The notes below the pieces were generated by a model. The model saw only the letters and a list, made by a program, of their open reading frames with translations. It made no database searches and had not been told where the DNA came from. DNA of 44,814 nt, from the IMG/VR virus record IMGVR_UViG_3300031566_000091, positions 1-44,814 of that record; one strand, written 5' to 3'. The stretch comes from a virus. Position numbers and translations under genes: made by a program. Positions 1-44,814 of the stretch are shown here, one piece after another. Within the stretch, counting starts at the first letter, position 1. Each line of letters starts with the position of its first letter.

Positions 1-132
1 TTCTGTTAGATATTTTTCATTGGTTTTATTGATTTTTCGTTGCTGAAAATAAATTATTGTAGATAAAATCAATAGAATTACAACAGCAGCTATTATTATA
101 TAAGGAAGTAATTTTGCTAATAATTTGTTCAT
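1..132 (-). CDS. N-terminal part of a small membrane protein (cut by window edge)
   Basis: The first 44 codons of a minus-strand gene are visible, beginning at the ATG at 132 and running off the window. The start MNKLLAKLLPY is followed by one strongly hydrophobic segment (about residues 9-27, rich in Ile, Val and Leu) and then a polar stretch, FQQRKINKTNEKYLTE. This is a single N-terminal membrane anchor with the soluble part apparently on the other side. It lies 15 nt after the gp53-like gene and is probably co-transcribed with it. An N-terminal anchor followed by a polar, possibly helical stretch also fits an inner-membrane spanin, but too little is visible to claim that. Confidence 0.6.
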   Translation of the reverse strand, partial: MNKLLAKLLPYIIIAAVVILLILSTIIYFQQRKINKTNEKYLTE

Positions 133-147
133 ATATTTTATTTTAAT

Positions 148-468
148 TTAAAGTGAATTATTTTTATAATTTAATAATGCAGAATCATAATCTCCCTTTA
201 CTTTTGCTAATGGAAATGGTATTCTAATTAAAGTATTATCTGGAATATCAAATTCATTAACATAACTAGGATTAGCATACATAATAAGAAAATCATAAAA
301 TGGATTACCATAATATTTTTGTGATAATTTATCCAATCTACTAAATTCAATATTCCAATATTCATATTTATCACTAGCATTTTTTGGTATTGATACAAAT
401 GGCATAGTACTTAAAACACCTGTGGTTGTTTTTAATATATTATATCTATTATAGTCTGTATATGGCAT
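148..468 (-). CDS. 53: gp53-like baseplate wedge protein
   Basis: A 106-aa protein with the hallmark of the T4 gp53 family: a LysM-like core in which the partners read LDKLSQKYYGNPFYDFLIMY (about residues 45-64), then ANP, FDIP and IRIPFP (about 65-87). In T4, gp53 joins neighbouring wedges in the baseplate ring. The start MPYTDYNRYNIL has no ribosome binding site, as elsewhere here. Its start codon is 11 nt after the stop of the 1085-aa virion gene, so the two are presumably co-transcribed. The call rests on motif pattern and on its position among tail genes; a generic LysM protein is the alternative. Confidence 0.7.
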   Translation of the reverse strand: MPYTDYNRYNILKTTTGVLSTMPFVSIPKNASDKYEYWNIEFSRLDKLSQKYYGNPFYDFLIMYANPSYVNEFDIPDNTLIRIPFPLAKVKGDYDSALLNYKNNSL

Positions 469-479
469 ATTAATTATTT

Positions 480-3400
480 CTATTTATTTGGAAACTTTTG
501 TTTATAAGCTTCTGTTAATTTTTTTATTTCTTGTTCTAAAACACCACTAATAAATGATTTTTGATCTTGTGCTATCTTCGATGGTTTTTTATACATTCCA
601 CTACCAATATAATTTGAATTGGCATAATAATTAAAATCACTAGCATTTTGAATAGCATCAATAGGCCCATCTAGAGATTGTCCACCAATAAACTTAATTT
701 GTAATGTTAAATTTGCAATCATGGGCTGCATACCAAACCCTTCTGGATTCATGTCCCAAGGAGAATCTTGATAATCAATAGTAACACTTTCAATAATAAT
801 TTTACTATAATAAAAATCACCAACCCTTAAAATACAAATTGGTTGTCTACCAAATACAGAATTTCTACTAATCGCATTACCATTTTTATCTGGAATATCA
901 TATCTTTTAGCTGAACCCTGTCTAGTACATTGACTCATGAAAGTTAATCTTTTATGAAAATCTTCGGGTGTTTGACTATGAAAAAAGGGATTAAATTGAT
1001 TTTCTGTAATTGAAGCAAATCCATTCCATGTTTTTGTTCTTTTTGTTTTTTCATTAAATACACAATCAGAAACTTTACCCTTTTTCAGATATTCATTATA
1101 TAAATTTTCAATTTCACGTCTTTTTTCTTTAATTGTATTAAGATCATCTTGACTTGTTTGTGTTGGTTTATCCTCAATAACAACATTATTTCTTGCAAAA
1201 CCAATATAAGCAACCCTATCTAATTTTACATCTCTCTTTTGTATTCCTTCACTTGTTTCACCAATATCAACACCACCACTTTCACCAATCGAACCATCTT
1301 TAGTATATTCAATTGTGATATTTAAATCTTCAAAACTTTTTTCAAAAATAGCACTTAGTCTTCTTTTTAAAAATGCAATTGTTGCATCTGCTCTTCTTAA
1401 TCCAAGCTCTTTATTATAATTTTCACCCCCAAGTTTGGATGCTCTACCATATATAATAATTTTAAATAATTTTCTATTATTTTCATTACCAAAAAAATCT
1501 TTAAGTTTATTATTTAAAACACAATCACCAGCTTGATCATATTGTGTAAAACTTGGTGGTAGCAATGATTTATTTAATATATATGTACCAATTTGACTAC
1601 CATCAACAACACCCTCTGGAATAAAAATTTCTTTATTTAAACCAAAACTTGTACCATCAACAGAAGCTAATCCATCAATAATTTCATATGTATTATCTAA
1701 ATATATAGCATCAATAATTGAATTTAAATTATCCTCAACTCTTGGAACAGCATTAGGAAATGCAATTTTCATTTCTGGTGGTGGAGTAACATCAGGATCT
1801 TCCTCGGTCTTACCATTCTTAATATTGTTAATTTCATCTTCCAATTGTTGAATTTTTTCTTGTGGATTATCAACAGGATATGAAGGTGTATAAGGATCTC
1901 CACCAAATGTAAAAAATTCAGAAACTTCTTTTTGATTATTATTAGTATTATGAAACTGTTTTAGATGATGAGGATAATCCATTAATAAACTAAAACTCAA
2001 TGTTCCAGTTCTTTCAGAATTCATATAAGTATAAATAGGTTCACTTCTTCCAACCATAACAGTTGATTCATACTTAGCAATATGTGTTTCACTAAAATTG
2101 AGATTATATGGGGGAAACCACATTATTCTCCCATTAAAAGGACCTACTTCACAAATAGGAATTTCTGAACCATATTCATCATCAATTATTCCAACATCTC
2201 CTTTACTAATTACTCTTAATGCAAGATTTTCAATTGAAAACATTAAATTTTTATTATCAACAACACCATTTTTTGATAGTGTTGGATGTATTCTCGGCAT
2301 TACAGATTTGGATATTACAGAATTTTCATTTCCACCATAAACAATATTTCCATCAAATCTTATTGCTTTTGAATATCTATCATATTGATCTAATATAGAA
2401 TGTTGTCTTACACCTGTTTTATTATCAGTACCCATCGCAATAGCATAAAGACTATCATTAGCTTGCCATAATGGTGAACCATTAAAACCAACAACATTTT
2501 TATCATCATCAACAAATGCTTTTTTTGTTATATCACCAACTCTACCCCCCGTAGCATTAATTAAATTTCTAGTATATTCCAATAATCCAGATTTAATATT
2601 AAATTTACCATAATCAAAATTATTAACTATATCCGAATAATTATTATCAACCTGATCAGTATCACCACGAAGTTGAGTTAAATTTTCATTAACTTCATTT
2701 GAAATACCACTTTTTCCCCAAATAATTTGATTATTAATATCATTTTCATTTGAATCACTATTTGTTGGAATCCAAGCATTTCTATCTTGTGTATTTAATG
2801 TAAAAGTTTCATGTTGTTTAACAGTTCCTAAATTATTAATTATATAATCTTTATTTGGGGCATATTCTTGAATATTATCCTTTGCCAAATATGACATTGC
2901 CATTTCTTGATTTGCAGGAATTTCATCAAAAAAAGATGCATTAAAGAAAATATATGGATTTTCTGTTGCATTACTAAAATTAAAAAATGGTTTATATGAA
3001 GTATTAATAATTGCACCCGATTGTATGTTAACAATATTATTCCTTGTTTTTATTGGGGTTTTATTGTTGTCACCAATATCAATTAATACTGGACTATCAC
3101 TTTTATATAGATTATTATTTAATAGTTGAAATAAAAAATTTAATTGTCCACTTCCTGTTGCTTTCAAATAATCATCATTTGTTGAAGAACTTGAAAATGG
3201 ATATTCATTAGATGAATTTACATTAAAAACTACTTTATCTAATAAATTATTAAATTTATCAGTAAAAGTGGTTGCTTTAACATCTGTAATTTTTAAATTT
3301 ATGTTTTTAGTAAATAATTTAGTATCCTTACTACCATCAAATAAATTCGATAATTTAATGGTTGGTAAATTTTGTTGTGAAATGTGTGATTTTGCATTAT

Positions 3401-3737
3401 AAGCAAATTGTTTAGCCAACATAATAGATCCAATTTCAGTTATTGGAGTATTATCACCAGCAAGTCTACTAAATACACTACTTTTTAAATCAAAAGATGA
3501 AAATGGTTGAACAACATTAAGCAATCCACTAACTGCATTAACAATTTTTGTTGCAGTATTTGAATTAGTATTAGGATATTCTAAATTTGGGGTATATAAA
3601 TTTCTACTTGATAATGCATTTCTAATATTTTTACTATCAGTCAATAATCTAGAACCAGTACCATTATTATTATCATTATTTACAATACCACCAGAAAAAA
3701 TTGATTGTGGTTTATTTTTATTAGAATCAGCAGCCAT
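480..3737 (-). CDS. Large virion/baseplate protein with embedded OmpA-like domain
   Basis: A 1085-aa protein. The N-terminal half is Asn/Ser-rich with no domain I recognise. Around residues 545-600 is a segment reading RIMWFPPYNLNFSETHIAKY, followed by VMVGRSEPIYTYMNSERTG, which I associate with large T4-like tail/baseplate proteins. A Gln/Glu-rich coiled stretch follows (about 635-660). Residues about 680-810 look like an OmpA C-terminal peptidoglycan-binding domain: IIIYGRASKLGG, then YNKELGLRRADATIAFLKRR, matching the family's GxxSxxG...N..LSxRRA pattern. The C-terminal part contains IESVTIDYQDSPWDMNPEGF and then a beta-rich ANLTLQIKFIGG, typical of tail-tube-like modules. A late-type motif lies 15 nt upstream. 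It sits between the tape measure and gp53-like genes, so a baseplate or tail-tip role is inferred. OmpA-like domains in virions are uncommon. Confidence 0.7.
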   Translation of the reverse strand: MAADSNKNKPQSIFSGGIVNNDNNNGTGSRLLTDSKNIRNALSSRNLYTPNLEYPNTNSNTATKIVNAVSGLLNVVQPFSSFDLKSSVFSRLAGDNTPITEIGSIMLAKQFAYNAKSHISQQNLPTIKLSNLFDGSKDTKLFTKNINLKITDVKATTFTDKFNNLLDKVVFNVNSSNEYPFSSSSTNDDYLKATGSGQLNFLFQLLNNNLYKSDSPVLIDIGDNNKTPIKTRNNIVNIQSGAIINTSYKPFFNFSNATENPYIFFNASFFDEIPANQEMAMSYLAKDNIQEYAPNKDYIINNLGTVKQHETFTLNTQDRNAWIPTNSDSNENDINNQIIWGKSGISNEVNENLTQLRGDTDQVDNNYSDIVNNFDYGKFNIKSGLLEYTRNLINATGGRVGDITKKAFVDDDKNVVGFNGSPLWQANDSLYAIAMGTDNKTGVRQHSILDQYDRYSKAIRFDGNIVYGGNENSVISKSVMPRIHPTLSKNGVVDNKNLMFSIENLALRVISKGDVGIIDDEYGSEIPICEVGPFNGRIMWFPPYNLNFSETHIAKYESTVMVGRSEPIYTYMNSERTGTLSFSLLMDYPHHLKQFHNTNNNQKEVSEFFTFGGDPYTPSYPVDNPQEKIQQLEDEINNIKNGKTEEDPDVTPPPEMKIAFPNAVPRVEDNLNSIIDAIYLDNTYEIIDGLASVDGTSFGLNKEIFIPEGVVDGSQIGTYILNKSLLPPSFTQYDQAGDCVLNNKLKDFFGNENNRKLFKIIIYGRASKLGGENYNKELGLRRADATIAFLKRRLSAIFEKSFEDLNITIEYTKDGSIGESGGVDIGETSEGIQKRDVKLDRVAYIGFARNNVVIEDKPTQTSQDDLNTIKEKRREIENLYNEYLKKGKVSDCVFNEKTKRTKTWNGFASITENQFNPFFHSQTPEDFHKRLTFMSQCTRQGSAKRYDIPDKNGNAISRNSVFGRQPICILRVGDFYYSKIIIESVTIDYQDSPWDMNPEGFGMQPMIANLTLQIKFIGGQSLDGPIDAIQNASDFNYYANSNYIGSGMYKKPSKIAQDQKSFISGVLEQEIKKLTEAYKQKFPNK

Positions 3738-3752
3738 TTATAGTTATTTTTT

Positions 3753-3761
3753 TATAAATAC
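3753..3761 (-). promoter_or_regulatory. Late-promoter-like motif GTATTTATA
   Basis: Reads GTATTTATA on the coding strand, 15 nt before the start codon of the 1085-aa virion gene. It is one of fifteen copies in this window, all in the same orientation relative to the gene they precede. Confidence 0.6.
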
Positions 3762-4111
3762 TTGCAGATTAATTTTAAATGATCTACTTTTACCTTGCCA
3801 AGAAATTTTCATTTCTCAAAACAAAGTAATTATTTTGCTTTTACAAACCTTTTATTGGAAAATGGATAATGGAAAAATTTTTTTAAGAGGTTTAAAATAA
3901 GAGGAATCTTATAAAAAGAAGAAAAGTTAGGAAATAACTAAACATAGTATTCCCTTAATAGAAGTTTGGGTTTTAATTTGAAAAATTGAATCAACAAATA
4001 TTGTTACTTTGTTCTTTGTCCTGTAAGGCGAAGAAAAAGTTTTGCTTAATTAAAATTTCTTTTGTTATTTTACTTTTAGTTCTCTATTTTATTATTGCTG
4101 TGGAACTACTG

Positions 4112-4148
4112 AGAAAAAACTTGTCAAAGTTACAAAAAATTTTTGACA
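4112..4148 (-). terminator. Putative terminator after the tape measure gene
   Basis: On the minus strand TGTCAAA (4148-4142) pairs with TTTGACA (4128-4122) around a 13-nt loop, and is followed by AGTTTTTTCTC. It lies about 45 nt past the tape measure stop codon, in the right orientation for an intrinsic terminator. The stem is short and AT-rich. Confidence 0.45.
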
Positions 4149-4194
4149 TTTCCAAATGTTTTCACTATTAATTTGATGAAATATTAATATTTTT

Positions 4195-6702
4195 TTATTG
4201 ATTACTCTTACCACCTCTTGTATCTTGTTGAATACTAGCAGCTAATCTTGAATTATATGTTTTATTAAATATTTTATTTCCATCAAGTTCTAATGTTATA
4301 TTATTATTTAATGCAACATCTTTATTATCAAATTCAATTTTTAAAGGTTTTTTTAATAAATTAGATAATTCAGAAAACATACCACTACCACTAATATTTG
4401 CTTTAGATATTGATTGAATAGCATTTGCAATTGCAATATAATCTTCTTTATTTCCACTCATTACAGTATTAATTTGTTTAAAACCTTCACCTACTTGTGC
4501 AATTGCACCAGCATGTTTTGCAATTGTTGACATTACATTAGAAAAAACAAATAATCCAACAGCTCCAGCAGTAAAACCTAACATTGCTAATGATAATGCA
4601 CCAACACCAATAGCCAAATTTTGCATATCATCACCAGCACCTTTACCTGATTCAACTAATTTTGATAACCCTTCGGCCATGTTACCAATACCTGTTGTAG
4701 CTAAATAAATACCACCACCAACCATAACAACAGCAGCACCTAATGCTAATAAACCCCATGCTCCTGCTTGTGCTGTTGTTGCTACTAATCCTAAACCAAT
4801 GGCAGCCGCTGGGAATGTTATAGCTAACGTTGTTGCAATAGTTTCTAATGATTTGGCCTGTTCTGGTGTTAATTTACTCATTGAATCAGCCAATTTACTG
4901 ATTCCTTCAGCAGCCATTCCAATACCAGCACCAATACCAACAGCAGCTAAACCAACACCCGCACCCTTTCCCAAAGCTGCACCACCAGCACCTTTAATGG
5001 CTCTACCACCACCTCTTGATCTAGGTTTATATCCTCGTCCATCACCTCCACCACTGCTAAATAATCCCCCAACTCCTTTGAGTAATGATTTACCAGCACT
5101 TAATAAACTTGGAATGAAACCTTTAAATAAAAAACCAACTGTCATAAACATACCTGCAGCTTTTAAAAGTGTGGGATTATTTTTTGCCATTTCACCAATC
5201 CATTTTGTGAATTTTTCAACATATGGTCTAACAGTTGTTAAAACTTGATTTACTCCTTGAAGCATAGGTAATAATGTTGCTTTTAATTCTTCAATTGTTG
5301 CTTTAAATGCTTCATCGAATGTTTGTGAATTTTTTGCTCTTTCTTCAAGTGATTTTTTTTCTGATTCAAATGCATTTGCTTGTGTTGATGTAAGTGTTGC
5401 AACATCTTTCATATGTCCAGCAATCTGAACTTGAAATTTTCCTGATTGATTATCAAATATAGCAGCGCCTTCAATTAATTTTTTTTGTTCTTCAGATAAA
5501 CCCATTCCTTGCATTTGTTTTCGCATTTTTTGAATATCTGCCATTCTTAATGCTTGGTTGGTTAATTCTCCAGATTGCATTCCTAGTGATTTTTCAACTG
5601 AGGCTAATCTATCTCTATCTGCTGGACTAATAAATTTTTCAAAAGTACCATCACTCATTTTTCTAAATGTAACAACCCCCTTGGTCATTTCATTTATTTT
5701 TTCAGTAAATTTTGCTGGATCATTACGAGATAAGAATAATAATTCAAAAGGATCTGTTTTAGCAAATTCACCACCCATTACTTGTAATTGTGCTGCTAGG
5801 CCAATAGCACCCTCTAATGTTCTTGCTGTTTCTACTGAATTTAATGCTTGATTCATATCAATTTTCATTTTTTCAGAATACATAGCCATCTGAGCATATC
5901 CTTTAACACCTTGCTGAAAATTGAGTTTATTTAATGATTTAAAATTATCACTAACATTTTTTAAAACTTTGGTTGTATTTACACCCATTCTCTCACTAGT
6001 ATCAACAACACCTTGAACATATTGCATTGTTGATTTAGCATCGTAACCCATTAATTCAAATTGAGCACCCAATCTTGTAGCCTGTTCAACACCAAGACCA
6101 GTTCCCTTACCAATAGCATAAATATCCTGAACCATACTTGCAGATAAAACTCTCGCTCGTCCTGTTTCATCAGCATATCCTTGCATTATGTTTTGGACAT
6201 CTCCTAAATCACCACCTAATCTGGCAACATAAGCAGCAGAACCTTCAAAAGATGCTCTCATCATGTCAGCTTTTAATCCTGACATTCCTAAATTAAGTAT
6301 TGTGCTTTTAATTACTTTATCTGATTGCATTAAAAATTGCCAACCAGATTGTAATAGTTTATTTGTATTTTCTAATAATTTCGTAATTTGTTCTCTTCCA
6401 GTTTTCTCACCATACACACTTGATGTAATATTTGATTGTTTTTTTTCAATTACACCAAGTTGATCTTTTTGTTTTTTTGTTAAATTAATTGAATTACTTT
6501 CATAATCATTTTTTAATTGTAAATGTTCATTTTCAATTATTTGATTATTTGTAATAATTTCAGATAAAACTTTTTGTTTTTCAATTAATTCAAGATTACC
6601 AATATTTGTTCTTAACTTTTCTCTTAATCCTTGATTTTCTTTATCTAATAATTTAAGAAGTTCTATTCTTTGTTGTACATCACCAGTATTTTGTTTTGCC
6701 AT
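4195..6702 (-). CDS. Tail tape measure protein
   Basis: An 835-aa protein expected to fill the tail tube and set tail length (T4 gp29 role). The first ~110 residues are charged and coiled-coil-like. Residues about 140-430 carry the helical pattern typical of phage tape measures, for example LGMSGLKADMMRASFEGSAA, LGAQFELMGYDAKST and QVMGGEFAKTDPFELLFLS. A Gly/Arg/Ser-rich linker (about 550-575) leads into several long hydrophobic Gly/Ala segments (about 510-730, for example GLLALGAAVVMVGGGIYLA), which resemble the membrane-active segments of other tape measures. The C-terminus is polar. A late-type motif lies 23 nt upstream. The preceding gp26-like gene and 57-aa ORF fit the usual order of tail chaperone genes before the tape measure. 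Confidence 0.82.
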   Translation of the reverse strand: MAKQNTGDVQQRIELLKLLDKENQGLREKLRTNIGNLELIEKQKVLSEIITNNQIIENEHLQLKNDYESNSINLTKKQKDQLGVIEKKQSNITSSVYGEKTGREQITKLLENTNKLLQSGWQFLMQSDKVIKSTILNLGMSGLKADMMRASFEGSAAYVARLGGDLGDVQNIMQGYADETGRARVLSASMVQDIYAIGKGTGLGVEQATRLGAQFELMGYDAKSTMQYVQGVVDTSERMGVNTTKVLKNVSDNFKSLNKLNFQQGVKGYAQMAMYSEKMKIDMNQALNSVETARTLEGAIGLAAQLQVMGGEFAKTDPFELLFLSRNDPAKFTEKINEMTKGVVTFRKMSDGTFEKFISPADRDRLASVEKSLGMQSGELTNQALRMADIQKMRKQMQGMGLSEEQKKLIEGAAIFDNQSGKFQVQIAGHMKDVATLTSTQANAFESEKKSLEERAKNSQTFDEAFKATIEELKATLLPMLQGVNQVLTTVRPYVEKFTKWIGEMAKNNPTLLKAAGMFMTVGFLFKGFIPSLLSAGKSLLKGVGGLFSSGGGDGRGYKPRSRGGGRAIKGAGGAALGKGAGVGLAAVGIGAGIGMAAEGISKLADSMSKLTPEQAKSLETIATTLAITFPAAAIGLGLVATTAQAGAWGLLALGAAVVMVGGGIYLATTGIGNMAEGLSKLVESGKGAGDDMQNLAIGVGALSLAMLGFTAGAVGLFVFSNVMSTIAKHAGAIAQVGEGFKQINTVMSGNKEDYIAIANAIQSISKANISGSGMFSELSNLLKKPLKIEFDNKDVALNNNITLELDGNKIFNKTYNSRLAASIQQDTRGGKSNQ

Positions 6703-6725
6703 CTGTATTTGATTTTGTTAACATA

Positions 6726-6734
6726 TATAAATAC
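6726..6734 (-). promoter_or_regulatory. Late-promoter-like motif GTATTTATA before tape measure
   Basis: Reads GTATTTATA on the coding strand, 23 nt before the tape measure ATG and just past the stop of the 57-aa ORF. Confidence 0.6.
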
Positions 6735-6754
6735 AAAAAAACTGAGAATATATT

Positions 6755-6928
6755 TTATTTCAGTTTTCCGTATTTTCTATTTAATTCTTCTTCTTGTTTT
6801 TTTATTTCTTCATTTTCTTTTTCTAATAAAAATAAATAGTTTCTTCTTCTATAAACTGGCAATCTTTCAACATAACTTGCTTCGAATCTAGCATGTTTAG
6901 TGAGGATATATATCTCCTCATTAATCAT
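6755..6928 (-). CDS. 57-aa tail assembly protein, possibly also made as a -1 frameshift extension of the gp26-like protein
   Basis: A short gene with ATG at 6928 encoding 57 residues. It begins MINEEIYILTKHARFEASYV, continues ERLPVYRRRNYLFLLEKE, and ends in a charged helix. The LPxYxRRxYLxLLEKE block resembles the small ORF that often follows gp26-like baseplate proteins in T4-type phages (recognised from memory, not searched). Its reading frame is open upstream of the ATG for 11 codons, back through a run of eight T's at the end of the gp26-like gene. A -1 slip there would therefore give a gp26-like/57-aa fusion. Its location directly before the tape measure gene is the position of the lambda GT extension. 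Confidence 0.6.
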   Translation of the reverse strand: MINEEIYILTKHARFEASYVERLPVYRRRNYLFLLEKENEEIKKQEEELNRKYGKLK

Positions 6929-6945
6929 TTTTTTATAATCACTTG

Positions 6946-7848
6946 CTAGATGTCTGGGGAAAAAAAATCCAGACCGATTGATAACGAGGCGTTAAATTTA
7001 AAGCCATCACTTGTTTTGAATTCATATGACATATCAACATCTGGTGAGACTTCTATGATTTTTTTTCTTATTGTATAAGCATCTAATGCTGGCATTGCAT
7101 CAACAAATCTTTCAATATATGATCTGTCCATATTATCATTTATTGATATAATGCTTGATTTTAATTTCATTGTACTATATCTTGAAAAATCTTCATTATA
7201 TGCTTCTTTTATTGATTCTGAATTTTTAAATATTTGATTATCATCACCAGAAGTTAATAAACGAAATTTAACTGTTTTTTTTCTCATTGGTATTTCAACT
7301 GAAAAATGACCATTTGCATCAGGTTGTTCTGTTACTTCCTTATATTTTAATTTTAATAAATCAACAGTTTCTTTAAAAACCGAACCATTTCTAGGATCAG
7401 TAACTTGAACAGTATAATTTGTACCATAGCTAGATGTACGAAGAAAAAGAATTATAGAATTTCTATCACCACTTAATAATTCTTCTGGATGAATTCCTTT
7501 AGTTTTTATTTTTCTTTTTAATAATAAGTCTAAAACTCTACCACTATCAATTAATGATGGTGTTGTCAATAAATCTTCATCTTCTGAGGTCATATATTCA
7601 ACATTAACTTCAGATATTCCATGAGAATAAAATAATCCTTTTGATGGTAAAGATACTATTTCATATGATGTCATTAAATCTGGATCAGTTTCTTTAGACA
7701 TTATATTTTCAAAATTTTGTGGTTTTGGTATTGATGCTGTTACAACAGTTTTTTTATTTTCATCAGTTACAACATTTTGTTGTTCTTTATATTTTTTTAA
7801 TACATCCGAAATGTTTTCTTTTTGTGGTATCTGTTCGTTTGAATCCAT
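6946..7848 (-). CDS. 26: gp26-like baseplate / tail assembly protein
   Basis: A 300-aa protein. After a polar 55-residue leader comes the pattern of the T4 base plate family that includes gp26: YEIVSLPSKGLFY (about 62-74), VEYMTSEDEDLLTTPSLI (about 83-100), ELLSGDRNSIILFLRTSSYG (about 123-142), and near the end FVDAMPALDAYTIRKKI, then SPDVDMSYEF and a terminal LDFFSP. T4-type relatives end with a similar FFWP-like motif. It precedes the tape measure, separated only by the 57-aa ORF. The codons for the terminal FF lie in a T8 run that could act as a -1 slippery site. A late-type motif lies 33 nt upstream. It may be a hub component, a tape-measure chaperone, or both. Confidence 0.62.
   Translation of the reverse strand: MDSNEQIPQKENISDVLKKYKEQQNVVTDENKKTVVTASIPKPQNFENIMSKETDPDLMTSYEIVSLPSKGLFYSHGISEVNVEYMTSEDEDLLTTPSLIDSGRVLDLLLKRKIKTKGIHPEELLSGDRNSIILFLRTSSYGTNYTVQVTDPRNGSVFKETVDLLKLKYKEVTEQPDANGHFSVEIPMRKKTVKFRLLTSGDDNQIFKNSESIKEAYNEDFSRYSTMKLKSSIISINDNMDRSYIERFVDAMPALDAYTIRKKIIEVSPDVDMSYEFKTSDGFKFNASLSIGLDFFSPDI
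6957..6970 (-). promoter_or_regulatory. Candidate -1 ribosomal frameshift site (T8 run)
   Basis: On the coding strand the 0-frame reads GAT TTT TTT TCC, a T-TTT-TTT heptamer four codons before the TAG at 6948-6946. Shifting back one base gives TTC CCC AGA CAT CTA GCA and so on, with no stop, straight into the ATG of the 57-aa ORF. No stimulatory structure was identified. The conserved FF codons alone could explain the T run. Confidence 0.4.
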
Positions 7849-7881
7849 TTTATAATTTTTTATATTTTATTATTGTTTTCT

Positions 7882-7890
7882 GATAAATAC
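7882..7890 (-). promoter_or_regulatory. Late-promoter-like motif GTATTTATC before gp26-like gene
   Basis: Reads GTATTTATC on the coding strand, 33 nt before the start codon. The last base differs from the majority A/T. Confidence 0.5.
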
Positions 7891-7967
7891 TATAAGAAAA
7901 TATTTTTTTTATAAATATTCAAGATTTTAAATAAAAAAACGTATTAGTGTTAAAAGTAAATTAAATT

Positions 7968-8234
7968 ATGGGAAAAAAAATTTTAGTTATGTATATCGGT
8001 GTTGCAACAATTAGAAGTGAGGACATTGGTACATATACGGCTGAAATAGCTAAAAAAATATTACCAACAACATTTCATGGTGAAGTTATTATTATTCCAA
8101 TTCAATCTGTAGATACTAGAATTGAATGTATAAATCCAAAATATATTACTGAAACTGAATTAATTAAAGAAAATAATGAAATGTTAAAAAAATTAAAAGA
8201 ACAATTAGATTATCAGTCAAAATTATTAAAATGA
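7968..8234 (+). CDS. Conserved-looking 88-aa protein of unknown function
   Basis: An 88-aa protein starting MGKKILVMYIGVATIRSEDI. It has an alpha/beta-like core (a hydrophobic first strand, then VIIIPIQSVDTRIECINP) and a Lys/Glu-rich C-terminal helix. No membrane segment or catalytic motif is evident. Its last codons overlap the next gene by 4 nt (ATGA), so the two are translationally coupled. Only an imperfect GTATTAGT is seen 18 nt upstream, so its promoter is unclear. It opens the plus-strand operon that runs through the HAD-like and glycosyltransferase genes. Confidence 0.75.
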   Translation: MGKKILVMYIGVATIRSEDIGTYTAEIAKKILPTTFHGEVIIIPIQSVDTRIECINPKYITETELIKENNEMLKKLKEQLDYQSKLLK

Positions 8235-8968
8235 AAAAAATTAGAATAGGTATTGATATTAATGAAACATTAAGAGCCAGATGGTCACAATTTGATAGAT
8301 TTTTTGTTGAAGAATTTGGTGAAGATGGTATTCCTGATGAACCATATGTGTTTGATTTATTTAATGATTATCCTTGGAAAGATACTATTGAAGTTATAAA
8401 AGAATTAAAAGAACCTGAAGATATTCCAGATGACATTAATCCAAAACATTATCAAACAAATGATAAAGGAGAAGCCAATGCAGATTATTTGTTATTTAAA
8501 AAAGAAGAAAAAAAGAAATTAACAGCGAAAGAAATGTATAATCGATTCATGTATGAAGATTTTGTTTTCGAAATACATGGTACAGCCCCATTAATGTATG
8601 GTGGTATGGATTTAGATTTAAAGAAATTTTATTTAAAATATCGTAATTGTGTTGATTTTACATTATTATCACAAGAAAACGTATTTTCAATTCCATCTAC
8701 ATTATCTTTTCTTAGTAAAATGACAAGTAGATTTAATAATTATAGATTTGTTGAGAATAAAAAGGATATGTGGAAAGATATTGATTTATTAATAACTACT
8801 GATCCAGAAATTTTAGAGAAAGGGAGTCCTTTTTTAAAAAAAATAATTAAAGTAAGAAGACCATACAATGAAAATATTAAGGTTGGATCAATACAAATAT
8901 TACAAATTGCTGATTTAATAAATAATAAACAATTTGAAAAGATAATAAAATTTAAAAACAATAAATAA
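8231..8968 (+). CDS. HAD-like protein with altered motif I
   Basis: A 245-aa protein. The N-terminus IRIGIDINETLRARW (about residues 4-18) matches HAD-superfamily motif I (hhhhDxDxT) except that the second Asp is Asn (D9-x-N11). Phosphatase-type HADs use that Asp as the general acid/base, so the activity may be changed or lost. The middle (about 55-130) is a polar insertion; residues 150-245 look like the remaining Rossmann part (IDLLITTDPEIL, then a basic HAD motif-III-like region near KKIIKVRRPYN). It overlaps the upstream gene by 4 nt and ends one nt before the GT-B gene. Either a sugar-phosphate or nucleotide-related HAD acting with the two glycosyltransferases, or a non-catalytic fold, is possible. 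Confidence 0.55.
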   Translation: MKKIRIGIDINETLRARWSQFDRFFVEEFGEDGIPDEPYVFDLFNDYPWKDTIEVIKELKEPEDIPDDINPKHYQTNDKGEANADYLLFKKEEKKKLTAKEMYNRFMYEDFVFEIHGTAPLMYGGMDLDLKKFYLKYRNCVDFTLLSQENVFSIPSTLSFLSKMTSRFNNYRFVENKKDMWKDIDLLITTDPEILEKGSPFLKKIIKVRRPYNENIKVGSIQILQIADLINNKQFEKIIKFKNNK

Positions 8969-8969
8969 A

Positions 8970-10124
8970 ATGAGCGAAGATTTACTAAATAATGAAATTC
9001 AAAAAGTTGAATTAGAAAAAATTAATAAAATCAAACAATCGATTGATAATTTAAAAGAAAAAAAATCAAAATTTTTATTTGTAATTCCAGATTCAACAAC
9101 ACCTGTTGCATCTGTCTATGAAATATATTTTCATGCAACAACTGTGAAGAAAATGGGTTTTGATGTTACTATTTTAGTTGAAAAAGATGATTATGTTATA
9201 CCTAAATGGATTGAAAATAAATTAACAGATTTCAATCACATATCAATGAGTGATTCAAAACTAACGGTAGGTCCTGATTCTATAATGGTTATACCCGAAG
9301 TATATTCTAATGTTATGGAACAAACTAAAAATCTACCTTGTTTAAGAATAGGTTTGCTTCAATCTATTGATTATATGTATAATGCACTTATTCCGGGAAC
9401 AGATTGGTCAACATTTGGAATTCGGGATATTATAACAACATCACCAGTAATGAAAGAAATTGTTGAAATGTTATTTGGTAAAAAATTTAATGTTAAAACA
9501 TATCAAATTGGTATCCCTGATTATTTTGAAAAATCAAATTTACCAAAAAAACCAATTATTTCAATTGTTGGAAGAAATCCAAATGAAATTTCTAAATTAA
9601 TTAAGATGTTTTATAATAAATATCCACATTATAATTGGGTGATGTTTGATACTATGTTAACAAAAAGTAAACCACCACAACAAATGAGAAGAATTGATTT
9701 TGCTGATAGATTAAAAGAACATTTCGCTGCAGTTTGGATTGACAGAATATCTTCATTTGGAACATTTCCTTTAGAGTGTATGCAAAGTGGTGTAATACCT
9801 ATTTGTTTAAAACCAGATATCATGCCAGAATATTTAATTAATAGAGATGAAAATGGTGTTGCAATAAATGCTAAAAATAATTCTGGAATTTGGACAGATA
9901 ATTTTTATGATTTACCAATTCATATTGGTGAAATATTAACTAAATTCATTGATGATTCAATTCCTAATGAAATTTATGATAACATGGATGAGATTGCATT
10001 GAAATATAATCAAGAAACATCTGAAAAAACATTAATTTCAATTTATGAAGAGTTTGTTAATCAAAGAATTTTGATGCTTGAAAGTGCAATTCCTGTTGAA
10101 AATAATAATGATAATTTAAAATAA
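8970..10124 (+). CDS. GT-B fold glycosyltransferase
   Basis: A 384-aa protein whose layout fits a two-domain GT-B glycosyltransferase. After a charged N-terminal helix, the first Rossmann-like domain begins near residue 32 (KFLFVIPDSTTPVASVYEIY) and the second near residue 190 (KKPIISIVGRNPNE). The donor-site region reads SFGTFPLECMQSGVIPICLK, then DIMPEYL (about 262-288), which is the family's Ex7E-like motif with the nearby Gly-Ile-Pro. The target could be a virion protein, phage DNA or a host surface sugar; nothing in the sequence decides this. It lies in an operon with a HAD-like gene and a second glycosyltransferase. Confidence 0.72.
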   Translation: MSEDLLNNEIQKVELEKINKIKQSIDNLKEKKSKFLFVIPDSTTPVASVYEIYFHATTVKKMGFDVTILVEKDDYVIPKWIENKLTDFNHISMSDSKLTVGPDSIMVIPEVYSNVMEQTKNLPCLRIGLLQSIDYMYNALIPGTDWSTFGIRDIITTSPVMKEIVEMLFGKKFNVKTYQIGIPDYFEKSNLPKKPIISIVGRNPNEISKLIKMFYNKYPHYNWVMFDTMLTKSKPPQQMRRIDFADRLKEHFAAVWIDRISSFGTFPLECMQSGVIPICLKPDIMPEYLINRDENGVAINAKNNSGIWTDNFYDLPIHIGEILTKFIDDSIPNEIYDNMDEIALKYNQETSEKTLISIYEEFVNQRILMLESAIPVENNNDNLK

Positions 10125-10132
10125 AATGTAAA

Positions 10133-10927
10133 ATGAGTAATATTACAGTAATAATTCCAGTACATAAATATGATGAAGAAATTTCTAACTATTTAACAAC
10201 CGCAATAAAATCGGTTCAATTACAAAAAAATATTGATGAAATTCCTGAAATAATAATTGTTTATCCTCCTGAAATAGAGGAAAAAATTAAATTACATAAT
10301 ATCGAAGATTTAAAAATTAATTTTTTAAAAAATAATGGTATAACAGATTATCAATCACAAGTTAATTTAGGTGTAAAAAATACTAATACTAAATATTTTT
10401 CAGTGTTAGAATTTGATGATGAATATAGTATAAGTTATTTTAAAAATATAAAGGAATATACCGAAGCATATCCTGATATTGATATTATATTAACATTATT
10501 AATTGAGGTGGATGGTGATAATAATGGATTAAAATATACCAACGAAGTTGTTTGGGCACAACAATTTATAGGAGAAAATGGTGAGATGGGATATTTAAAT
10601 CAAGATACAATTAAACAATATAGTGATTTTAAATTATCTGGAGCAGTAATAAAGAAAAAAGAATTTAATAATGTTGGTGAATATAAATCAAATATTAAAT
10701 TTAGTTTCATGTATGAATTCTTATTAAGAGCACTAAATAGTGGACTTAAAATTTTTTCAATGCCTAAAATTGGATATAAACATTTAGCCAATAGAGAGGA
10801 TAGTCTTTCTGTTTCATTTTTAAATTCGATGTCGGTTAATGAACGTAAATTTTGGTTTGAAACAGCACAAAAAGAAGCCAATTTTATAACTGATAGAATA
10901 ATTGACACAAGTTTAATCATCAAATAA
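10133..10927 (+). CDS. Family-2-type (GT-A) glycosyltransferase
   Basis: A 264-aa protein starting SNITVIIPVHKYDEEISNYL, the usual first strand and nucleotide-binding loop of GT2 enzymes. KNTNTKYFSVLEFDDEY (about 82-98) occupies the place of the DxD metal/donor motif as F-D-D-E. The acceptor part contains KLSGAVIKKKEFNNVGEYK and FSFMYEFLLRALN, similar to the variable half of GT2 proteins. It follows the GT-B gene by 8 nt and precedes the late sigma gene. With the GT-B and HAD-like proteins it forms a small glycan cassette whose acceptor is unknown. Confidence 0.7.
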   Translation: MSNITVIIPVHKYDEEISNYLTTAIKSVQLQKNIDEIPEIIIVYPPEIEEKIKLHNIEDLKINFLKNNGITDYQSQVNLGVKNTNTKYFSVLEFDDEYSISYFKNIKEYTEAYPDIDIILTLLIEVDGDNNGLKYTNEVVWAQQFIGENGEMGYLNQDTIKQYSDFKLSGAVIKKKEFNNVGEYKSNIKFSFMYEFLLRALNSGLKIFSMPKIGYKHLANREDSLSVSFLNSMSVNERKFWFETAQKEANFITDRIIDTSLIIK

Positions 10928-10953
10928 TATATATATTATGATTCAAGGTATTA

Positions 10954-11700
10954 ATGAGAGTAAAAAAAACAAAACAATATTTTGCAGAAAAAGAAGAGCA
11001 AGCTGTAATCGATTATATTAATTCAGATTCATTAGAAGAGAAAAATAAAATATATAATGAAATCTTAATTGAACCATTTAAAATAATGATTGAATCAATA
11101 TTAAGATGTTATCCTATTCATATTGGATATTATGACATTAAAGAAGTTGAATCAAATGCATTAACTCATTTAATTGAGCATATGGTAAAATTTAAGCCAA
11201 ATACAATAACTAAATCTGGAAATAAAACAAAAGCATTTAGTTATTGTCAAACAATAATTAGAAATTATTATAAAGATCATAGTAAAAAGAGTTATATTGA
11301 AAAAACAATAAATCTATCTTATGATAATTATGTTGATGAATTAAACAATAAAAATGACTATATTTATGAACTTCACGATGAAAATAACAATCAATTAGAG
11401 GATCTTATTAATATGGTCATTAATAAAATTGAAATTAAAATAGAAGAAAATAATCTAAAAAAGATAGAAAATATTGTTGGCGATGCTATAATAAATATTC
11501 TTAAAAATTGGCATTTATTATTTTTGGAAGAAACACCAATGGGTAAATACAATAAACGTGTAACAAATAAATTTGCTAAAAATAAAATACTTTTGTTTTT
11601 AAAAGAACAAACAGGATTAACAACAAAAGAAATTAGAATTGGAATAAAACCATTTAAAGATATTTATCAGACTGAAAAAAATAATTATTTCGATTTATAG
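10954..11700 (+). CDS. 55: gp55-like late sigma factor
   Basis: A 248-aa protein with a reduced sigma-70 region-2 pattern like T4 gp55. An N-terminal helical part (about residues 20-75) is followed by FKPNTITKSGNKTKAFSYCQ, then TIIRNYYKDHSKKSYIEK (about 84-121), matching the AFSYF-x-TI...R signature of gp55 proteins in T4-type phages. In T4, gp55 directs host RNA polymerase with the sliding clamp to late promoters. The start chosen is the ATG at 10954; an earlier ATG at 10938 is out of frame. The gene sits among late structural genes and just before a late-type motif at 11701. It is the best candidate for reading the GTATTTATA elements. Confidence 0.72.
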   Translation: MRVKKTKQYFAEKEEQAVIDYINSDSLEEKNKIYNEILIEPFKIMIESILRCYPIHIGYYDIKEVESNALTHLIEHMVKFKPNTITKSGNKTKAFSYCQTIIRNYYKDHSKKSYIEKTINLSYDNYVDELNNKNDYIYELHDENNNQLEDLINMVINKIEIKIEENNLKKIENIVGDAIINILKNWHLLFLEETPMGKYNKRVTNKFAKNKILLFLKEQTGLTTKEIRIGIKPFKDIYQTEKNNYFDL

Positions 11701-11709
11701 GTATTTATA
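11701..11709 (+). promoter_or_regulatory. Late-promoter-like motif GTATTTATA
   Basis: Reads GTATTTATA immediately after the sigma gene stop and 18 nt before the 121-aa gene. It probably drives the 11728-14942 structural operon. Confidence 0.62.
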
Positions 11710-11727
11710 AGTATAAATCTAAATATA

Positions 11728-12093
11728 ATGAGGCCAACAAGAAAAAAATTAAAGTTTGATGAAGAAAGTGTAAACAATCTTCTTCAGGAAATTTATAATG
11801 ATAGTCATAATATAAAGGCTAGAATTACTAGATTATTTACCAAATGGGAAACTAAAGTTAAAGAAAATGGTGAAATTGCCGCACTGGGTGATCAAATTGT
11901 AAAATTAATTTCTGCCGAAGCAAAAAATCAAGATCAAAAAATAATGTTACTTAAATATTTAAAAGAAGTTGTTTTTGATAATAAGTCAGGAAACAATTCT
12001 GCTAAAAATTCTGAAGATAATGAATCTATTTCAGATGATAAAAGAAATGAACTAATTAGTATGGTTCAAAAATCTATGAATAATAAAAAATAG
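11728..12093 (+). CDS. Hypothetical 121-aa late protein
   Basis: A 121-aa, mainly helical, charged protein with a basic start (MRPTRKKLKFDEESVNNLL) and an acidic, low-complexity Asn/Ser linker (about residues 86-105). No motif is recognised. It is the first gene after a late-type motif and lies 4 nt before the 442-aa gene, in an operon ending with the gp5-like protein. This suggests a virion or assembly role. Confidence 0.65.
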   Translation: MRPTRKKLKFDEESVNNLLQEIYNDSHNIKARITRLFTKWETKVKENGEIAALGDQIVKLISAEAKNQDQKIMLLKYLKEVVFDNKSGNNSAKNSEDNESISDDKRNELISMVQKSMNNKK

Positions 12094-12097
12094 TTGA

Positions 12098-13426
12098 ATG
12101 GCTTTAAAAGACAATAAAAAAAATGTTTTAAATCAAATTAGTGCCTATTCTTCATTAAAAGAGGAGAGAAAATCACCTAATTCAAACAATTCATTTAACT
12201 CAGTTAATAATAAACAAGATCCAATACCTTACATGTTAGATGTTTTAAAGGGTGTTGTTGGTACTGATGCACTAAAACAATTAGTTGGTGGTATGTTTAC
12301 TAATTTTATAGATAGTGTTGAACCTAAAATGAAAGTTGGATTAAAAAAACAATTTACTAGTTATAATTCTGATGAACAATTACCAAGTGATTTTAAGACA
12401 AATGGTTTTAATATGCCAATAAAAAAAATTGATGACACATCAAAATTTAAAGTTAGTCCAGATTCAACAAATGGTGATTTATTATATGATAAATCAAAAC
12501 CCAATTTTGATTCTGTAATGCATAATACTATTGTTAATGATGGTACTGAAACACCATTTAGTGCTTTAAACCTTAAATATACCAAATCAAATGATACTGT
12601 AACTGTTAAACCAAGTAATAATAATTTAACAATCGGTAAACTATTTGAAAATTTTGTTGATGATGCTGTAATTATTGATAAAAAGGGAATAATGACCGAA
12701 GTAATGGACGCTATATATGGAACAATATCACAAACAGAAGAAAAAAGTTTGGAACAAATTGCTAATGAATTAAAAACAGATAAATATCTTGAAAAATTAA
12801 TAAATAATGAAGATTCATTGGATTTAACTGATGCCGAAAATAATGAAATATTAAATAAAGCAAATGAAATTGCTAATGGAGTTCTTTATTATGATATGGG
12901 TTGTGGAATTATGCAAGCACAATTATCACAAAGTGGAATGACATCATTAATTCAACAAATATCGGGGTCATCAGATAATTTTGCTACAGCAAATGCTATT
13001 GAAAATACAATTAGTGAAAGTACTAAAAATAATAAAGATATCGCAGATGAAAACAAAGAAACAATAAAAGATGGGTTTTTTCAGAAAATAATAAAAATTT
13101 TTACAATTAAAATGGTTAAAGCAGTCACAACAGCACCACAAATAAAAATGTTATTAGCAATTTCTGGAGCATTTCAAAATAATGGAATTGTTGAATTGGG
13201 TGATAGTAGTAAAGATTTTATTGAAAAACAGAAAATTTTTATTAAATGCTTAATTAAGGATATTATATCATTAATAAGTAAATTTATTTTTGATCTAGTA
13301 ATTTCTTTTCTTGTTAAATTAATTGCACCAATTATAAAAAAAATAATAAAAGAAAGAATAAATCAATATGTTAAAATATTAAAATCATTAACAAGTAGAA
13401 AAAAAACCAAAAGTTTAAACACATAA
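12098..13426 (+). CDS. Putative tail/baseplate protein with hydrophobic C-terminal helices
   Basis: A 442-aa protein, not recognised. The N-terminal ~50 residues are Asn/Ser/Lys-rich and probably disordered. Residues about 45-75 contain PIPYMLDVLKGVVGTDALKQ and LVGGMFTNFID. The middle is polar. Residues about 330-430 carry several hydrophobic or amphipathic helices (for example CLIKDIISLISKFIFDLVIS, then FLVKLIAPIIKKIIKERI), long enough to enter a membrane. It is separated from the 135-aa gene by a single nt and lies two genes before the gp5-like spike base. Tail-tip localisation is inferred from that. Confidence 0.6.
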   Translation: MALKDNKKNVLNQISAYSSLKEERKSPNSNNSFNSVNNKQDPIPYMLDVLKGVVGTDALKQLVGGMFTNFIDSVEPKMKVGLKKQFTSYNSDEQLPSDFKTNGFNMPIKKIDDTSKFKVSPDSTNGDLLYDKSKPNFDSVMHNTIVNDGTETPFSALNLKYTKSNDTVTVKPSNNNLTIGKLFENFVDDAVIIDKKGIMTEVMDAIYGTISQTEEKSLEQIANELKTDKYLEKLINNEDSLDLTDAENNEILNKANEIANGVLYYDMGCGIMQAQLSQSGMTSLIQQISGSSDNFATANAIENTISESTKNNKDIADENKETIKDGFFQKIIKIFTIKMVKAVTTAPQIKMLLAISGAFQNNGIVELGDSSKDFIEKQKIFIKCLIKDIISLISKFIFDLVISFLVKLIAPIIKKIIKERINQYVKILKSLTSRKKTKSLNT

Positions 13427-13427
13427 A

Positions 13428-13835
13428 ATGACTGTTGATTATAATGATATAAATTCAATTATTGATGGGTTTGACAAAATTTTAAGTCTTACTTCAATTG
13501 GTAGTCCCCCTATAATACCAACACCATTAATTTTATTTGGTGTACCACAAAGAGCAGGTCTTTCACCAACAAGGGTAGCAAGTAAGATTATTGCACGAAA
13601 AAGTGAAGCAGGTCTTCCCGTTGGAGTATTACCATCTGGGGGTGTTAATCCAGATGAAATTATGGAAAGAATTAGAATGGAGGAAATTATAAAAGAATTA
13701 CAAGAAAATGGTTTAATAACAATTGCAATTCCTCCCGGTACAACAGTAACAGCAACAGGTGTATCACCATCAGGACCTGTATCTGTATTTGGATCAACAA
13801 TAACAATAACTAAAGGTTACGGTGTAATACAATAA
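13428..13835 (+). CDS. Hypothetical 135-aa structural-operon protein
   Basis: A 135-aa protein with two parts: a Pro/Ile-rich first half (SPPIIPTPLILFGVPQRAGL) and, after a short helix (IRMEEIIKELQENG), a compact beta-rich end (TIAIPPGTTVTATGVSPSGP, then SVFGSTITITKGYG). The repeating Gly/Pro/Thr strands at the C-terminus would fit a small beta-prism or tip-like piece, but this is only a pattern impression. It sits between the 442-aa protein and a coiled-coil ORF, upstream of gp5-like. Confidence 0.6.
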   Translation: MTVDYNDINSIIDGFDKILSLTSIGSPPIIPTPLILFGVPQRAGLSPTRVASKIIARKSEAGLPVGVLPSGGVNPDEIMERIRMEEIIKELQENGLITIAIPPGTTVTATGVSPSGPVSVFGSTITITKGYGVIQ

Positions 13836-13841
13836 TGTTTA

Positions 13842-14048
13842 ATGAATAAATTGGAACAATATACAACAACCGAATTACTTAAATATATTAATGATATCAA
13901 TATTGAACATGAGAAGATAAAAAAAGAGATTATTAATAATACAATTGAAATTGATGTAATCGAAGAAAAAATAAATAATAAATTAAAATCATTAACTGAA
14001 ATTGAAAATAATTATATAATATTAATTGAGGAATTTAATAAAAGATAA
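13842..14048 (+). CDS. Small coiled-coil protein
   Basis: A 68-aa protein composed almost wholly of charged and Ile/Leu residues with heptad spacing (for example LLKYINDINIEHEKIKKEII). It predicts one long coiled coil. Its TAA directly abuts the ATG of the gp5-like gene, so the two are translationally coupled. No function is recognised; a trimerisation or assembly partner for the spike is possible. Confidence 0.6.
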   Translation: MNKLEQYTTTELLKYINDINIEHEKIKKEIINNTIEIDVIEEKINNKLKSLTEIENNYIILIEEFNKR

Positions 14049-14942
14049 ATGGGATTCGATAAACCATATTTAAATACCAGTAATCCTTATAAAAAAGAAG
14101 GTACTGAAATTAATATAACCAAAACAATTTATTATGGTGAGGTTATTTCAATTGATGATCCTACTGATGGTGGTCGAATTAAAGTTAAAATACCTGATTT
14201 AGATAATAAAATTGCAGATGTTAATGATATACCTTGGGCATATCCATTTATACCAAAATTTTTTCATTCTTATCCTCAAGTTGGTGAATATGTTAGAATA
14301 TTAATTGAAAATATAAAATATCCACAAAGAAGTAGATATTGGACAGGAAGTGTTATTTCACAACCACAAAAAATTGGTTTTGATTCTAAATTTACTGCTT
14401 TATCAACAACAAATATGGGTCATTTATCACCAGAAAAAGCACCTAGTTCATATCCTGATGCAGAAGGAGTTTTTCCAACAAAAACAGATATTGCAATTGT
14501 AGGAAAAGTAAATACTGATATAATATTAAAAATTAATGAAGTTCATTTAAGAGCAGGAAAACATGAAAATGATAATATATTAAAATTAAACACAAAAAAT
14601 CCTGCTCAACTTAGTTTAATTTATGAAAAAAATGATGAAACTAATCAATATGATAGTAGTTCTATTTTAATGAGTGATAAAATTGCAATTATTTCACATT
14701 CTGGTAAACCAAAATTTAAATCAGCAAAATTAACCCAAGAAGATAGAAAGTATATTTTTGAAAATGGTCATCCAATGGTAAGGGGGGATGTTTTGGTTGA
14801 AATAATTAAAATTTTTAGAAATGCATTAATTAATCATATTCATGGCTATTCAAATTTACCTGCCGATAAAACCTCAATAATAAAAGATTTAGAAAATCTT
14901 AATTTAGAAGCTATCCTACAAAAAAATATTATTATTAATTAA
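14049..14942 (+). CDS. 5: gp5-like baseplate spike protein (OB domain, no lysozyme)
   Basis: A 297-aa protein whose residues about 22-115 match the OB-fold N-terminal domain of T4 gp5: YYGEVISIDDPTDGGRIKVK, then PDLDNK, IPWAYPFIPKFFHSYPQVGE, YVRILIE and RSRYWTGSVIS. The C-terminal two thirds contain repeated short strands and end near MVRGDVLVEIIKIF and a HIHGYSNLP segment like the hub/beta-helix junction of these proteins. T4 gp5 carries a lysozyme domain between these parts. None of its catalytic pattern is visible here, so the peptidoglycan-acting function must lie elsewhere or be absent. It ends the late operon from 11701. Confidence 0.68.
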   Translation: MGFDKPYLNTSNPYKKEGTEINITKTIYYGEVISIDDPTDGGRIKVKIPDLDNKIADVNDIPWAYPFIPKFFHSYPQVGEYVRILIENIKYPQRSRYWTGSVISQPQKIGFDSKFTALSTTNMGHLSPEKAPSSYPDAEGVFPTKTDIAIVGKVNTDIILKINEVHLRAGKHENDNILKLNTKNPAQLSLIYEKNDETNQYDSSSILMSDKIAIISHSGKPKFKSAKLTQEDRKYIFENGHPMVRGDVLVEIIKIFRNALINHIHGYSNLPADKTSIIKDLENLNLEAILQKNIIIN

Positions 14943-14950
14943 TTTTTTTA

Positions 14951-14958
14951 TAAATTTG
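14951..14958 (+). promoter_or_regulatory. Possible host-type -7 box TAAATTTG
   Basis: TAAATTTG fits the Bacteroidota TAnnTTTG box, but the position 19 nt upstream reads TTA instead of TTG. It lies 90 nt before the 83-aa gene, whose neighbourhood has no GTATTTATA motif. Confidence 0.3.
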
Positions 14959-15048
14959 TAGAAAAATATTATAACAATTAATAATTTCTTTCGTATAATA
15001 AATAAAAAAACAATACCTTGGAAAGGTTTAATAAAACTATTTTATATT

Positions 15049-15300
15049 ATGAAAAACAGAGCATACAACAACACAACAGCAGTAAAAGCACTAGAAGAAG
15101 TGGATGAAGAATTAGCTATAATGGCTTTATCTGATCCTAACTTAGATGGTGAAGAATTAAGTGAAATACTAACAACTAGCCTAATGGGGTATATAGTAAA
15201 TAAAGAAACCAAAGAACCAATGAAACTTAGTAATAAGGTAATGGCAGCAGGGATATTAAACAGAATGCAACAGCTAATGGATAAACCTGAACATGAGTAA
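15049..15300 (+). CDS. Hypothetical 83-aa acidic protein
   Basis: An 83-aa helical protein (MKNRAYNNTTAVKALEEVDE onward) with a central acidic stretch (DPNLDGEELSEILTTSLMGY) and no recognised motif. Its codon choice is noticeably less AT-biased than the flanking structural genes, with many ACA, GCA and CTA codons. This begins a short run of tiny genes (to 15751) of similar composition. The next reading frame starts inside its stop region (ATGAGTAA at 15293). Confidence 0.65.
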   Translation: MKNRAYNNTTAVKALEEVDEELAIMALSDPNLDGEELSEILTTSLMGYIVNKETKEPMKLSNKVMAAGILNRMQQLMDKPEHE

Positions 15301-15385
15301 TTTTATTACTTATAACGTTGATAATATGGCAAGTTTGCCAACCAAAATAGTACAAATTTTAATTAAACAACTAAACTATGAATAA
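15293..15385 (+). CDS. Possible 30-aa micro-ORF
   Basis: An ATG at 15293 overlaps the stop of the 83-aa gene in the arrangement ATGAGTAA. It encodes 30 residues (MSNFITYNVDNMASLPTKIV then QILIKQLNYE). The overlap suggests coupled translation, but the size and lack of a recognisable motif leave it uncertain. Confidence 0.3.
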   Translation: MSNFITYNVDNMASLPTKIVQILIKQLNYE

Positions 15386-15393
15386 CAAGTGTG

Positions 15394-15540
15394 ATGGACT
15401 ATAAACAACACAAAGGAAACCTACGAGGACAAATTAAAAACAAAGTAGAACGAAAACTTTATAATAAACGCATACGTGCGGAGGCAATAGACGTTGCCAA
15501 AGAGAACTTAATTATAATTACAAACTTAAAAATAAAGTAA
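15394..15540 (+). CDS. Small basic 48-aa protein
   Basis: The ATG at 15394 encodes 48 residues, MDYKQHKGNLRGQIKNKVER then KLYNKRIRAEAIDVAKENLI, very rich in Lys and Arg. It ends one nt before the next ATG at 15542. The DNA (CGC ATA CGT GCG GAG GCA) is more GC-rich than most of the window, which points to real coding use and perhaps separate ancestry. Nucleic-acid binding is possible from charge alone. Confidence 0.5.
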   Translation: MDYKQHKGNLRGQIKNKVERKLYNKRIRAEAIDVAKENLIIITNLKIK

Positions 15541-15541
15541 A

Positions 15542-15751
15542 ATGGAAAATACGAAGAATGAAAAGCAATGTACTATACACGATGTTAGCGAGAGTATTTT
15601 TGATAAAGCAGTTGAGTATGTACGAAAAAAACATTTCAACCCACGTTTAAGTGCACCATATATGTTGCTTGATGATGTTGCTGAACTGATAAAAATAACT
15701 ACAGGAAAAAAAGTTAATAGAAAAATATTGATGAAATATTCTCGATATTAA
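15542..15751 (+). CDS. Hypothetical 69-aa protein
   Basis: A 69-aa protein (MENTKNEKQCTIHDVSESIF onward) with the block FNPRLSAPYMLLDDVAELIK followed by a basic end. The C-terminal half could be a small helix-turn-helix-like fold, but no family is recognised. It is the last member of the micro-gene run and precedes the PD-(D/E)XK gene by 47 nt. Confidence 0.6.
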   Translation: MENTKNEKQCTIHDVSESIFDKAVEYVRKKHFNPRLSAPYMLLDDVAELIKITTGKKVNRKILMKYSRY

Positions 15752-15798
15752 TTTTAAAGCAGATAAAGATACTGCCCCAATACGTTTAATTTAAATAA

Positions 15799-16596
15799 AT
15801 GAATTTAGTAATCCCCCCTCAATTTTTTACAACATTTAATGATATTATATATCATGATGAACCACATAAATATTATGTAAATGGTAAAGAATTAATTTCT
15901 GTCACAACATTAATACATAAATATAAAGAAGATTTCAAAGAAGATTATTGGGCTGAATATAAAGCAAATCAATTTGGAGTAACTAAAGAACATGTTAAAC
16001 GAGTATGGAAATTTATAAATAAAAAGGGAACATTAAAAGGATCTTTAATACATGATTATACTGAAAATTTATTTCAAAATAAAGTATTTAAATATCCAAA
16101 AAATGAAATTTTTAATGAATTTGGTTTTGATCCAATATTAAAAGAATATGAAATAACAAAGAATCATGTTGATAATTTCTATAATGATAGTAAAAATAAA
16201 TTAATTCCAATAAGAATGGAAATGGTTCTTTATGATTTAGAATCGTCAATTTCTGGAATGTTAGATAGTTTGTTTTATAATGTTAAAGCTAAAGAATATC
16301 AAATTTGGGATAATAAAACAAATAAGAAATTAACATTATTTAATGAATACAATAAATTGAAAGATGATTTATGTTTATTGGATGAGTGTGATTTAGAAAT
16401 ATATTCTTTACAACTTCAATTATATAAATATATTCTTGAAAAAAATACTGGAATTAAATTAGGAAAATCATATATTGTGTGGTTCTCTCATAATAATGAT
16501 AATTATAAGATAATAGAAACAAAAGACAGAAGTGAATATGTTGAATTAATTGTAAGAAATAGAATTAATGAAATAAGCAATCCAAACAATAATTAA
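15799..16596 (+). CDS. PD-(D/E)XK superfamily nuclease (RecB/Cas4-like exonuclease)
   Basis: A 265-aa protein. Residues in the order expected for a RecB-type nuclease are visible: H85 in KGSLIHDY, E141, then SGMLDSL with D156, IWDNKTNK with D171-x-K173, and YSLQLQLYKYIL with Q205 and Y209. The N-terminus has YYVNGKELISVTTLI, the usual substrate-recognition start of this family. Length is typical for stand-alone phage members. The likely role is DNA end processing in recombination or host DNA degradation. The gene ends inside a bidirectional hairpin terminator facing the tail tube gene. Confidence 0.75.
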   Translation: MNLVIPPQFFTTFNDIIYHDEPHKYYVNGKELISVTTLIHKYKEDFKEDYWAEYKANQFGVTKEHVKRVWKFINKKGTLKGSLIHDYTENLFQNKVFKYPKNEIFNEFGFDPILKEYEITKNHVDNFYNDSKNKLIPIRMEMVLYDLESSISGMLDSLFYNVKAKEYQIWDNKTNKKLTLFNEYNKLKDDLCLLDECDLEIYSLQLQLYKYILEKNTGIKLGKSYIVWFSHNNDNYKIIETKDRSEYVELIVRNRINEISNPNNN

Positions 16597-16608
16597 TATT
16601 TGGATTGC
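16577..16608. terminator. Bidirectional hairpin terminator between convergent genes
   Basis: GCAATCCAAA (16577-16586) pairs perfectly with TTTGGATTGC (16599-16608) around a 12-nt loop. The stop codon of the nuclease gene (16594-16596) lies in the loop. The tail tube gene arrives from the other side, its stop at 16621. Confidence 0.6.
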
Positions 16609-16620
16609 ATATTATTAATC

Positions 16621-17109
16621 TTATAAATTTAGGATACATCTAAATGGTTGTATCGTTAATTCAATATTTGCCAATTCATCACTTGAATGGTCATTATCAC
16701 CAAAATTAATTGATGTAATCATACACTGTTCTAAAAACCATTTTTCAACTTCAACACCTGTTGGATCTAATTGTTTTAACCAAATATTTTTTGCATATCC
16801 AGCTTTATATCCCATCCTACCAGTTAATGATTCTGCATGTAATCTAACCCATTCCATTAAAATTTGTGATGTCGAAGGCCCTATTGGGTCAAGAAAAGTT
16901 ATACTCATTTCATCCCATTTATATTTACCAGCAACATAATTTTCAGTGTTTAAATATGGAATAACAACTGAATTTATTTTCATTGATGGTTTTTTAAATT
17001 TTTGAACACTCCAAACTTCAACTCCTAATTCAGAAGCAAATTCAGCAAGAAATCTATTTTGTCTTTTTGGTTCATATTCTAGAGGAATTCCTCTGATCAT
17101 TTCAGCCAT
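16621..17109 (-). CDS. 19: Tail tube protein (gp19)
   Basis: A 162-aa protein closely matching the T4 gp19 family in length and pattern: RGIPLEYEPKRQNRFLAEF (about 5-23), ITFLDPIGPSTSQILMEW (about 69-86), YKAGYAKNIWLKQLDPTG (about 101-118) and the C-terminal IELTIQPFRCILNL. It polymerises into the inner tube through which DNA is delivered. A 15-bp hairpin separates it from the upstream sheath gene, and it has its own late-type motif 35 nt upstream, fitting the high and separate expression expected of a tube subunit. Confidence 0.88.
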   Translation of the reverse strand: MAEMIRGIPLEYEPKRQNRFLAEFASELGVEVWSVQKFKKPSMKINSVVIPYLNTENYVAGKYKWDEMSITFLDPIGPSTSQILMEWVRLHAESLTGRMGYKAGYAKNIWLKQLDPTGVEVEKWFLEQCMITSINFGDNDHSSDELANIELTIQPFRCILNL

Positions 17110-17144
17110 ATCTTATTTTTTTATTTTGTTTAAGTTTATTTTAA

Positions 17145-17153
17145 TATAAATAC
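17145..17153 (-). promoter_or_regulatory. Late-promoter-like motif GTATTTATA before tail tube
   Basis: Reads GTATTTATA on the coding strand, 35 nt before the tail tube ATG, directly after the sheath/tube hairpin. Confidence 0.62.
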
Positions 17154-17166
17154 TGTTTTTTTTATA

Positions 17167-17205
17167 ATTTAATGTCCTCAAAAAAAATAATTGAGGACAT
17201 TAAAT
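17167..17205 (-). terminator. Strong 15-bp hairpin after the tail sheath gene
   Basis: ATTTAATGTCCTCAA (17167-17181) pairs perfectly with TTGAGGACATTAAAT (17191-17205), with a 9-nt loop. It starts 10 nt past the sheath stop codon. On the minus strand the sequence after the stem is A-rich, not a T-run, so it may be an mRNA 3'-end stabiliser or processing signal instead of a classical terminator. Confidence 0.55.
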
Positions 17206-17215
17206 ATTTTATTAA

Positions 17216-19957
17216 TTAAGCACCAACATCAGCAAATGATGCTCCAGAAGGTGTTATTGTAAATGTTATTCCAATGTATTCAAGTGATCTTGTTGGTTTT
17301 AAGAAAATTTCGCCATACAATTCATTTCTATCACGAGTTTCTGGAGTGTTATTACTATCATCCATTTTAATTCTAAATTCATATAAACCTCTTTCTCTTT
17401 TTATTGTATCTAAAACAGGTGTTACTTTTTGTAAAAACTGGTCAATAGTTGCTTGATCATTTTGTTCAAAAATAAGTCTTACAGAAATATTTGCAATAAG
17501 CACTTTAATTTGAAGTAATAATCTTCTTACATTAATTCTATTAAGAGCAGTTTCTTTTACTTGTAAAGTTTTTTGACCGAAAATAGCTGTTCCTGAATCA
17601 GCAAAATCTGCAATTGGATTTATTCTACCCGCATAAAGAATATCACGAGATTCCAATGACAATTTGTATTTAGATTTTCTTGCATCGGTAACCCCTCTAC
17701 TTAAACCAGCAGGAGCATACCAAGGAAATTTAGTATTATCAGTAAATGCCATTGCTTTAACTACTTCACCTGTTGGTGGAATATAAACATTTACATTATT
17801 CTGAATATCTCTCATTTGAATCCAAGGAAAATAAGTACAAGCATAATTACTATCAATTTCAGCACTTTCAAGTAAATCAACAACATCATTTGAAGCAAGA
17901 ACATCGGCTTTTCCGTTATCACCAATTGTTACACTTATTGTAATATCTGGAGAATCAATAACATACAAAGTATCAGTTCTTTGGGTTTCAATCATTTCAA
18001 TTGTTTCTTGAATAAGAATATTATGATCACTCCAATTTAATCCCGGAGTAGCAAAAAGATTAATCGATACTTCTTCTGGATTTGAAAATGTATTAATTGC
18101 TGTTTCCCATGCTTGAAAATCGTTTGTTGCTGGGGTATTAGGACTAACACCATCATAAATGCCATTAGAACGATATAAATCACCATATGAACGACTAGAA
18201 CCATTAATTCCTCTATTTACATCCCAACCATCAAAACCACCTGCAGGTGCTAATGTGAATTTTCTAGTTGAAATTTCATAATAAGGATTTGTTGAATCAA
18301 TTATATCTTCAACAGTTCTAAAATTACCAGCACCAACTTCAAATTGAAAACCATTATAACTTCCAGTTGCACCAGAATCCATATGAAAACCTTTTGAATT
18401 AATAAATCCATCTAAACCAGTGAAATTAAATTGATTCTGATTTATTCCAGTTCCAATAACACCAGTACCATCATAACCATTTTCAGATAGACCTAAATAA
18501 ACTTTCTTTATTTTTTCATCAGCATTATATGCTGTTTTGTAGAAAATTTTTGGTGGAATTGCAGCAACACCTGAAGTAGTACTAGTTGCAGAAATTGCAT
18601 AATCATTAACACTATATCCTTCAAAACCTGCTGGGAAAACATCAGATGGAATATCGTCAGCCAACTCAATCATAATATATTTACTTTGAAGGTCATATTC
18701 ACCATCAGAAGTACCAATTCTTTGGGCAATATAATTAGTTGTACCTTTTAACATAGAACATCTTGAAAATGAATCTAAAACAGAAGGATTATCATCAGTA
18801 TCATAAAAACTACGAATAACAATATCAAATTCAAATGAAATTGGATTAATGTTTTGAATACTAACTTTTATTTCTTGGTTTGCAGCATCACCATCTGAAA
18901 TACTTATAAACTTAAACAATCTATCAACACTATTACCTTTTAATTGTGAAACAACCCAAGGAGTTTCAGGAGTTTTAAATTGAGTATTATAATTTGTAAA
19001 ATAATCAGAAGTACAATCAACAAGTGTTGTATTAATACCATAACCAATACCATCAGCATCTAATTTTTTTATTAGATCTGGATAAATTGCTTGAATCCAA
19101 ATTTTTGTTTTTTTATCTTTTGGTTCAGAACCAACAACATTTGGTAGAAAACTACTTGAATTTGAATTTAATGAAGCAATATATGTTTCAGTACTTGCAC
19201 TGCTTGTTGCAACCAAAGTAAATTGTCCGAATAAATCACCAGTATCTATGTTTGTTGTGTTTCCAGACATAGCTAATGTAGTTGTGTTGAAAATTGTTGT
19301 TGGTGGTAAATCAACATTGTCTTGTACTCTTGCCCTACTTCTAATAACTGCCAATACCATATTTTCATATTCGGTATAGGATGTTCCTGTCATCAATGTA
19401 ACAACATCAGTAACTTCACCAGTACCATCAACATTAACTGTTGTTGCAGAAAACGAATGAAGATATCCTTCAAAATTTGTGCTGCTAATTTTAGTATAAC
19501 CACTAAAATATGTTCCAGTATCACCAGAAACATTTATTGTTACACCCAAATATTCATTATCTACAAATGGTACGTTTGTATTAGTTACTGAAGTTGATTC
19601 TCCCTCAGTCGTTGGGTCAATACCAGCATTTAATGTAATTGCCCATGCCGTACCTGCGTCATAACCAGATAATCCCAATACCCTTGTTACCCACATTTGA
19701 TTTGACTCATCTAAATATGCATTTGAAACATAAGGTAGTTGATATTGTAGATTCCCATCTGATAATCTTTTTGTGCTTTGAGCACCAAATCTATCAAGAA
19801 ATTGTGTTTTATCTTGAATAAAAACTGGTTCAAAAGCAGGACCTTTTAATGTCTCACCAACAACACCAAGTGTTGTGATTCCAACATTTCTTGTTACATA
19901 CGTAAGGTCACGTTCTTTAAATTTAGCTCCCGGAGAAGTAAAAACAAAATTTGCCAT
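17216..19957 (-). CDS. 18: Tail sheath protein (gp18)
   Basis: A 913-aa protein. The N-terminus (FVFTSPGAKFKERDLTYVTR) and the region FATPGLNWSDHNILIQETIE, MIETQRTDTLYVID fit T4 gp18. The C-terminal polymerisation domain is clear: SRGVTDARKSKYKLSLESRD, LLLQIKVLIANISVRLIFEQ, NDQATIDQFLQKVTPVLDTI, and ELYGEIFLKPTRSLEYIGIT. T4 gp18 has about 660 residues, so this one carries a large extra surface portion (about residues 90-480), rich in Thr, Ser and Asn. It forms the contractile outer layer of the tail. A late-type motif lies 52 nt upstream in a 306-nt divergent promoter region. Confidence 0.88.
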   Translation of the reverse strand: MANFVFTSPGAKFKERDLTYVTRNVGITTLGVVGETLKGPAFEPVFIQDKTQFLDRFGAQSTKRLSDGNLQYQLPYVSNAYLDESNQMWVTRVLGLSGYDAGTAWAITLNAGIDPTTEGESTSVTNTNVPFVDNEYLGVTINVSGDTGTYFSGYTKISSTNFEGYLHSFSATTVNVDGTGEVTDVVTLMTGTSYTEYENMVLAVIRSRARVQDNVDLPPTTIFNTTTLAMSGNTTNIDTGDLFGQFTLVATSSASTETYIASLNSNSSSFLPNVVGSEPKDKKTKIWIQAIYPDLIKKLDADGIGYGINTTLVDCTSDYFTNYNTQFKTPETPWVVSQLKGNSVDRLFKFISISDGDAANQEIKVSIQNINPISFEFDIVIRSFYDTDDNPSVLDSFSRCSMLKGTTNYIAQRIGTSDGEYDLQSKYIMIELADDIPSDVFPAGFEGYSVNDYAISATSTTSGVAAIPPKIFYKTAYNADEKIKKVYLGLSENGYDGTGVIGTGINQNQFNFTGLDGFINSKGFHMDSGATGSYNGFQFEVGAGNFRTVEDIIDSTNPYYEISTRKFTLAPAGGFDGWDVNRGINGSSRSYGDLYRSNGIYDGVSPNTPATNDFQAWETAINTFSNPEEVSINLFATPGLNWSDHNILIQETIEMIETQRTDTLYVIDSPDITISVTIGDNGKADVLASNDVVDLLESAEIDSNYACTYFPWIQMRDIQNNVNVYIPPTGEVVKAMAFTDNTKFPWYAPAGLSRGVTDARKSKYKLSLESRDILYAGRINPIADFADSGTAIFGQKTLQVKETALNRINVRRLLLQIKVLIANISVRLIFEQNDQATIDQFLQKVTPVLDTIKRERGLYEFRIKMDDSNNTPETRDRNELYGEIFLKPTRSLEYIGITFTITPSGASFADVGA

Positions 19958-20009
19958 ATTTTTTTATTTATTTTATAATTTAATTATTTTTTTACGATTA
20001 TCGTTCAAG

Positions 20010-20018
20010 AATAAATAC
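20010..20018 (-). promoter_or_regulatory. Late-promoter-like motif GTATTTATT before tail sheath
   Basis: Reads GTATTTATT on the coding strand, 52 nt before the sheath ATG, the longest spacing among the copies seen. Confidence 0.55.
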
Positions 20019-20095
20019 TAAAAAATATTCCAAAAGACATATTGACTTGATTATAATGGGTAATCAAACAAAAACAATAATATCTCTTTTTAACA

Positions 20096-20149
20096 AAATA
20101 ACATAAAAAAACAAAAAATTTGAAAAATTTTAATTTTTTTATGTTATTT
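20096..20149. repeat. Perfect 16-bp inverted repeat, 22-nt loop
   Basis: AAATAACATAAAAAAA (20096-20111) is the exact reverse complement of TTTTTTTATGTTATTT (20134-20149). The stop of a 16-aa reading frame (20056-20106) falls in the left arm, and T-rich sequence follows. It lies upstream of both flanking genes, so it is not placed to end either. It could end a short transcript or be a protein-binding or replication element. Confidence 0.5.
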
Positions 20150-20185
20150 ATTTTGTTTTTTTCGAAAATTTTATTATAATTTTTT

Positions 20186-20214
20186 TTGATTTAAATTAAA
20201 AGTTTTTATTTTTG
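20186..20214 (+). promoter_or_regulatory. Host-type (Bacteroidota) promoter TTG-N18-TATTTTTG
   Basis: TTG at 20186-20188 and TATTTTTG at 20207-20214 (TAnnTTTG) are 18 nt apart, close to the Bacteroidota -33/-7 arrangement. It lies 49 nt before the 743-aa gene, which also has a late-type motif. Confidence 0.4.
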
Positions 20215-20239
20215 TAGTAAAAATGATTTAATAAAATTT

Positions 20240-20248
20240 GTATTTATA
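20240..20248 (+). promoter_or_regulatory. Late-promoter-like motif GTATTTATA before 743-aa gene
   Basis: Reads GTATTTATA, 15 nt before the ATG at 20264. Confidence 0.62.
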
Positions 20249-20263
20249 TTAAATTTAAACAAC

Positions 20264-22495
20264 ATGAATAAATCACAACGAATAAAATTAAATTATGAAA
20301 CTAAAAATTACGATAAACATATTAAAATTAGATTAGAACAAAATATTGATAGTTTAGAGTTTCTATCTATGAATATTGATACTGAAGATGTATATAGAAA
20401 TTTTAATGCTGATTATGGTGTTCTTGTTGGTAGGGTAATTGCTAATGAAGGAGTTGGTGTGCCAAATGCTAAAATAAGTGTTTTTATTCCTTTACAGGAT
20501 GAGGATTCAAATGATAGTGAAATTAAAAGCATTTATCCATATAAAAATCCTAGGGATAAAAATAATGATGGAAAAAGATATAATTTATTGCCACGTGTCA
20601 GTAAATTTGATGAATCTAAAAATGATTTTTCACCAAAACAACCATTTGGATCGTTTCCACTTAAAGAAGAAATTATAACAAATGAGTCGTATTTAAATGT
20701 ATATAAAAAATATTATAAATATACTGCATTAACTAACAGTGCTGGTGATTATATGATTTTTGGTGTTCCAGTTGGAACACAAACAATACATTTGAGTGTT
20801 GATATTACTGATATTGGTGAATATAGTATGACACCTGCTGCAATGGTAAATAATTTAGGTTATCCAGCTAGTTTATTTACTAATGATTTATCAAGACTAA
20901 AACCGAGTGAAGACCTAGATGATTTACCAAATATTGAAACACAGGAAATTAGTGTTGATATTATTCCTTTTTGGGGTGATACTGAAAATTTTGAAATAGG
21001 TATTACACAACAAAATTTTAGAATAAGATCAACAATAGCAAGTACATTCGTTATTTTTGGAAACTCATTTACTGATGGAGAAACATCTACATGGGGTTCT
21101 GATAGAGGTGGTTCTGATTGGAACGCTAATAGACCTCTTTTGGGTGAGTTATATTGGTTAACAGATGATAGATCATCAAACATAAGTATTGCAAGTAAAA
21201 GAATAGGTAAAGTAACCGAGAAAATTTATTATTATCCAAATACAATTACTGATGAAGAAATTAATAGTGGTTTTATTAACGGTACAGAACCATTAGATCC
21301 GACTAAACATATGTTATTGTTAGATACTACAGAATATTCATCATATAAAAGAGAAGGTGAATTTGTTTTCATAATTAATTGTAATAGAAATAAAATTGTT
21401 ACTGATGATTATGGTAATCAAATATCTGTTTTAGATAATTCAACAAGTGGTGTTTTTACACAATTCAGGGGATTTGTTACATTTGAAATTACTGAAGATG
21501 AATTACCTTTACCGCCTAATTTAAAAATAGGAGATGGTGATGCACTTGTTGCACGTATGAAAATAAAAGTACCACAAAGTGCAAATTGGTTTGAAGGTTT
21601 AGATTATGATAAAGATAATAATGCAACAAGAGTTAAAAATACTCAAAATTGGAGAAAACAACACTATCTATTTACAAAGAATAATTATTATAGTGTTGCA
21701 AAATTTCATGGTTTAGTTTATAATAATAAAAACGTTCAAAACACTAGTAGTAAGACTATTAATGGTAAAAATAGCGGTTTTGTTGCATGGGATAATGCAG
21801 TTAATGATGCAACAGTATATAATGATAATGATCCATATTCAAATACAAATATTATTATGACGAGTAATTTTGGTAATGTCGAAAATTCAATATATGAATT
21901 TCCCGCTAATAGTTTTGTTTCTGGAAAACCCGATAGATTCGGGGGAAATTGGTTAAATTTAACATTACATTTACCACAATTTTCATATTTAATAAGTGAA
22001 TATTCTAAAATTGATGAAATGAGAACATCAACAAATTTTAGAACACAATTACCAAGTGATACTAATTTATATAGAACATATAATGGATTTTATTTACCTA
22101 TTGATAGAAATACTAATAATCAACAAGGAATAGCTGCTGGTGAAGTAGGTACAGATTTTTTTACTCGTTCAGATTTACATTGGACAAATTTTATTGAAGT
22201 ACCTATTGAAGATATAAGAAAAATGAAAAGTAGACCAAAAAAAGGATTTACAAGTGCAGATGTTTTAAACTTATCATTAGATAATTATCATGGTGGTGTA
22301 AGAAAACCTTCTGATTGGAAATTAACGACTTGTCCTGAAGGAAAATTTGATGGCGATAATCAAGTAATTAATGGTGGTAGAATTAATGGTAAGCCAACTA
22401 ATAATCCAGATCCTAAAGTTTATTTTTTTAAGGGTTTAAAAAATGCTGATTGTATTAATTATTTATTTGAATTGGGTTTAGTTAGTGAAAAATAG
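20264..22495 (+). CDS. Large virion protein with carboxypeptidase-regulatory-like beta domain
   Basis: A 743-aa protein. Near the N-terminus (about residues 51-76) GVLVGRVIANEGVGVPNAKI SVFIPL is the first half of a carboxypeptidase-regulatory-like beta sandwich. The closing half (YTALTNSAGDYMIFGVPVGT, then QTIHLSV, about 152-181) comes after an unusual 75-residue insertion. Such domains are very common in Bacteroidota surface proteins. The remainder is beta-rich and Asn-rich with conserved-looking blocks (GLVYNNKNVQN, FGGNWLNLTLHLPQFSYLI, HWTNFIEVPIEDIRKMKSRP) and ends with a Cys-containing tail. Late promoter and neighbours argue for a virion protein, perhaps baseplate or fibre attachment; no T4 counterpart is recognised. 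Confidence 0.6.
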   Translation: MNKSQRIKLNYETKNYDKHIKIRLEQNIDSLEFLSMNIDTEDVYRNFNADYGVLVGRVIANEGVGVPNAKISVFIPLQDEDSNDSEIKSIYPYKNPRDKNNDGKRYNLLPRVSKFDESKNDFSPKQPFGSFPLKEEIITNESYLNVYKKYYKYTALTNSAGDYMIFGVPVGTQTIHLSVDITDIGEYSMTPAAMVNNLGYPASLFTNDLSRLKPSEDLDDLPNIETQEISVDIIPFWGDTENFEIGITQQNFRIRSTIASTFVIFGNSFTDGETSTWGSDRGGSDWNANRPLLGELYWLTDDRSSNISIASKRIGKVTEKIYYYPNTITDEEINSGFINGTEPLDPTKHMLLLDTTEYSSYKREGEFVFIINCNRNKIVTDDYGNQISVLDNSTSGVFTQFRGFVTFEITEDELPLPPNLKIGDGDALVARMKIKVPQSANWFEGLDYDKDNNATRVKNTQNWRKQHYLFTKNNYYSVAKFHGLVYNNKNVQNTSSKTINGKNSGFVAWDNAVNDATVYNDNDPYSNTNIIMTSNFGNVENSIYEFPANSFVSGKPDRFGGNWLNLTLHLPQFSYLISEYSKIDEMRTSTNFRTQLPSDTNLYRTYNGFYLPIDRNTNNQQGIAAGEVGTDFFTRSDLHWTNFIEVPIEDIRKMKSRPKKGFTSADVLNLSLDNYHGGVRKPSDWKLTTCPEGKFDGDNQVINGGRINGKPTNNPDPKVYFFKGLKNADCINYLFELGLVSEK

Positions 22496-22499
22496 ATAA

Positions 22500-22533
22500 A
22501 AAAAAACACATCTAATTTAGATGTGTTTTTTTA
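22500..22533. terminator. Bidirectional terminator between 743-aa gene and lipoprotein gene
   Basis: An A-run, CACATCT (22507-22513), a 5-nt loop, AGATGTG (22519-22525) and a T-run form a symmetric intrinsic terminator that can end transcripts from both sides. It lies a few nt past the stop of the 743-aa gene. Confidence 0.8.
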
Positions 22534-22547
22534 CTTTAATAATCTTT

Positions 22548-22994
22548 TTATTTTTTAAACACATATGTTCCACCAATGGGACAACCTAAATTATCTGATG
22601 AGGTTAGTTTCATTTTTAAGGTATCATTATTTATTGATAAAATTTGAAACACTAATAAATCGGTATTAATATATAGTTTATCATCATTAATTGTATATGA
22701 ATAATCATATGCATAATCATTACTACAATTATTAAAGATTTGAACAGTATTTGAATCTTTAAATAATAAATCAATATTTGTAAATTGATCTTTTTCTAAT
22801 GAACAGGCACTATTTGAATCATACACATTACTTTCATAGGTAATAGTTTCAAAATTCCACCTACCTAATAAATCAGAAGTTTGAATTCCTGTCGATGGTT
22901 CTTCTGGAGTAACTTCATCAGGTTTTTCACATGAGGTATTCAACATAAAAAGAGATACCATCAAAATTGCTAAAATGTAATTTAATTTTTTCAT
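22548..22994 (-). CDS. Surface lipoprotein with lipocalin-like domain (host-like moron)
   Basis: A 148-aa protein. MKKLNYILAILMVSLFMLNT is a lipoprotein signal peptide with the lipidated Cys at residue 22 (LNTSC; the -3 residue is Asn, which is atypical). The following EKPDEVTPEE resembles the acidic lipoprotein export signal that sends Bacteroidota lipoproteins to the cell surface. The mature part (LLGRWNFETITY at about 43-54, paired Cys at about 64, 90 and 138, repeated strands ending in GGTYVFKK) looks like the lipocalin-like proteins common in flavobacteria. It is alone on the minus strand between plus-strand virion genes, with terminators and a host-type promoter but no late motif. This fits a cargo gene that alters the infected cell, for example superinfection exclusion. 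Confidence 0.75.
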   Translation of the reverse strand: MKKLNYILAILMVSLFMLNTSCEKPDEVTPEEPSTGIQTSDLLGRWNFETITYESNVYDSNSACSLEKDQFTNIDLLFKDSNTVQIFNNCSNDYAYDYSYTINDDKLYINTDLLVFQILSINNDTLKMKLTSSDNLGCPIGGTYVFKK

Positions 22995-23094
22995 AATTAT
23001 AAATTTTAAGTTTTTAAATTGTTATATAATCTATTATACGTAGACTATTTTAAAATGTTATAAAATTTTTTATATTATAATTATTTTTTTAACA

Positions 23095-23125
23095 CAAATT
23101 TAGTATTTATTATAATGAAAAGCAA
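23095..23125 (-). promoter_or_regulatory. Possible host-type promoter for the lipoprotein gene
   Basis: On the minus strand TTG (23125-23123) is followed after 20 nt by TAAATTTG (23102-23095), matching the Bacteroidota pattern. It overlaps the divergent late-type motif at 23103-23111 and would leave a leader of about 95 nt before the lipoprotein ATG. Confidence 0.4.
23103..23111 (+). promoter_or_regulatory. Late-promoter-like motif GTATTTATT, 3 nt before an ATG
   Basis: Reads GTATTTATT and ends 3 nt before the ATG of the 46-aa gene. If it is a -10-type element, the transcript would start at or after the ATG, so the message would be leaderless or the gene would use another promoter. Confidence 0.5.
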
Positions 23126-23255
23126 AACAAAAAAAGAGGAAAAAATATTCGAACTTAATTTGAATATTCCAAAAGAAATTGAATTGTTTTTTAAAACCAG
23201 ACTAACAAGTAATAAACCAGTAAAAAAAGAATTGGAACTATCCTCTGAATTTTAA
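23115..23255 (+). CDS. Small 46-aa charged protein
   Basis: The ATG at 23115 encodes 46 residues: MKSKTKKEEKIFELNLNIPK, then EIELFFKTRLTSNKPVKKEL, then ELSSEF. No motif is recognised. It lies between a late-type motif and the second one at 23274, just before the 392-aa structural gene, so it may be a small assembly protein or part of a regulatory leader. Confidence 0.5.
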   Translation: MKSKTKKEEKIFELNLNIPKEIELFFKTRLTSNKPVKKELELSSEF

Positions 23256-23273
23256 GTAAAAATCTAATATTAG

Positions 23274-23282
23274 GTATTTATA
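23274..23282 (+). promoter_or_regulatory. Late-promoter-like motif GTATTTATA, 4 nt before an ATG
   Basis: Reads GTATTTATA and ends 4 nt before the ATG of the 392-aa gene, again implying a leaderless or near-leaderless message. Confidence 0.58.
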
Positions 23283-23286
23283 TCTA

Positions 23287-24465
23287 ATGGACGATAAAAT
23301 TCAAATATTACTCAATGGTTTTAAAAATAGTAAGTCAGTTAATGTTGATACTTTTAATAAAATTGAATTATCAAATAATTTATCGAAACTTACTGAATAT
23401 GAAATTACTAATATTCTTAGTGTTACGGAAATTTTTGATGCAGAAAGAGAAGCTAATGAAAATTACAGAATATATGGTAAAATAGAATACCTATCTCTAT
23501 TAAATGGTTTAGCTAATAATTATACTCTTCTAGAAAACTTTTTTACCCCACAAAAAATAGATTCAAAAAATTTAATAGACTCATTCGATTTTTATTTGGT
23601 AAAACCAGCAAGTAGTGGTTATATTGAATACAATGTTGATAGTACAGGAAGTGGTCAATATATTAGAATGTTTGATGTAATTGCAAAACTTGAAAATTTT
23701 GATGTTTTCCCAGCGGGATTTTCTAATAATGTTTACGGTGAACAAACATATTCATTCAATATTAATAAAGATATTGATGTTTCTACATATGTTGATAATT
23801 TTAATTTTCCATTAACTGAATTATTTATATATCTTGTTTATAAAAAGGAATTAAATGGTGAATTATTATCAGAGGGAATGTTTAATACTATTTGGGATGT
23901 TACCCAACAAACAAAATTTAAACAAACATTTTCACCAGTAACATTAAATATTGGAGATGTTGTTTATGGTGATTTAATTGAATATAATAGAAATGAATTC
24001 ACACAAACAGAAATAACAAATCAAACACATTATATTTGGACACAATATAGAGATTATGCTAGTCAGCCAATAAAAAGACTTTATTGGAAATATAATCCAT
24101 TTATTTCGATAAGATTAAGATATCTTAGTAATGATTTGGATAAGGCAAATATTAATGACACATCATATGAATTAGTTACATCAATACCTGATTATGCAAC
24201 ATTAATTGATAATAATGGAAATTATCTTTGGAGGTCGATATTACCACAAGGATATATTGATCCATTAACAGAAATTGGTGTTGATTATCCATTTGTAAAT
24301 AAAAAAAGATATTTATTTACAAATATTGTTTTTGATATAATTCCTGATTTGGATGATATAAATACAAGAACAGTATTTAATGAAATCTGGTTCACTCAAA
24401 ATTCAATAACACTAAACACAACACCAATTGGTGATATAAACGATATCGGAAAACCATGTCAATAA
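23287..24465 (+). CDS. Putative virion structural protein (392 aa)
   Basis: A 392-aa soluble protein, rich in Asn, Tyr, Phe and Ile, with no recognised domain. The N-terminal ~75 residues look helical (MDDKIQILLNGFKNSKSVNV onward) and the rest beta-rich, with blocks such as YDFNFPLTELFIYLV-like NFNFPLTELFIYLVYKKELN and THYIWTQYRDYASQPIKRLY. It overlaps the next gene by 10 nt, so the two are a coupled pair. The late-type motif directly before it and the convergent gp15/gp3-like gene support a tail or baseplate role, not further defined. Confidence 0.6.
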   Translation: MDDKIQILLNGFKNSKSVNVDTFNKIELSNNLSKLTEYEITNILSVTEIFDAEREANENYRIYGKIEYLSLLNGLANNYTLLENFFTPQKIDSKNLIDSFDFYLVKPASSGYIEYNVDSTGSGQYIRMFDVIAKLENFDVFPAGFSNNVYGEQTYSFNINKDIDVSTYVDNFNFPLTELFIYLVYKKELNGELLSEGMFNTIWDVTQQTKFKQTFSPVTLNIGDVVYGDLIEYNRNEFTQTEITNQTHYIWTQYRDYASQPIKRLYWKYNPFISIRLRYLSNDLDKANINDTSYELVTSIPDYATLIDNNGNYLWRSILPQGYIDPLTEIGVDYPFVNKKRYLFTNIVFDIIPDLDDINTRTVFNEIWFTQNSITLNTTPIGDINDIGKPCQ

Positions 24466-25301
24466 TAAAAACAAAAGTTAATTTTAATTCATTAGATAAA
24501 ACAATAAGAATACCATTAAATTCTAATGATGATTTTTTTGGATATCAACAAGAAATTGATAATTTAACACAAATTACTGGTGTTGATTTAGTTACTCCTG
24601 TTTCAGATGGTGAAGTAAGAAAATTTGAACCAGAAATAAATTCACAATTATTTTTTTATTTTTTAAATGATAGTGGTGTTTATAGTGCTGATTTTTTTCA
24701 AGCAGGTTATACTGCTGATGATATTTTCAGTAATAGTTTAAGTTTTTTAAATAGTTTTTTTATTATGGATTTTTACGATACATATAATTTAAAAACTCAA
24801 CAAAAAATTTTCACAACATATTTAACTAAATTAACATATGCCCCAACATATTTTTTATATACTAAAATAATACCAAATAATCAACAATTTGCATCTCAAT
24901 TTAATTTTTTATATATACCAGAATCTTTTTTACAAAAACAAACAACAACAGAAATTGTTGGATATGCTAAATTTAGTTTTTATAAAGCAAAGAAAGAAGA
25001 AATTAGAACAGATAGGTCAAAAATAAAACCATTTATTAATGGTAATAATATGGCTTTAACAACACCACAAAAAATATTTTTTGAAATAAATTTAAATTTA
25101 GTAACAAAAAAATGGAAATTCATTACTTCAACACCTTCAAGTGTTAGAATGTATGAAATGAATAATGCCAATACCTATAAAGAAAAAATTGATAATACTT
25201 TCGATAATTTTGAAAATATTAAACAAATTTTTCCAAAAGGTAATACTCCTAACGAAATAGGAAACGTGTTTAATGATGATGGTACTTATTCAACTGAATA
25301 A
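24456..25301 (+). CDS. Putative virion structural protein (281 aa)
   Basis: A 281-aa protein without a recognised domain. It starts MSIIKTKVNFNSLDKTIRIP, has aromatic-rich central blocks (SQLFFYFLNDSGVYSADFFQ, YAPTYFLYTKIIPNN) and a polar, probably flexible C-terminus. The start codon lies inside the 392-aa gene (10-nt overlap) and the stop overlaps the convergent gp15/gp3-like gene by 16 nt, showing tight packing. It is presumably a partner of the 392-aa protein. Confidence 0.6.
   Translation: MSIIKTKVNFNSLDKTIRIPLNSNDDFFGYQQEIDNLTQITGVDLVTPVSDGEVRKFEPEINSQLFFYFLNDSGVYSADFFQAGYTADDIFSNSLSFLNSFFIMDFYDTYNLKTQQKIFTTYLTKLTYAPTYFLYTKIIPNNQQFASQFNFLYIPESFLQKQTTTEIVGYAKFSFYKAKKEEIRTDRSKIKPFINGNNMALTTPQKIFFEINLNLVTKKWKFITSTPSSVRMYEMNNANTYKEKIDNTFDNFENIKQIFPKGNTPNEIGNVFNDDGTYSTE
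25286..25301. repeat. Palindrome holding both stop codons of convergent genes
   Basis: TTATTCA (25286-25292) and TGAATAA (25295-25301) form a 7-bp palindrome with a 2-nt centre. It encodes YSTE-stop on the plus strand and YSVE-stop on the minus strand. It is probably too short to be a strong terminator. Confidence 0.35.
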
Positions 25302-26053
25302 CCGATTCTTGGTTTTCTTGTTGTTTTAACAATTTCAAATTCTTTTTCATCTTGAATAAAACCAAGTAATTTTAATGTATATTTAGAAACAAAGAATTTA
25401 TCACCATCAATATTTTCAATTGGATTTGATTCTGATAATCCTTCAAGAAGTAATGGAATTGGATTACCCTTAATATTTAAATAAACTTGTCTGGAAGCAA
25501 AGTTTTTTAAAACTTGTTCATCATATAGATTTACATCAACTCTATATTTAGTAAATAAAGCAATTTCATAGGTTAAATCTACATTTACTGGTTCTGGCAT
25601 TTTAAATCTCAAATATATTATTTGTCCATTATCTAAGATTGGAACATCTAAATATCTAAATTTACGATTTTGTGCAATTCTAAATTTTTTTCCAATTCTA
25701 GTTCCTTCTCCTTTTGCAGTTCTTCTAATGGTAATATATGGTGTGGGTACATTATTATCATTATCAACAAATTTCCATGTCTTTGAAAATTCACCCCATC
25801 TATCATTATCCAAATAAAAATTTGGAACAACATTTCCATCAATAACAGCTTTCATTCCACTAGTATCAACATAATCAAATATTGCCTGATCCATATCTTC
25901 CATTAGAATTGTTCTTGGAAGATATTTAGTTTGGGTATCAGTTAATCGCATTAATTCTTCAATTCTTTCCATACCATATTTAAGATATTCAGTTCCAATC
26001 TTTGGTGGATTAATATCTAAACTAAGTTTTGTTTTTTTTTGTGGTAGTGACAT
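25286..26053 (-). CDS. Tail sheath stabiliser / tail terminator (gp15- or gp3-like)
   Basis: A 255-aa protein. The C-terminal half carries the pattern I associate with T4-type tail terminators: LFTKYRVDVNLYDEQVLKNF, ASRQVYLNIKGNPIPLLLEG, then FFVSKYTLKLLGFIQDEKEF and a basic end. The N-terminal half includes YVDTSGMKAVIDGNVVPNFY and GRIGKKFRIAQ-like basic stretches. T4 gp15 and gp3 cap the sheath and tube at the head end. Which of the two this represents cannot be decided by eye. A late-type motif lies 19 nt upstream. Its stop codon overlaps the end of the 281-aa gene. Confidence 0.55.
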   Translation of the reverse strand: MSLPQKKTKLSLDINPPKIGTEYLKYGMERIEELMRLTDTQTKYLPRTILMEDMDQAIFDYVDTSGMKAVIDGNVVPNFYLDNDRWGEFSKTWKFVDNDNNVPTPYITIRRTAKGEGTRIGKKFRIAQNRKFRYLDVPILDNGQIIYLRFKMPEPVNVDLTYEIALFTKYRVDVNLYDEQVLKNFASRQVYLNIKGNPIPLLLEGLSESNPIENIDGDKFFVSKYTLKLLGFIQDEKEFEIVKTTRKPRIGYSVE

Positions 26054-26072
26054 ATCTTAAATAATATTTAAA

Positions 26073-26081
26073 TATAAATAC
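26073..26081 (-). promoter_or_regulatory. Late-promoter-like motif GTATTTATA before gp15/gp3-like gene
   Basis: Reads GTATTTATA on the coding strand, 19 nt before the start codon. It lies just beside a divergent host-type promoter. Confidence 0.6.
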
Positions 26082-26084
26082 TCT

Positions 26085-26114
26085 TTGATGTTAATATTTT
26101 ATTTATTAAATTTG
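26085..26114 (+). promoter_or_regulatory. Host-type (Bacteroidota) promoter TTG-N19-TAAATTTG
   Basis: TTG (26085-26087) and TAAATTTG (26107-26114) are exactly 19 nt apart, matching the Bacteroidota -33/-7 consensus. The box ends 20 nt before the KTSC gene and probably drives the nucleotide-metabolism island. Confidence 0.62.
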
Positions 26115-26134
26115 TCAAATTAAATTAATATAGT

Positions 26135-26479
26135 ATGTTAATTGAAAGAAAAGTAAAAAAAGATGAAAATGAAATAGTTGAATATATCGAATGTGTGTAT
26201 AAGTCAAGTAATATACTACATACAGTATACTTTCCAAGTACGGAAAGATTATATATCGCATTTGATCGTGGGAATATGTATTCATATGAAAAAATTACAC
26301 CAATAAAATATTATGATTTTGAAACTTCTGATTCTCAAGGACTTTTTTTCAATAAATTCATAAATAAGAAACATGAATACCGTAGAGAATATACTCTATT
26401 ACCAAGTGAATTAGATGATTTTAAAAAAATCGTTGAAAATTATAATAATAATAATAAAAATAATTTAAATGATGAATAA
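26135..26479 (+). CDS. KTSC-domain protein
   Basis: A 114-aa protein. Residues about 22-80 follow the KTSC pattern: VYKSSNILHTVYFPSTERLY, then IAFDRGNMYSYEKITPIKYY, then SDSQGLFFNKFI, with the expected S-S-N-I start, the Y-x-Y centre and the final G-x-F-F-N. KTSC domains occur alone or fused to nucleic-acid enzymes, and their biochemical role is not established. The C-terminus is an Asn-rich tail. It is the first gene after a strong host-type promoter, so it is likely early, and it overlaps the next ORF by 11 nt. Confidence 0.72.
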   Translation: MLIERKVKKDENEIVEYIECVYKSSNILHTVYFPSTERLYIAFDRGNMYSYEKITPIKYYDFETSDSQGLFFNKFINKKHEYRREYTLLPSELDDFKKIVENYNNNNKNNLNDE

Positions 26480-26750
26480 TGAAAATTATATAAACATAAT
26501 AAATTTGCTTAAACAAGCACTATTATTTTATTCAAAAAAAGATAATTACGTTAAAAACAACATCTCATTATCCAACGTTGAAAAAGATGAAGGTTTTCAA
26601 GCTAGATTTACATTAGAAAAAATAAACGAAATGAGTGATTATTTAGACGTTTATGATTATTTTAATGAATTAGAACGAAATGATGATGGAGATTTTGATA
26701 ATAATAAATTAAATGAAATAATTGCAAAATTTAATAAATGGATGAAATGA
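26469..26750 (+). CDS. Hypothetical 93-aa acidic helical protein
   Basis: A 93-aa protein, mostly helical and acidic (for example LDVYDYFNELERNDDGDFDN). Two adjacent ATGs (26469 and 26472) could be the start; both lie within the end of the KTSC gene. Its stop overlaps a possible 31-aa reading frame. No family is recognised. Confidence 0.6.
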   Translation: MMNNENYINIINLLKQALLFYSKKDNYVKNNISLSNVEKDEGFQARFTLEKINEMSDYLDVYDYFNELERNDDGDFDNNKLNEIIAKFNKWMK

Positions 26751-26842
26751 AAAGATTATTAACTGAGATTAAAATATGTAAAAGAACTATTATTTTTGTT
26801 TCCGAAAATAAATTTTTTAAAAGATTTAAACAATACCTTTAA
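26747..26842 (+). CDS. Possible 31-aa basic micro-ORF
   Basis: An ATGA overlap with the preceding stop begins a 31-codon frame (MKRLLTEIKICKRTIIFVSE onward) ending 5 nt before the dUTPase ATG. Perfect packing between two genes supports it, but nothing else does. Confidence 0.35.
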   Translation: MKRLLTEIKICKRTIIFVSENKFFKRFKQYL

Positions 26843-26847
26843 ATAAT

Positions 26848-27324
26848 ATGAAGATTAAATACAAAAAATTATCACCTGAAGCTAAAACACCATTAAGAGT
26901 CTTTGATGTCGATGCTGGATTTGATTTATACTCAATATCAAAAGAAGAAACTCCTGATTATATTGAATACCACACAGGCATTGCATTTGAAATACCAGTA
27001 GGATATGCGGGATTTTTATTTCCTCGAAGTTCTGTGACTAAATATGATTTGATGTTGAAAAATTCAATTGGTCTTATTGATGCTACATATCGTGGAGAAA
27101 TTAAATGTAGGTTTAAAAAAATAATTGGTGGTGAAATAAATGATATAAATATTCTGAAGAATAAAATAACAATAGATTTTAGTAACGCCAAAATTTTTGA
27201 GGCAGGTGAACGCATTGCACAAATAGTATTCATGGAAATACCTGAAGTCACATTGGTTGAGGCACTAGAATTATCTGAAACCGAAAGAGGTGAAGGTGGT
27301 TACGGACACACTGGAACACATTAA
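26848..27324 (+). CDS. dut: dUTPase
   Basis: A 158-aa trimeric-type dUTP pyrophosphatase with all five motifs: D22AGFDLY (I), P59RSS (II), G75LIDATYRG (III, with the catalytic Asp in IDATY), G120ERIAQ (IV) and the Gly-rich C-terminal arm R147GEGGYGHTGTH (V), which normally ends GGFGSTG. It hydrolyses dUTP to dUMP, keeping uracil out of DNA and feeding the thymidylate synthase two genes downstream. Residues about 92-113 form an extra loop compared with compact dUTPases. The gene belongs to the island driven by the host-type promoter at 26085. Confidence 0.92.
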   Translation: MKIKYKKLSPEAKTPLRVFDVDAGFDLYSISKEETPDYIEYHTGIAFEIPVGYAGFLFPRSSVTKYDLMLKNSIGLIDATYRGEIKCRFKKIIGGEINDINILKNKITIDFSNAKIFEAGERIAQIVFMEIPEVTLVEALELSETERGEGGYGHTGTH

Positions 27325-27341
27325 AAAACAATAAATTTATT

Positions 27342-27539
27342 ATGAAAAAAATTAAAAATACTCAAAAGCATAAAGCAAGAAGAGAAAGTGCTAAAAATTT
27401 ACTTACTGCACAACTTAAACGTGGTACTAAACCAGAAAAAATTAATGGAAGGACTACTGATAATATGATTCCATTAACTGATACCGATAGAAATAGGATT
27501 AATAGAGAGTTGGATGTATTAAATAACGGTAAAAAATGA
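27342..27539 (+). CDS. Small basic 65-aa protein
   Basis: A 65-aa protein (MKKIKNTQKHKARRESAKNL onward) that is highly basic in its first half. It lies between dUTPase and thymidylate synthase and overlaps the latter by 4 nt (ATGA), so it is translationally coupled to it. It may bind nucleic acid or assist the enzyme pair; no motif is recognised. Confidence 0.6.
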   Translation: MKKIKNTQKHKARRESAKNLLTAQLKRGTKPEKINGRTTDNMIPLTDTDRNRINRELDVLNNGKK

Positions 27540-28603
27540 AACAATATCTTAATTTATTAAAAAACATTCTAGATAATGGTGTTGAAAAGGAAAGTGGTAG
27601 ACCTAACATGCCTAATACCATAGGTATTTCGCATGGTGTAATTCAAATGAATTTACAGGAAGGATTTCCATTACTTACAACAAAAAAAATGTATTGGAAA
27701 GGCATAGTTCACGAACTTCTATGGTTTCTTAGAGGTGATACCAATATAAAATATCTAGTTGATAATAATGTCAATATTTGGAATGGCGATGCATTTAGAT
27801 GGTATAATGATAATTATGTGAAAAAACATAAAGCACCTATAATGTCAATGGGTGAATTTATTGATTGTGTTAAAAATGGTGAGATGTACTATCATCCAAA
27901 TGAATTCGATGAATATTGTGTTGATAAATATGTCTATGGTGATTTAGGAAAAGTCTATGGTTATCAATGGCGTAATCAAAATGGTGTTGATCAAGTAAAG
28001 GATGTTGTCGAAGGTCTAAAGAATAATCCTTATAGTAGATATCATATTATTGATGGTTGGAATAAAGCAGATTTTCGAGATATGGCCTTACCTCCTTGTC
28101 ATTTACTATATCAATTTATAGTAAGACCTTTGAGTTTTGAAGAAAGAATTAGAGTTTATGCAAGTCGTGAAGGCCAAACATATGAAGAATTTGTTGTTAA
28201 TTGGGATACCGATAGTCAATGGACTGCTGATATGAACGATGCAAATATCCCAAAATTTCATTTAGATTTAAACATGTATCAACGTTCGTGTGATACGTTC
28301 TTAGGAGTTCCATTTAATATAACAAGTATGTCATTATTACTTGAAATAATATCAAAAGTAAGTAATATGATTGCAGGTGTGGCCACATGGATTGGTGGTG
28401 ATACACATTTATATATGGATCATGTAGCAATGGTAGAAGAACAATTAAGTAGAACTCCTTTTAGGTTACCTAGAATGGTAATTAATAAGAAATTAAATAA
28501 TTTAGATGACATCATTAATTTAAAAATAGATGATTTCGAATTATTGAATTATACGTCACATCCATCGATAAAAGCGGAGCTTTTTACTGGATTAAAAAAA
28601 TAG
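27536..28603 (+). CDS. thyA: Thymidylate synthase (ThyA type)
   Basis: A 355-aa ThyA-family enzyme making dTMP from dUMP with methylene-tetrahydrofolate. Catalytic Cys188 lies in ALPPCH. Other signatures are GFPLLTTKKMYWKGIVHELL (about 43-62), YGYQWR (141-146), YQRSCDTFLGVPFN (248-261), GGDTHLY and HPSIKAE. Asn261 in the PFN motif is the residue that favours uracil substrates; dCMP hydroxymethylases related to ThyA use Asp there. The enzyme is therefore read as acting on dUMP. Two insertions (about 95-135 and 200-235) explain the extra ~90 residues over the E. coli enzyme, as in other long ThyA forms. It follows dUTPase in the same operon. Confidence 0.93.
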   Translation: MKQYLNLLKNILDNGVEKESGRPNMPNTIGISHGVIQMNLQEGFPLLTTKKMYWKGIVHELLWFLRGDTNIKYLVDNNVNIWNGDAFRWYNDNYVKKHKAPIMSMGEFIDCVKNGEMYYHPNEFDEYCVDKYVYGDLGKVYGYQWRNQNGVDQVKDVVEGLKNNPYSRYHIIDGWNKADFRDMALPPCHLLYQFIVRPLSFEERIRVYASREGQTYEEFVVNWDTDSQWTADMNDANIPKFHLDLNMYQRSCDTFLGVPFNITSMSLLLEIISKVSNMIAGVATWIGGDTHLYMDHVAMVEEQLSRTPFRLPRMVINKKLNNLDDIINLKIDDFELLNYTSHPSIKAELFTGLKK

Positions 28604-28607
28604 CTTT

Positions 28608-28907
28608 ATGGATAAAATTATTAGATTAAGAAATTGTTTTTTAAAATTATATTTTATATTTAATTTTATATATTTTATAACACTTTTTATTTTAATATTT
28701 ATTATGCAAAAATCTCTAACAAATAGAGATATGATAATTAATTTTATTTTATTTATATGTTATACACCATGTTTTTTTATTTTATACTTAATTATACGTA
28801 AAAAAATTATAAAAAATAAAAGAAATAATGAATTGAAAAACATTATTCGAGATAAAGTAAGAGAAGCTGCTAAAGAGTTAAATAATGGTTCAAATAAATT
28901 TAAATAA
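28608..28907 (+). CDS. Small membrane protein with two predicted helices
   Basis: A 99-aa protein. Two hydrophobic segments (about residues 13-34 and 44-66) are followed by a basic and then charged C-terminal helix (about 68-99). A holin-like topology is possible but nothing specific supports it. It follows thyA by 4 nt and overlaps no lysis gene. Confidence 0.6.
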   Translation: MDKIIRLRNCFLKLYFIFNFIYFITLFILIFIMQKSLTNRDMIINFILFICYTPCFFILYLIIRKKIIKNKRNNELKNIIRDKVREAAKELNNGSNKFK

Positions 28908-28912
28908 TCTTA

Positions 28913-29164
28913 ATGATATTTATATTATGTTTTTCAATATTATTGCTAATATTAATAATTGTTTTTCTTTCTTTAGCAATATTTTTAATTTTAAAAAAAA
29001 CAAATTATTTTTCAAAAAAAGAAAAGGATTTTATAGTTTTTGTTATCGATGTTTTTGCTCAATATGGTAATGATTATTGGGGAATTCAATCTGATGAACA
29101 ATATCAAAAAATAATTAGTGAACTTAATATAATCAAAGATAAAATTCAAAATGAAAAAAAATGA
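28913..29164 (+). CDS. Small membrane-anchored protein
   Basis: An 83-aa protein with one long N-terminal hydrophobic helix (about residues 2-28), then a soluble acidic/aromatic tail (DFIVFVIDVFAQYGNDYWGI). Its last codons overlap the next gene by 4 nt (ATGA). With the preceding two-helix protein it makes a pair of small membrane proteins of unknown role. Confidence 0.6.
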   Translation: MIFILCFSILLLILIIVFLSLAIFLILKKTNYFSKKEKDFIVFVIDVFAQYGNDYWGIQSDEQYQKIISELNIIKDKIQNEKK

Positions 29165-29424
29165 TTAATAAATTAGAAGTTATTTTAGATGCATATCCAG
29201 ACATTGAATTTTTAAGTGCTGATGGTTTTGATGATGCAATAATTGGTGTTTCAAATGATTTTAAATTAGTTTATTCATCAACCAAATGTTTTGAAATATT
29301 AATGAAAAGTCAAAATCTTACATATGATGATGCTCAAGAATATTATTATTTTAATGTTGAGGGGGCTTATATGGGTGAGAATACTCCAATATTTGTTGAT
29401 GATGAATTATTTAAAAATAAATAA
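29161..29424 (+). CDS. Hypothetical 87-aa phage protein
   Basis: An 87-aa protein (EVILDAYPDIEFLSADGFDD, then AIIGVSNDFKLVYSSTKC, then YDDAQEYYYFNVEGAYMGEN, then TPIFVDD). The block Y-x-x-A-x-E-Y-x-x-x-N-V-x-G-A-Y-x-G-E-x-T-P looks like a small protein family common in phage accessory regions (recognised from memory only). The function is unknown. Confidence 0.65.
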   Translation: MINKLEVILDAYPDIEFLSADGFDDAIIGVSNDFKLVYSSTKCFEILMKSQNLTYDDAQEYYYFNVEGAYMGENTPIFVDDELFKNK

Positions 29425-29436
29425 TAATAAATTAAA

Positions 29437-29757
29437 ATGAAAAAAATGAAAAAAAATAAACTTATTAAAGAATTTAAAAATAAAGTAAATGATCATATTG
29501 AAGAATATGGTGAAAAATACGATAATTTAATAGAAAAAATTAACGATATTACAGAAAATTTTGATAATGAATTACAAATATTAGAAATTAAAAGAATGAA
29601 TGATCAAATTAATGAAATGTCTGTGACAGTTAAATTAGAAGCATTAAGATTAGCAACAAGTTTAAATCCAACAACTATTGAAGGTTTAATCAGAAATGCA
29701 AAAATTATCGTTGATTTTATTAAAAAAAACGATAATGAAGAACAAGGGGAAAATTAA
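29437..29757 (+). CDS. Coiled-coil hypothetical protein (106 aa)
   Basis: A 106-aa, highly charged, mostly helical protein with heptad-like spacing through residues about 10-65 and a small hydrophobic end (LEALRLATSLNPTTIEGLIR). No motif is recognised. It is the last gene of the island. Its stop overlaps the gp14-like gene by 4 nt and lies inside a bidirectional terminator. Confidence 0.6.
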   Translation: MKKMKKNKLIKEFKNKVNDHIEEYGEKYDNLIEKINDITENFDNELQILEIKRMNDQINEMSVTVKLEALRLATSLNPTTIEGLIRNAKIIVDFIKKNDNEEQGEN

Positions 29758-29765
29758 TTCCCCTT
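29744..29765. terminator. Bidirectional hairpin across overlapping convergent stops
   Basis: AAGGGGAA (29744-29751) pairs with TTCCCCTT (29758-29765) around AATTAA. Both the plus-strand stop (29755-29757) and the minus-strand stop (29754-29756) are within the loop. This GC-containing stem in an AT-rich genome is a good intrinsic terminator candidate. Confidence 0.65.
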
Positions 29766-30305
29766 AGTTTCAGTTAGAAAGGGTACTACATCACCTTTTA
29801 CAGGTGTTCCAATTATTTTACGCCAATATGTTTTAAAACCCCCAATACTTTTGTTTGTTGTATCGGTCACAGTATTGGCGTTTTCAACTTCATAATATCT
29901 ATTTTTTTCACCACTAAAATTATATTCAATAATGTCTCCTCTATTAATATCAAGATTTTTTTCTTCAAGTTCTTTTAAATAAACACCAAAAACAATATTA
30001 CCAGTATCATCACGAGTTATCCCCCCAGCATTATCACCATAATAAGATTGTTTACCTTCTTCAATATTAACCATTACATTAATTTTAACAGGAGAGAGAA
30101 ATTTTTTATCTTTTGCTTTTGCTTGTCCATATAAATTATGTGTTTTTGTTTCAATAATATTGATTCCATGTATAATAACATATTGATTATTATCAGTTTC
30201 TAAAAAACTCCTACCATACATAACATCAAGATTAAATGAATCTTCGGTCATGAATAATCCATATCTATCTTCTTCTAAATCTACTACCTGTTTTTTCTTT
30301 TTCAT
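29754..30305 (-). CDS. 14: Neck protein (gp14-like)
   Basis: A 183-aa protein beginning with a very basic run (MKKKKQVVDLEEDRYGLFMT), then LDVMYGRSFLETDNNQYVII and the Ile-rich strand region NIIETKTHNLYGQAKAKDKK, FLSPVKINVMVNIEEG. The C-terminal half has ELEEKNLDINRGDIIEYNFS and GGFKTYWRKIIGTPVKGD. The order gp13-like then gp14-like on the same strand matches T4, where both join the head to the tail. It follows gp13-like by 17 nt without its own promoter. Identification is by pattern and neighbour. Confidence 0.65.
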   Translation of the reverse strand: MKKKKQVVDLEEDRYGLFMTEDSFNLDVMYGRSFLETDNNQYVIIHGINIIETKTHNLYGQAKAKDKKFLSPVKINVMVNIEEGKQSYYGDNAGGITRDDTGNIVFGVYLKELEEKNLDINRGDIIEYNFSGEKNRYYEVENANTVTDTTNKSIGGFKTYWRKIIGTPVKGDVVPFLTETKGN

Positions 30306-30322
30306 TTTTTTTCTTTGTCATA

Positions 30323-31441
30323 TTATATTGCAATGATCGGGAACATAGGTGGTTGATAACCACGTTCTTTATTAACATTTTCAGCGATATCTGCTCTTTC
30401 TTTTGTTAAATTAACTTGACTCAATTTATCTAATTGTTCTAAAACAATTTTTTCAGTATCTTCTTTTAATTTAGTTCCTTCATCCAACAAATGTCTATAA
30501 TCCATAGTAAGTTGCTTTTCAGCTACCCCCAATTCACCACTAAAAAATCCTCTAATACCGCCAATAACCATTTTTGTTTTGGCAATTAATAAATTACGAA
30601 TTTGTTGACGAGCAACATCATTTATGTTATCCCACTCCAATACTTTTGTTGGGGGATCTGAAGGTAATTTTATAATATCCTTATTTTCATCCAGACATTC
30701 ATCTCTACTTTTTCTGCTTGTATCATAATACCAATACCAAACCTTTCTTCCTTCATAATGTTTTCCCCAAACATTTGAAATTTCATGTCTGCTTCCCGGT
30801 ATTGGATAAAGATGTAATATTTTTTCACCTGTTGCCAAACCAGTTATTCTATATGTTAGTGTTGATTGTAATACCCTTTGTTTCATTCTTCTATCTTGAG
30901 CAGTTAATAACATTGAATATGTTGGTTGAACGTACATAGAGGGTCTTCCAATATATGACCAACCTAACATACCTGCAGACCAATTATTTAATGCAAATGG
31001 GTCAACTAATCCAGCATCTATTTCAGGAGGTGTTTCCCATAGAACCTCATTAACTTCTCTATTTGCAGGAATAATATAATGTTGAGTATGTCCTGAAGTA
31101 ACAATATAATCCCTTTTTAATTCCCATTCTAACGATGCGGGAGCATTTGTTCCCAAACCAACTTGTCTTGAGTAAGCATATGTAAAAGATTCCATATAAT
31201 GGTTTGTTTTATTAGTGAAAGCAGATAAAAAATCACTACCACCTTTTTCAATTCCCTCTAAACCAATCCATTGTTGATGAATTAACCAATTATTTAATAG
31301 TGAAGAATAGTCTTCAATAACCATTTCAAAATATGAATTCATCATTTTATCTTTTAATTCAAATTGTCTTAATGGATATCCTAATTCATGTTTTATTTGT
31401 AGATATAGTTTATTTCTATCTATTGTGTTTATAAGTACCAT
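30323..31441 (-). CDS. 13: Neck protein (gp13-like)
   Basis: A 372-aa protein if the ATG at 31441 is used (MVLINTIDRNKLYLQIKHEL). An in-frame TTG six nt earlier would give 374, but ATG fits better. T4 gp13-like features are the N-terminal ELGYPLRQFELKDKMMNSYF and EDYSSLLNNWLIHQQWIGLE, and near the C-terminus LLIAKTKMVIGGIRGFFSGE, then LTMDYRHLLDEGTKLKEDTE, the helical pattern by which the neck ring is recognised. A late-type motif lies 15 nt upstream. It is placed directly before gp14-like. Confidence 0.72.
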   Translation of the reverse strand: MVLINTIDRNKLYLQIKHELGYPLRQFELKDKMMNSYFEMVIEDYSSLLNNWLIHQQWIGLEGIEKGGSDFLSAFTNKTNHYMESFTYAYSRQVGLGTNAPASLEWELKRDYIVTSGHTQHYIIPANREVNEVLWETPPEIDAGLVDPFALNNWSAGMLGWSYIGRPSMYVQPTYSMLLTAQDRRMKQRVLQSTLTYRITGLATGEKILHLYPIPGSRHEISNVWGKHYEGRKVWYWYYDTSRKSRDECLDENKDIIKLPSDPPTKVLEWDNINDVARQQIRNLLIAKTKMVIGGIRGFFSGELGVAEKQLTMDYRHLLDEGTKLKEDTEKIVLEQLDKLSQVNLTKERADIAENVNKERGYQPPMFPIIAI

Positions 31442-31456
31442 ACTCAATATTTTAAA

Positions 31457-31465
31457 TATAAATAC
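31457..31465 (-). promoter_or_regulatory. Late-promoter-like motif GTATTTATA before gp13-gp14
   Basis: Reads GTATTTATA on the coding strand, 15 nt before the preferred ATG of the gp13-like gene. Confidence 0.62.
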
Positions 31466-31487
31466 TGATATTGATAATAAAATAATA

Positions 31488-31517
31488 TTGTTTTATAAAA
31501 TATTATCAGTACATTTG
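31488..31517 (+). promoter_or_regulatory. Host-type (Bacteroidota) promoter TTG-N19-TACATTTG
   Basis: TTG (31488-31490) and TACATTTG (31510-31517) are 19 nt apart, matching the Bacteroidota consensus exactly. It faces the 159-aa gene and helicase island. The box ends only one nt before the first ATG (31519), which argues that translation begins at the next in-frame ATG (31534). Confidence 0.6.
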
Positions 31518-31518
31518 T

Positions 31519-31998
31519 ATGAAAATTAACTTTATGAACAAAATAGAATACGAAATTAAGCTTGATGTTGATGGAAGACCATATATTTATATGGGAGAAA
31601 ACCATGAATTAACACCAGAAAATAATTTTTTTGGTATTGAATTAGCAAAGTTTTTAATCGATCATACTATTATAGAAAATGGAAATTCCTTAGATGATGA
31701 AACGTATAATAATATGGTGAGTTGTCTAAATGTTCTTGAAGATATTTCAAACGAAGTTGCTATTTTAATAAAAGAAAAAATGTTATTATCTGGTGATATT
31801 TCTCAAATGTTTGCAACAAATTATAATATTCTTGTTAAATCTATTAAAGAAAGAAATGCTCTTCCTTTAGATGATATTGTTTATAATGATAAAATTTATT
31901 CCAGAAAAATCGGTTTAAGAGTACTTGTTATTGATAAAAATAAGATTTATGAATTAGTAGATGGAATTGATAATAAAAATTGGAAAGAAATAAAATAA
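31519..31998 (+). CDS. Hypothetical 159-aa protein (start uncertain: 31519 or 31534)
   Basis: A 159-aa protein from the first ATG (154 from the second). It is acidic, alpha/beta-like, with no recognised family (IEYEIKLDVDGRPYIYMGEN, DISNEVAILIKEKMLLSGDI, KIGLRVLVIDKNKIYELVDG). The host-type promoter box ends at 31517, so a transcript from it would start downstream of the ATG at 31519; the in-frame ATG at 31534 (MNKIEYEI) is then more likely. It is the first gene of the helicase island. Confidence 0.65.
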   Translation: MKINFMNKIEYEIKLDVDGRPYIYMGENHELTPENNFFGIELAKFLIDHTIIENGNSLDDETYNNMVSCLNVLEDISNEVAILIKEKMLLSGDISQMFATNYNILVKSIKERNALPLDDIVYNDKIYSRKIGLRVLVIDKNKIYELVDGIDNKNWKEIK

Positions 31999-32018
31999 TT
32001 CATTATTAAGAAATAAAC

Positions 32019-33509
32019 ATGACAATAAAACCAACTGAAGAACAAAAAACATTATTTCATTTTGTTAAAAAAAGATACGAACATGTGTTGGTTAGAGCAA
32101 GAGCTGGTTCTGGAAAAACTACATCAGCTATCGAATGTTCCAAATTATTACCTCAAGATAGATCAATAATGTTTTTGGCATTTAATAAACACATTCAAGA
32201 AGAATTAAAAACAAAACTTCCTGAACATATTAGATGTTATACCACTTATGGATTGGGTAATGCTGCAATTAAACGTAAATACGGAGATAAAATAAAATTT
32301 GATGAATTTAAAATTGATAAAATAATTCAGAAAAGATCTTTAAAATGGGAATTAAATGATGAATTTGATAATCCAGAAGAAATAATGTTATATCTTAACT
32401 CAATAAAAAAACTTGTTAATTTATGTAGATTAACATTAACAGTCAAAACAGAATTTATTTTAAATTTAGCAGAAAAACATGAAATTAATTTAAAGAAACA
32501 AATTGATTTTAAGAGAGTTTTAAAAATATTAGATGAAGCAACAACCAACAGAAAATTTTATGATTTTACTGATATGGTTTATTTACCTGCTATTGACAAA
32601 TCAATTTGGATGTTTCCACAGGACTATGTTTTTGTTGATGAATTACAAGATACCAATATGTGTCAATTAAGAATTGTTGAAAAGATTTTAAAAAAAGATA
32701 AAATTAGTGGGAAAATTATTGGTAGATTATTTACGTTTGGTGATAATTTTCAAGCTATATATGGTTTCAATGGTTCTGACGAAAGAATATTTAATTTTTA
32801 TCAGAATATTGGGAAAACAAAAGAACTAACATTAACAACATCATTTAGATGTTCTAAAAACGTAATAAAAAAAGCACAAGAAATTGTTCCTGATATAAAA
32901 GCATTAGATGATGCACCCGAAGGGTTCGTTGGTACTGGAAGTGTTCTTACAGACGCTAAAAGTGGTGATTTTGTATTATGTAGAACAACAATGCCATTAG
33001 TTAAATTGTTTTTTGAATTTCTTATTCAAAATAAAAAAGCAATAATTAAAGGAAGTGATATAGGTATTCAATTAATAGAATTAATTGGGGAAATTAAAAC
33101 TATTGATAATTTAATTAAATATTGGAATAAAGAACTTATTAAATTTAAACATGATTTAAATAAAGAGGGGATATTAAATCCGAATGAACATAGTGGTTAT
33201 AGTGCTCTCGAAGATAAAGTTATTACTCTATTATTTTTAGCTAAATTATCAAATACAATCCTTGAGTTAAAAGCATCAATAAAAACAATTTTTACTGATG
33301 AAATTAAAGGAATTGTTCTTAGTACAATTCATAAAATAAAGGGATTAGAAGCAGATAGGGTATTTATTATTAGACCAGATTTATTACCACTTCCAAATGT
33401 CAGAAGTTGGCAATATGTACAAGAAAAAAATCTGGAATATGTTGCAATAACAAGAGCCAAACTTGATCTTATATATGATAATGAATGGACTGATGAAGAA
33501 CAAAAATAA
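32019..33509 (+). CDS. UvrD/Dda-like superfamily 1 DNA helicase
   Basis: A 496-aa SF1A helicase. In order: a Q-motif-like PTEEQKTLF (5-13), Walker A ARAGSGKTT (about 27-35), FLAFNKHIQEEL (motif Ia), Walker B FVDELQDTN (about 205-213), GDNFQAIYGFNGSD (motif III), TTSFRCSKN (motif IV), STIHKIKGLEADRVFI (motif V) and LEYVAITRAK (motif VI, about 472-481). It is close in size to T4 Dda and UvrD-like phage helicases. It would translocate 3' to 5' or 5' to 3' on single-stranded DNA in replication or recombination; the polarity cannot be read from motifs alone. It sits in the island with the host-type promoter at 31488. Confidence 0.88.
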   Translation: MTIKPTEEQKTLFHFVKKRYEHVLVRARAGSGKTTSAIECSKLLPQDRSIMFLAFNKHIQEELKTKLPEHIRCYTTYGLGNAAIKRKYGDKIKFDEFKIDKIIQKRSLKWELNDEFDNPEEIMLYLNSIKKLVNLCRLTLTVKTEFILNLAEKHEINLKKQIDFKRVLKILDEATTNRKFYDFTDMVYLPAIDKSIWMFPQDYVFVDELQDTNMCQLRIVEKILKKDKISGKIIGRLFTFGDNFQAIYGFNGSDERIFNFYQNIGKTKELTLTTSFRCSKNVIKKAQEIVPDIKALDDAPEGFVGTGSVLTDAKSGDFVLCRTTMPLVKLFFEFLIQNKKAIIKGSDIGIQLIELIGEIKTIDNLIKYWNKELIKFKHDLNKEGILNPNEHSGYSALEDKVITLLFLAKLSNTILELKASIKTIFTDEIKGIVLSTIHKIKGLEADRVFIIRPDLLPLPNVRSWQYVQEKNLEYVAITRAKLDLIYDNEWTDEEQK

Positions 33510-33514
33510 ATATT

Positions 33515-34081
33515 ATGGAAAAAAGAACAAATTTTGATTTTAGTAATCACGTACATCGTGTTGAAATATTTAAAAGCGAAGAAAATGAAATAAGAATTGA
33601 TCATTTTCAAGTTAATAGAAATAGTACATATTATATTCAATTTATTAACACTGATAGGACATTAACTGTTACTGGAGATTTTGGTAATTGGGTTTTTTGT
33701 AGACCATTTCATCCTAGTGCCGATGGTTATGTTTCAGATTATTATTGGATTGAAAAATTAAAAACATATAGTGAACAAATTGCTGAAAATTATGATGGTG
33801 ATGAAACAGCAAAAGAAATTCAAAAACTTATTGATACAGGATTGGAAGATTATGGATATGAAGGAGATGAATTAATTCAAGCCAAAGAATGGTATACTGA
33901 TCTTCTTCAATATACTGATGATAAAATTGATTATGAATATCATGCTTATAGATATTATGATAAGCCCGATTTTATTGATTATGAAGAAATTCCATATTGT
34001 GAAAAAATAAACAAAAGATTATTAATAATTTTTGATGCTTTTAATGAAATATGTTTTAGATTAAAAAATGTAATCAAATGA
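33515..34081 (+). CDS. Hypothetical 188-aa phage protein
   Basis: A 188-aa protein with a beta-rich N-terminal half (YYIQFINTDRTLTVTGDFGN, then WVFCRPFHPS and VSDYYWIEKL) and an acidic helical C-terminal half ending in basic residues. The TVTGDFGNWVFCR-F-P block looks like a family found repeatedly in phage accessory regions (from memory), with no known function. It overlaps the next gene by 4 nt. Confidence 0.65.
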   Translation: MEKRTNFDFSNHVHRVEIFKSEENEIRIDHFQVNRNSTYYIQFINTDRTLTVTGDFGNWVFCRPFHPSADGYVSDYYWIEKLKTYSEQIAENYDGDETAKEIQKLIDTGLEDYGYEGDELIQAKEWYTDLLQYTDDKIDYEYHAYRYYDKPDFIDYEEIPYCEKINKRLLIIFDAFNEICFRLKNVIK

Positions 34082-34275
34082 GGAGTCTATATCCAAGAAT
34101 AAGTAAATTAAAAGTACTTTCTTCTGCAGCAGGATATTATATTGGTAGAATTTATTATATTAATGAGGATGAATTTGAACCATATTGTAGAGAAAGTACA
34201 TATATGCAAGATAAAGAAACTGCTGAACAGTCATTAATAAATGATAGTTATGTGCAATATTTTAAAGATTATTAA
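34078..34275 (+). CDS. Hypothetical 65-aa protein
   Basis: A 65-aa protein (MRSLYPRISKLKVLSSAAGY, then YIGRIYYINEDEFEPYCRES) resembling small proteins with a G-x-Y-Y-I-G/R-I pattern near the start; no function is known. Its ATG overlaps the preceding stop (ATGA), and the next gene follows after 2 nt. Confidence 0.6.
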   Translation: MRSLYPRISKLKVLSSAAGYYIGRIYYINEDEFEPYCRESTYMQDKETAEQSLINDSYVQYFKDY

Positions 34276-34277
34276 TT

Positions 34278-34499
34278 ATGGGAAAATGTAAACATAAATG
34301 GATATATAGCAGGTCAGATTCTTATTATAGATTTACAGGTAGAAACAATAGGGAATACTATCATGTTGATTATTATTTTTGTGAAAAATGTCTTGAAGAA
34401 AAAAATATTGAAAAAAGACATTCTTGTTACGATAGTGATATTTGGAAATTACCTGATTGGGCAAAATTAATAACAAAAAAAGTTGGGGGTTATGAATAA
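34278..34499 (+). CDS. Small zinc-finger-like protein (73 aa)
   Basis: A 73-aa protein with the metal-site pattern C4-x-H6 (GKCKHKW) and C35-x2-C38 (YYFCEKCLEE), spaced like a treble-clef or zinc-ribbon site. Many Tyr and Arg residues lie between. It may be a single zinc site used for binding nucleic acid or protein. Its stop codon lies inside the start region of the next gene. Confidence 0.65.
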   Translation: MGKCKHKWIYSRSDSYYRFTGRNNREYYHVDYYFCEKCLEEKNIEKRHSCYDSDIWKLPDWAKLITKKVGGYE

Positions 34500-35013
34500 A
34501 AAAACTAGGAAAAAGATATCAATTACTTGGGCAAAGAAAATTGCAGAAGAATTAGGATATTCACAAGTAATTATTCATGGATATGATGGTGATACTGGTA
34601 AACAATGTATTACAACATACGGTAAAAGTATTGAAGATTCAAAAAATGCTTCTGATGGAGGTAATATAATAAAAAGAATATTAGAATGGCCTGAAGAATT
34701 ATGTGATTCTAAATCAAAAAGAGTTATTAATGATTTAGAATTAAAAAGAAAAAAAATTTTAAAAAAAGTTGCGAATGGTAAAATTTCCCCTCAGAAATCT
34801 GATGATTTATTGATTGAATTATATAATGGAAAATGTAATATAAAAATATTGTCATGTACAGATCCATCAATGTGGTATTTTCATGAAATAGGAAAAATTT
34901 TTGATTTTGTAATTAATTTACCTTCTGGAAATATATATTTGTGTATTGATAAAGATAATTTTATTCGAGTAGTTAATCAGTGGGATGCAATAATAATTAA
35001 TAAAACAGAATAA
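34492..35013 (+). CDS. Hypothetical 173-aa protein
   Basis: Starts at the ATG at 34492, overlapping the previous stop; an in-frame TTG at 34483 is a less likely start. The N-terminal 65 residues (ITWAKKIAEELGYSQVIIHG, then YDGDTGKQCITTYGKSIEDS, then GGNIIKRILEWPEE) look like a small family of phage and plasmid proteins with no known activity. The C-terminal half is an alpha/beta region (IYLCIDKDNFIRVVNQWDAI) that may be separate. It ends one nt before the 96-aa gene. Confidence 0.6.
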   Translation: MNKKTRKKISITWAKKIAEELGYSQVIIHGYDGDTGKQCITTYGKSIEDSKNASDGGNIIKRILEWPEELCDSKSKRVINDLELKRKKILKKVANGKISPQKSDDLLIELYNGKCNIKILSCTDPSMWYFHEIGKIFDFVINLPSGNIYLCIDKDNFIRVVNQWDAIIINKTE

Positions 35014-35014
35014 T

Positions 35015-35305
35015 ATGGATATACATTGGATTATAAGAATTGAAAATGAAAAAGATAAAAGAATTTTGGTTAATTTTGATCCAAAAGAAACAACTCTTTC
35101 ATTTTATGGGGAAATTAGAAAAAATGGTAATTGGATTAAGTTTAGTGAAAATTCTTTATTAGTAAAAGAAGAAAACTCTTCAGATTTGGAAGGATTAAAA
35201 GATATTATATATAAAACATATCAAGATATGGTTGAGAAATTTGAAACATTTAAAATGTTTGATGATGTGTTTAGAATAATTAAGGAAATTAAAATTGATG
35301 AATAA
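35015..35305 (+). CDS. Hypothetical 96-aa protein
   Basis: A 96-aa protein with an immunity-protein-like alternation of strands and one helix (WIIRIENEKDKRILVNFDPK, then TTLSFYGEIRKNGNWIKFSE, then a helical acidic end). No motif is recognised. It is the last gene of the island, before the convergent terminator at 35311. Confidence 0.6.
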   Translation: MDIHWIIRIENEKDKRILVNFDPKETTLSFYGEIRKNGNWIKFSENSLLVKEENSSDLEGLKDIIYKTYQDMVEKFETFKMFDDVFRIIKEIKIDE

Positions 35306-35310
35306 TATGA

Positions 35311-35355
35311 AAAAGATATTATTTGATTATATTATATGACCAAATAATATCTTTT
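35311..35355. terminator. Bidirectional 15-bp hairpin terminator overlapping the Mom/GIY-YIG stop
   Basis: AAAAGATATTATTTG (35311-35325) pairs perfectly with CAAATAATATCTTTT (35341-35355) across a 15-nt loop, then a T-rich run on the plus side. The last codons and the stop (35319-35321) of the minus-strand gene lie in the left arm. Confidence 0.7.
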
Positions 35356-36791
35356 CTTTTTTTATTTTTTGAACACCATCTAGAAATTGTTGATTGATTA
35401 ACATTTTCATATTTAGAAGCTTCTGCAGTTGATTCATATATTTTAATAATTTTATTTTCATTAGCATTTATTTTATAAACCATTTTACAAATAACTTCTT
35501 TTTGTTTGTTACTCAAACCCTGTTCAATTTTTGTTTTACTAATTTTATTTTTAGTTTCTTCATCTCGTGATCTACCTTTCCAATATTTTGATGATATTTC
35601 ACTTAAATATTTTCTTTCCTCGTCTGTTTTCAATTTTCCATATTTTTTTGCTTCTTCACTACCAGCAGAATAAATTCTTTTTTCTACCCATTCTTTAGAT
35701 TGTTTGATATTTAGATGGGATTTCGACATTTTATCTAATGTTTCCAATGCTGCAATAGCATTTCTACCACCTGCTTCAATATTATAACCAAAATTTTTAT
35801 CTGTTGTATTATATTCTAATATATATCTTATTTCTTTACTATTTAATTCATCAATTGTCTCTCCATTATCAATTACTTTAAATTCAAAATTTCCCCAACC
35901 ATATTTCTTAATTGAATTATTTAAATAATCATTTCCTTGACCATTTTTATAATCAGAAATTCTATCATTAATTCCTCTTATTGTTTGACCGATATATTTT
36001 TTATTATTAATTTTATTTGTTATCATATATATTATACCAATAATATCTCTGTCTTTCTTAGGATAAGGTTGAATATAATTTTCAAACGCTTTTAAATATT
36101 TCTGATTTTTCATTTTATTATCCATAAAATGAAAATATCTTCTTTTTCTATATTGATTAACAAATTGTGCATTTGGGTAATGTTTCAGGATAATATCTTT
36201 TTTCATTGTGCCTAATTTATTTCTTACCCATCTACTACCTCTTAATTTACCATCAATATATACTGAAAATCTTTTACTTTCTTTATTATGATGATAATTT
36301 CCAGTCATCATACCAATATAAGTCCAATTTAATGATTGGTATATTGTACCAATTTCACCAGCAGCAGGATCTACTGTTGCAGTAATAATTCTATATTGAG
36401 TATTATTTTTTATCCATTTACATGCTTTTGATATAAAAAAAGATGCTGAATTTTTTGGTGTCCACCATAAACAAACACCACGACTCAAAAGCAATAATTT
36501 TCCTGAAAAACAATATTTATCCCAAACACCAGTATTTTCTGCATAATCATTACTAAATACTAATACACCACCAAGATATTGTTTATCATTAACATTGAAG
36601 TAAAGTCCAAAACAATATTTAACAATAAATGGCATTGATTTTAACCATTCATATTCAATAATTATTTTTGTTGCAATACTTTTATCAATTATTTTAATCT
36701 CAGTATTTTTTAAACTAATATCATTTAAATCAAAATCAATATTTTCTAATTGTGATTTTTCTTTTCTTATTTTATATTGATAAGCTTCCAT
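35319..36791 (-). CDS. Fusion of Mom-like DNA-modification acyltransferase and GIY-YIG nuclease
   Basis: A 490-aa protein with two complete parts. Residues 1-248 fit the Mom/GNAT family: FGLYFNVNDKQYLGGVLVFS (about 61-80), LLLSRGVCLWWTPKNSASFF, and a D141PAAGEIGTIY151 block where Mom keeps an Asp and a Tyr ten residues apart, ending in YIQPYPKK like natural Mom C-termini. Residues 249-490 are a GIY-YIG homing endonuclease: GIIYMITN (252-259), YIGQT (266-270), an Arg at 272 or 277, Glu320 and GYNIEAGG, then a basic region and an IENR1-like repeat (IKIYESTAEASKYENVNQST). Mom of phage Mu modifies adenine to block restriction. The fusion is read-through in one frame with no stop or frameshift. 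Whether it is a functional pair or an endonuclease that landed at the gene end is unknown. Confidence 0.7.
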   Translation of the reverse strand: MEAYQYKIRKEKSQLENIDFDLNDISLKNTEIKIIDKSIATKIIIEYEWLKSMPFIVKYCFGLYFNVNDKQYLGGVLVFSNDYAENTGVWDKYCFSGKLLLLSRGVCLWWTPKNSASFFISKACKWIKNNTQYRIITATVDPAAGEIGTIYQSLNWTYIGMMTGNYHHNKESKRFSVYIDGKLRGSRWVRNKLGTMKKDIILKHYPNAQFVNQYRKRRYFHFMDNKMKNQKYLKAFENYIQPYPKKDRDIIGIIYMITNKINNKKYIGQTIRGINDRISDYKNGQGNDYLNNSIKKYGWGNFEFKVIDNGETIDELNSKEIRYILEYNTTDKNFGYNIEAGGRNAIAALETLDKMSKSHLNIKQSKEWVEKRIYSAGSEEAKKYGKLKTDEERKYLSEISSKYWKGRSRDEETKNKISKTKIEQGLSNKQKEVICKMVYKINANENKIIKIYESTAEASKYENVNQSTISRWCSKNKKRKDIIWSYNIIK

Positions 36792-36803
36792 AACACATAC
36801 TTT

Positions 36804-38438
36804 TTAATTTATTGTTAATTCATATTTAAATTTACCACAATCCCAAATTCTATCATATCCAAGTTCTTGCATCATTTCCCATTCGGTCTTATTTTCATCA
36901 TAAATGTCTGGAAACTTTCTTTTTATTGATGATTTTCCATAGTTGAATTTATGTTCTCTTGTGCCTCTATGTAATTTTCTATCATAATAAGAATAATCTG
37001 GTGGTAATATTTTTATTAGCGTAAATCCTAGTTTAACATATAAATTATTATTTGGATTAGGTGTCCATCTTCTATCTGCAAAACTTATTATTGATGTTGG
37101 ATTATGTCGGTTTATAAAATGTTTTAATAATCTATTACCAATACCTGAAATAATAACATTATTTTTTACACAAAATCTTGTTAATTCGAAAATTGTATTA
37201 TTATGTCTTTTTTCTTTATTCATATTTCTTTTATTATTAAAAGACATGACAGCAATTAAATCGTTGTTATAATATGCTCCTAAGACAATACCCCCATTAA
37301 TTTTTCCTTGTATGTGATTTTCATTTAGAAATTTATTTGAAGTATTAATTGGTGTCTCAATAATTTTACATTTTCTTGCATGTAAAACAATGGAATTATT
37401 TTTATTTATAATATGTAATATCTTCGACTTTACCAATTCCCCTTTTAAATCCCATTCATCTTCAAAAATTTGATACAGATCGATATTTTTTTCACTAGCT
37501 AATTTGGTTTTATTTAAATGATAGTTAAAATCTTTTTTACCATATTTTTCGGTATGATATAAATTACCATTATATTCAATACCAACATTATAATCTGGTA
37601 AATATAAATCAATTTCATTACCGTTTAATATTTTTCTAACCGACTGTTTAACAAGTACACCATTGTCAACAATAAAATCTTTAATTTCATTTTCAGCTTT
37701 TGATGTTTTAGATTTTTTCGTTAACATGTTTGTTCTAGTAACAGATTTTTTTAATTTTTCATGAGTAGAAGAGGACACCATTAAATCACCATATTTTAGT
37801 CTATAGTCATTAACAGTTATATTATGTTTTTTTAGATGTTTATCGTTAATTATTCTGAGTTTTTTTCCACATATTTTACATGATAAACCATCTTTAATTG
37901 GTATTGATAATTTAAAATACTTTGTATCACCAACAAAAGTATTGAGGTGTTCTTTAATTGTTATATTATGATTATTTTTTAAATGTTTTTCATATGCACC
38001 AGACAGATTATTAATGTCTTCAGTTGTCCATTCACAATAATGACATTTTTTTATTTCTTTATTTTTTCTATATTCAAATGTAAAATATTCGTCATACCAA
38101 AATTTACCTGTTGAATACTCCTTTGATTTACGTACATATTTACTGTTTTTTGATTCATCTGGATATTGTTCAAATACAATATTTGTTAATATTCCAGATT
38201 TGTTTGTATAATCATCATATTCTTTTTTTGTTTTATTACAAATTGCTACCATATAGTATCCATCTTTTTGTGGATAATTAATTGATATTTTTTGATCATA
38301 ATTATATGAATTTACTAATTTTTGTATAACAGTAAATGAATATCCATACTCATCTACCAATTTTCTCAATGAAACACCAGATATTGATTTTTCATAGATT
38401 TCTTTTTTTTGTGTATTAGAAATAATTAATTTATCCAT
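36804..38438 (-). CDS. Homing endonuclease with HTH, two zinc fingers, VSR-like nuclease and GNAT-like domain
   Basis: A 544-aa protein. In order: a helix-turn-helix-like N-terminus (about 8-45), a zinc finger C132-x2-C135...H152-x4-H157, a second C187-x2-C190...H201-x3-H205, then a VSR/very-short-patch-like nuclease (NEIDLYLP with D277, VGIEYNG with E288, H295, and QIFEDEW near 324-329). The C-terminal part (about 355-485) is GNAT-like (GAYYNNDLIAVMSFNN, ELTRFCVKNNVIISGIGNRL, SIISFADRRW, LYVKLGF). This architecture is familiar in free-standing phage homing endonucleases. It sits between the Mom/GIY-YIG gene (12 nt downstream) and the major capsid gene. A late-type motif lies 34 nt upstream. 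Confidence 0.75.
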   Translation of the reverse strand: MDKLIISNTQKKEIYEKSISGVSLRKLVDEYGYSFTVIQKLVNSYNYDQKISINYPQKDGYYMVAICNKTKKEYDDYTNKSGILTNIVFEQYPDESKNSKYVRKSKEYSTGKFWYDEYFTFEYRKNKEIKKCHYCEWTTEDINNLSGAYEKHLKNNHNITIKEHLNTFVGDTKYFKLSIPIKDGLSCKICGKKLRIINDKHLKKHNITVNDYRLKYGDLMVSSSTHEKLKKSVTRTNMLTKKSKTSKAENEIKDFIVDNGVLVKQSVRKILNGNEIDLYLPDYNVGIEYNGNLYHTEKYGKKDFNYHLNKTKLASEKNIDLYQIFEDEWDLKGELVKSKILHIINKNNSIVLHARKCKIIETPINTSNKFLNENHIQGKINGGIVLGAYYNNDLIAVMSFNNKRNMNKEKRHNNTIFELTRFCVKNNVIISGIGNRLLKHFINRHNPTSIISFADRRWTPNPNNNLYVKLGFTLIKILPPDYSYYDRKLHRGTREHKFNYGKSSIKRKFPDIYDENKTEWEMMQELGYDRIWDCGKFKYELTIN

Positions 38439-38472
38439 TTTCTTTTTTTTTGCAATGATAATAATAATTATT

Positions 38473-38481
38473 CATAAATAC
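38473..38481 (-). promoter_or_regulatory. Late-promoter-like motif GTATTTATG before homing endonuclease
   Basis: Reads GTATTTATG on the coding strand, 34 nt before the endonuclease ATG, just after the capsid terminator. The last base deviates from A/T. Confidence 0.5.
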
Positions 38482-38530
38482 AAGATATTTCTAAAAAACT
38501 TTATTCTGGGGTAAAATCAAATGTATTAAT

Positions 38531-38563
38531 AAAAAAAGCCTATATCTCTATAGGCTTTTTTTT
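38531..38563 (-). terminator. Terminator after the major capsid gene
   Basis: AGCCTATA (38537-38544), loop TCTC, TATAGGCT (38549-38556), flanked by an A-run on one side and a T-run on the other, so it functions on either strand. It starts about 20 nt past the capsid stop and separates the capsid operon from the endonucleases. Confidence 0.82.
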
Positions 38564-38582
38564 ATATCAATTAATTAATCGA

Positions 38583-40247
38583 TTACTGTAGGTCACCAAT
38601 TCCGAATGTTTGAAGTCCATCGCAGAAGATACGACCATAGTAACGGTTAAGAACCATTTTCTTTGCGTAACGGGTTATAATACCACGTATTGGTGTAAAA
38701 TCAAATGGATTGTACATTACAGGAGTAAGCTGCATAGGCACGTATGGCGCATAAATGTAGCCGGTCTCTAAGATTGAAGTACCTTTATGTCCTATTAACA
38801 CAGTGTTAGCAGGTGCATATGGATCACGATATACAATATATCTTCCACTTAAAGTACCAATTTTCTCAATACCCATGTTATATTTATCTTGCTCTGGAGA
38901 AGCATTAGAAACATGGAAATACTCAAGGTCATCAAATACTGCACTTACTTCAGGAGATACAACTACCCAAGAAGCACCACCCCTAAGAGTTGCTTTATGG
39001 ATTTGAGCAGAAATCTGATTGATTTTAGTAACCAATGTTTGATTCCAGTCTTTTTGTACACCATAATAAGTATTAGTACCTTTTCTAAGACCATTATAGT
39101 CCCAACGAGCAGTCCAAGCAGCACCTCTACGAAGGTCACGTAAAATTTCACGGTCAACTTCAGCAGCCATTTGCTCAGAAAGCAATGCAGTTAATTCAGC
39201 TTCTGCGTCAATGTTATGGAAAGCACTAACGTCTTGAGCCAATTCAGGAGTCCAAACTGCTCTCATTTTACGAGTTTCAACAGAAACTGTAACTTGGTCA
39301 AGAACGAAACTAACTTCAGCCATTCTTGAATCTTCTTCCATATCACTATAAATGTTATATGAAAAAGTAAATGCAGGAGTTGAAGCAGCACTCAATGCTT
39401 GATAACCATTAGTACCAGCATAAGAAAGATCTACCATTAATTCTAATTGACCAGTTTTACTAACAATTGCTTGTCCGTATTTTTGAACTTTTACGTTAAA
39501 TGGTATAGAACTACCTGAAATAATGTTTGCACTAGTATAAGGAGCAGCAGCAGTGAAATTAACATCTGAATAAAGCTTTAAACTAGCAAGGAATGTTTCA
39601 GTGTCCATTGGAGCACCAGCAGGTCCAATTAATTTACCTTCATATGTTGTACTAAATCCACTAAGGATAATTCTAAGAATAGAATCCCCAGTAACATAAG
39701 CAACAGGTTGATTGGCAGTACCAGTAATAACAGTAATATCACCTTTTGAACGGTCAAATAATGAAGTTCCTTCTTCACCATATTCAGTTGCATAAAATGC
39801 ATCATATAATGAACGAGTTTCAAATTGAGTTCTAGCTGATGAAGCTAAAGTTGCTGCATTTTGATATGCACCATTTGGTGATGTATGATCAGTTCCAGCA
39901 GGACTTACTCTTTCAGAAGTCTTTGGATTGATGTAATATAATTTACCAATTGGTAAATTCAGAGCCTGTACAGATACGATGTCATTTGCTAACAATTTAG
40001 CAAATACTCTACGGATAACAGGGAAAGCCACTGTTTCAAATTGTCCGCTAGATGCAGAATCTGTAGATTCATTTATCATATAAGATAATTGGTTCTCAAA
40101 TAATTGAGCACAGTTTTCTCTTACGTTTCCAGTAAGACCTTCTAATAGACCAATTTTATCCCAACGATTAGTTGTTATTTCTCTTTGTTCACGAAGTTGT
40201 TTTAATCCAATATTACCAACTTCAGCACTTTCAGTTAAAAATCCCAT
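38583..40247 (-). CDS. 23: Major capsid protein (gp23)
   Basis: A 554-aa T4 gp23-type protein. The N-terminal region LFENQLSYMINESTDSASSG QFETVAFPVIRRVFAKLLAN and IVSVQALNLPIGKLYYINPK matches the family well. The C-terminal part reads SGRYIVYRDPYAPANTVLIG and YAPYVPMQLTPVMYNPFDFT, then RGIITRYAKKMVLNRYYGRI, also typical. An I58-N59-E60/S61 sequence fits the gp21-type (I/L)-x-E cleavage rule near the position used in T4 gp23. The codon use is less AT-biased than the neighbouring genes, as expected for the most abundant virion protein. It is transcribed with the scaffold gene from the motif at 42003. Confidence 0.92.
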   Translation of the reverse strand: MGFLTESAEVGNIGLKQLREQREITTNRWDKIGLLEGLTGNVRENCAQLFENQLSYMINESTDSASSGQFETVAFPVIRRVFAKLLANDIVSVQALNLPIGKLYYINPKTSERVSPAGTDHTSPNGAYQNAATLASSARTQFETRSLYDAFYATEYGEEGTSLFDRSKGDITVITGTANQPVAYVTGDSILRIILSGFSTTYEGKLIGPAGAPMDTETFLASLKLYSDVNFTAAAPYTSANIISGSSIPFNVKVQKYGQAIVSKTGQLELMVDLSYAGTNGYQALSAASTPAFTFSYNIYSDMEEDSRMAEVSFVLDQVTVSVETRKMRAVWTPELAQDVSAFHNIDAEAELTALLSEQMAAEVDREILRDLRRGAAWTARWDYNGLRKGTNTYYGVQKDWNQTLVTKINQISAQIHKATLRGGASWVVVSPEVSAVFDDLEYFHVSNASPEQDKYNMGIEKIGTLSGRYIVYRDPYAPANTVLIGHKGTSILETGYIYAPYVPMQLTPVMYNPFDFTPIRGIITRYAKKMVLNRYYGRIFCDGLQTFGIGDLQ

Positions 40248-40283
40248 TTTTAATTTTTTTATATTTTATAATATTATTATTTT

Positions 40284-41966
40284 TTACCTCTTTTCAACGT
40301 ATTTAATAATTTCTCTTACTCTTTTAAGATGGTCATTACTTGCATACGCAGTTTTTTCTATTACTTCATCGAGTTTTTGTTTTGAAGATGGTTGTATTGA
40401 GGTCGATACTTTATTTTCAATACTCTCTGAAATAGTTTTTTTCTTGGTGTCTTTCATTTCAGTTAAGAAAGATTGATATTTTTTTTGTGAATTTGCAATT
40501 GTATCAATTTTCTTAAATTCGTTAATTATTGTAATTTTATCTTCTTGAGTTAACGCCAAATCTTCATTAATAAATAAGTTATTAACATTTGCAAGATTTG
40601 TGTTAAAAATTGCCATTTCTTTTAGTTGGTTTTTATATTTTTGAAGAGCATTTTTATATCCTTCAACTAATTCGTTAACAGATTTTTTGAATTTTTTACC
40701 ATCATTTAATTGTTTGGTAATTTTTTTGTTTTCTTCAATTAATCTGACTATTTTTTTTCGAGACTCTTGGAAATTTTCTGGTGATTGATCTTTTTCTATT
40801 TTGCTTAGATTTTTTGGGTTTGGATTATGACCTCTACTTGCCATATTTCTTCTTTTAGCATAATCAACTCCATGTATTTCATCTAATTCTTCATCAGAAC
40901 CCATAAACTGATCGACATCATCGTCAGTAATTGCGTTTTCTTTATACATTTCGTCAATTTCTTGTTCAATTGCTCCCAAATCTACTTCTAAATTTTCATC
41001 ATCATCATTTCCAATTTCAATCTCCTCATCATCACCAAGTGATTTAATGATTTGATCAAGTTTCTCTCTTAGTCCAACTAAGTCGTTTAATGCGGCATCA
41101 TCACTGTTATTATCTAGATTTTCATCATTAACGTCTATTTCATCATTTTCTATTTCATCGTTTTCAATTTCGTTGTTTTCTACTTCATCGTTTTCGATTT
41201 CGTTGTTTTCTACTTCTTCTTCTTCACCCAAACGATGTCTTCCTTTTGCAGCAAAAGTTGTTGAAGCATCTTTAACTGCTTGTGGTGCATATGTTAGTTT
41301 GTTACCACTTGTTCTTAAAGTACCACCATTATTTTCAGCATATTGATTTAAAATTGCTAATTTATCTTCGGGTGGTGTTGATTTTGCTATTCTTCCAATA
41401 ATTCCCATATTAGGATTTGTTAAGATATTTTGAAAAGCTTTATTAAAAAGTGTTTGAATACCATTAACATCACTTGGATCAAGTTGTTTTATTTTCGAAC
41501 TAAGGTTGTCACCAAATAATTCGTTTAATTCACCTTCCAAATCTTCCATATTAGAAATTTCATTTTCAATCTCATCTAAGGTAATAATTTCGTCATCTTC
41601 TTCTGCGTTTTCTAAAGCAGTACCAACATTACTAATATCAAGTTCTGTTATGTCAAATTCTTCTATTTGAATTGGCAATTCAGTTTCATTAATTTTTTCT
41701 GTTTTTTTTGTATTTTTTTTCATAACAGACTCATTTTCTTTTAAATTAATATTATTTTCTAATGTGGTTTCAGTTTCCACAGTTTCTTCGACCTTATTAT
41801 AGCCTTTAGTTTTTTTGTTAGTTAATTCTTTTTTTAATAAATTATTGAATTTATCTGGAAATTCCTCTGCTAATTTTTTTTTAGCATTAACATCAGCCGC
41901 ATTCATAATTTCTTTAGAATTTAATATGGCTTCTTTTAGTATCGATTTGTTTTTATCGTCTTTCAT
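40284..41966 (-). CDS. 22: Prohead scaffold protein (gp22-like)
   Basis: A 560-aa, very acidic protein between the protease and capsid genes, the normal place of T4 gp22. It has charged N-terminal coils, a pentapeptide-like E-(I/V)-E-N-(D/N) repeat (about residues 250-278), an acidic central region and long helical, Lys/Gln-rich C-terminal coils ending in a basic tail (ASNDHLKRVREIIKYVEKR). T4 gp22 is about 270 residues, so this one is roughly twice as long. Several I/L-x-E sites could be cut by the gp21-like protease. It is driven by a late-type motif 36 nt upstream and continues into gp23. Confidence 0.72.
   Translation of the reverse strand: MKDDKNKSILKEAILNSKEIMNAADVNAKKKLAEEFPDKFNNLLKKELTNKKTKGYNKVEETVETETTLENNINLKENESVMKKNTKKTEKINETELPIQIEEFDITELDISNVGTALENAEEDDEIITLDEIENEISNMEDLEGELNELFGDNLSSKIKQLDPSDVNGIQTLFNKAFQNILTNPNMGIIGRIAKSTPPEDKLAILNQYAENNGGTLRTSGNKLTYAPQAVKDASTTFAAKGRHRLGEEEEVENNEIENDEVENNEIENDEIENDEIDVNDENLDNNSDDAALNDLVGLREKLDQIIKSLGDDEEIEIGNDDDENLEVDLGAIEQEIDEMYKENAITDDDVDQFMGSDEELDEIHGVDYAKRRNMASRGHNPNPKNLSKIEKDQSPENFQESRKKIVRLIEENKKITKQLNDGKKFKKSVNELVEGYKNALQKYKNQLKEMAIFNTNLANVNNLFINEDLALTQEDKITIINEFKKIDTIANSQKKYQSFLTEMKDTKKKTISESIENKVSTSIQPSSKQKLDEVIEKTAYASNDHLKRVREIIKYVEKR
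41133..41217 (-). repeat. 15-nt tandem repeat encoding E(I/V)EN(D/N) units
   Basis: About six imperfect 15-nt units in the scaffold gene encode alternating EVENN/EIEND. The third positions differ among copies (GAAATC, GAAATT, GAAATA), showing drift with the protein pattern kept. Confidence 0.65.
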
Positions 41967-42002
41967 AGTTAATTTGCTATAATGTTATTATTTAATTTTT
42001 TA

Positions 42003-42011
42003 TATAAATAC
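42003..42011 (-). promoter_or_regulatory. Late-promoter-like motif GTATTTATA before scaffold-capsid operon
   Basis: Reads GTATTTATA on the coding strand, 36 nt before the scaffold ATG and downstream of the zinc-ribbon gene. Confidence 0.62.
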
Positions 42012-42072
42012 GTACTTTTCAGGAAAAAGCATAATAAATAATGAAAAGTCGTTTAATTTTTAATTTCATATA

Positions 42073-42213
42073 TTACCCCTTGAAAAATTTCATTAATTTT
42101 TTTAGTGTTAACACCATTGTTTCCAATGAATTACAATTTGGACATTTATCTCCTTGTTTTCCTTTAAATATGTGTTTACATTTTAAACATTCGAAATAAA
42201 AATCATTTTTCAT
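42073..42213 (-). CDS. 46-aa zinc-ribbon protein
   Basis: The ATG at 42213 encodes 46 residues (MKNDFYFECLKCKHIFKGKQ, then GDKCPNCNSLETMVLTLKKL, then MKFFKG). C9-x2-C12 and C24-x2-C27 form a clean zinc-ribbon pattern of the FmdB/rubredoxin-like kind. It follows the prohead protease stop by 8 nt and precedes the scaffold gene, a slot filled by small prohead-core proteins in T4, although those are not zinc ribbons. Function unknown. Confidence 0.68.
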   Translation of the reverse strand: MKNDFYFECLKCKHIFKGKQGDKCPNCNSLETMVLTLKKLMKFFKG

Positions 42214-42221
42214 TATTTTAA

Positions 42222-42929
42222 TTAATTCAATAGAAAATTATTTAATGCTTTTGAAATTTTATTTTCAAAAATATTATTTGTTTGTTTTATTTGATTTTCA
42301 GAAAAATTATTGCTTTTATTATTAACTGGAAAAAGATAAGCTCCCGGAGTACTTGGTGTTGCAACCAAATCAAATCCAATTAATTCAAAATCGTCTTGTA
42401 CTAAATTTTTACCATCAATTTCTTTTAATGTTCCAACACCTCTTGAAGAAATACCTAATTTAATTTCATTTTGTAAATAGTTTAAAATTTTATCACCAAT
42501 TACAGAAGCAATTCCAAATTTTAAAAATCCTTTGGTAACAATTAATTTTAATTGACCATATAAAATATTTTCATTATCACCCGTACCCCACCACATTTTT
42601 ACTATTTTATGTGATATGTTTTGAAGAGATATTATTGAACTTTCTGGATGATCAGCCTCAGAGACAGCACTATTATTATCAATTAATTTTTGATATTCAT
42701 TAGCTTGTGGAATTAAAACTTCTTTTGGGTATATTCTACCATTTTTATTTTCAATACCCCATTTTTGTAAAACACAATTAATTAGTATTGGTTCATCAAT
42801 TTTAAATTCATAATTTTCGTTGATTTTTTCAATAAGGGATCTATTGTCAAGATTAATATCGATATAACCAGCATCGTGTTCGATTAAGATACCAAAACCA
42901 GTTTCATTTTTTCCTAATATATTGCTCAT
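42222..42929 (-). CDS. 21: Prohead core protease (gp21)
   Basis: A 235-aa protein of the T4 gp21 protease family. The probable catalytic His94 lies in SEADHPESS, and the nucleophile is S161 or S162 in LGISSRGVGTL. Conserved surroundings are QKWGIENKNGRIYPKEVL (55-72), SHKIVKMWW and FDLVATPSTPGAYLF (186-200). It cuts scaffold and capsid proteins at (I/L)-x-E sites during head maturation. The C-terminal 30 residues are Asn-rich and may be removed. The gene order gp21, small protein, gp22, gp23 matches T4 head genes. A variant late-type motif lies 22 nt upstream. Confidence 0.85.
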   Translation of the reverse strand: MSNILGKNETGFGILIEHDAGYIDINLDNRSLIEKINENYEFKIDEPILINCVLQKWGIENKNGRIYPKEVLIPQANEYQKLIDNNSAVSEADHPESSIISLQNISHKIVKMWWGTGDNENILYGQLKLIVTKGFLKFGIASVIGDKILNYLQNEIKLGISSRGVGTLKEIDGKNLVQDDFELIGFDLVATPSTPGAYLFPVNNKSNNFSENQIKQTNNIFENKISKALNNFLLN

Positions 42930-42951
42930 ATGATTTAATTTCTTTTTTGAA

Positions 42952-42960
42952 TATAAATAG
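42952..42960 (-). promoter_or_regulatory. Late-promoter-like motif variant CTATTTATA before gp21
   Basis: Reads CTATTTATA on the coding strand, 22 nt before the protease ATG. The first base is C instead of the usual G. Confidence 0.5.
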
Positions 42961-42993
42961 TTTATTTTTTATAAAATGGTTTTTTCTTTCATG

Positions 42994-43002
42994 GTATTTA
43001 TT
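42994..43002 (+). promoter_or_regulatory. Late-promoter-like motif GTATTTATT
   Basis: Reads GTATTTATT, 16 nt before the ATG of the large structural gene at 43019. Confidence 0.58.
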
Positions 43003-43018
43003 ATTAAATATTTAATAT

Positions 43019-44814
43019 ATGGCAAGCAGTGTTGTAATGGCTTTAGATCCAAATGAAATAAATACTAATACTAATATGGTAAATGGTATTCCTCAATATC
43101 AAGATATGTATCTTTTTGTTGAATTAGTTGCGGAAGGTAAGGGTAAAACAATTATTTCAACATCGAAAGGTAATAATACATCAACAAGTTTTGGTGGTGA
43201 AGAACCTATTAGTTTTTTGGGTAATAATCAAATAAAAGATGACCCAAATTATTTTAATTTTACAACAAACTATTATGATGGTAGTACTGGTAATAATATT
43301 CAATATGAAAGTTTTGGTATTAATAATATAAAAATAAAAACTAATTCATCGTATGTACCACAAGTTAATATTCAATTTGTTGATATAAGAGGACTATCAT
43401 TTTTTAATCAAGAAAATTCACCATATCGTATATTATTTGATTTTCCAGCCCCAACTTTTACATTAACAGTAAAGGGTTATTATGGTAAAGGATTAAAATA
43501 TAGATTACATCTTGTAAGATATACTTCAGAATTTTTAGCACAAAATGGTAATTTCATTATTGATGCTGAATTCATAGCACAAACATTTGCTCCATTAAGT
43601 GATATACCATTGAGATACATAATAAACATGCCATTAATAAAGGGTGAGTCATTAAATCCTGATGCAAATCAGTTTCCAAAAAATACCTTTGAAATGATTC
43701 TAAAAATACAGAATTTATATTCAGATATAAAAAAACAAATTGATTCGGGAACAGAAATAAAAGAATATGATACTAAATTAAAAAATATTGAAAAAATTGA
43801 CCAAGCATTTTTAATGATAAATAGTATTACTGAAAATGTTGAATTAAAAAGTGATGGTGAACCATTTTTAATGATTCGAACAAAAAATATTCCTAAAATA
43901 GGTGAAGATGGGCCGATATTGTCGAACAGAGAATATTATCAATATATAATAGGCAACACTAGTGAATTTGATAAATTAATTGCTAATCAACAAAATGGTG
44001 GAGTTTCAACACAAAAACAAAATGAAGATACTTTATATATTGCCCATTTATCGTCAACTAATCCAAATGCTATTAGCTATCAAACTCAATTAAATAATTT
44101 TGCAGAAAAATTAAAAAATATAACAAATACATTACCTGTTATCAATAAAATTAATTTAAAAGCAAGTTTTTTAGGATCTGGTATTAATGTTAAAAATAAT
44201 GCTGCAACAGCAACGACATATGAAATTATTAATATTACAGATTTTTATAATAGTCTATATAAACAAAAAACAACATATGTTGAAAATAAAATTAATTTAG
44301 CAAAAGATATTGGAAAAAATGTTAATTCAATAATTTTAGAAAGATTAGGAATGTTTCCAACAATATATAATATTTTTAAAGTAATATTAGATGATGTGGA
44401 TTCTTTTTTTGCTGAATTATCAAGTGTATCAATTAAAGCATATGAAGAACATCAAAAATCAAAAAATATAATTCAAGGAAATAATAAGTCAACAAATGAA
44501 ACAATTTTTTCATTTCCATTAATTCTTGATAATAAACAAATTGGATGTGGTAAAAGTGTTCAAAATAGAGTATCTCCAAATAAATTGATGATTGAAAATA
44601 ATATTAATTTTCCTGAAATGGATTTAGTTAAAAATTTTATAAAAACATTTCAAAAACAGGCCGACCTACAAAAATTATATTCAATGAAAGAAGAACAAAA
44701 TGAAGATGGTTCTAATCTTTGGTTACCAATTTCACCATTGGATTCGGCATTAAGTAATATTTCAATACAAAGTCCATATATTGAAATATATAGTGGTAAT
44801 ATTAGTTCAGATAA
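43019..44814 (+). CDS. Large virion structural protein (incomplete at window edge)
   Basis: The ATG at 43019 begins a frame of at least 598 codons, open to the window end. It starts MASSVVMALDPNEINTNTNM. Residues about 130-190 (FFNQENSPYRILFDFPAPTF, then TLTVKGYYGKGLKYRLHLVR, then NGNFIIDAEFIAQTFAPLSD) look like a segment I have seen in large tail/baseplate proteins of T4-like phages. The remainder is Asn/Lys-rich, mixed helical and beta. The late-type motif and position beside the head genes support a virion role. It shares this late, divergent arrangement with the protease gene. Confidence 0.65.
   Translation, partial: MASSVVMALDPNEINTNTNMVNGIPQYQDMYLFVELVAEGKGKTIISTSKGNNTSTSFGGEEPISFLGNNQIKDDPNYFNFTTNYYDGSTGNNIQYESFGINNIKIKTNSSYVPQVNIQFVDIRGLSFFNQENSPYRILFDFPAPTFTLTVKGYYGKGLKYRLHLVRYTSEFLAQNGNFIIDAEFIAQTFAPLSDIPLRYIINMPLIKGESLNPDANQFPKNTFEMILKIQNLYSDIKKQIDSGTEIKEYDTKLKNIEKIDQAFLMINSITENVELKSDGEPFLMIRTKNIPKIGEDGPILSNREYYQYIIGNTSEFDKLIANQQNGGVSTQKQNEDTLYIAHLSSTNPNAISYQTQLNNFAEKLKNITNTLPVINKINLKASFLGSGINVKNNAATATTYEIINITDFYNSLYKQKTTYVENKINLAKDIGKNVNSIILERLGMFPTIYNIFKVILDDVDSFFAELSSVSIKAYEEHQKSKNIIQGNNKSTNETIFSFPLILDNKQIGCGKSVQNRVSPNKLMIENNINFPEMDLVKNFIKTFQKQADLQKLYSMKEEQNEDGSNLWLPISPLDSALSNISIQSPYIEIYSGNISSD

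Follow-up and report, generated by a model that had tools for sequence, protein, structure and literature searches.

A candidate late promoter of virion genes in large T4-like phages, with a gp55-like sigma factor as its proposed reader

The window analysed here, that is, the whole stretch under study, comprises 44,814 nt of IMG/VR virus record IMGVR_UViG_3300031566_000091, from a large uncultured phage; genes were called greedily as the longest ATG-initiated frames of at least 60 aa. An earlier note had listed fifteen copies of a short element lying 3-52 nt before start codons, and every one of them is present at its position and on its strand. Ten are on the minus strand, where exact GTATTTATA precedes gene 480-3737 by 15 nt (3753-3761), gene 4195-6702 by 23 nt (6726-6734), the tail tube gene 16621-17109 by 35 nt (17145-17153), gene 25286-26053 by 19 nt (26073-26081), gene 30323-31447 by 9 nt from a TTG or 15 nt from an ATG start (31457-31465), and gene 40284-41966, which itself precedes the major capsid gene 38583-40247, by 36 nt (42003-42011). 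The other minus-strand copies are GTATTTATC at 7882-7890, 33 nt before the baseplate hub gene 6946-7848, GTATTTATT at 20010-20018, 52 nt before the tail sheath gene 17216-19957, the variant GTATTTATG at 38473-38481, 34 nt before the homing endonuclease gene 36804-38438, and the variant CTATTTATA at 42952-42960, 22 nt before the prohead protease gene 42222-42929. On the plus strand, a GTATTTATA copy at 11701-11709 lies directly 3′ of the stop codon of a gp55-like sigma factor gene (10954-11700, plus strand) and 18 nt before gene 11728-12093, and another at 20240-20248 stands 15 nt before gene 20264-22495. A GTATTTATT copy at 23103-23111, which accounts for the shortest distance, is 3 nt before a 46-aa ORF (23115-23255), and GTATTTATA at 23274-23282 is 4 nt before gene 23287-24465, for which it would yield a leaderless or nearly leaderless mRNA. 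The last copy, GTATTTATT at 42994-43002, is 16 nt before ORF 43019-44812, which runs off the contig.

Several of these sites recur ahead of the corresponding genes in the three relatives mainly compared (G010, G009 and G001), with the reservation that best matches, e.g. for ribonucleotide reductase, are possibly not orthologs; the large relatives are IMG/VR contigs, three of them chosen for size. The ortholog of gene 480-3737 has GTATTTATA in G010 and GTATTTATT in G009 and G001, and that of gene 4195-6702 has GTATTTATA 22-23 nt ahead in all three; the copy in the window at 6726-6734 is without the downstream AAA and is missing from the family-matrix hits above 9. The protease variant CTATTTATA is also found ahead of the protease in G010 and G009. 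For gene 23287-24465, the element was found at 4 nt in G009 and at 17 nt in G001, and it was not found in G010.

Within the window, nine of the ten copies of GTATTTATA lie sense-upstream of a start codon, at 4-36 nt (binomial P 4e-13, the zone up to 60 nt sense-upstream of starts making up 3.3% of strand-positions). The degenerate form GTATTTAT(A/T) gives 16 matches where 5.3 are expected, a number that none of 100 shuffles reached; four of the 16 (4704, 24357, 33360 and 43057) have no gene behind them, and the one at 24357 is an exact GTATTTATA and yet not ahead of any gene. The bare core TATTTATA, for its part, is not over-represented by count (22 copies against 18.9 expected, with 28 of 100 shuffles reaching 22). 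Its count was therefore rejected as evidence and position and orientation were tested instead, the signal residing in the flanking base, the position and the orientation.

The observation is confirmed, and it is stronger across the relatives than in the window alone. In an unbiased ranking of upstream 9-mers, GTATTTATA came first in G010, in G001 and in the window, and second in G009, behind its own one-base shift AGTATTTAT; the ranking gave a weak signal or nothing in the LR756508 and LR756511 pieces. The same orientation relative to the genes had been claimed for every copy, and a count by orientation and distance had been named beforehand as the check. The two orientations proved far from equal, with a sense to antisense ratio of 217:6 for GTATTTATA in 1,200 distinct same-strand intergenic regions of the family and of 58:1 in the sigma loci, a set that partly overlaps these regions. 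In isolated relatives the element, again in sense orientation, reads ATATTTATA, CTATTTATA or TTATTTAA, the last being the RM378 version of the box. No report of the element was found in the literature searched, whose coverage leaves out most subscription papers and preprints.

The association with virion genes is clear across the relatives, where (G/C)TATTTAT stands ahead of 17 of the 20 heads of virion-gene units as against 1 of the 12 replication or metabolism heads, counting genes named by annotation or PHROGs. An earlier gene set had given 42/48 versus 1/12 heads, but was partly picked from window genes already known to carry the element. Capsid genes, by contrast, have no element of their own in two of two heads. 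The window itself is only partly informative on the claim that nearly all of the downstream genes are virion genes, as five of the 15 receive a name from PHROGs (those for the baseplate hub, the tube and sheath, the prohead protease and a homing endonuclease), the other ten being unnamed.

The consensus of the element is A-(G/C)-TATTTAT-A-nn-AAA. No clear upstream box accompanies it: beyond the base adjoining the box, all upstream positions carry at most 0.34 bits in G010, G009 and G001, that is, there is no conserved -35 region, as in T4-type late promoters. A different promoter class in immuto has GTTG 20 nt before TATATTTAGG. Downstream, the A triplet falls 3-5 nt after the box, a position that is no more than a proxy for the transcription start, which in T4-type late promoters lies about one helical turn from the box. 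Among 95 sites with a start codon 23-40 nt away, A occupies positions 12 and 13 in 95% and 91%, respectively; the triplet is weaker at sites more than 40 nt from the start (68% and 56%, n=34) and absent in Mel-JY01. RM378 has the arrangement TTATTTAA-nnn-AAAA, with an ATG 6 nt past the box in 9 of 30 sites. Start codons most often lie 13-19 nt from the element, with a further maximum at 35-36 nt, and an ATG lies less than 3 nt from the element in just 1 of 338 sites. The conserved As hold a fixed spacing to the element and not to the start codon, as would be expected of a transcription start.

The probable reader of the element is the product of ORF 10954-11700, a 248-aa protein predicted to contain sigma region 2 and remotely related to T4 gp55. 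Of 20 records searched with profile A5, 19 contained a sigma factor of this type, some of these proteins being themselves rows of the profile, and none was found in G016, a 149-kb contig; one is also present in LR756508. In 79 of 80 homologs fetched the length is 237-293 aa. An IMG/VR search for relatives of the RM378 sigma returned RM378 itself only, and one for relatives of the Mel-JY01 sigma returned none. Profile A5 also matches ordinary sigma-70 region 2 proteins, in G006 (E 2e-6) and G010 (E 2e-4), at the same places as PF04542 hits. Diverse sigma alignments gave a collinear hhalign match to gp55 (E 3e-5), and in an hhalign comparison of 16 families, its own among them, the sigma alone scored high (40.7, the next being 19.6); the alignment of the window family alone (A1) gave no hhalign similarity to gp55, and BLASTP of the window protein directly against T4 gp55 gave nothing. 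With the gp55 profile, the best of the ORFs of immuto, Mel-JY01, RM378 and the LR756508 pieces was that of immuto (E 7e-4). The gp55 profile phrog_234 gave six hits on 18 records, of which one, immuto26A_153, pointed to the sigma ORF of the window and three (in G003, G004 and G009) are a protein of 108-114 aa; the remaining two, stop-interrupted frames, one of which, in G010, sits within a long opposite-strand ORF, were rejected. Profile phrog_12791 gave no hit, and the window sigma fell into no family in PHROGs at E 0.001 or at Pfam cut-offs.

Residues 11-114 give a model that resembles sigma region 2 (pLDDT 73 for the window sigma model), and 26 of the 30 best VIA-align rows for this segment are sigma factors, with SigB at Z 9.1 (rmsd 2.8 over 91 residues), sigmaE at Z 8.7 and RpoS region 2 at Z 8.0 (rmsd 2.8-3.3 across the three), values to be read with the program's own caution that helical models can reach a Z below about 13 by chance. 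The two rows ranked first are crosslinking models that combine ribosomal proteins and polymerase subunits (rmsd 15 and 22). Foldseek gave no hit under E 0.001 with the model. A PDB sequence search with the window sigma returned T4 RNase H only (E about 0.1-0.2), which was judged a chance match.

In the textbook T4 late system, promoters lack a -35 box and are activated by the replication clamp. We consider it probable, at roughly 0.8, that the element serves a T4-like lineage of large phages as its late promoter, with the gp55-like sigma of the window as its proposed reader. Such a promoter would consist of an 8-bp box of the -10 type, TATTTATA, with G or C before it and, after a gap of two bases, an A triplet where transcription probably starts, and would stand upstream of virion transcription units with no clear -33/-35 box. 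The distant gp55 relative (10954-11700) would bind to the RNA polymerase of the host and, in the late phase of infection, open promoters of this kind. The start of transcription at these sites, its late timing and the part of this sigma as reader are our inferences. The earlier interpretation is borne out in part, its best-supported option being that of a gp55-like sigma reading a changed element.

The comparison with T4 covers both likenesses and differences. The reported late box is TATAAATA for T4 and for KVP40, and NATAAATA for cyanophages (accessible text of PMC2984593), and the available portions of PMC2988020 and PMC7892883 describe the T4 late promoter as a single 8-bp -10-type box before virion units, with no -35 box and AT-rich sequence downstream. 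T4 (box TATAAATA, sigma gp55, coactivator gp33, clamp gp45) shares with the present system this single box without -35, the placement before virion units, the AT-rich downstream sequence and a phage sigma whose region 2 is remotely similar to the one predicted here. It differs in the box itself, here TATTTATA with G/C just before it and an A triplet further downstream, and in the sigma, which here is longer and has a different C-terminal half. On the coding strand the box is TATTTATA, in place of TATAAATA or NATAAATA. Cyanophages S-PM2 and Syn9 likewise have a T4-like late box upstream of structural genes, but the accessible text of PMC2984593 gives them the ATAAATA core, plus g33 and g45. No gp45-type or DnaN-type clamp was detected in nine large relatives, immuto, Mel-JY01 and RM378 (phrog_223 matched T4 alone, 1 of 13 records, and PF02767 none of 13), although a diverged clamp could escape such detection. 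Activation may therefore not copy that of T4. According to the part of PMC7824862 that is accessible, group 2 jumbo phages, which include phages of Bacteroidetes, encode sigma factors, minimal or complete, that are thought to redirect host RNA polymerase. They resemble the present lineage as large gp23-type phages encoding sigma factors; however, that text describes no promoter element for their sigmas, and it defines the group by a family B DNA polymerase, whereas immuto has family A polymerase genes.

The alternative that the element is a late promoter read by another phage sigma, either an ECF-type protein (the four that were translated have 175-217 aa) or, where it occurs, the small gp55-like one, seems to us unlikely. 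There are two further clear sigma factors in eight of the nine large relatives searched, PF04542 exceeding its cut-off in 9 of 12 records (two proteins in each of eight large relatives and one in RM378), and the small protein of 108-114 aa is closer to gp55 than is the window sigma (hhalign E 5e-7, and E as low as 2e-9 with phrog_234). Yet PF04542 is unmatched in immuto and Mel-JY01 even at E 0.1, and both have TATTTATA elements; it is likewise unmatched in G014, which has 48 copies of GTATTTATA. The small protein was found in 3 of 20 records and not in the other 17, including the element-rich G001 and G010, and a separate promoter class, AAC-N16/17-CGTATA, is better suited to a two-box sigma. 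Reading by the unmodified host primary sigma, with the element as a degenerate TAnnTTTG, the -7 element of Bacteroidota, is a good deal less probable still. A Bacteroidota-type host, Flavobacterium, is recorded for immuto, and both elements are AT-rich 8-bp boxes within a few bases of the start (4-5 nt for the -7 element of F. johnsoniae, according to the accessible text of PMC6847099), with four of the six defined positions in agreement. The remaining two, T and G in the host element, are here A in all of 486 sites (position 6, set by the search) and in 72% of them (position 8), that is, the element ends in TATA in place of TTTG. The -33 TTTG has no conserved counterpart, although this motif is weak in F. 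johnsoniae too (same source). Moreover, G010 and immuto have TAnnTTTG-like promoters with an upstream box elsewhere, apart from the late element, and an element like the late one occurs in Mel-JY01, a phage recorded from a cyanobacterium.

Two further readings had been offered in the earlier note. A signal at the RNA level in late mRNA leaders, such as a translation enhancer or a processing site, could account for the proximity to start codons and for the distance peaks, but it is very improbable: the element precedes only 5 of 625 genes with an upstream gap below 30 nt, though these are translated too (the stretch searched there is short), the conserved As follow the element and not the start codon, and at 9 of 338 sites a gap of 3-5 nt separates the element from the ATG, which is very short for a signal in a leader. 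The idea that T4-type TATAAATA promoters on the other strand drive transcription away from the genes we find scarcely credible. TATTTATA is indeed the exact reverse complement of TATAAATA, but this framing is a near-coincidence, because the sequence is almost palindromic and the two agree at 6 of 8 positions in the same direction; RM378's TTATTTAA does not match the T4 box in reverse complement. Between same-strand genes, promoters pointing upstream would transcribe the preceding gene in antisense in 217 of 223 cases. Ahead of genes, coding-sense TATAAATA is the rare orientation (sense to antisense 11:65 and 12:83 in two sets of loci), which contradicts this option, whereas T4 itself has its box in sense orientation (5:0 over 27 intergenic regions). 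Judged from the sequences, the element is better read as the T4 box with its two middle bases changed, in the same orientation, than as its reverse complement.

The preferred reading, a late promoter served by the gp55-like sigma, may tentatively be extended, on odds that we put somewhat below even, to a separate branch of T4-style late transcription, in which a diverged gp55-like sigma would have switched to a TATTTATA box and would operate with no phage sliding clamp. Among the large phages this would be the last step of a cascade with phage ECF-type sigmas (host-type TAnnTTTG, then AAC-N16/17-CGTATA, then TATTTATA), and the box would track the lineage of the sigma through phages whose recorded hosts are Flavobacterium, Rhodothermus and a cyanobacterium. 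The sigma gene is now pointed out in three isolated phages, immuto, RM378 and Mel-JY01, where it is annotated as hypothetical only, and the element provides a late-promoter signature that can serve in the annotation of uncultured phages of a large group. This lineage, in which the box is changed, the sigma recognisable but diverged and no clamp detected, makes it possible to ask how a sigma factor shifts its -10 specificity and whether late transcription can dispense with a phage clamp.

The element is real and strongly conserved. When 9-mers were ranked by over-representation in the 60 nt before genes, with no motif given beforehand, the top word was GTATTTATA in two large relatives of the window phage (G010 and G001) and its one-base shift AGTATTTAT in a third (G009). 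The share of GTATTTATA copies lying upstream of genes was 45/78 in G010, 50/80 in G009 and 33/46 in G001, and in the window, where GTATTTATA or AGTATTTAT was again most over-represented, it was 9/10. Orientation was counted in same-strand intergenic regions only, which removes the ambiguity of divergent gene pairs. Across 1,200 distinct regions, drawn from these three genomes, the window and 77 of 80 capsid loci (the remaining three lie inside those genomes), GTATTTATA was found 217 times in sense and 6 times in antisense, bearing out the single orientation relative to genes that the earlier note had reported. The 80 sigma loci, which overlap the capsid set in part, gave 58:1. In the 1,200 regions CTATTTATA was equally one-sided (47:1), whereas other preceding bases were not (TTATTTATA, 22:33; ATATTTATA, 28:23), so in the window family it makes a difference that the box is preceded by G or C. 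The last base may be variable there (GTATTTATG, 21:1; GTATTTATT, 41:12).

The element was also directional in immuto-like loci (ATATTTATA, 70:1; or CTATTTATA, 10:1), in Mel-JY01 (ATATTTATA, 9:0) and in RM378 (TTATTTAA, 11:1), the core common to all of these and the window family being TATTTA. By capsid protein, Flavobacterium phage immuto and Microcystis phage Mel-JY01 are the nearest named phages (32% identity each), and Rhodothermus phage RM378 is more distant (28.5% identity to the window's protein). A capsid-protein scan of viral contigs had yielded 150 relatives, of which the best 80 were retained; 14 of these lie on 200-365-kb contigs. The same counting method applied to 27 intergenic regions of the T4 late region gave 5:0 for TATAAATA and 0:5 for TATTTATA, which shows that the counting is sound and that the difference lies between the phage groups. 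The box is not taken here as the reverse complement of the T4 late promoter; that relation is exact for some members, but not for all, and only TATTTA is common. With both read in one direction, the T4 and window-family boxes agree at TAT--ATA, and only the middle two bases are changed.

Within the window (an IMG/VR viral contig of 44,814 bases, G+C about 26%), all 15 copies listed in the earlier note are real, and its conclusion on position and orientation stands. The list was nevertheless a selection, because 4 of the 16 matches to GTATTTAT(A/T), at 4704, 24357, 33360 and 43057, have no gene behind them, and the number of bare TATTTATA cores in the window shows no enrichment. The 16 matches compare with 5.3 expected, and 0/100 shuffles reached 16. 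Nine of the ten exact GTATTTATA copies lie sense-upstream of a start codon, at 4-36 nt, and the zone up to 60 nt sense-upstream of starts makes up 3.3% of the window's strand-positions. A scoring matrix built from 486 sites, all in relatives, was run on the window: its ten best hits were all sites on that list, and hits above scores of 13, 11 and 9 numbered 9, 13 and 17, whereas the window sequence reversed gave 1, 4 and 10.

The window carries T4-type virion genes (tail sheath, tube, baseplate hub and wedge, gp23-type capsid protein, prohead protease). Matches to eight virion genes (24 matches) and 16 replication or metabolism genes (22 matches), whose names came from annotation or PHROGs, were taken from G010, G009 and G001, and (G/C)TATTTAT was sought within 100 nt of unit heads, that is, genes preceded by a divergent gene or a gap of at least 30 nt. 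It preceded 17/20 virion heads versus 1/12 replication or metabolism heads. The three virion misses were a baseplate wedge gene and two capsid genes; the capsid genes stand 31 and 38 nt behind the ortholog of window gene 40284, and that ortholog carries the element in G010 and G001. Over all heads, the element was present at 61/226, 87/251 and 59/279 in G010, G009 and G001, respectively, and its reverse complement at 27, 23 and 14, with divergent-pair shadows counted in. Among genes with an upstream gap below 30 nt, where the stretch searched is short, it occurred at 5/625, and pooled same-strand counts in this gap test were 97 sense and 3 antisense. The element sits at the heads of units. In immuto, TATTTATA precedes terminase, portal, sheath, tape measure and further virion genes, as well as some unnamed ones. 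Two nuclease genes adjoin the window's capsid gene (35319-38438, minus strand), one encoding a fusion of a Mom-like protein with a GIY-YIG homing-endonuclease domain, the other a homing endonuclease with its own GTATTTATG element.

Aligned sites gave the consensus A-(G/C)-TATTTAT-A, two free bases and then A at positions 11-13; farther upstream of the box no position exceeded 0.34 bits. As A-richness before start codons could imitate the A signal, sites were binned by start-codon distance: with the start 23-40 nt away, A at positions 12 and 13 still reached 95% and 91% (n=95), falling to 68% and 56% beyond 40 nt (n=34). An ATG lay less than 3 nt from the element in 1 of 338 distinct sites and at 3-5 nt in 9, where it would coincide with or adjoin the transcription start. 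RM378 follows the same plan (TTATTTAA, three bases, AAAA), with an ATG 6 nt past the box in 9/30 sites; the A triplet is absent from Mel-JY01 sites.

A weak gp55-profile match in immuto (immuto26A_153, E 0.008) led to the window ORF at 10954-11700 (plus strand), the two proteins matching by phmmer at E 1e-8 one way and 6e-8 the other. A profile made from eight diverse members found this putative sigma in 19/20 records, some of which had supplied profile rows, the sole exception being a 149-kb contig (G016), and 402 of 408 candidate stretches from a separate viral-contig scan encode relatives. It is present in Mel-JY01 and LR756508, and in RM378 it is the hypothetical protein Rm378p020 (E 2e-12, with a profile built without it). 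In G006 (E 2e-6) and G010 (E 2e-4) the profile also reaches ordinary sigma-70 region 2 proteins, at the places where PF04542 matches. Alignments including diverse members matched the gp55 alignment collinearly (E 3e-5), whereas the window-family alignment alone did not, and among 16 families common to these phages, its own included, only the window sigma stood out against gp55 (40.7 versus 19.6). In its predicted structure (pLDDT 73, pTM 0.42), residues 11-114 align with region 2 of SigB, sigmaE and RpoS (Z 8.0-9.1, rmsd 2.8-3.3), although such Z values can arise by chance for helical models. Sigma factors filled 26 of the first 30 rows of this alignment, but the top two rows were crosslinking models of ribosomal proteins with polymerase subunits (rmsd 15 and 22); Foldseek gave no significant match. 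A TATTTAT element follows the sigma gene within 80 nt in 78/78 immuto-like loci tested, and (G/C)TATTTAT does so in 37/77 window-family loci. Of 80 fetched sigma homologs, 25 (L197, L199, L202 and others) are 288-293 aa long; L202, the only long one inspected in alignment, has a ~40-residue insertion that immediately precedes the conserved helix KAFSYCQT. Upstream of the sigma gene (8231-10124, plus strand) are two genes, one with a weak glycosyltransferase match, whose best matches in G009, G010 and G001 are likewise near the sigma gene.

Other sigma factors could be considered as readers. Sigma factors of large phages, some of Bacteroidetes, are already on record (PMC7824862). Two further ones with Pfam region 2 occur in 8 of 9 large relatives searched, none being found in the ninth, G014, and a 108-114-aa gp55-like protein, which by profile (hhalign E 5e-7) is nearer to T4 gp55 than the window sigma is, occurs beside the larger sigma in 3/20 records (G003:279624-279923, G004:98362-98703, G009:23421-23684). 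However, neither PF04542 nor the small gp55-like protein was matched in immuto or Mel-JY01, yet both phages carry TATTTATA elements. The window-type sigma is the only one common to all these phages, which favours it as the probable reader.

The ECF-type pairs with clear sigma-70 region 2 (G001:182377 and 238206; G009:62884 and 292646; G010:188780 and 260272) are candidates for a second promoter-like class, AAC-N16 or N17-CGTATA, found before mostly small genes in the window, G001, G009 and G010. One of each pair adjoins a DNA primase gene, and the other lies within or close to a group of small genes of early type. The N16 form lies within 100 nt sense-upstream in 20/22 (G001), 29/36 (G009), 7/10 (G010) and 2/2 (window) cases, and the N17 form in 19/24 (G010) and 11/14 (G001). 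This class resembles ECF-sigma promoters, such as those of B. subtilis sigmaW. The window sites are at 14973-14997 (plus strand) and 23035-23059 (minus strand); behind one is a small lipoprotein-like gene (22548-22994, minus strand; Lipocalin_4, 22.6 bits against a Pfam cut-off of 22.4). In immuto, 17 genes other than those with TATTTATA, mostly small, have a promoter of another kind, with GTTG placed 20 nt ahead of TATATTTAGG or TATATTTAGA; it is close to the -33 TTTG / -7 TAnnTTTG type of the host (PMC6847099). A small-gene cluster with host-type promoters (about TTTGG/TTAGG, then TACCTTTG) adjoins an ECF-type sigma gene at G010:183124-186655 and is a possible immediate-early region.

The T4 late system (PMC2988020, PMC7892883) relies on a -10-type box and has no -35 box; gp55 reads it, and activation comes from gp33 and the clamp gp45. 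In contrast to T4, neither a gp45-type (phrog_223) nor a DnaN-type clamp (PF02767) was detected in 12 phage records of the window group, while T4's own gp45 was recovered at 3e-86; this suggests that late transcription in the group may work without a phage clamp. The element most probably represents a late promoter of the T4 kind in a new form, and the window-type sigma is its likely candidate reader. As Mel-JY01 was recorded from a cyanobacterium, the element seems to go with the sigma and not with the host.

Follow-up and report, generated by a model that had tools for sequence, protein, structure and literature searches.

Frameshifting in the tail assembly chaperone of phage lambda yields gpG and the longer gpGT (Levin 1993; Xu 2004; reviewed in PMC5009743). 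In the lambda model, the tape measure is coated by the short form while a few long forms recruit the tube, and G-T frameshifting is regarded as conserved in long-tailed phages "except T4" (PMC5009743). For T4 itself, PMC3004832 counts gp26 and gp51 among the hub assembly chaperones. PMC10885494 credits Vladimirov et al. 2022 with identifying the tail assembly chaperone (TAC) genes of T4-like phages, and PMC12846349 cites the same study for poly-T −1 signals within T4-like TAC-N genes. A preliminary description of the locus analyzed here had supposed that such an arrangement was not described for T4-type gp26, a view that these two papers contradict.

Described systems resemble the present locus to different degrees. 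In the TACs of Vandenendeviridae and Andersonviridae, as presented in the passages of PMC12846349 considered here, a poly-T −1 site ends TAC-N, an open −1 frame runs through an "intergenic" ORF and the tape measure lies downstream; compared by description, these systems differ in belonging to other phage families and in having an invariant GTTTTT site, and those passages make no mention of +1 relatives. Bacillus phage 0305phi8-36 possesses a short/long paralogue pair, gp143/gp144, that replaces the frameshift as in T4, but this two-gene tail chaperonin operates without a frameshift and belongs to a different phage lineage (PMC2147016). Judged by its sequence, our locus is very probably a further case of the known frameshifted tail assembly chaperones.

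The gp26-like gene and its −1 frame

We analyzed the full 44,814 nt of IMG/VR virus record IMGVR_UViG_3300031566_000091 (the window), in which the locus occupies the minus strand. The gp26-like gene (6946–7848) encodes a 300-aa protein that matches PF12322 (T4_baseplate, the gp26/gp51 family) with 35.8 bits against a curated cut-off of 24.5 (E 8.6e-9), and phrog_150 "baseplate hub" with an E-value of 7.4e-8. The gene ends GAT TTT TTT TCC CCA GAC ATC TAG, with a T8 run at 6960–6967 (A8 on the plus strand) and the frame-0 stop codon TAG at 6946–6948. Within the run, T-TTT-TTT stands in frame 0 at 6967–6961 and has the X-XXY-YYZ form of the heptamers of bacterial −1 programmed ribosomal frameshifting. 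Read in the −1 frame after a slip, the sequence TTC CCC AGA CAT CTA GCA AGT GAT TAT AAA AAA ATG opens a C-terminal extension of 68 codons (6758–6961), and a separately called 57-aa ORF (6755–6928) is the part of this extension 3′ of its internal ATG. The preliminary description had placed the run four sense codons ahead of the stop, had followed an open −1 frame across 11 codons to the start codon of the 57-aa ORF and had estimated a fusion of about 360 aa. All of its coordinates and frames are exact in the sequence, and the computed fusion comes to 364 aa (296 + 68), with GLDFF-FPRH at its predicted junction.

Directly downstream lies an 835-aa ORF (4195–6702, minus strand), which is presumed to be the tape measure from its position and length; its similarity to annotated tape measures by BLAST is weak only (E 0.016). 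In most loci of the window's clade a long ORF likewise begins +38 to +64 nt further on, and the phages immuto and LIS04 show the order tube, gp26-like gene, small ORF or extension, annotated tape measure. Unlike most clade members, locus L003 has no long ORF start within about 65 nt past the extension (from about 4125). The suggested analogy to lambda G/GT holds for this layout of a short product, a frameshifted long product and a long ORF directly downstream, whereas the window protein belongs to PF12322 and not to lambda G, its gene has U-UUU-UUU as the proposed slip site, and in many relatives the site is of the +1 type instead.

We consider it very likely that the gp26-like gene is a tail assembly chaperone gene decoded in two ways by a −1 slip at T8. 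The slippage itself, its efficiency, its ribosomal nature and a chaperone role on the tape measure are what we infer from this arrangement. Most ribosomes would stay in frame 0 and make the 300-aa short form (TAC-N), while a minority would slip one base back on U-UUU-UUU and continue through the 57-aa ORF region to give the 364-aa long form (TAC-NC) with a helical C-terminal domain. On the model of lambda gpG/gpGT, the tape measure encoded downstream might be coated by many copies of the short form and few of the long one, whose tail might recruit tube subunits or the baseplate hub.

AlphaFold predicted the short form with a mean pLDDT of 84.8. The extension alone was predicted as a helical hairpin with helices at residues 4–25, 29–34 and 37–66 (mean pLDDT 88.7). 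A fold search of the PDB with the short form placed the HK97 tail assembly chaperone (2OB9) at the top with a probability of 0.44, which is not significant (E 1.4; TM 0.49 over the target), and the other listed matches had probabilities of at most 0.06; a PDB sequence search with the short-form alignment as query returned no match.

Conservation of the proposed slip site and competing readings

All 16 first-round relatives in IMG/VR (52–100% identity) retain a run of T8 or T9 with a frame-0 stop close by, and in each the −1 frame is open and encodes a shared protein, FFFPxxLAGEYKKMVNEEIYILTKHAKFQADYIENLPIYRRRHFL... A T7 core is invariant in the clade alignment, and every clade member presents T-TTT-TTT, T-TTT-TTC or both. 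Two further scans gave 160 loci, to which deposited phages were added, and removal of duplicates left 148 loci. An extension profile located the extension in an alternate frame in all 148 (129 in +1, 19 in −1 and none in frame 0), a count that includes one locus, L021, which scored 6 bits on the profile and was assigned from its open frame and site. In each of the 148, no stop interrupts the alternate frame between the extension and the hydrophobic codon pair with which the gp26 domain ends. The openness of the −1 frame exceeds chance, because the 16 relatives keep both the T8/T9 run and the open frame and all 148 loci have an alternate-frame extension.

The preliminary description had cautioned that the T-run might be incidental to a conserved Phe-Phe and that a stretch of 11 open codons can arise by chance. 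The first concern is countered by codon usage: the site codons are TTT TTT in 14 of 14 clade members, an invariance that exceeds codon bias, whereas both TTT and TTC occur at six further positions with invariant Phe. As for the second, the stretch from the frame-0 stop to the ATG shows the substitution pattern of −1-frame codons, and purifying selection acts on the −1 frame upstream of that ATG. Pairwise comparison in the −1 frame gave 132 synonymous differences over 149 site units and 60 nonsynonymous differences over 553, for a ratio of about 0.12. Neither of the patterns that had been named as evidence against a frameshift appeared, since no clade relative has a −1-frame stop on the way from the run to the small ORF, and no synonymous change breaks the TTT TTT pair. 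A conserved downstream RNA structure, a common though non-universal stimulator, was sought in 14 sequences and not found (consensus −3 kcal/mol, no real covariation). An inverted repeat, GTCTGG...CCAGAC, could form a hairpin that encloses the T8 run of the window (6952–6974, minus strand); it was set aside as a candidate, being shared in the alignment with L001 and absent from the other relatives.

The same fusion could be produced by the polymerase rather than the ribosome, if transcriptional slippage on T8/T9 left some mRNAs one U longer (or two shorter). Runs of 8–9 T, which occur throughout the window's clade, come close to the length that lets RNA polymerases slip. The window and L012, however, have only T8, and in relatives with TTT TTC, TTC TTT TGG or TTT CTT TGG the runs are too short, such that only codon-level slippage is plausible there. 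We regard transcriptional slippage as unlikely at this locus.

Less probable still, and quite doubtful in our estimation, is that the 57-aa ORF forms a small gene in its own right, started at its ATG by re-initiation or coupling, the T-run then being incidental to the conserved Phe-Phe. Databases do annotate such ORFs on their own, and 12 of the 14 clade members retain the internal ATG, which would permit a degree of separate initiation. Among deposited phages, the −1 frame is closed in the cyanophage S-SCSM1, which has ATGs close to the overlap, and TAATG occurs in Cygsa01. Against a separate gene stand the amino-acid constraint on the −1-frame codons ahead of the ATG and the loss of that ATG in two clade members (ATA in L030 and ATT in L014). 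Predicted helix 1 of the extension also begins 8–9 residues ahead of the Met of the 57-aa ORF. In the wider set, the first 16 extension codons include ATG, GTG or TTG in only 22 of 125 +1-type loci (ATG in 11), and the extension therefore cannot generally be a separate gene. Overall, the 57-aa ORF is probably not a gene of its own.

That a homopolymer sequencing or assembly error split one true ORF is scarcely credible: some technologies are error-prone at such runs, but the split recurs at the same codons in 148 non-redundant loci and in isolates with non-homopolymer sites, in two directions, and the window differs from its T9 relatives by a T-to-C substitution of equal length (T8C4 versus T9C3) with no indel.

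Probable frameshift sites of both directions in the gp26 family

A programmed −1 frameshift at the end of the gp26-like gene remains our preferred reading for the window, and the comparison with the wider family indicates how far such an arrangement extends. The preliminary description is supported in placing a frameshift layout ahead of the presumed tape measure; this layout is no peculiarity of one phage, since almost every sampled PF12322 gene from beyond the T4 group shares it, often with a +1 site. Sites of the form TTT TTT TGG or TTT TTT TAC account for 114 of the 129 +1 loci. Where the second codon of a +1-type site encodes Phe, it is TTC in 1 of 123 cases, versus about 24% elsewhere in the same genes (binomial 6e-14, uncorrected for kinship). 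A −2 shift in place of +1 is formally possible in relatives with a T7 run but is disfavoured by the TTC TTT TGG sites, because Phe-tRNA, we reason, could not re-pair two bases back there.

Isolates represent both directions. The −1 frame is open at T-TTT-TTC or T-TTT-TTT in Synechococcus phage S-RIM8, Pseudomonas phage PA5oct, E. coli phage 121Q, Klebsiella phage RaK2, Agrobacterium phage Atu_ph07, Xanthomonas phage XacN1 and the Vibrio phages 2.275 and Bakedbeans, and RM378, SP-15 and LIS04 are +1 users among the deposited phages. In 121Q the site reads CAT TTT TTC GAG TAA. S-SCSM1, Cygsa01 and Slicko01 are unclear fits. In Alishewanella phage Slicko01 (L195), the gp26-like gene near 3220 showed neither the Phe-Phe site nor an alternate-frame extension; this phage may hold another solution to making a short and a long form.

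The extensions reached in the two directions are homologous. Profile alignment of the window's −1 extension with the +1-type extensions gave a probability of 97.8 and an E-value of 1.2e-12 (hhalign), and comparison of the +1-type extensions with those of the −1 jumbo phages gave 95.8 and 7e-9. In a maximum-likelihood tree of the shared domain, the −1 clade of the window (support 100/99) lies beside the +1 loci L032 and L046 (100/97), inside a larger +1 group, with L032 as its nearest +1 relative. Well-supported branches force at least 3–4 changes of direction, although the long deep branches and arbitrary root of the tree make the count of changes and the ancestral state inexact. Two additional loci, L050 and L074, carry the extension in −1 at TTC TTT TTT CCC and TTC TTT TGG CCC; neither was placed on the tree, and they may be further direction changes.

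On these comparisons, one chaperone gene has probably switched its frameshift repeatedly between −1 and +1 while keeping the same Phe-Phe site and extension domain. What is conserved would be the leaky join and not its mechanism, with the gene pair 26/51 of T4 as a further route to a short/long pair. Repeated switching between −1 and +1 at a single site is possibly new, and specialists may find the breadth of frameshifting in the gp26 family new as well. The −1 and +1 sites form a natural series within one gene that is suited to testing how slip direction evolves.

T4 gp26 and gp51 in light of relatives with probable frameshifts

Both T4 proteins belong to PF12322, but the family domain reaches the end of gp26 and stops at residue 201 of gp51, such that residues 202–249 of gp51 constitute a C-terminal extension beyond the domain. 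The profile phrog_634, "baseplate hub assembly catalyst", is matched both by the −1 extension of S-RIM8 (2e-30) and by the C-terminal part of gp51 (1.2e-23). A direct comparison of the profile of all extensions with T4 gp51 gave an E-value of 0.064, with no separation from shuffled sequences. As that direct match is not significant, the link to gp51 rests on the shared PF12322 and phrog_150 assignments together with the phrog_634 bridge.

In these terms T4 gp26 resembles the short form, ending at the homologous Phe-Phe, and gp51 resembles the long form in combining the family domain with a C-terminal extension. The T4 short and long forms differ from those of the relatives in being two separate, divergently transcribed genes, and the end of T4 gene 26, GAG TTC TTT GAG TTA CTA TAA, has neither a slip site nor an extension frame. 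The window does not show the two-gene arrangement of T4, as a single PF12322 gene is present in the 44.8-kb record, which is possibly a genome fragment. T4 thus seems to divide between two genes the pair of products that its relatives would make from one.

Outside the T4 group, most of the sampled PF12322 genes appear to encode frameshifted short/long chaperones, which suggests that T4 is a derived exception within its own gp26 family. The "hub assembly catalyst" gp51 would gain a simple reading, and small ORFs annotated separately beside PF12322 genes would be chaperone tails, an assignment that would correct gene calls in many phages.

Two other structural genes of the window lie far from the chaperone-tape-measure block: the tail sheath (PF17482; 17216–19957, minus strand) and a T4-type major capsid protein Gp23 (PF07068, E 1.7e-71; 38583–40247, minus strand). 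Elsewhere on the minus strand, a 490-aa ORF (35319–36791) joins a Mom-family domain (PF25680, residues 31–245) and a GIY-YIG nuclease domain (PF01541, residues 252–330) in one frame.
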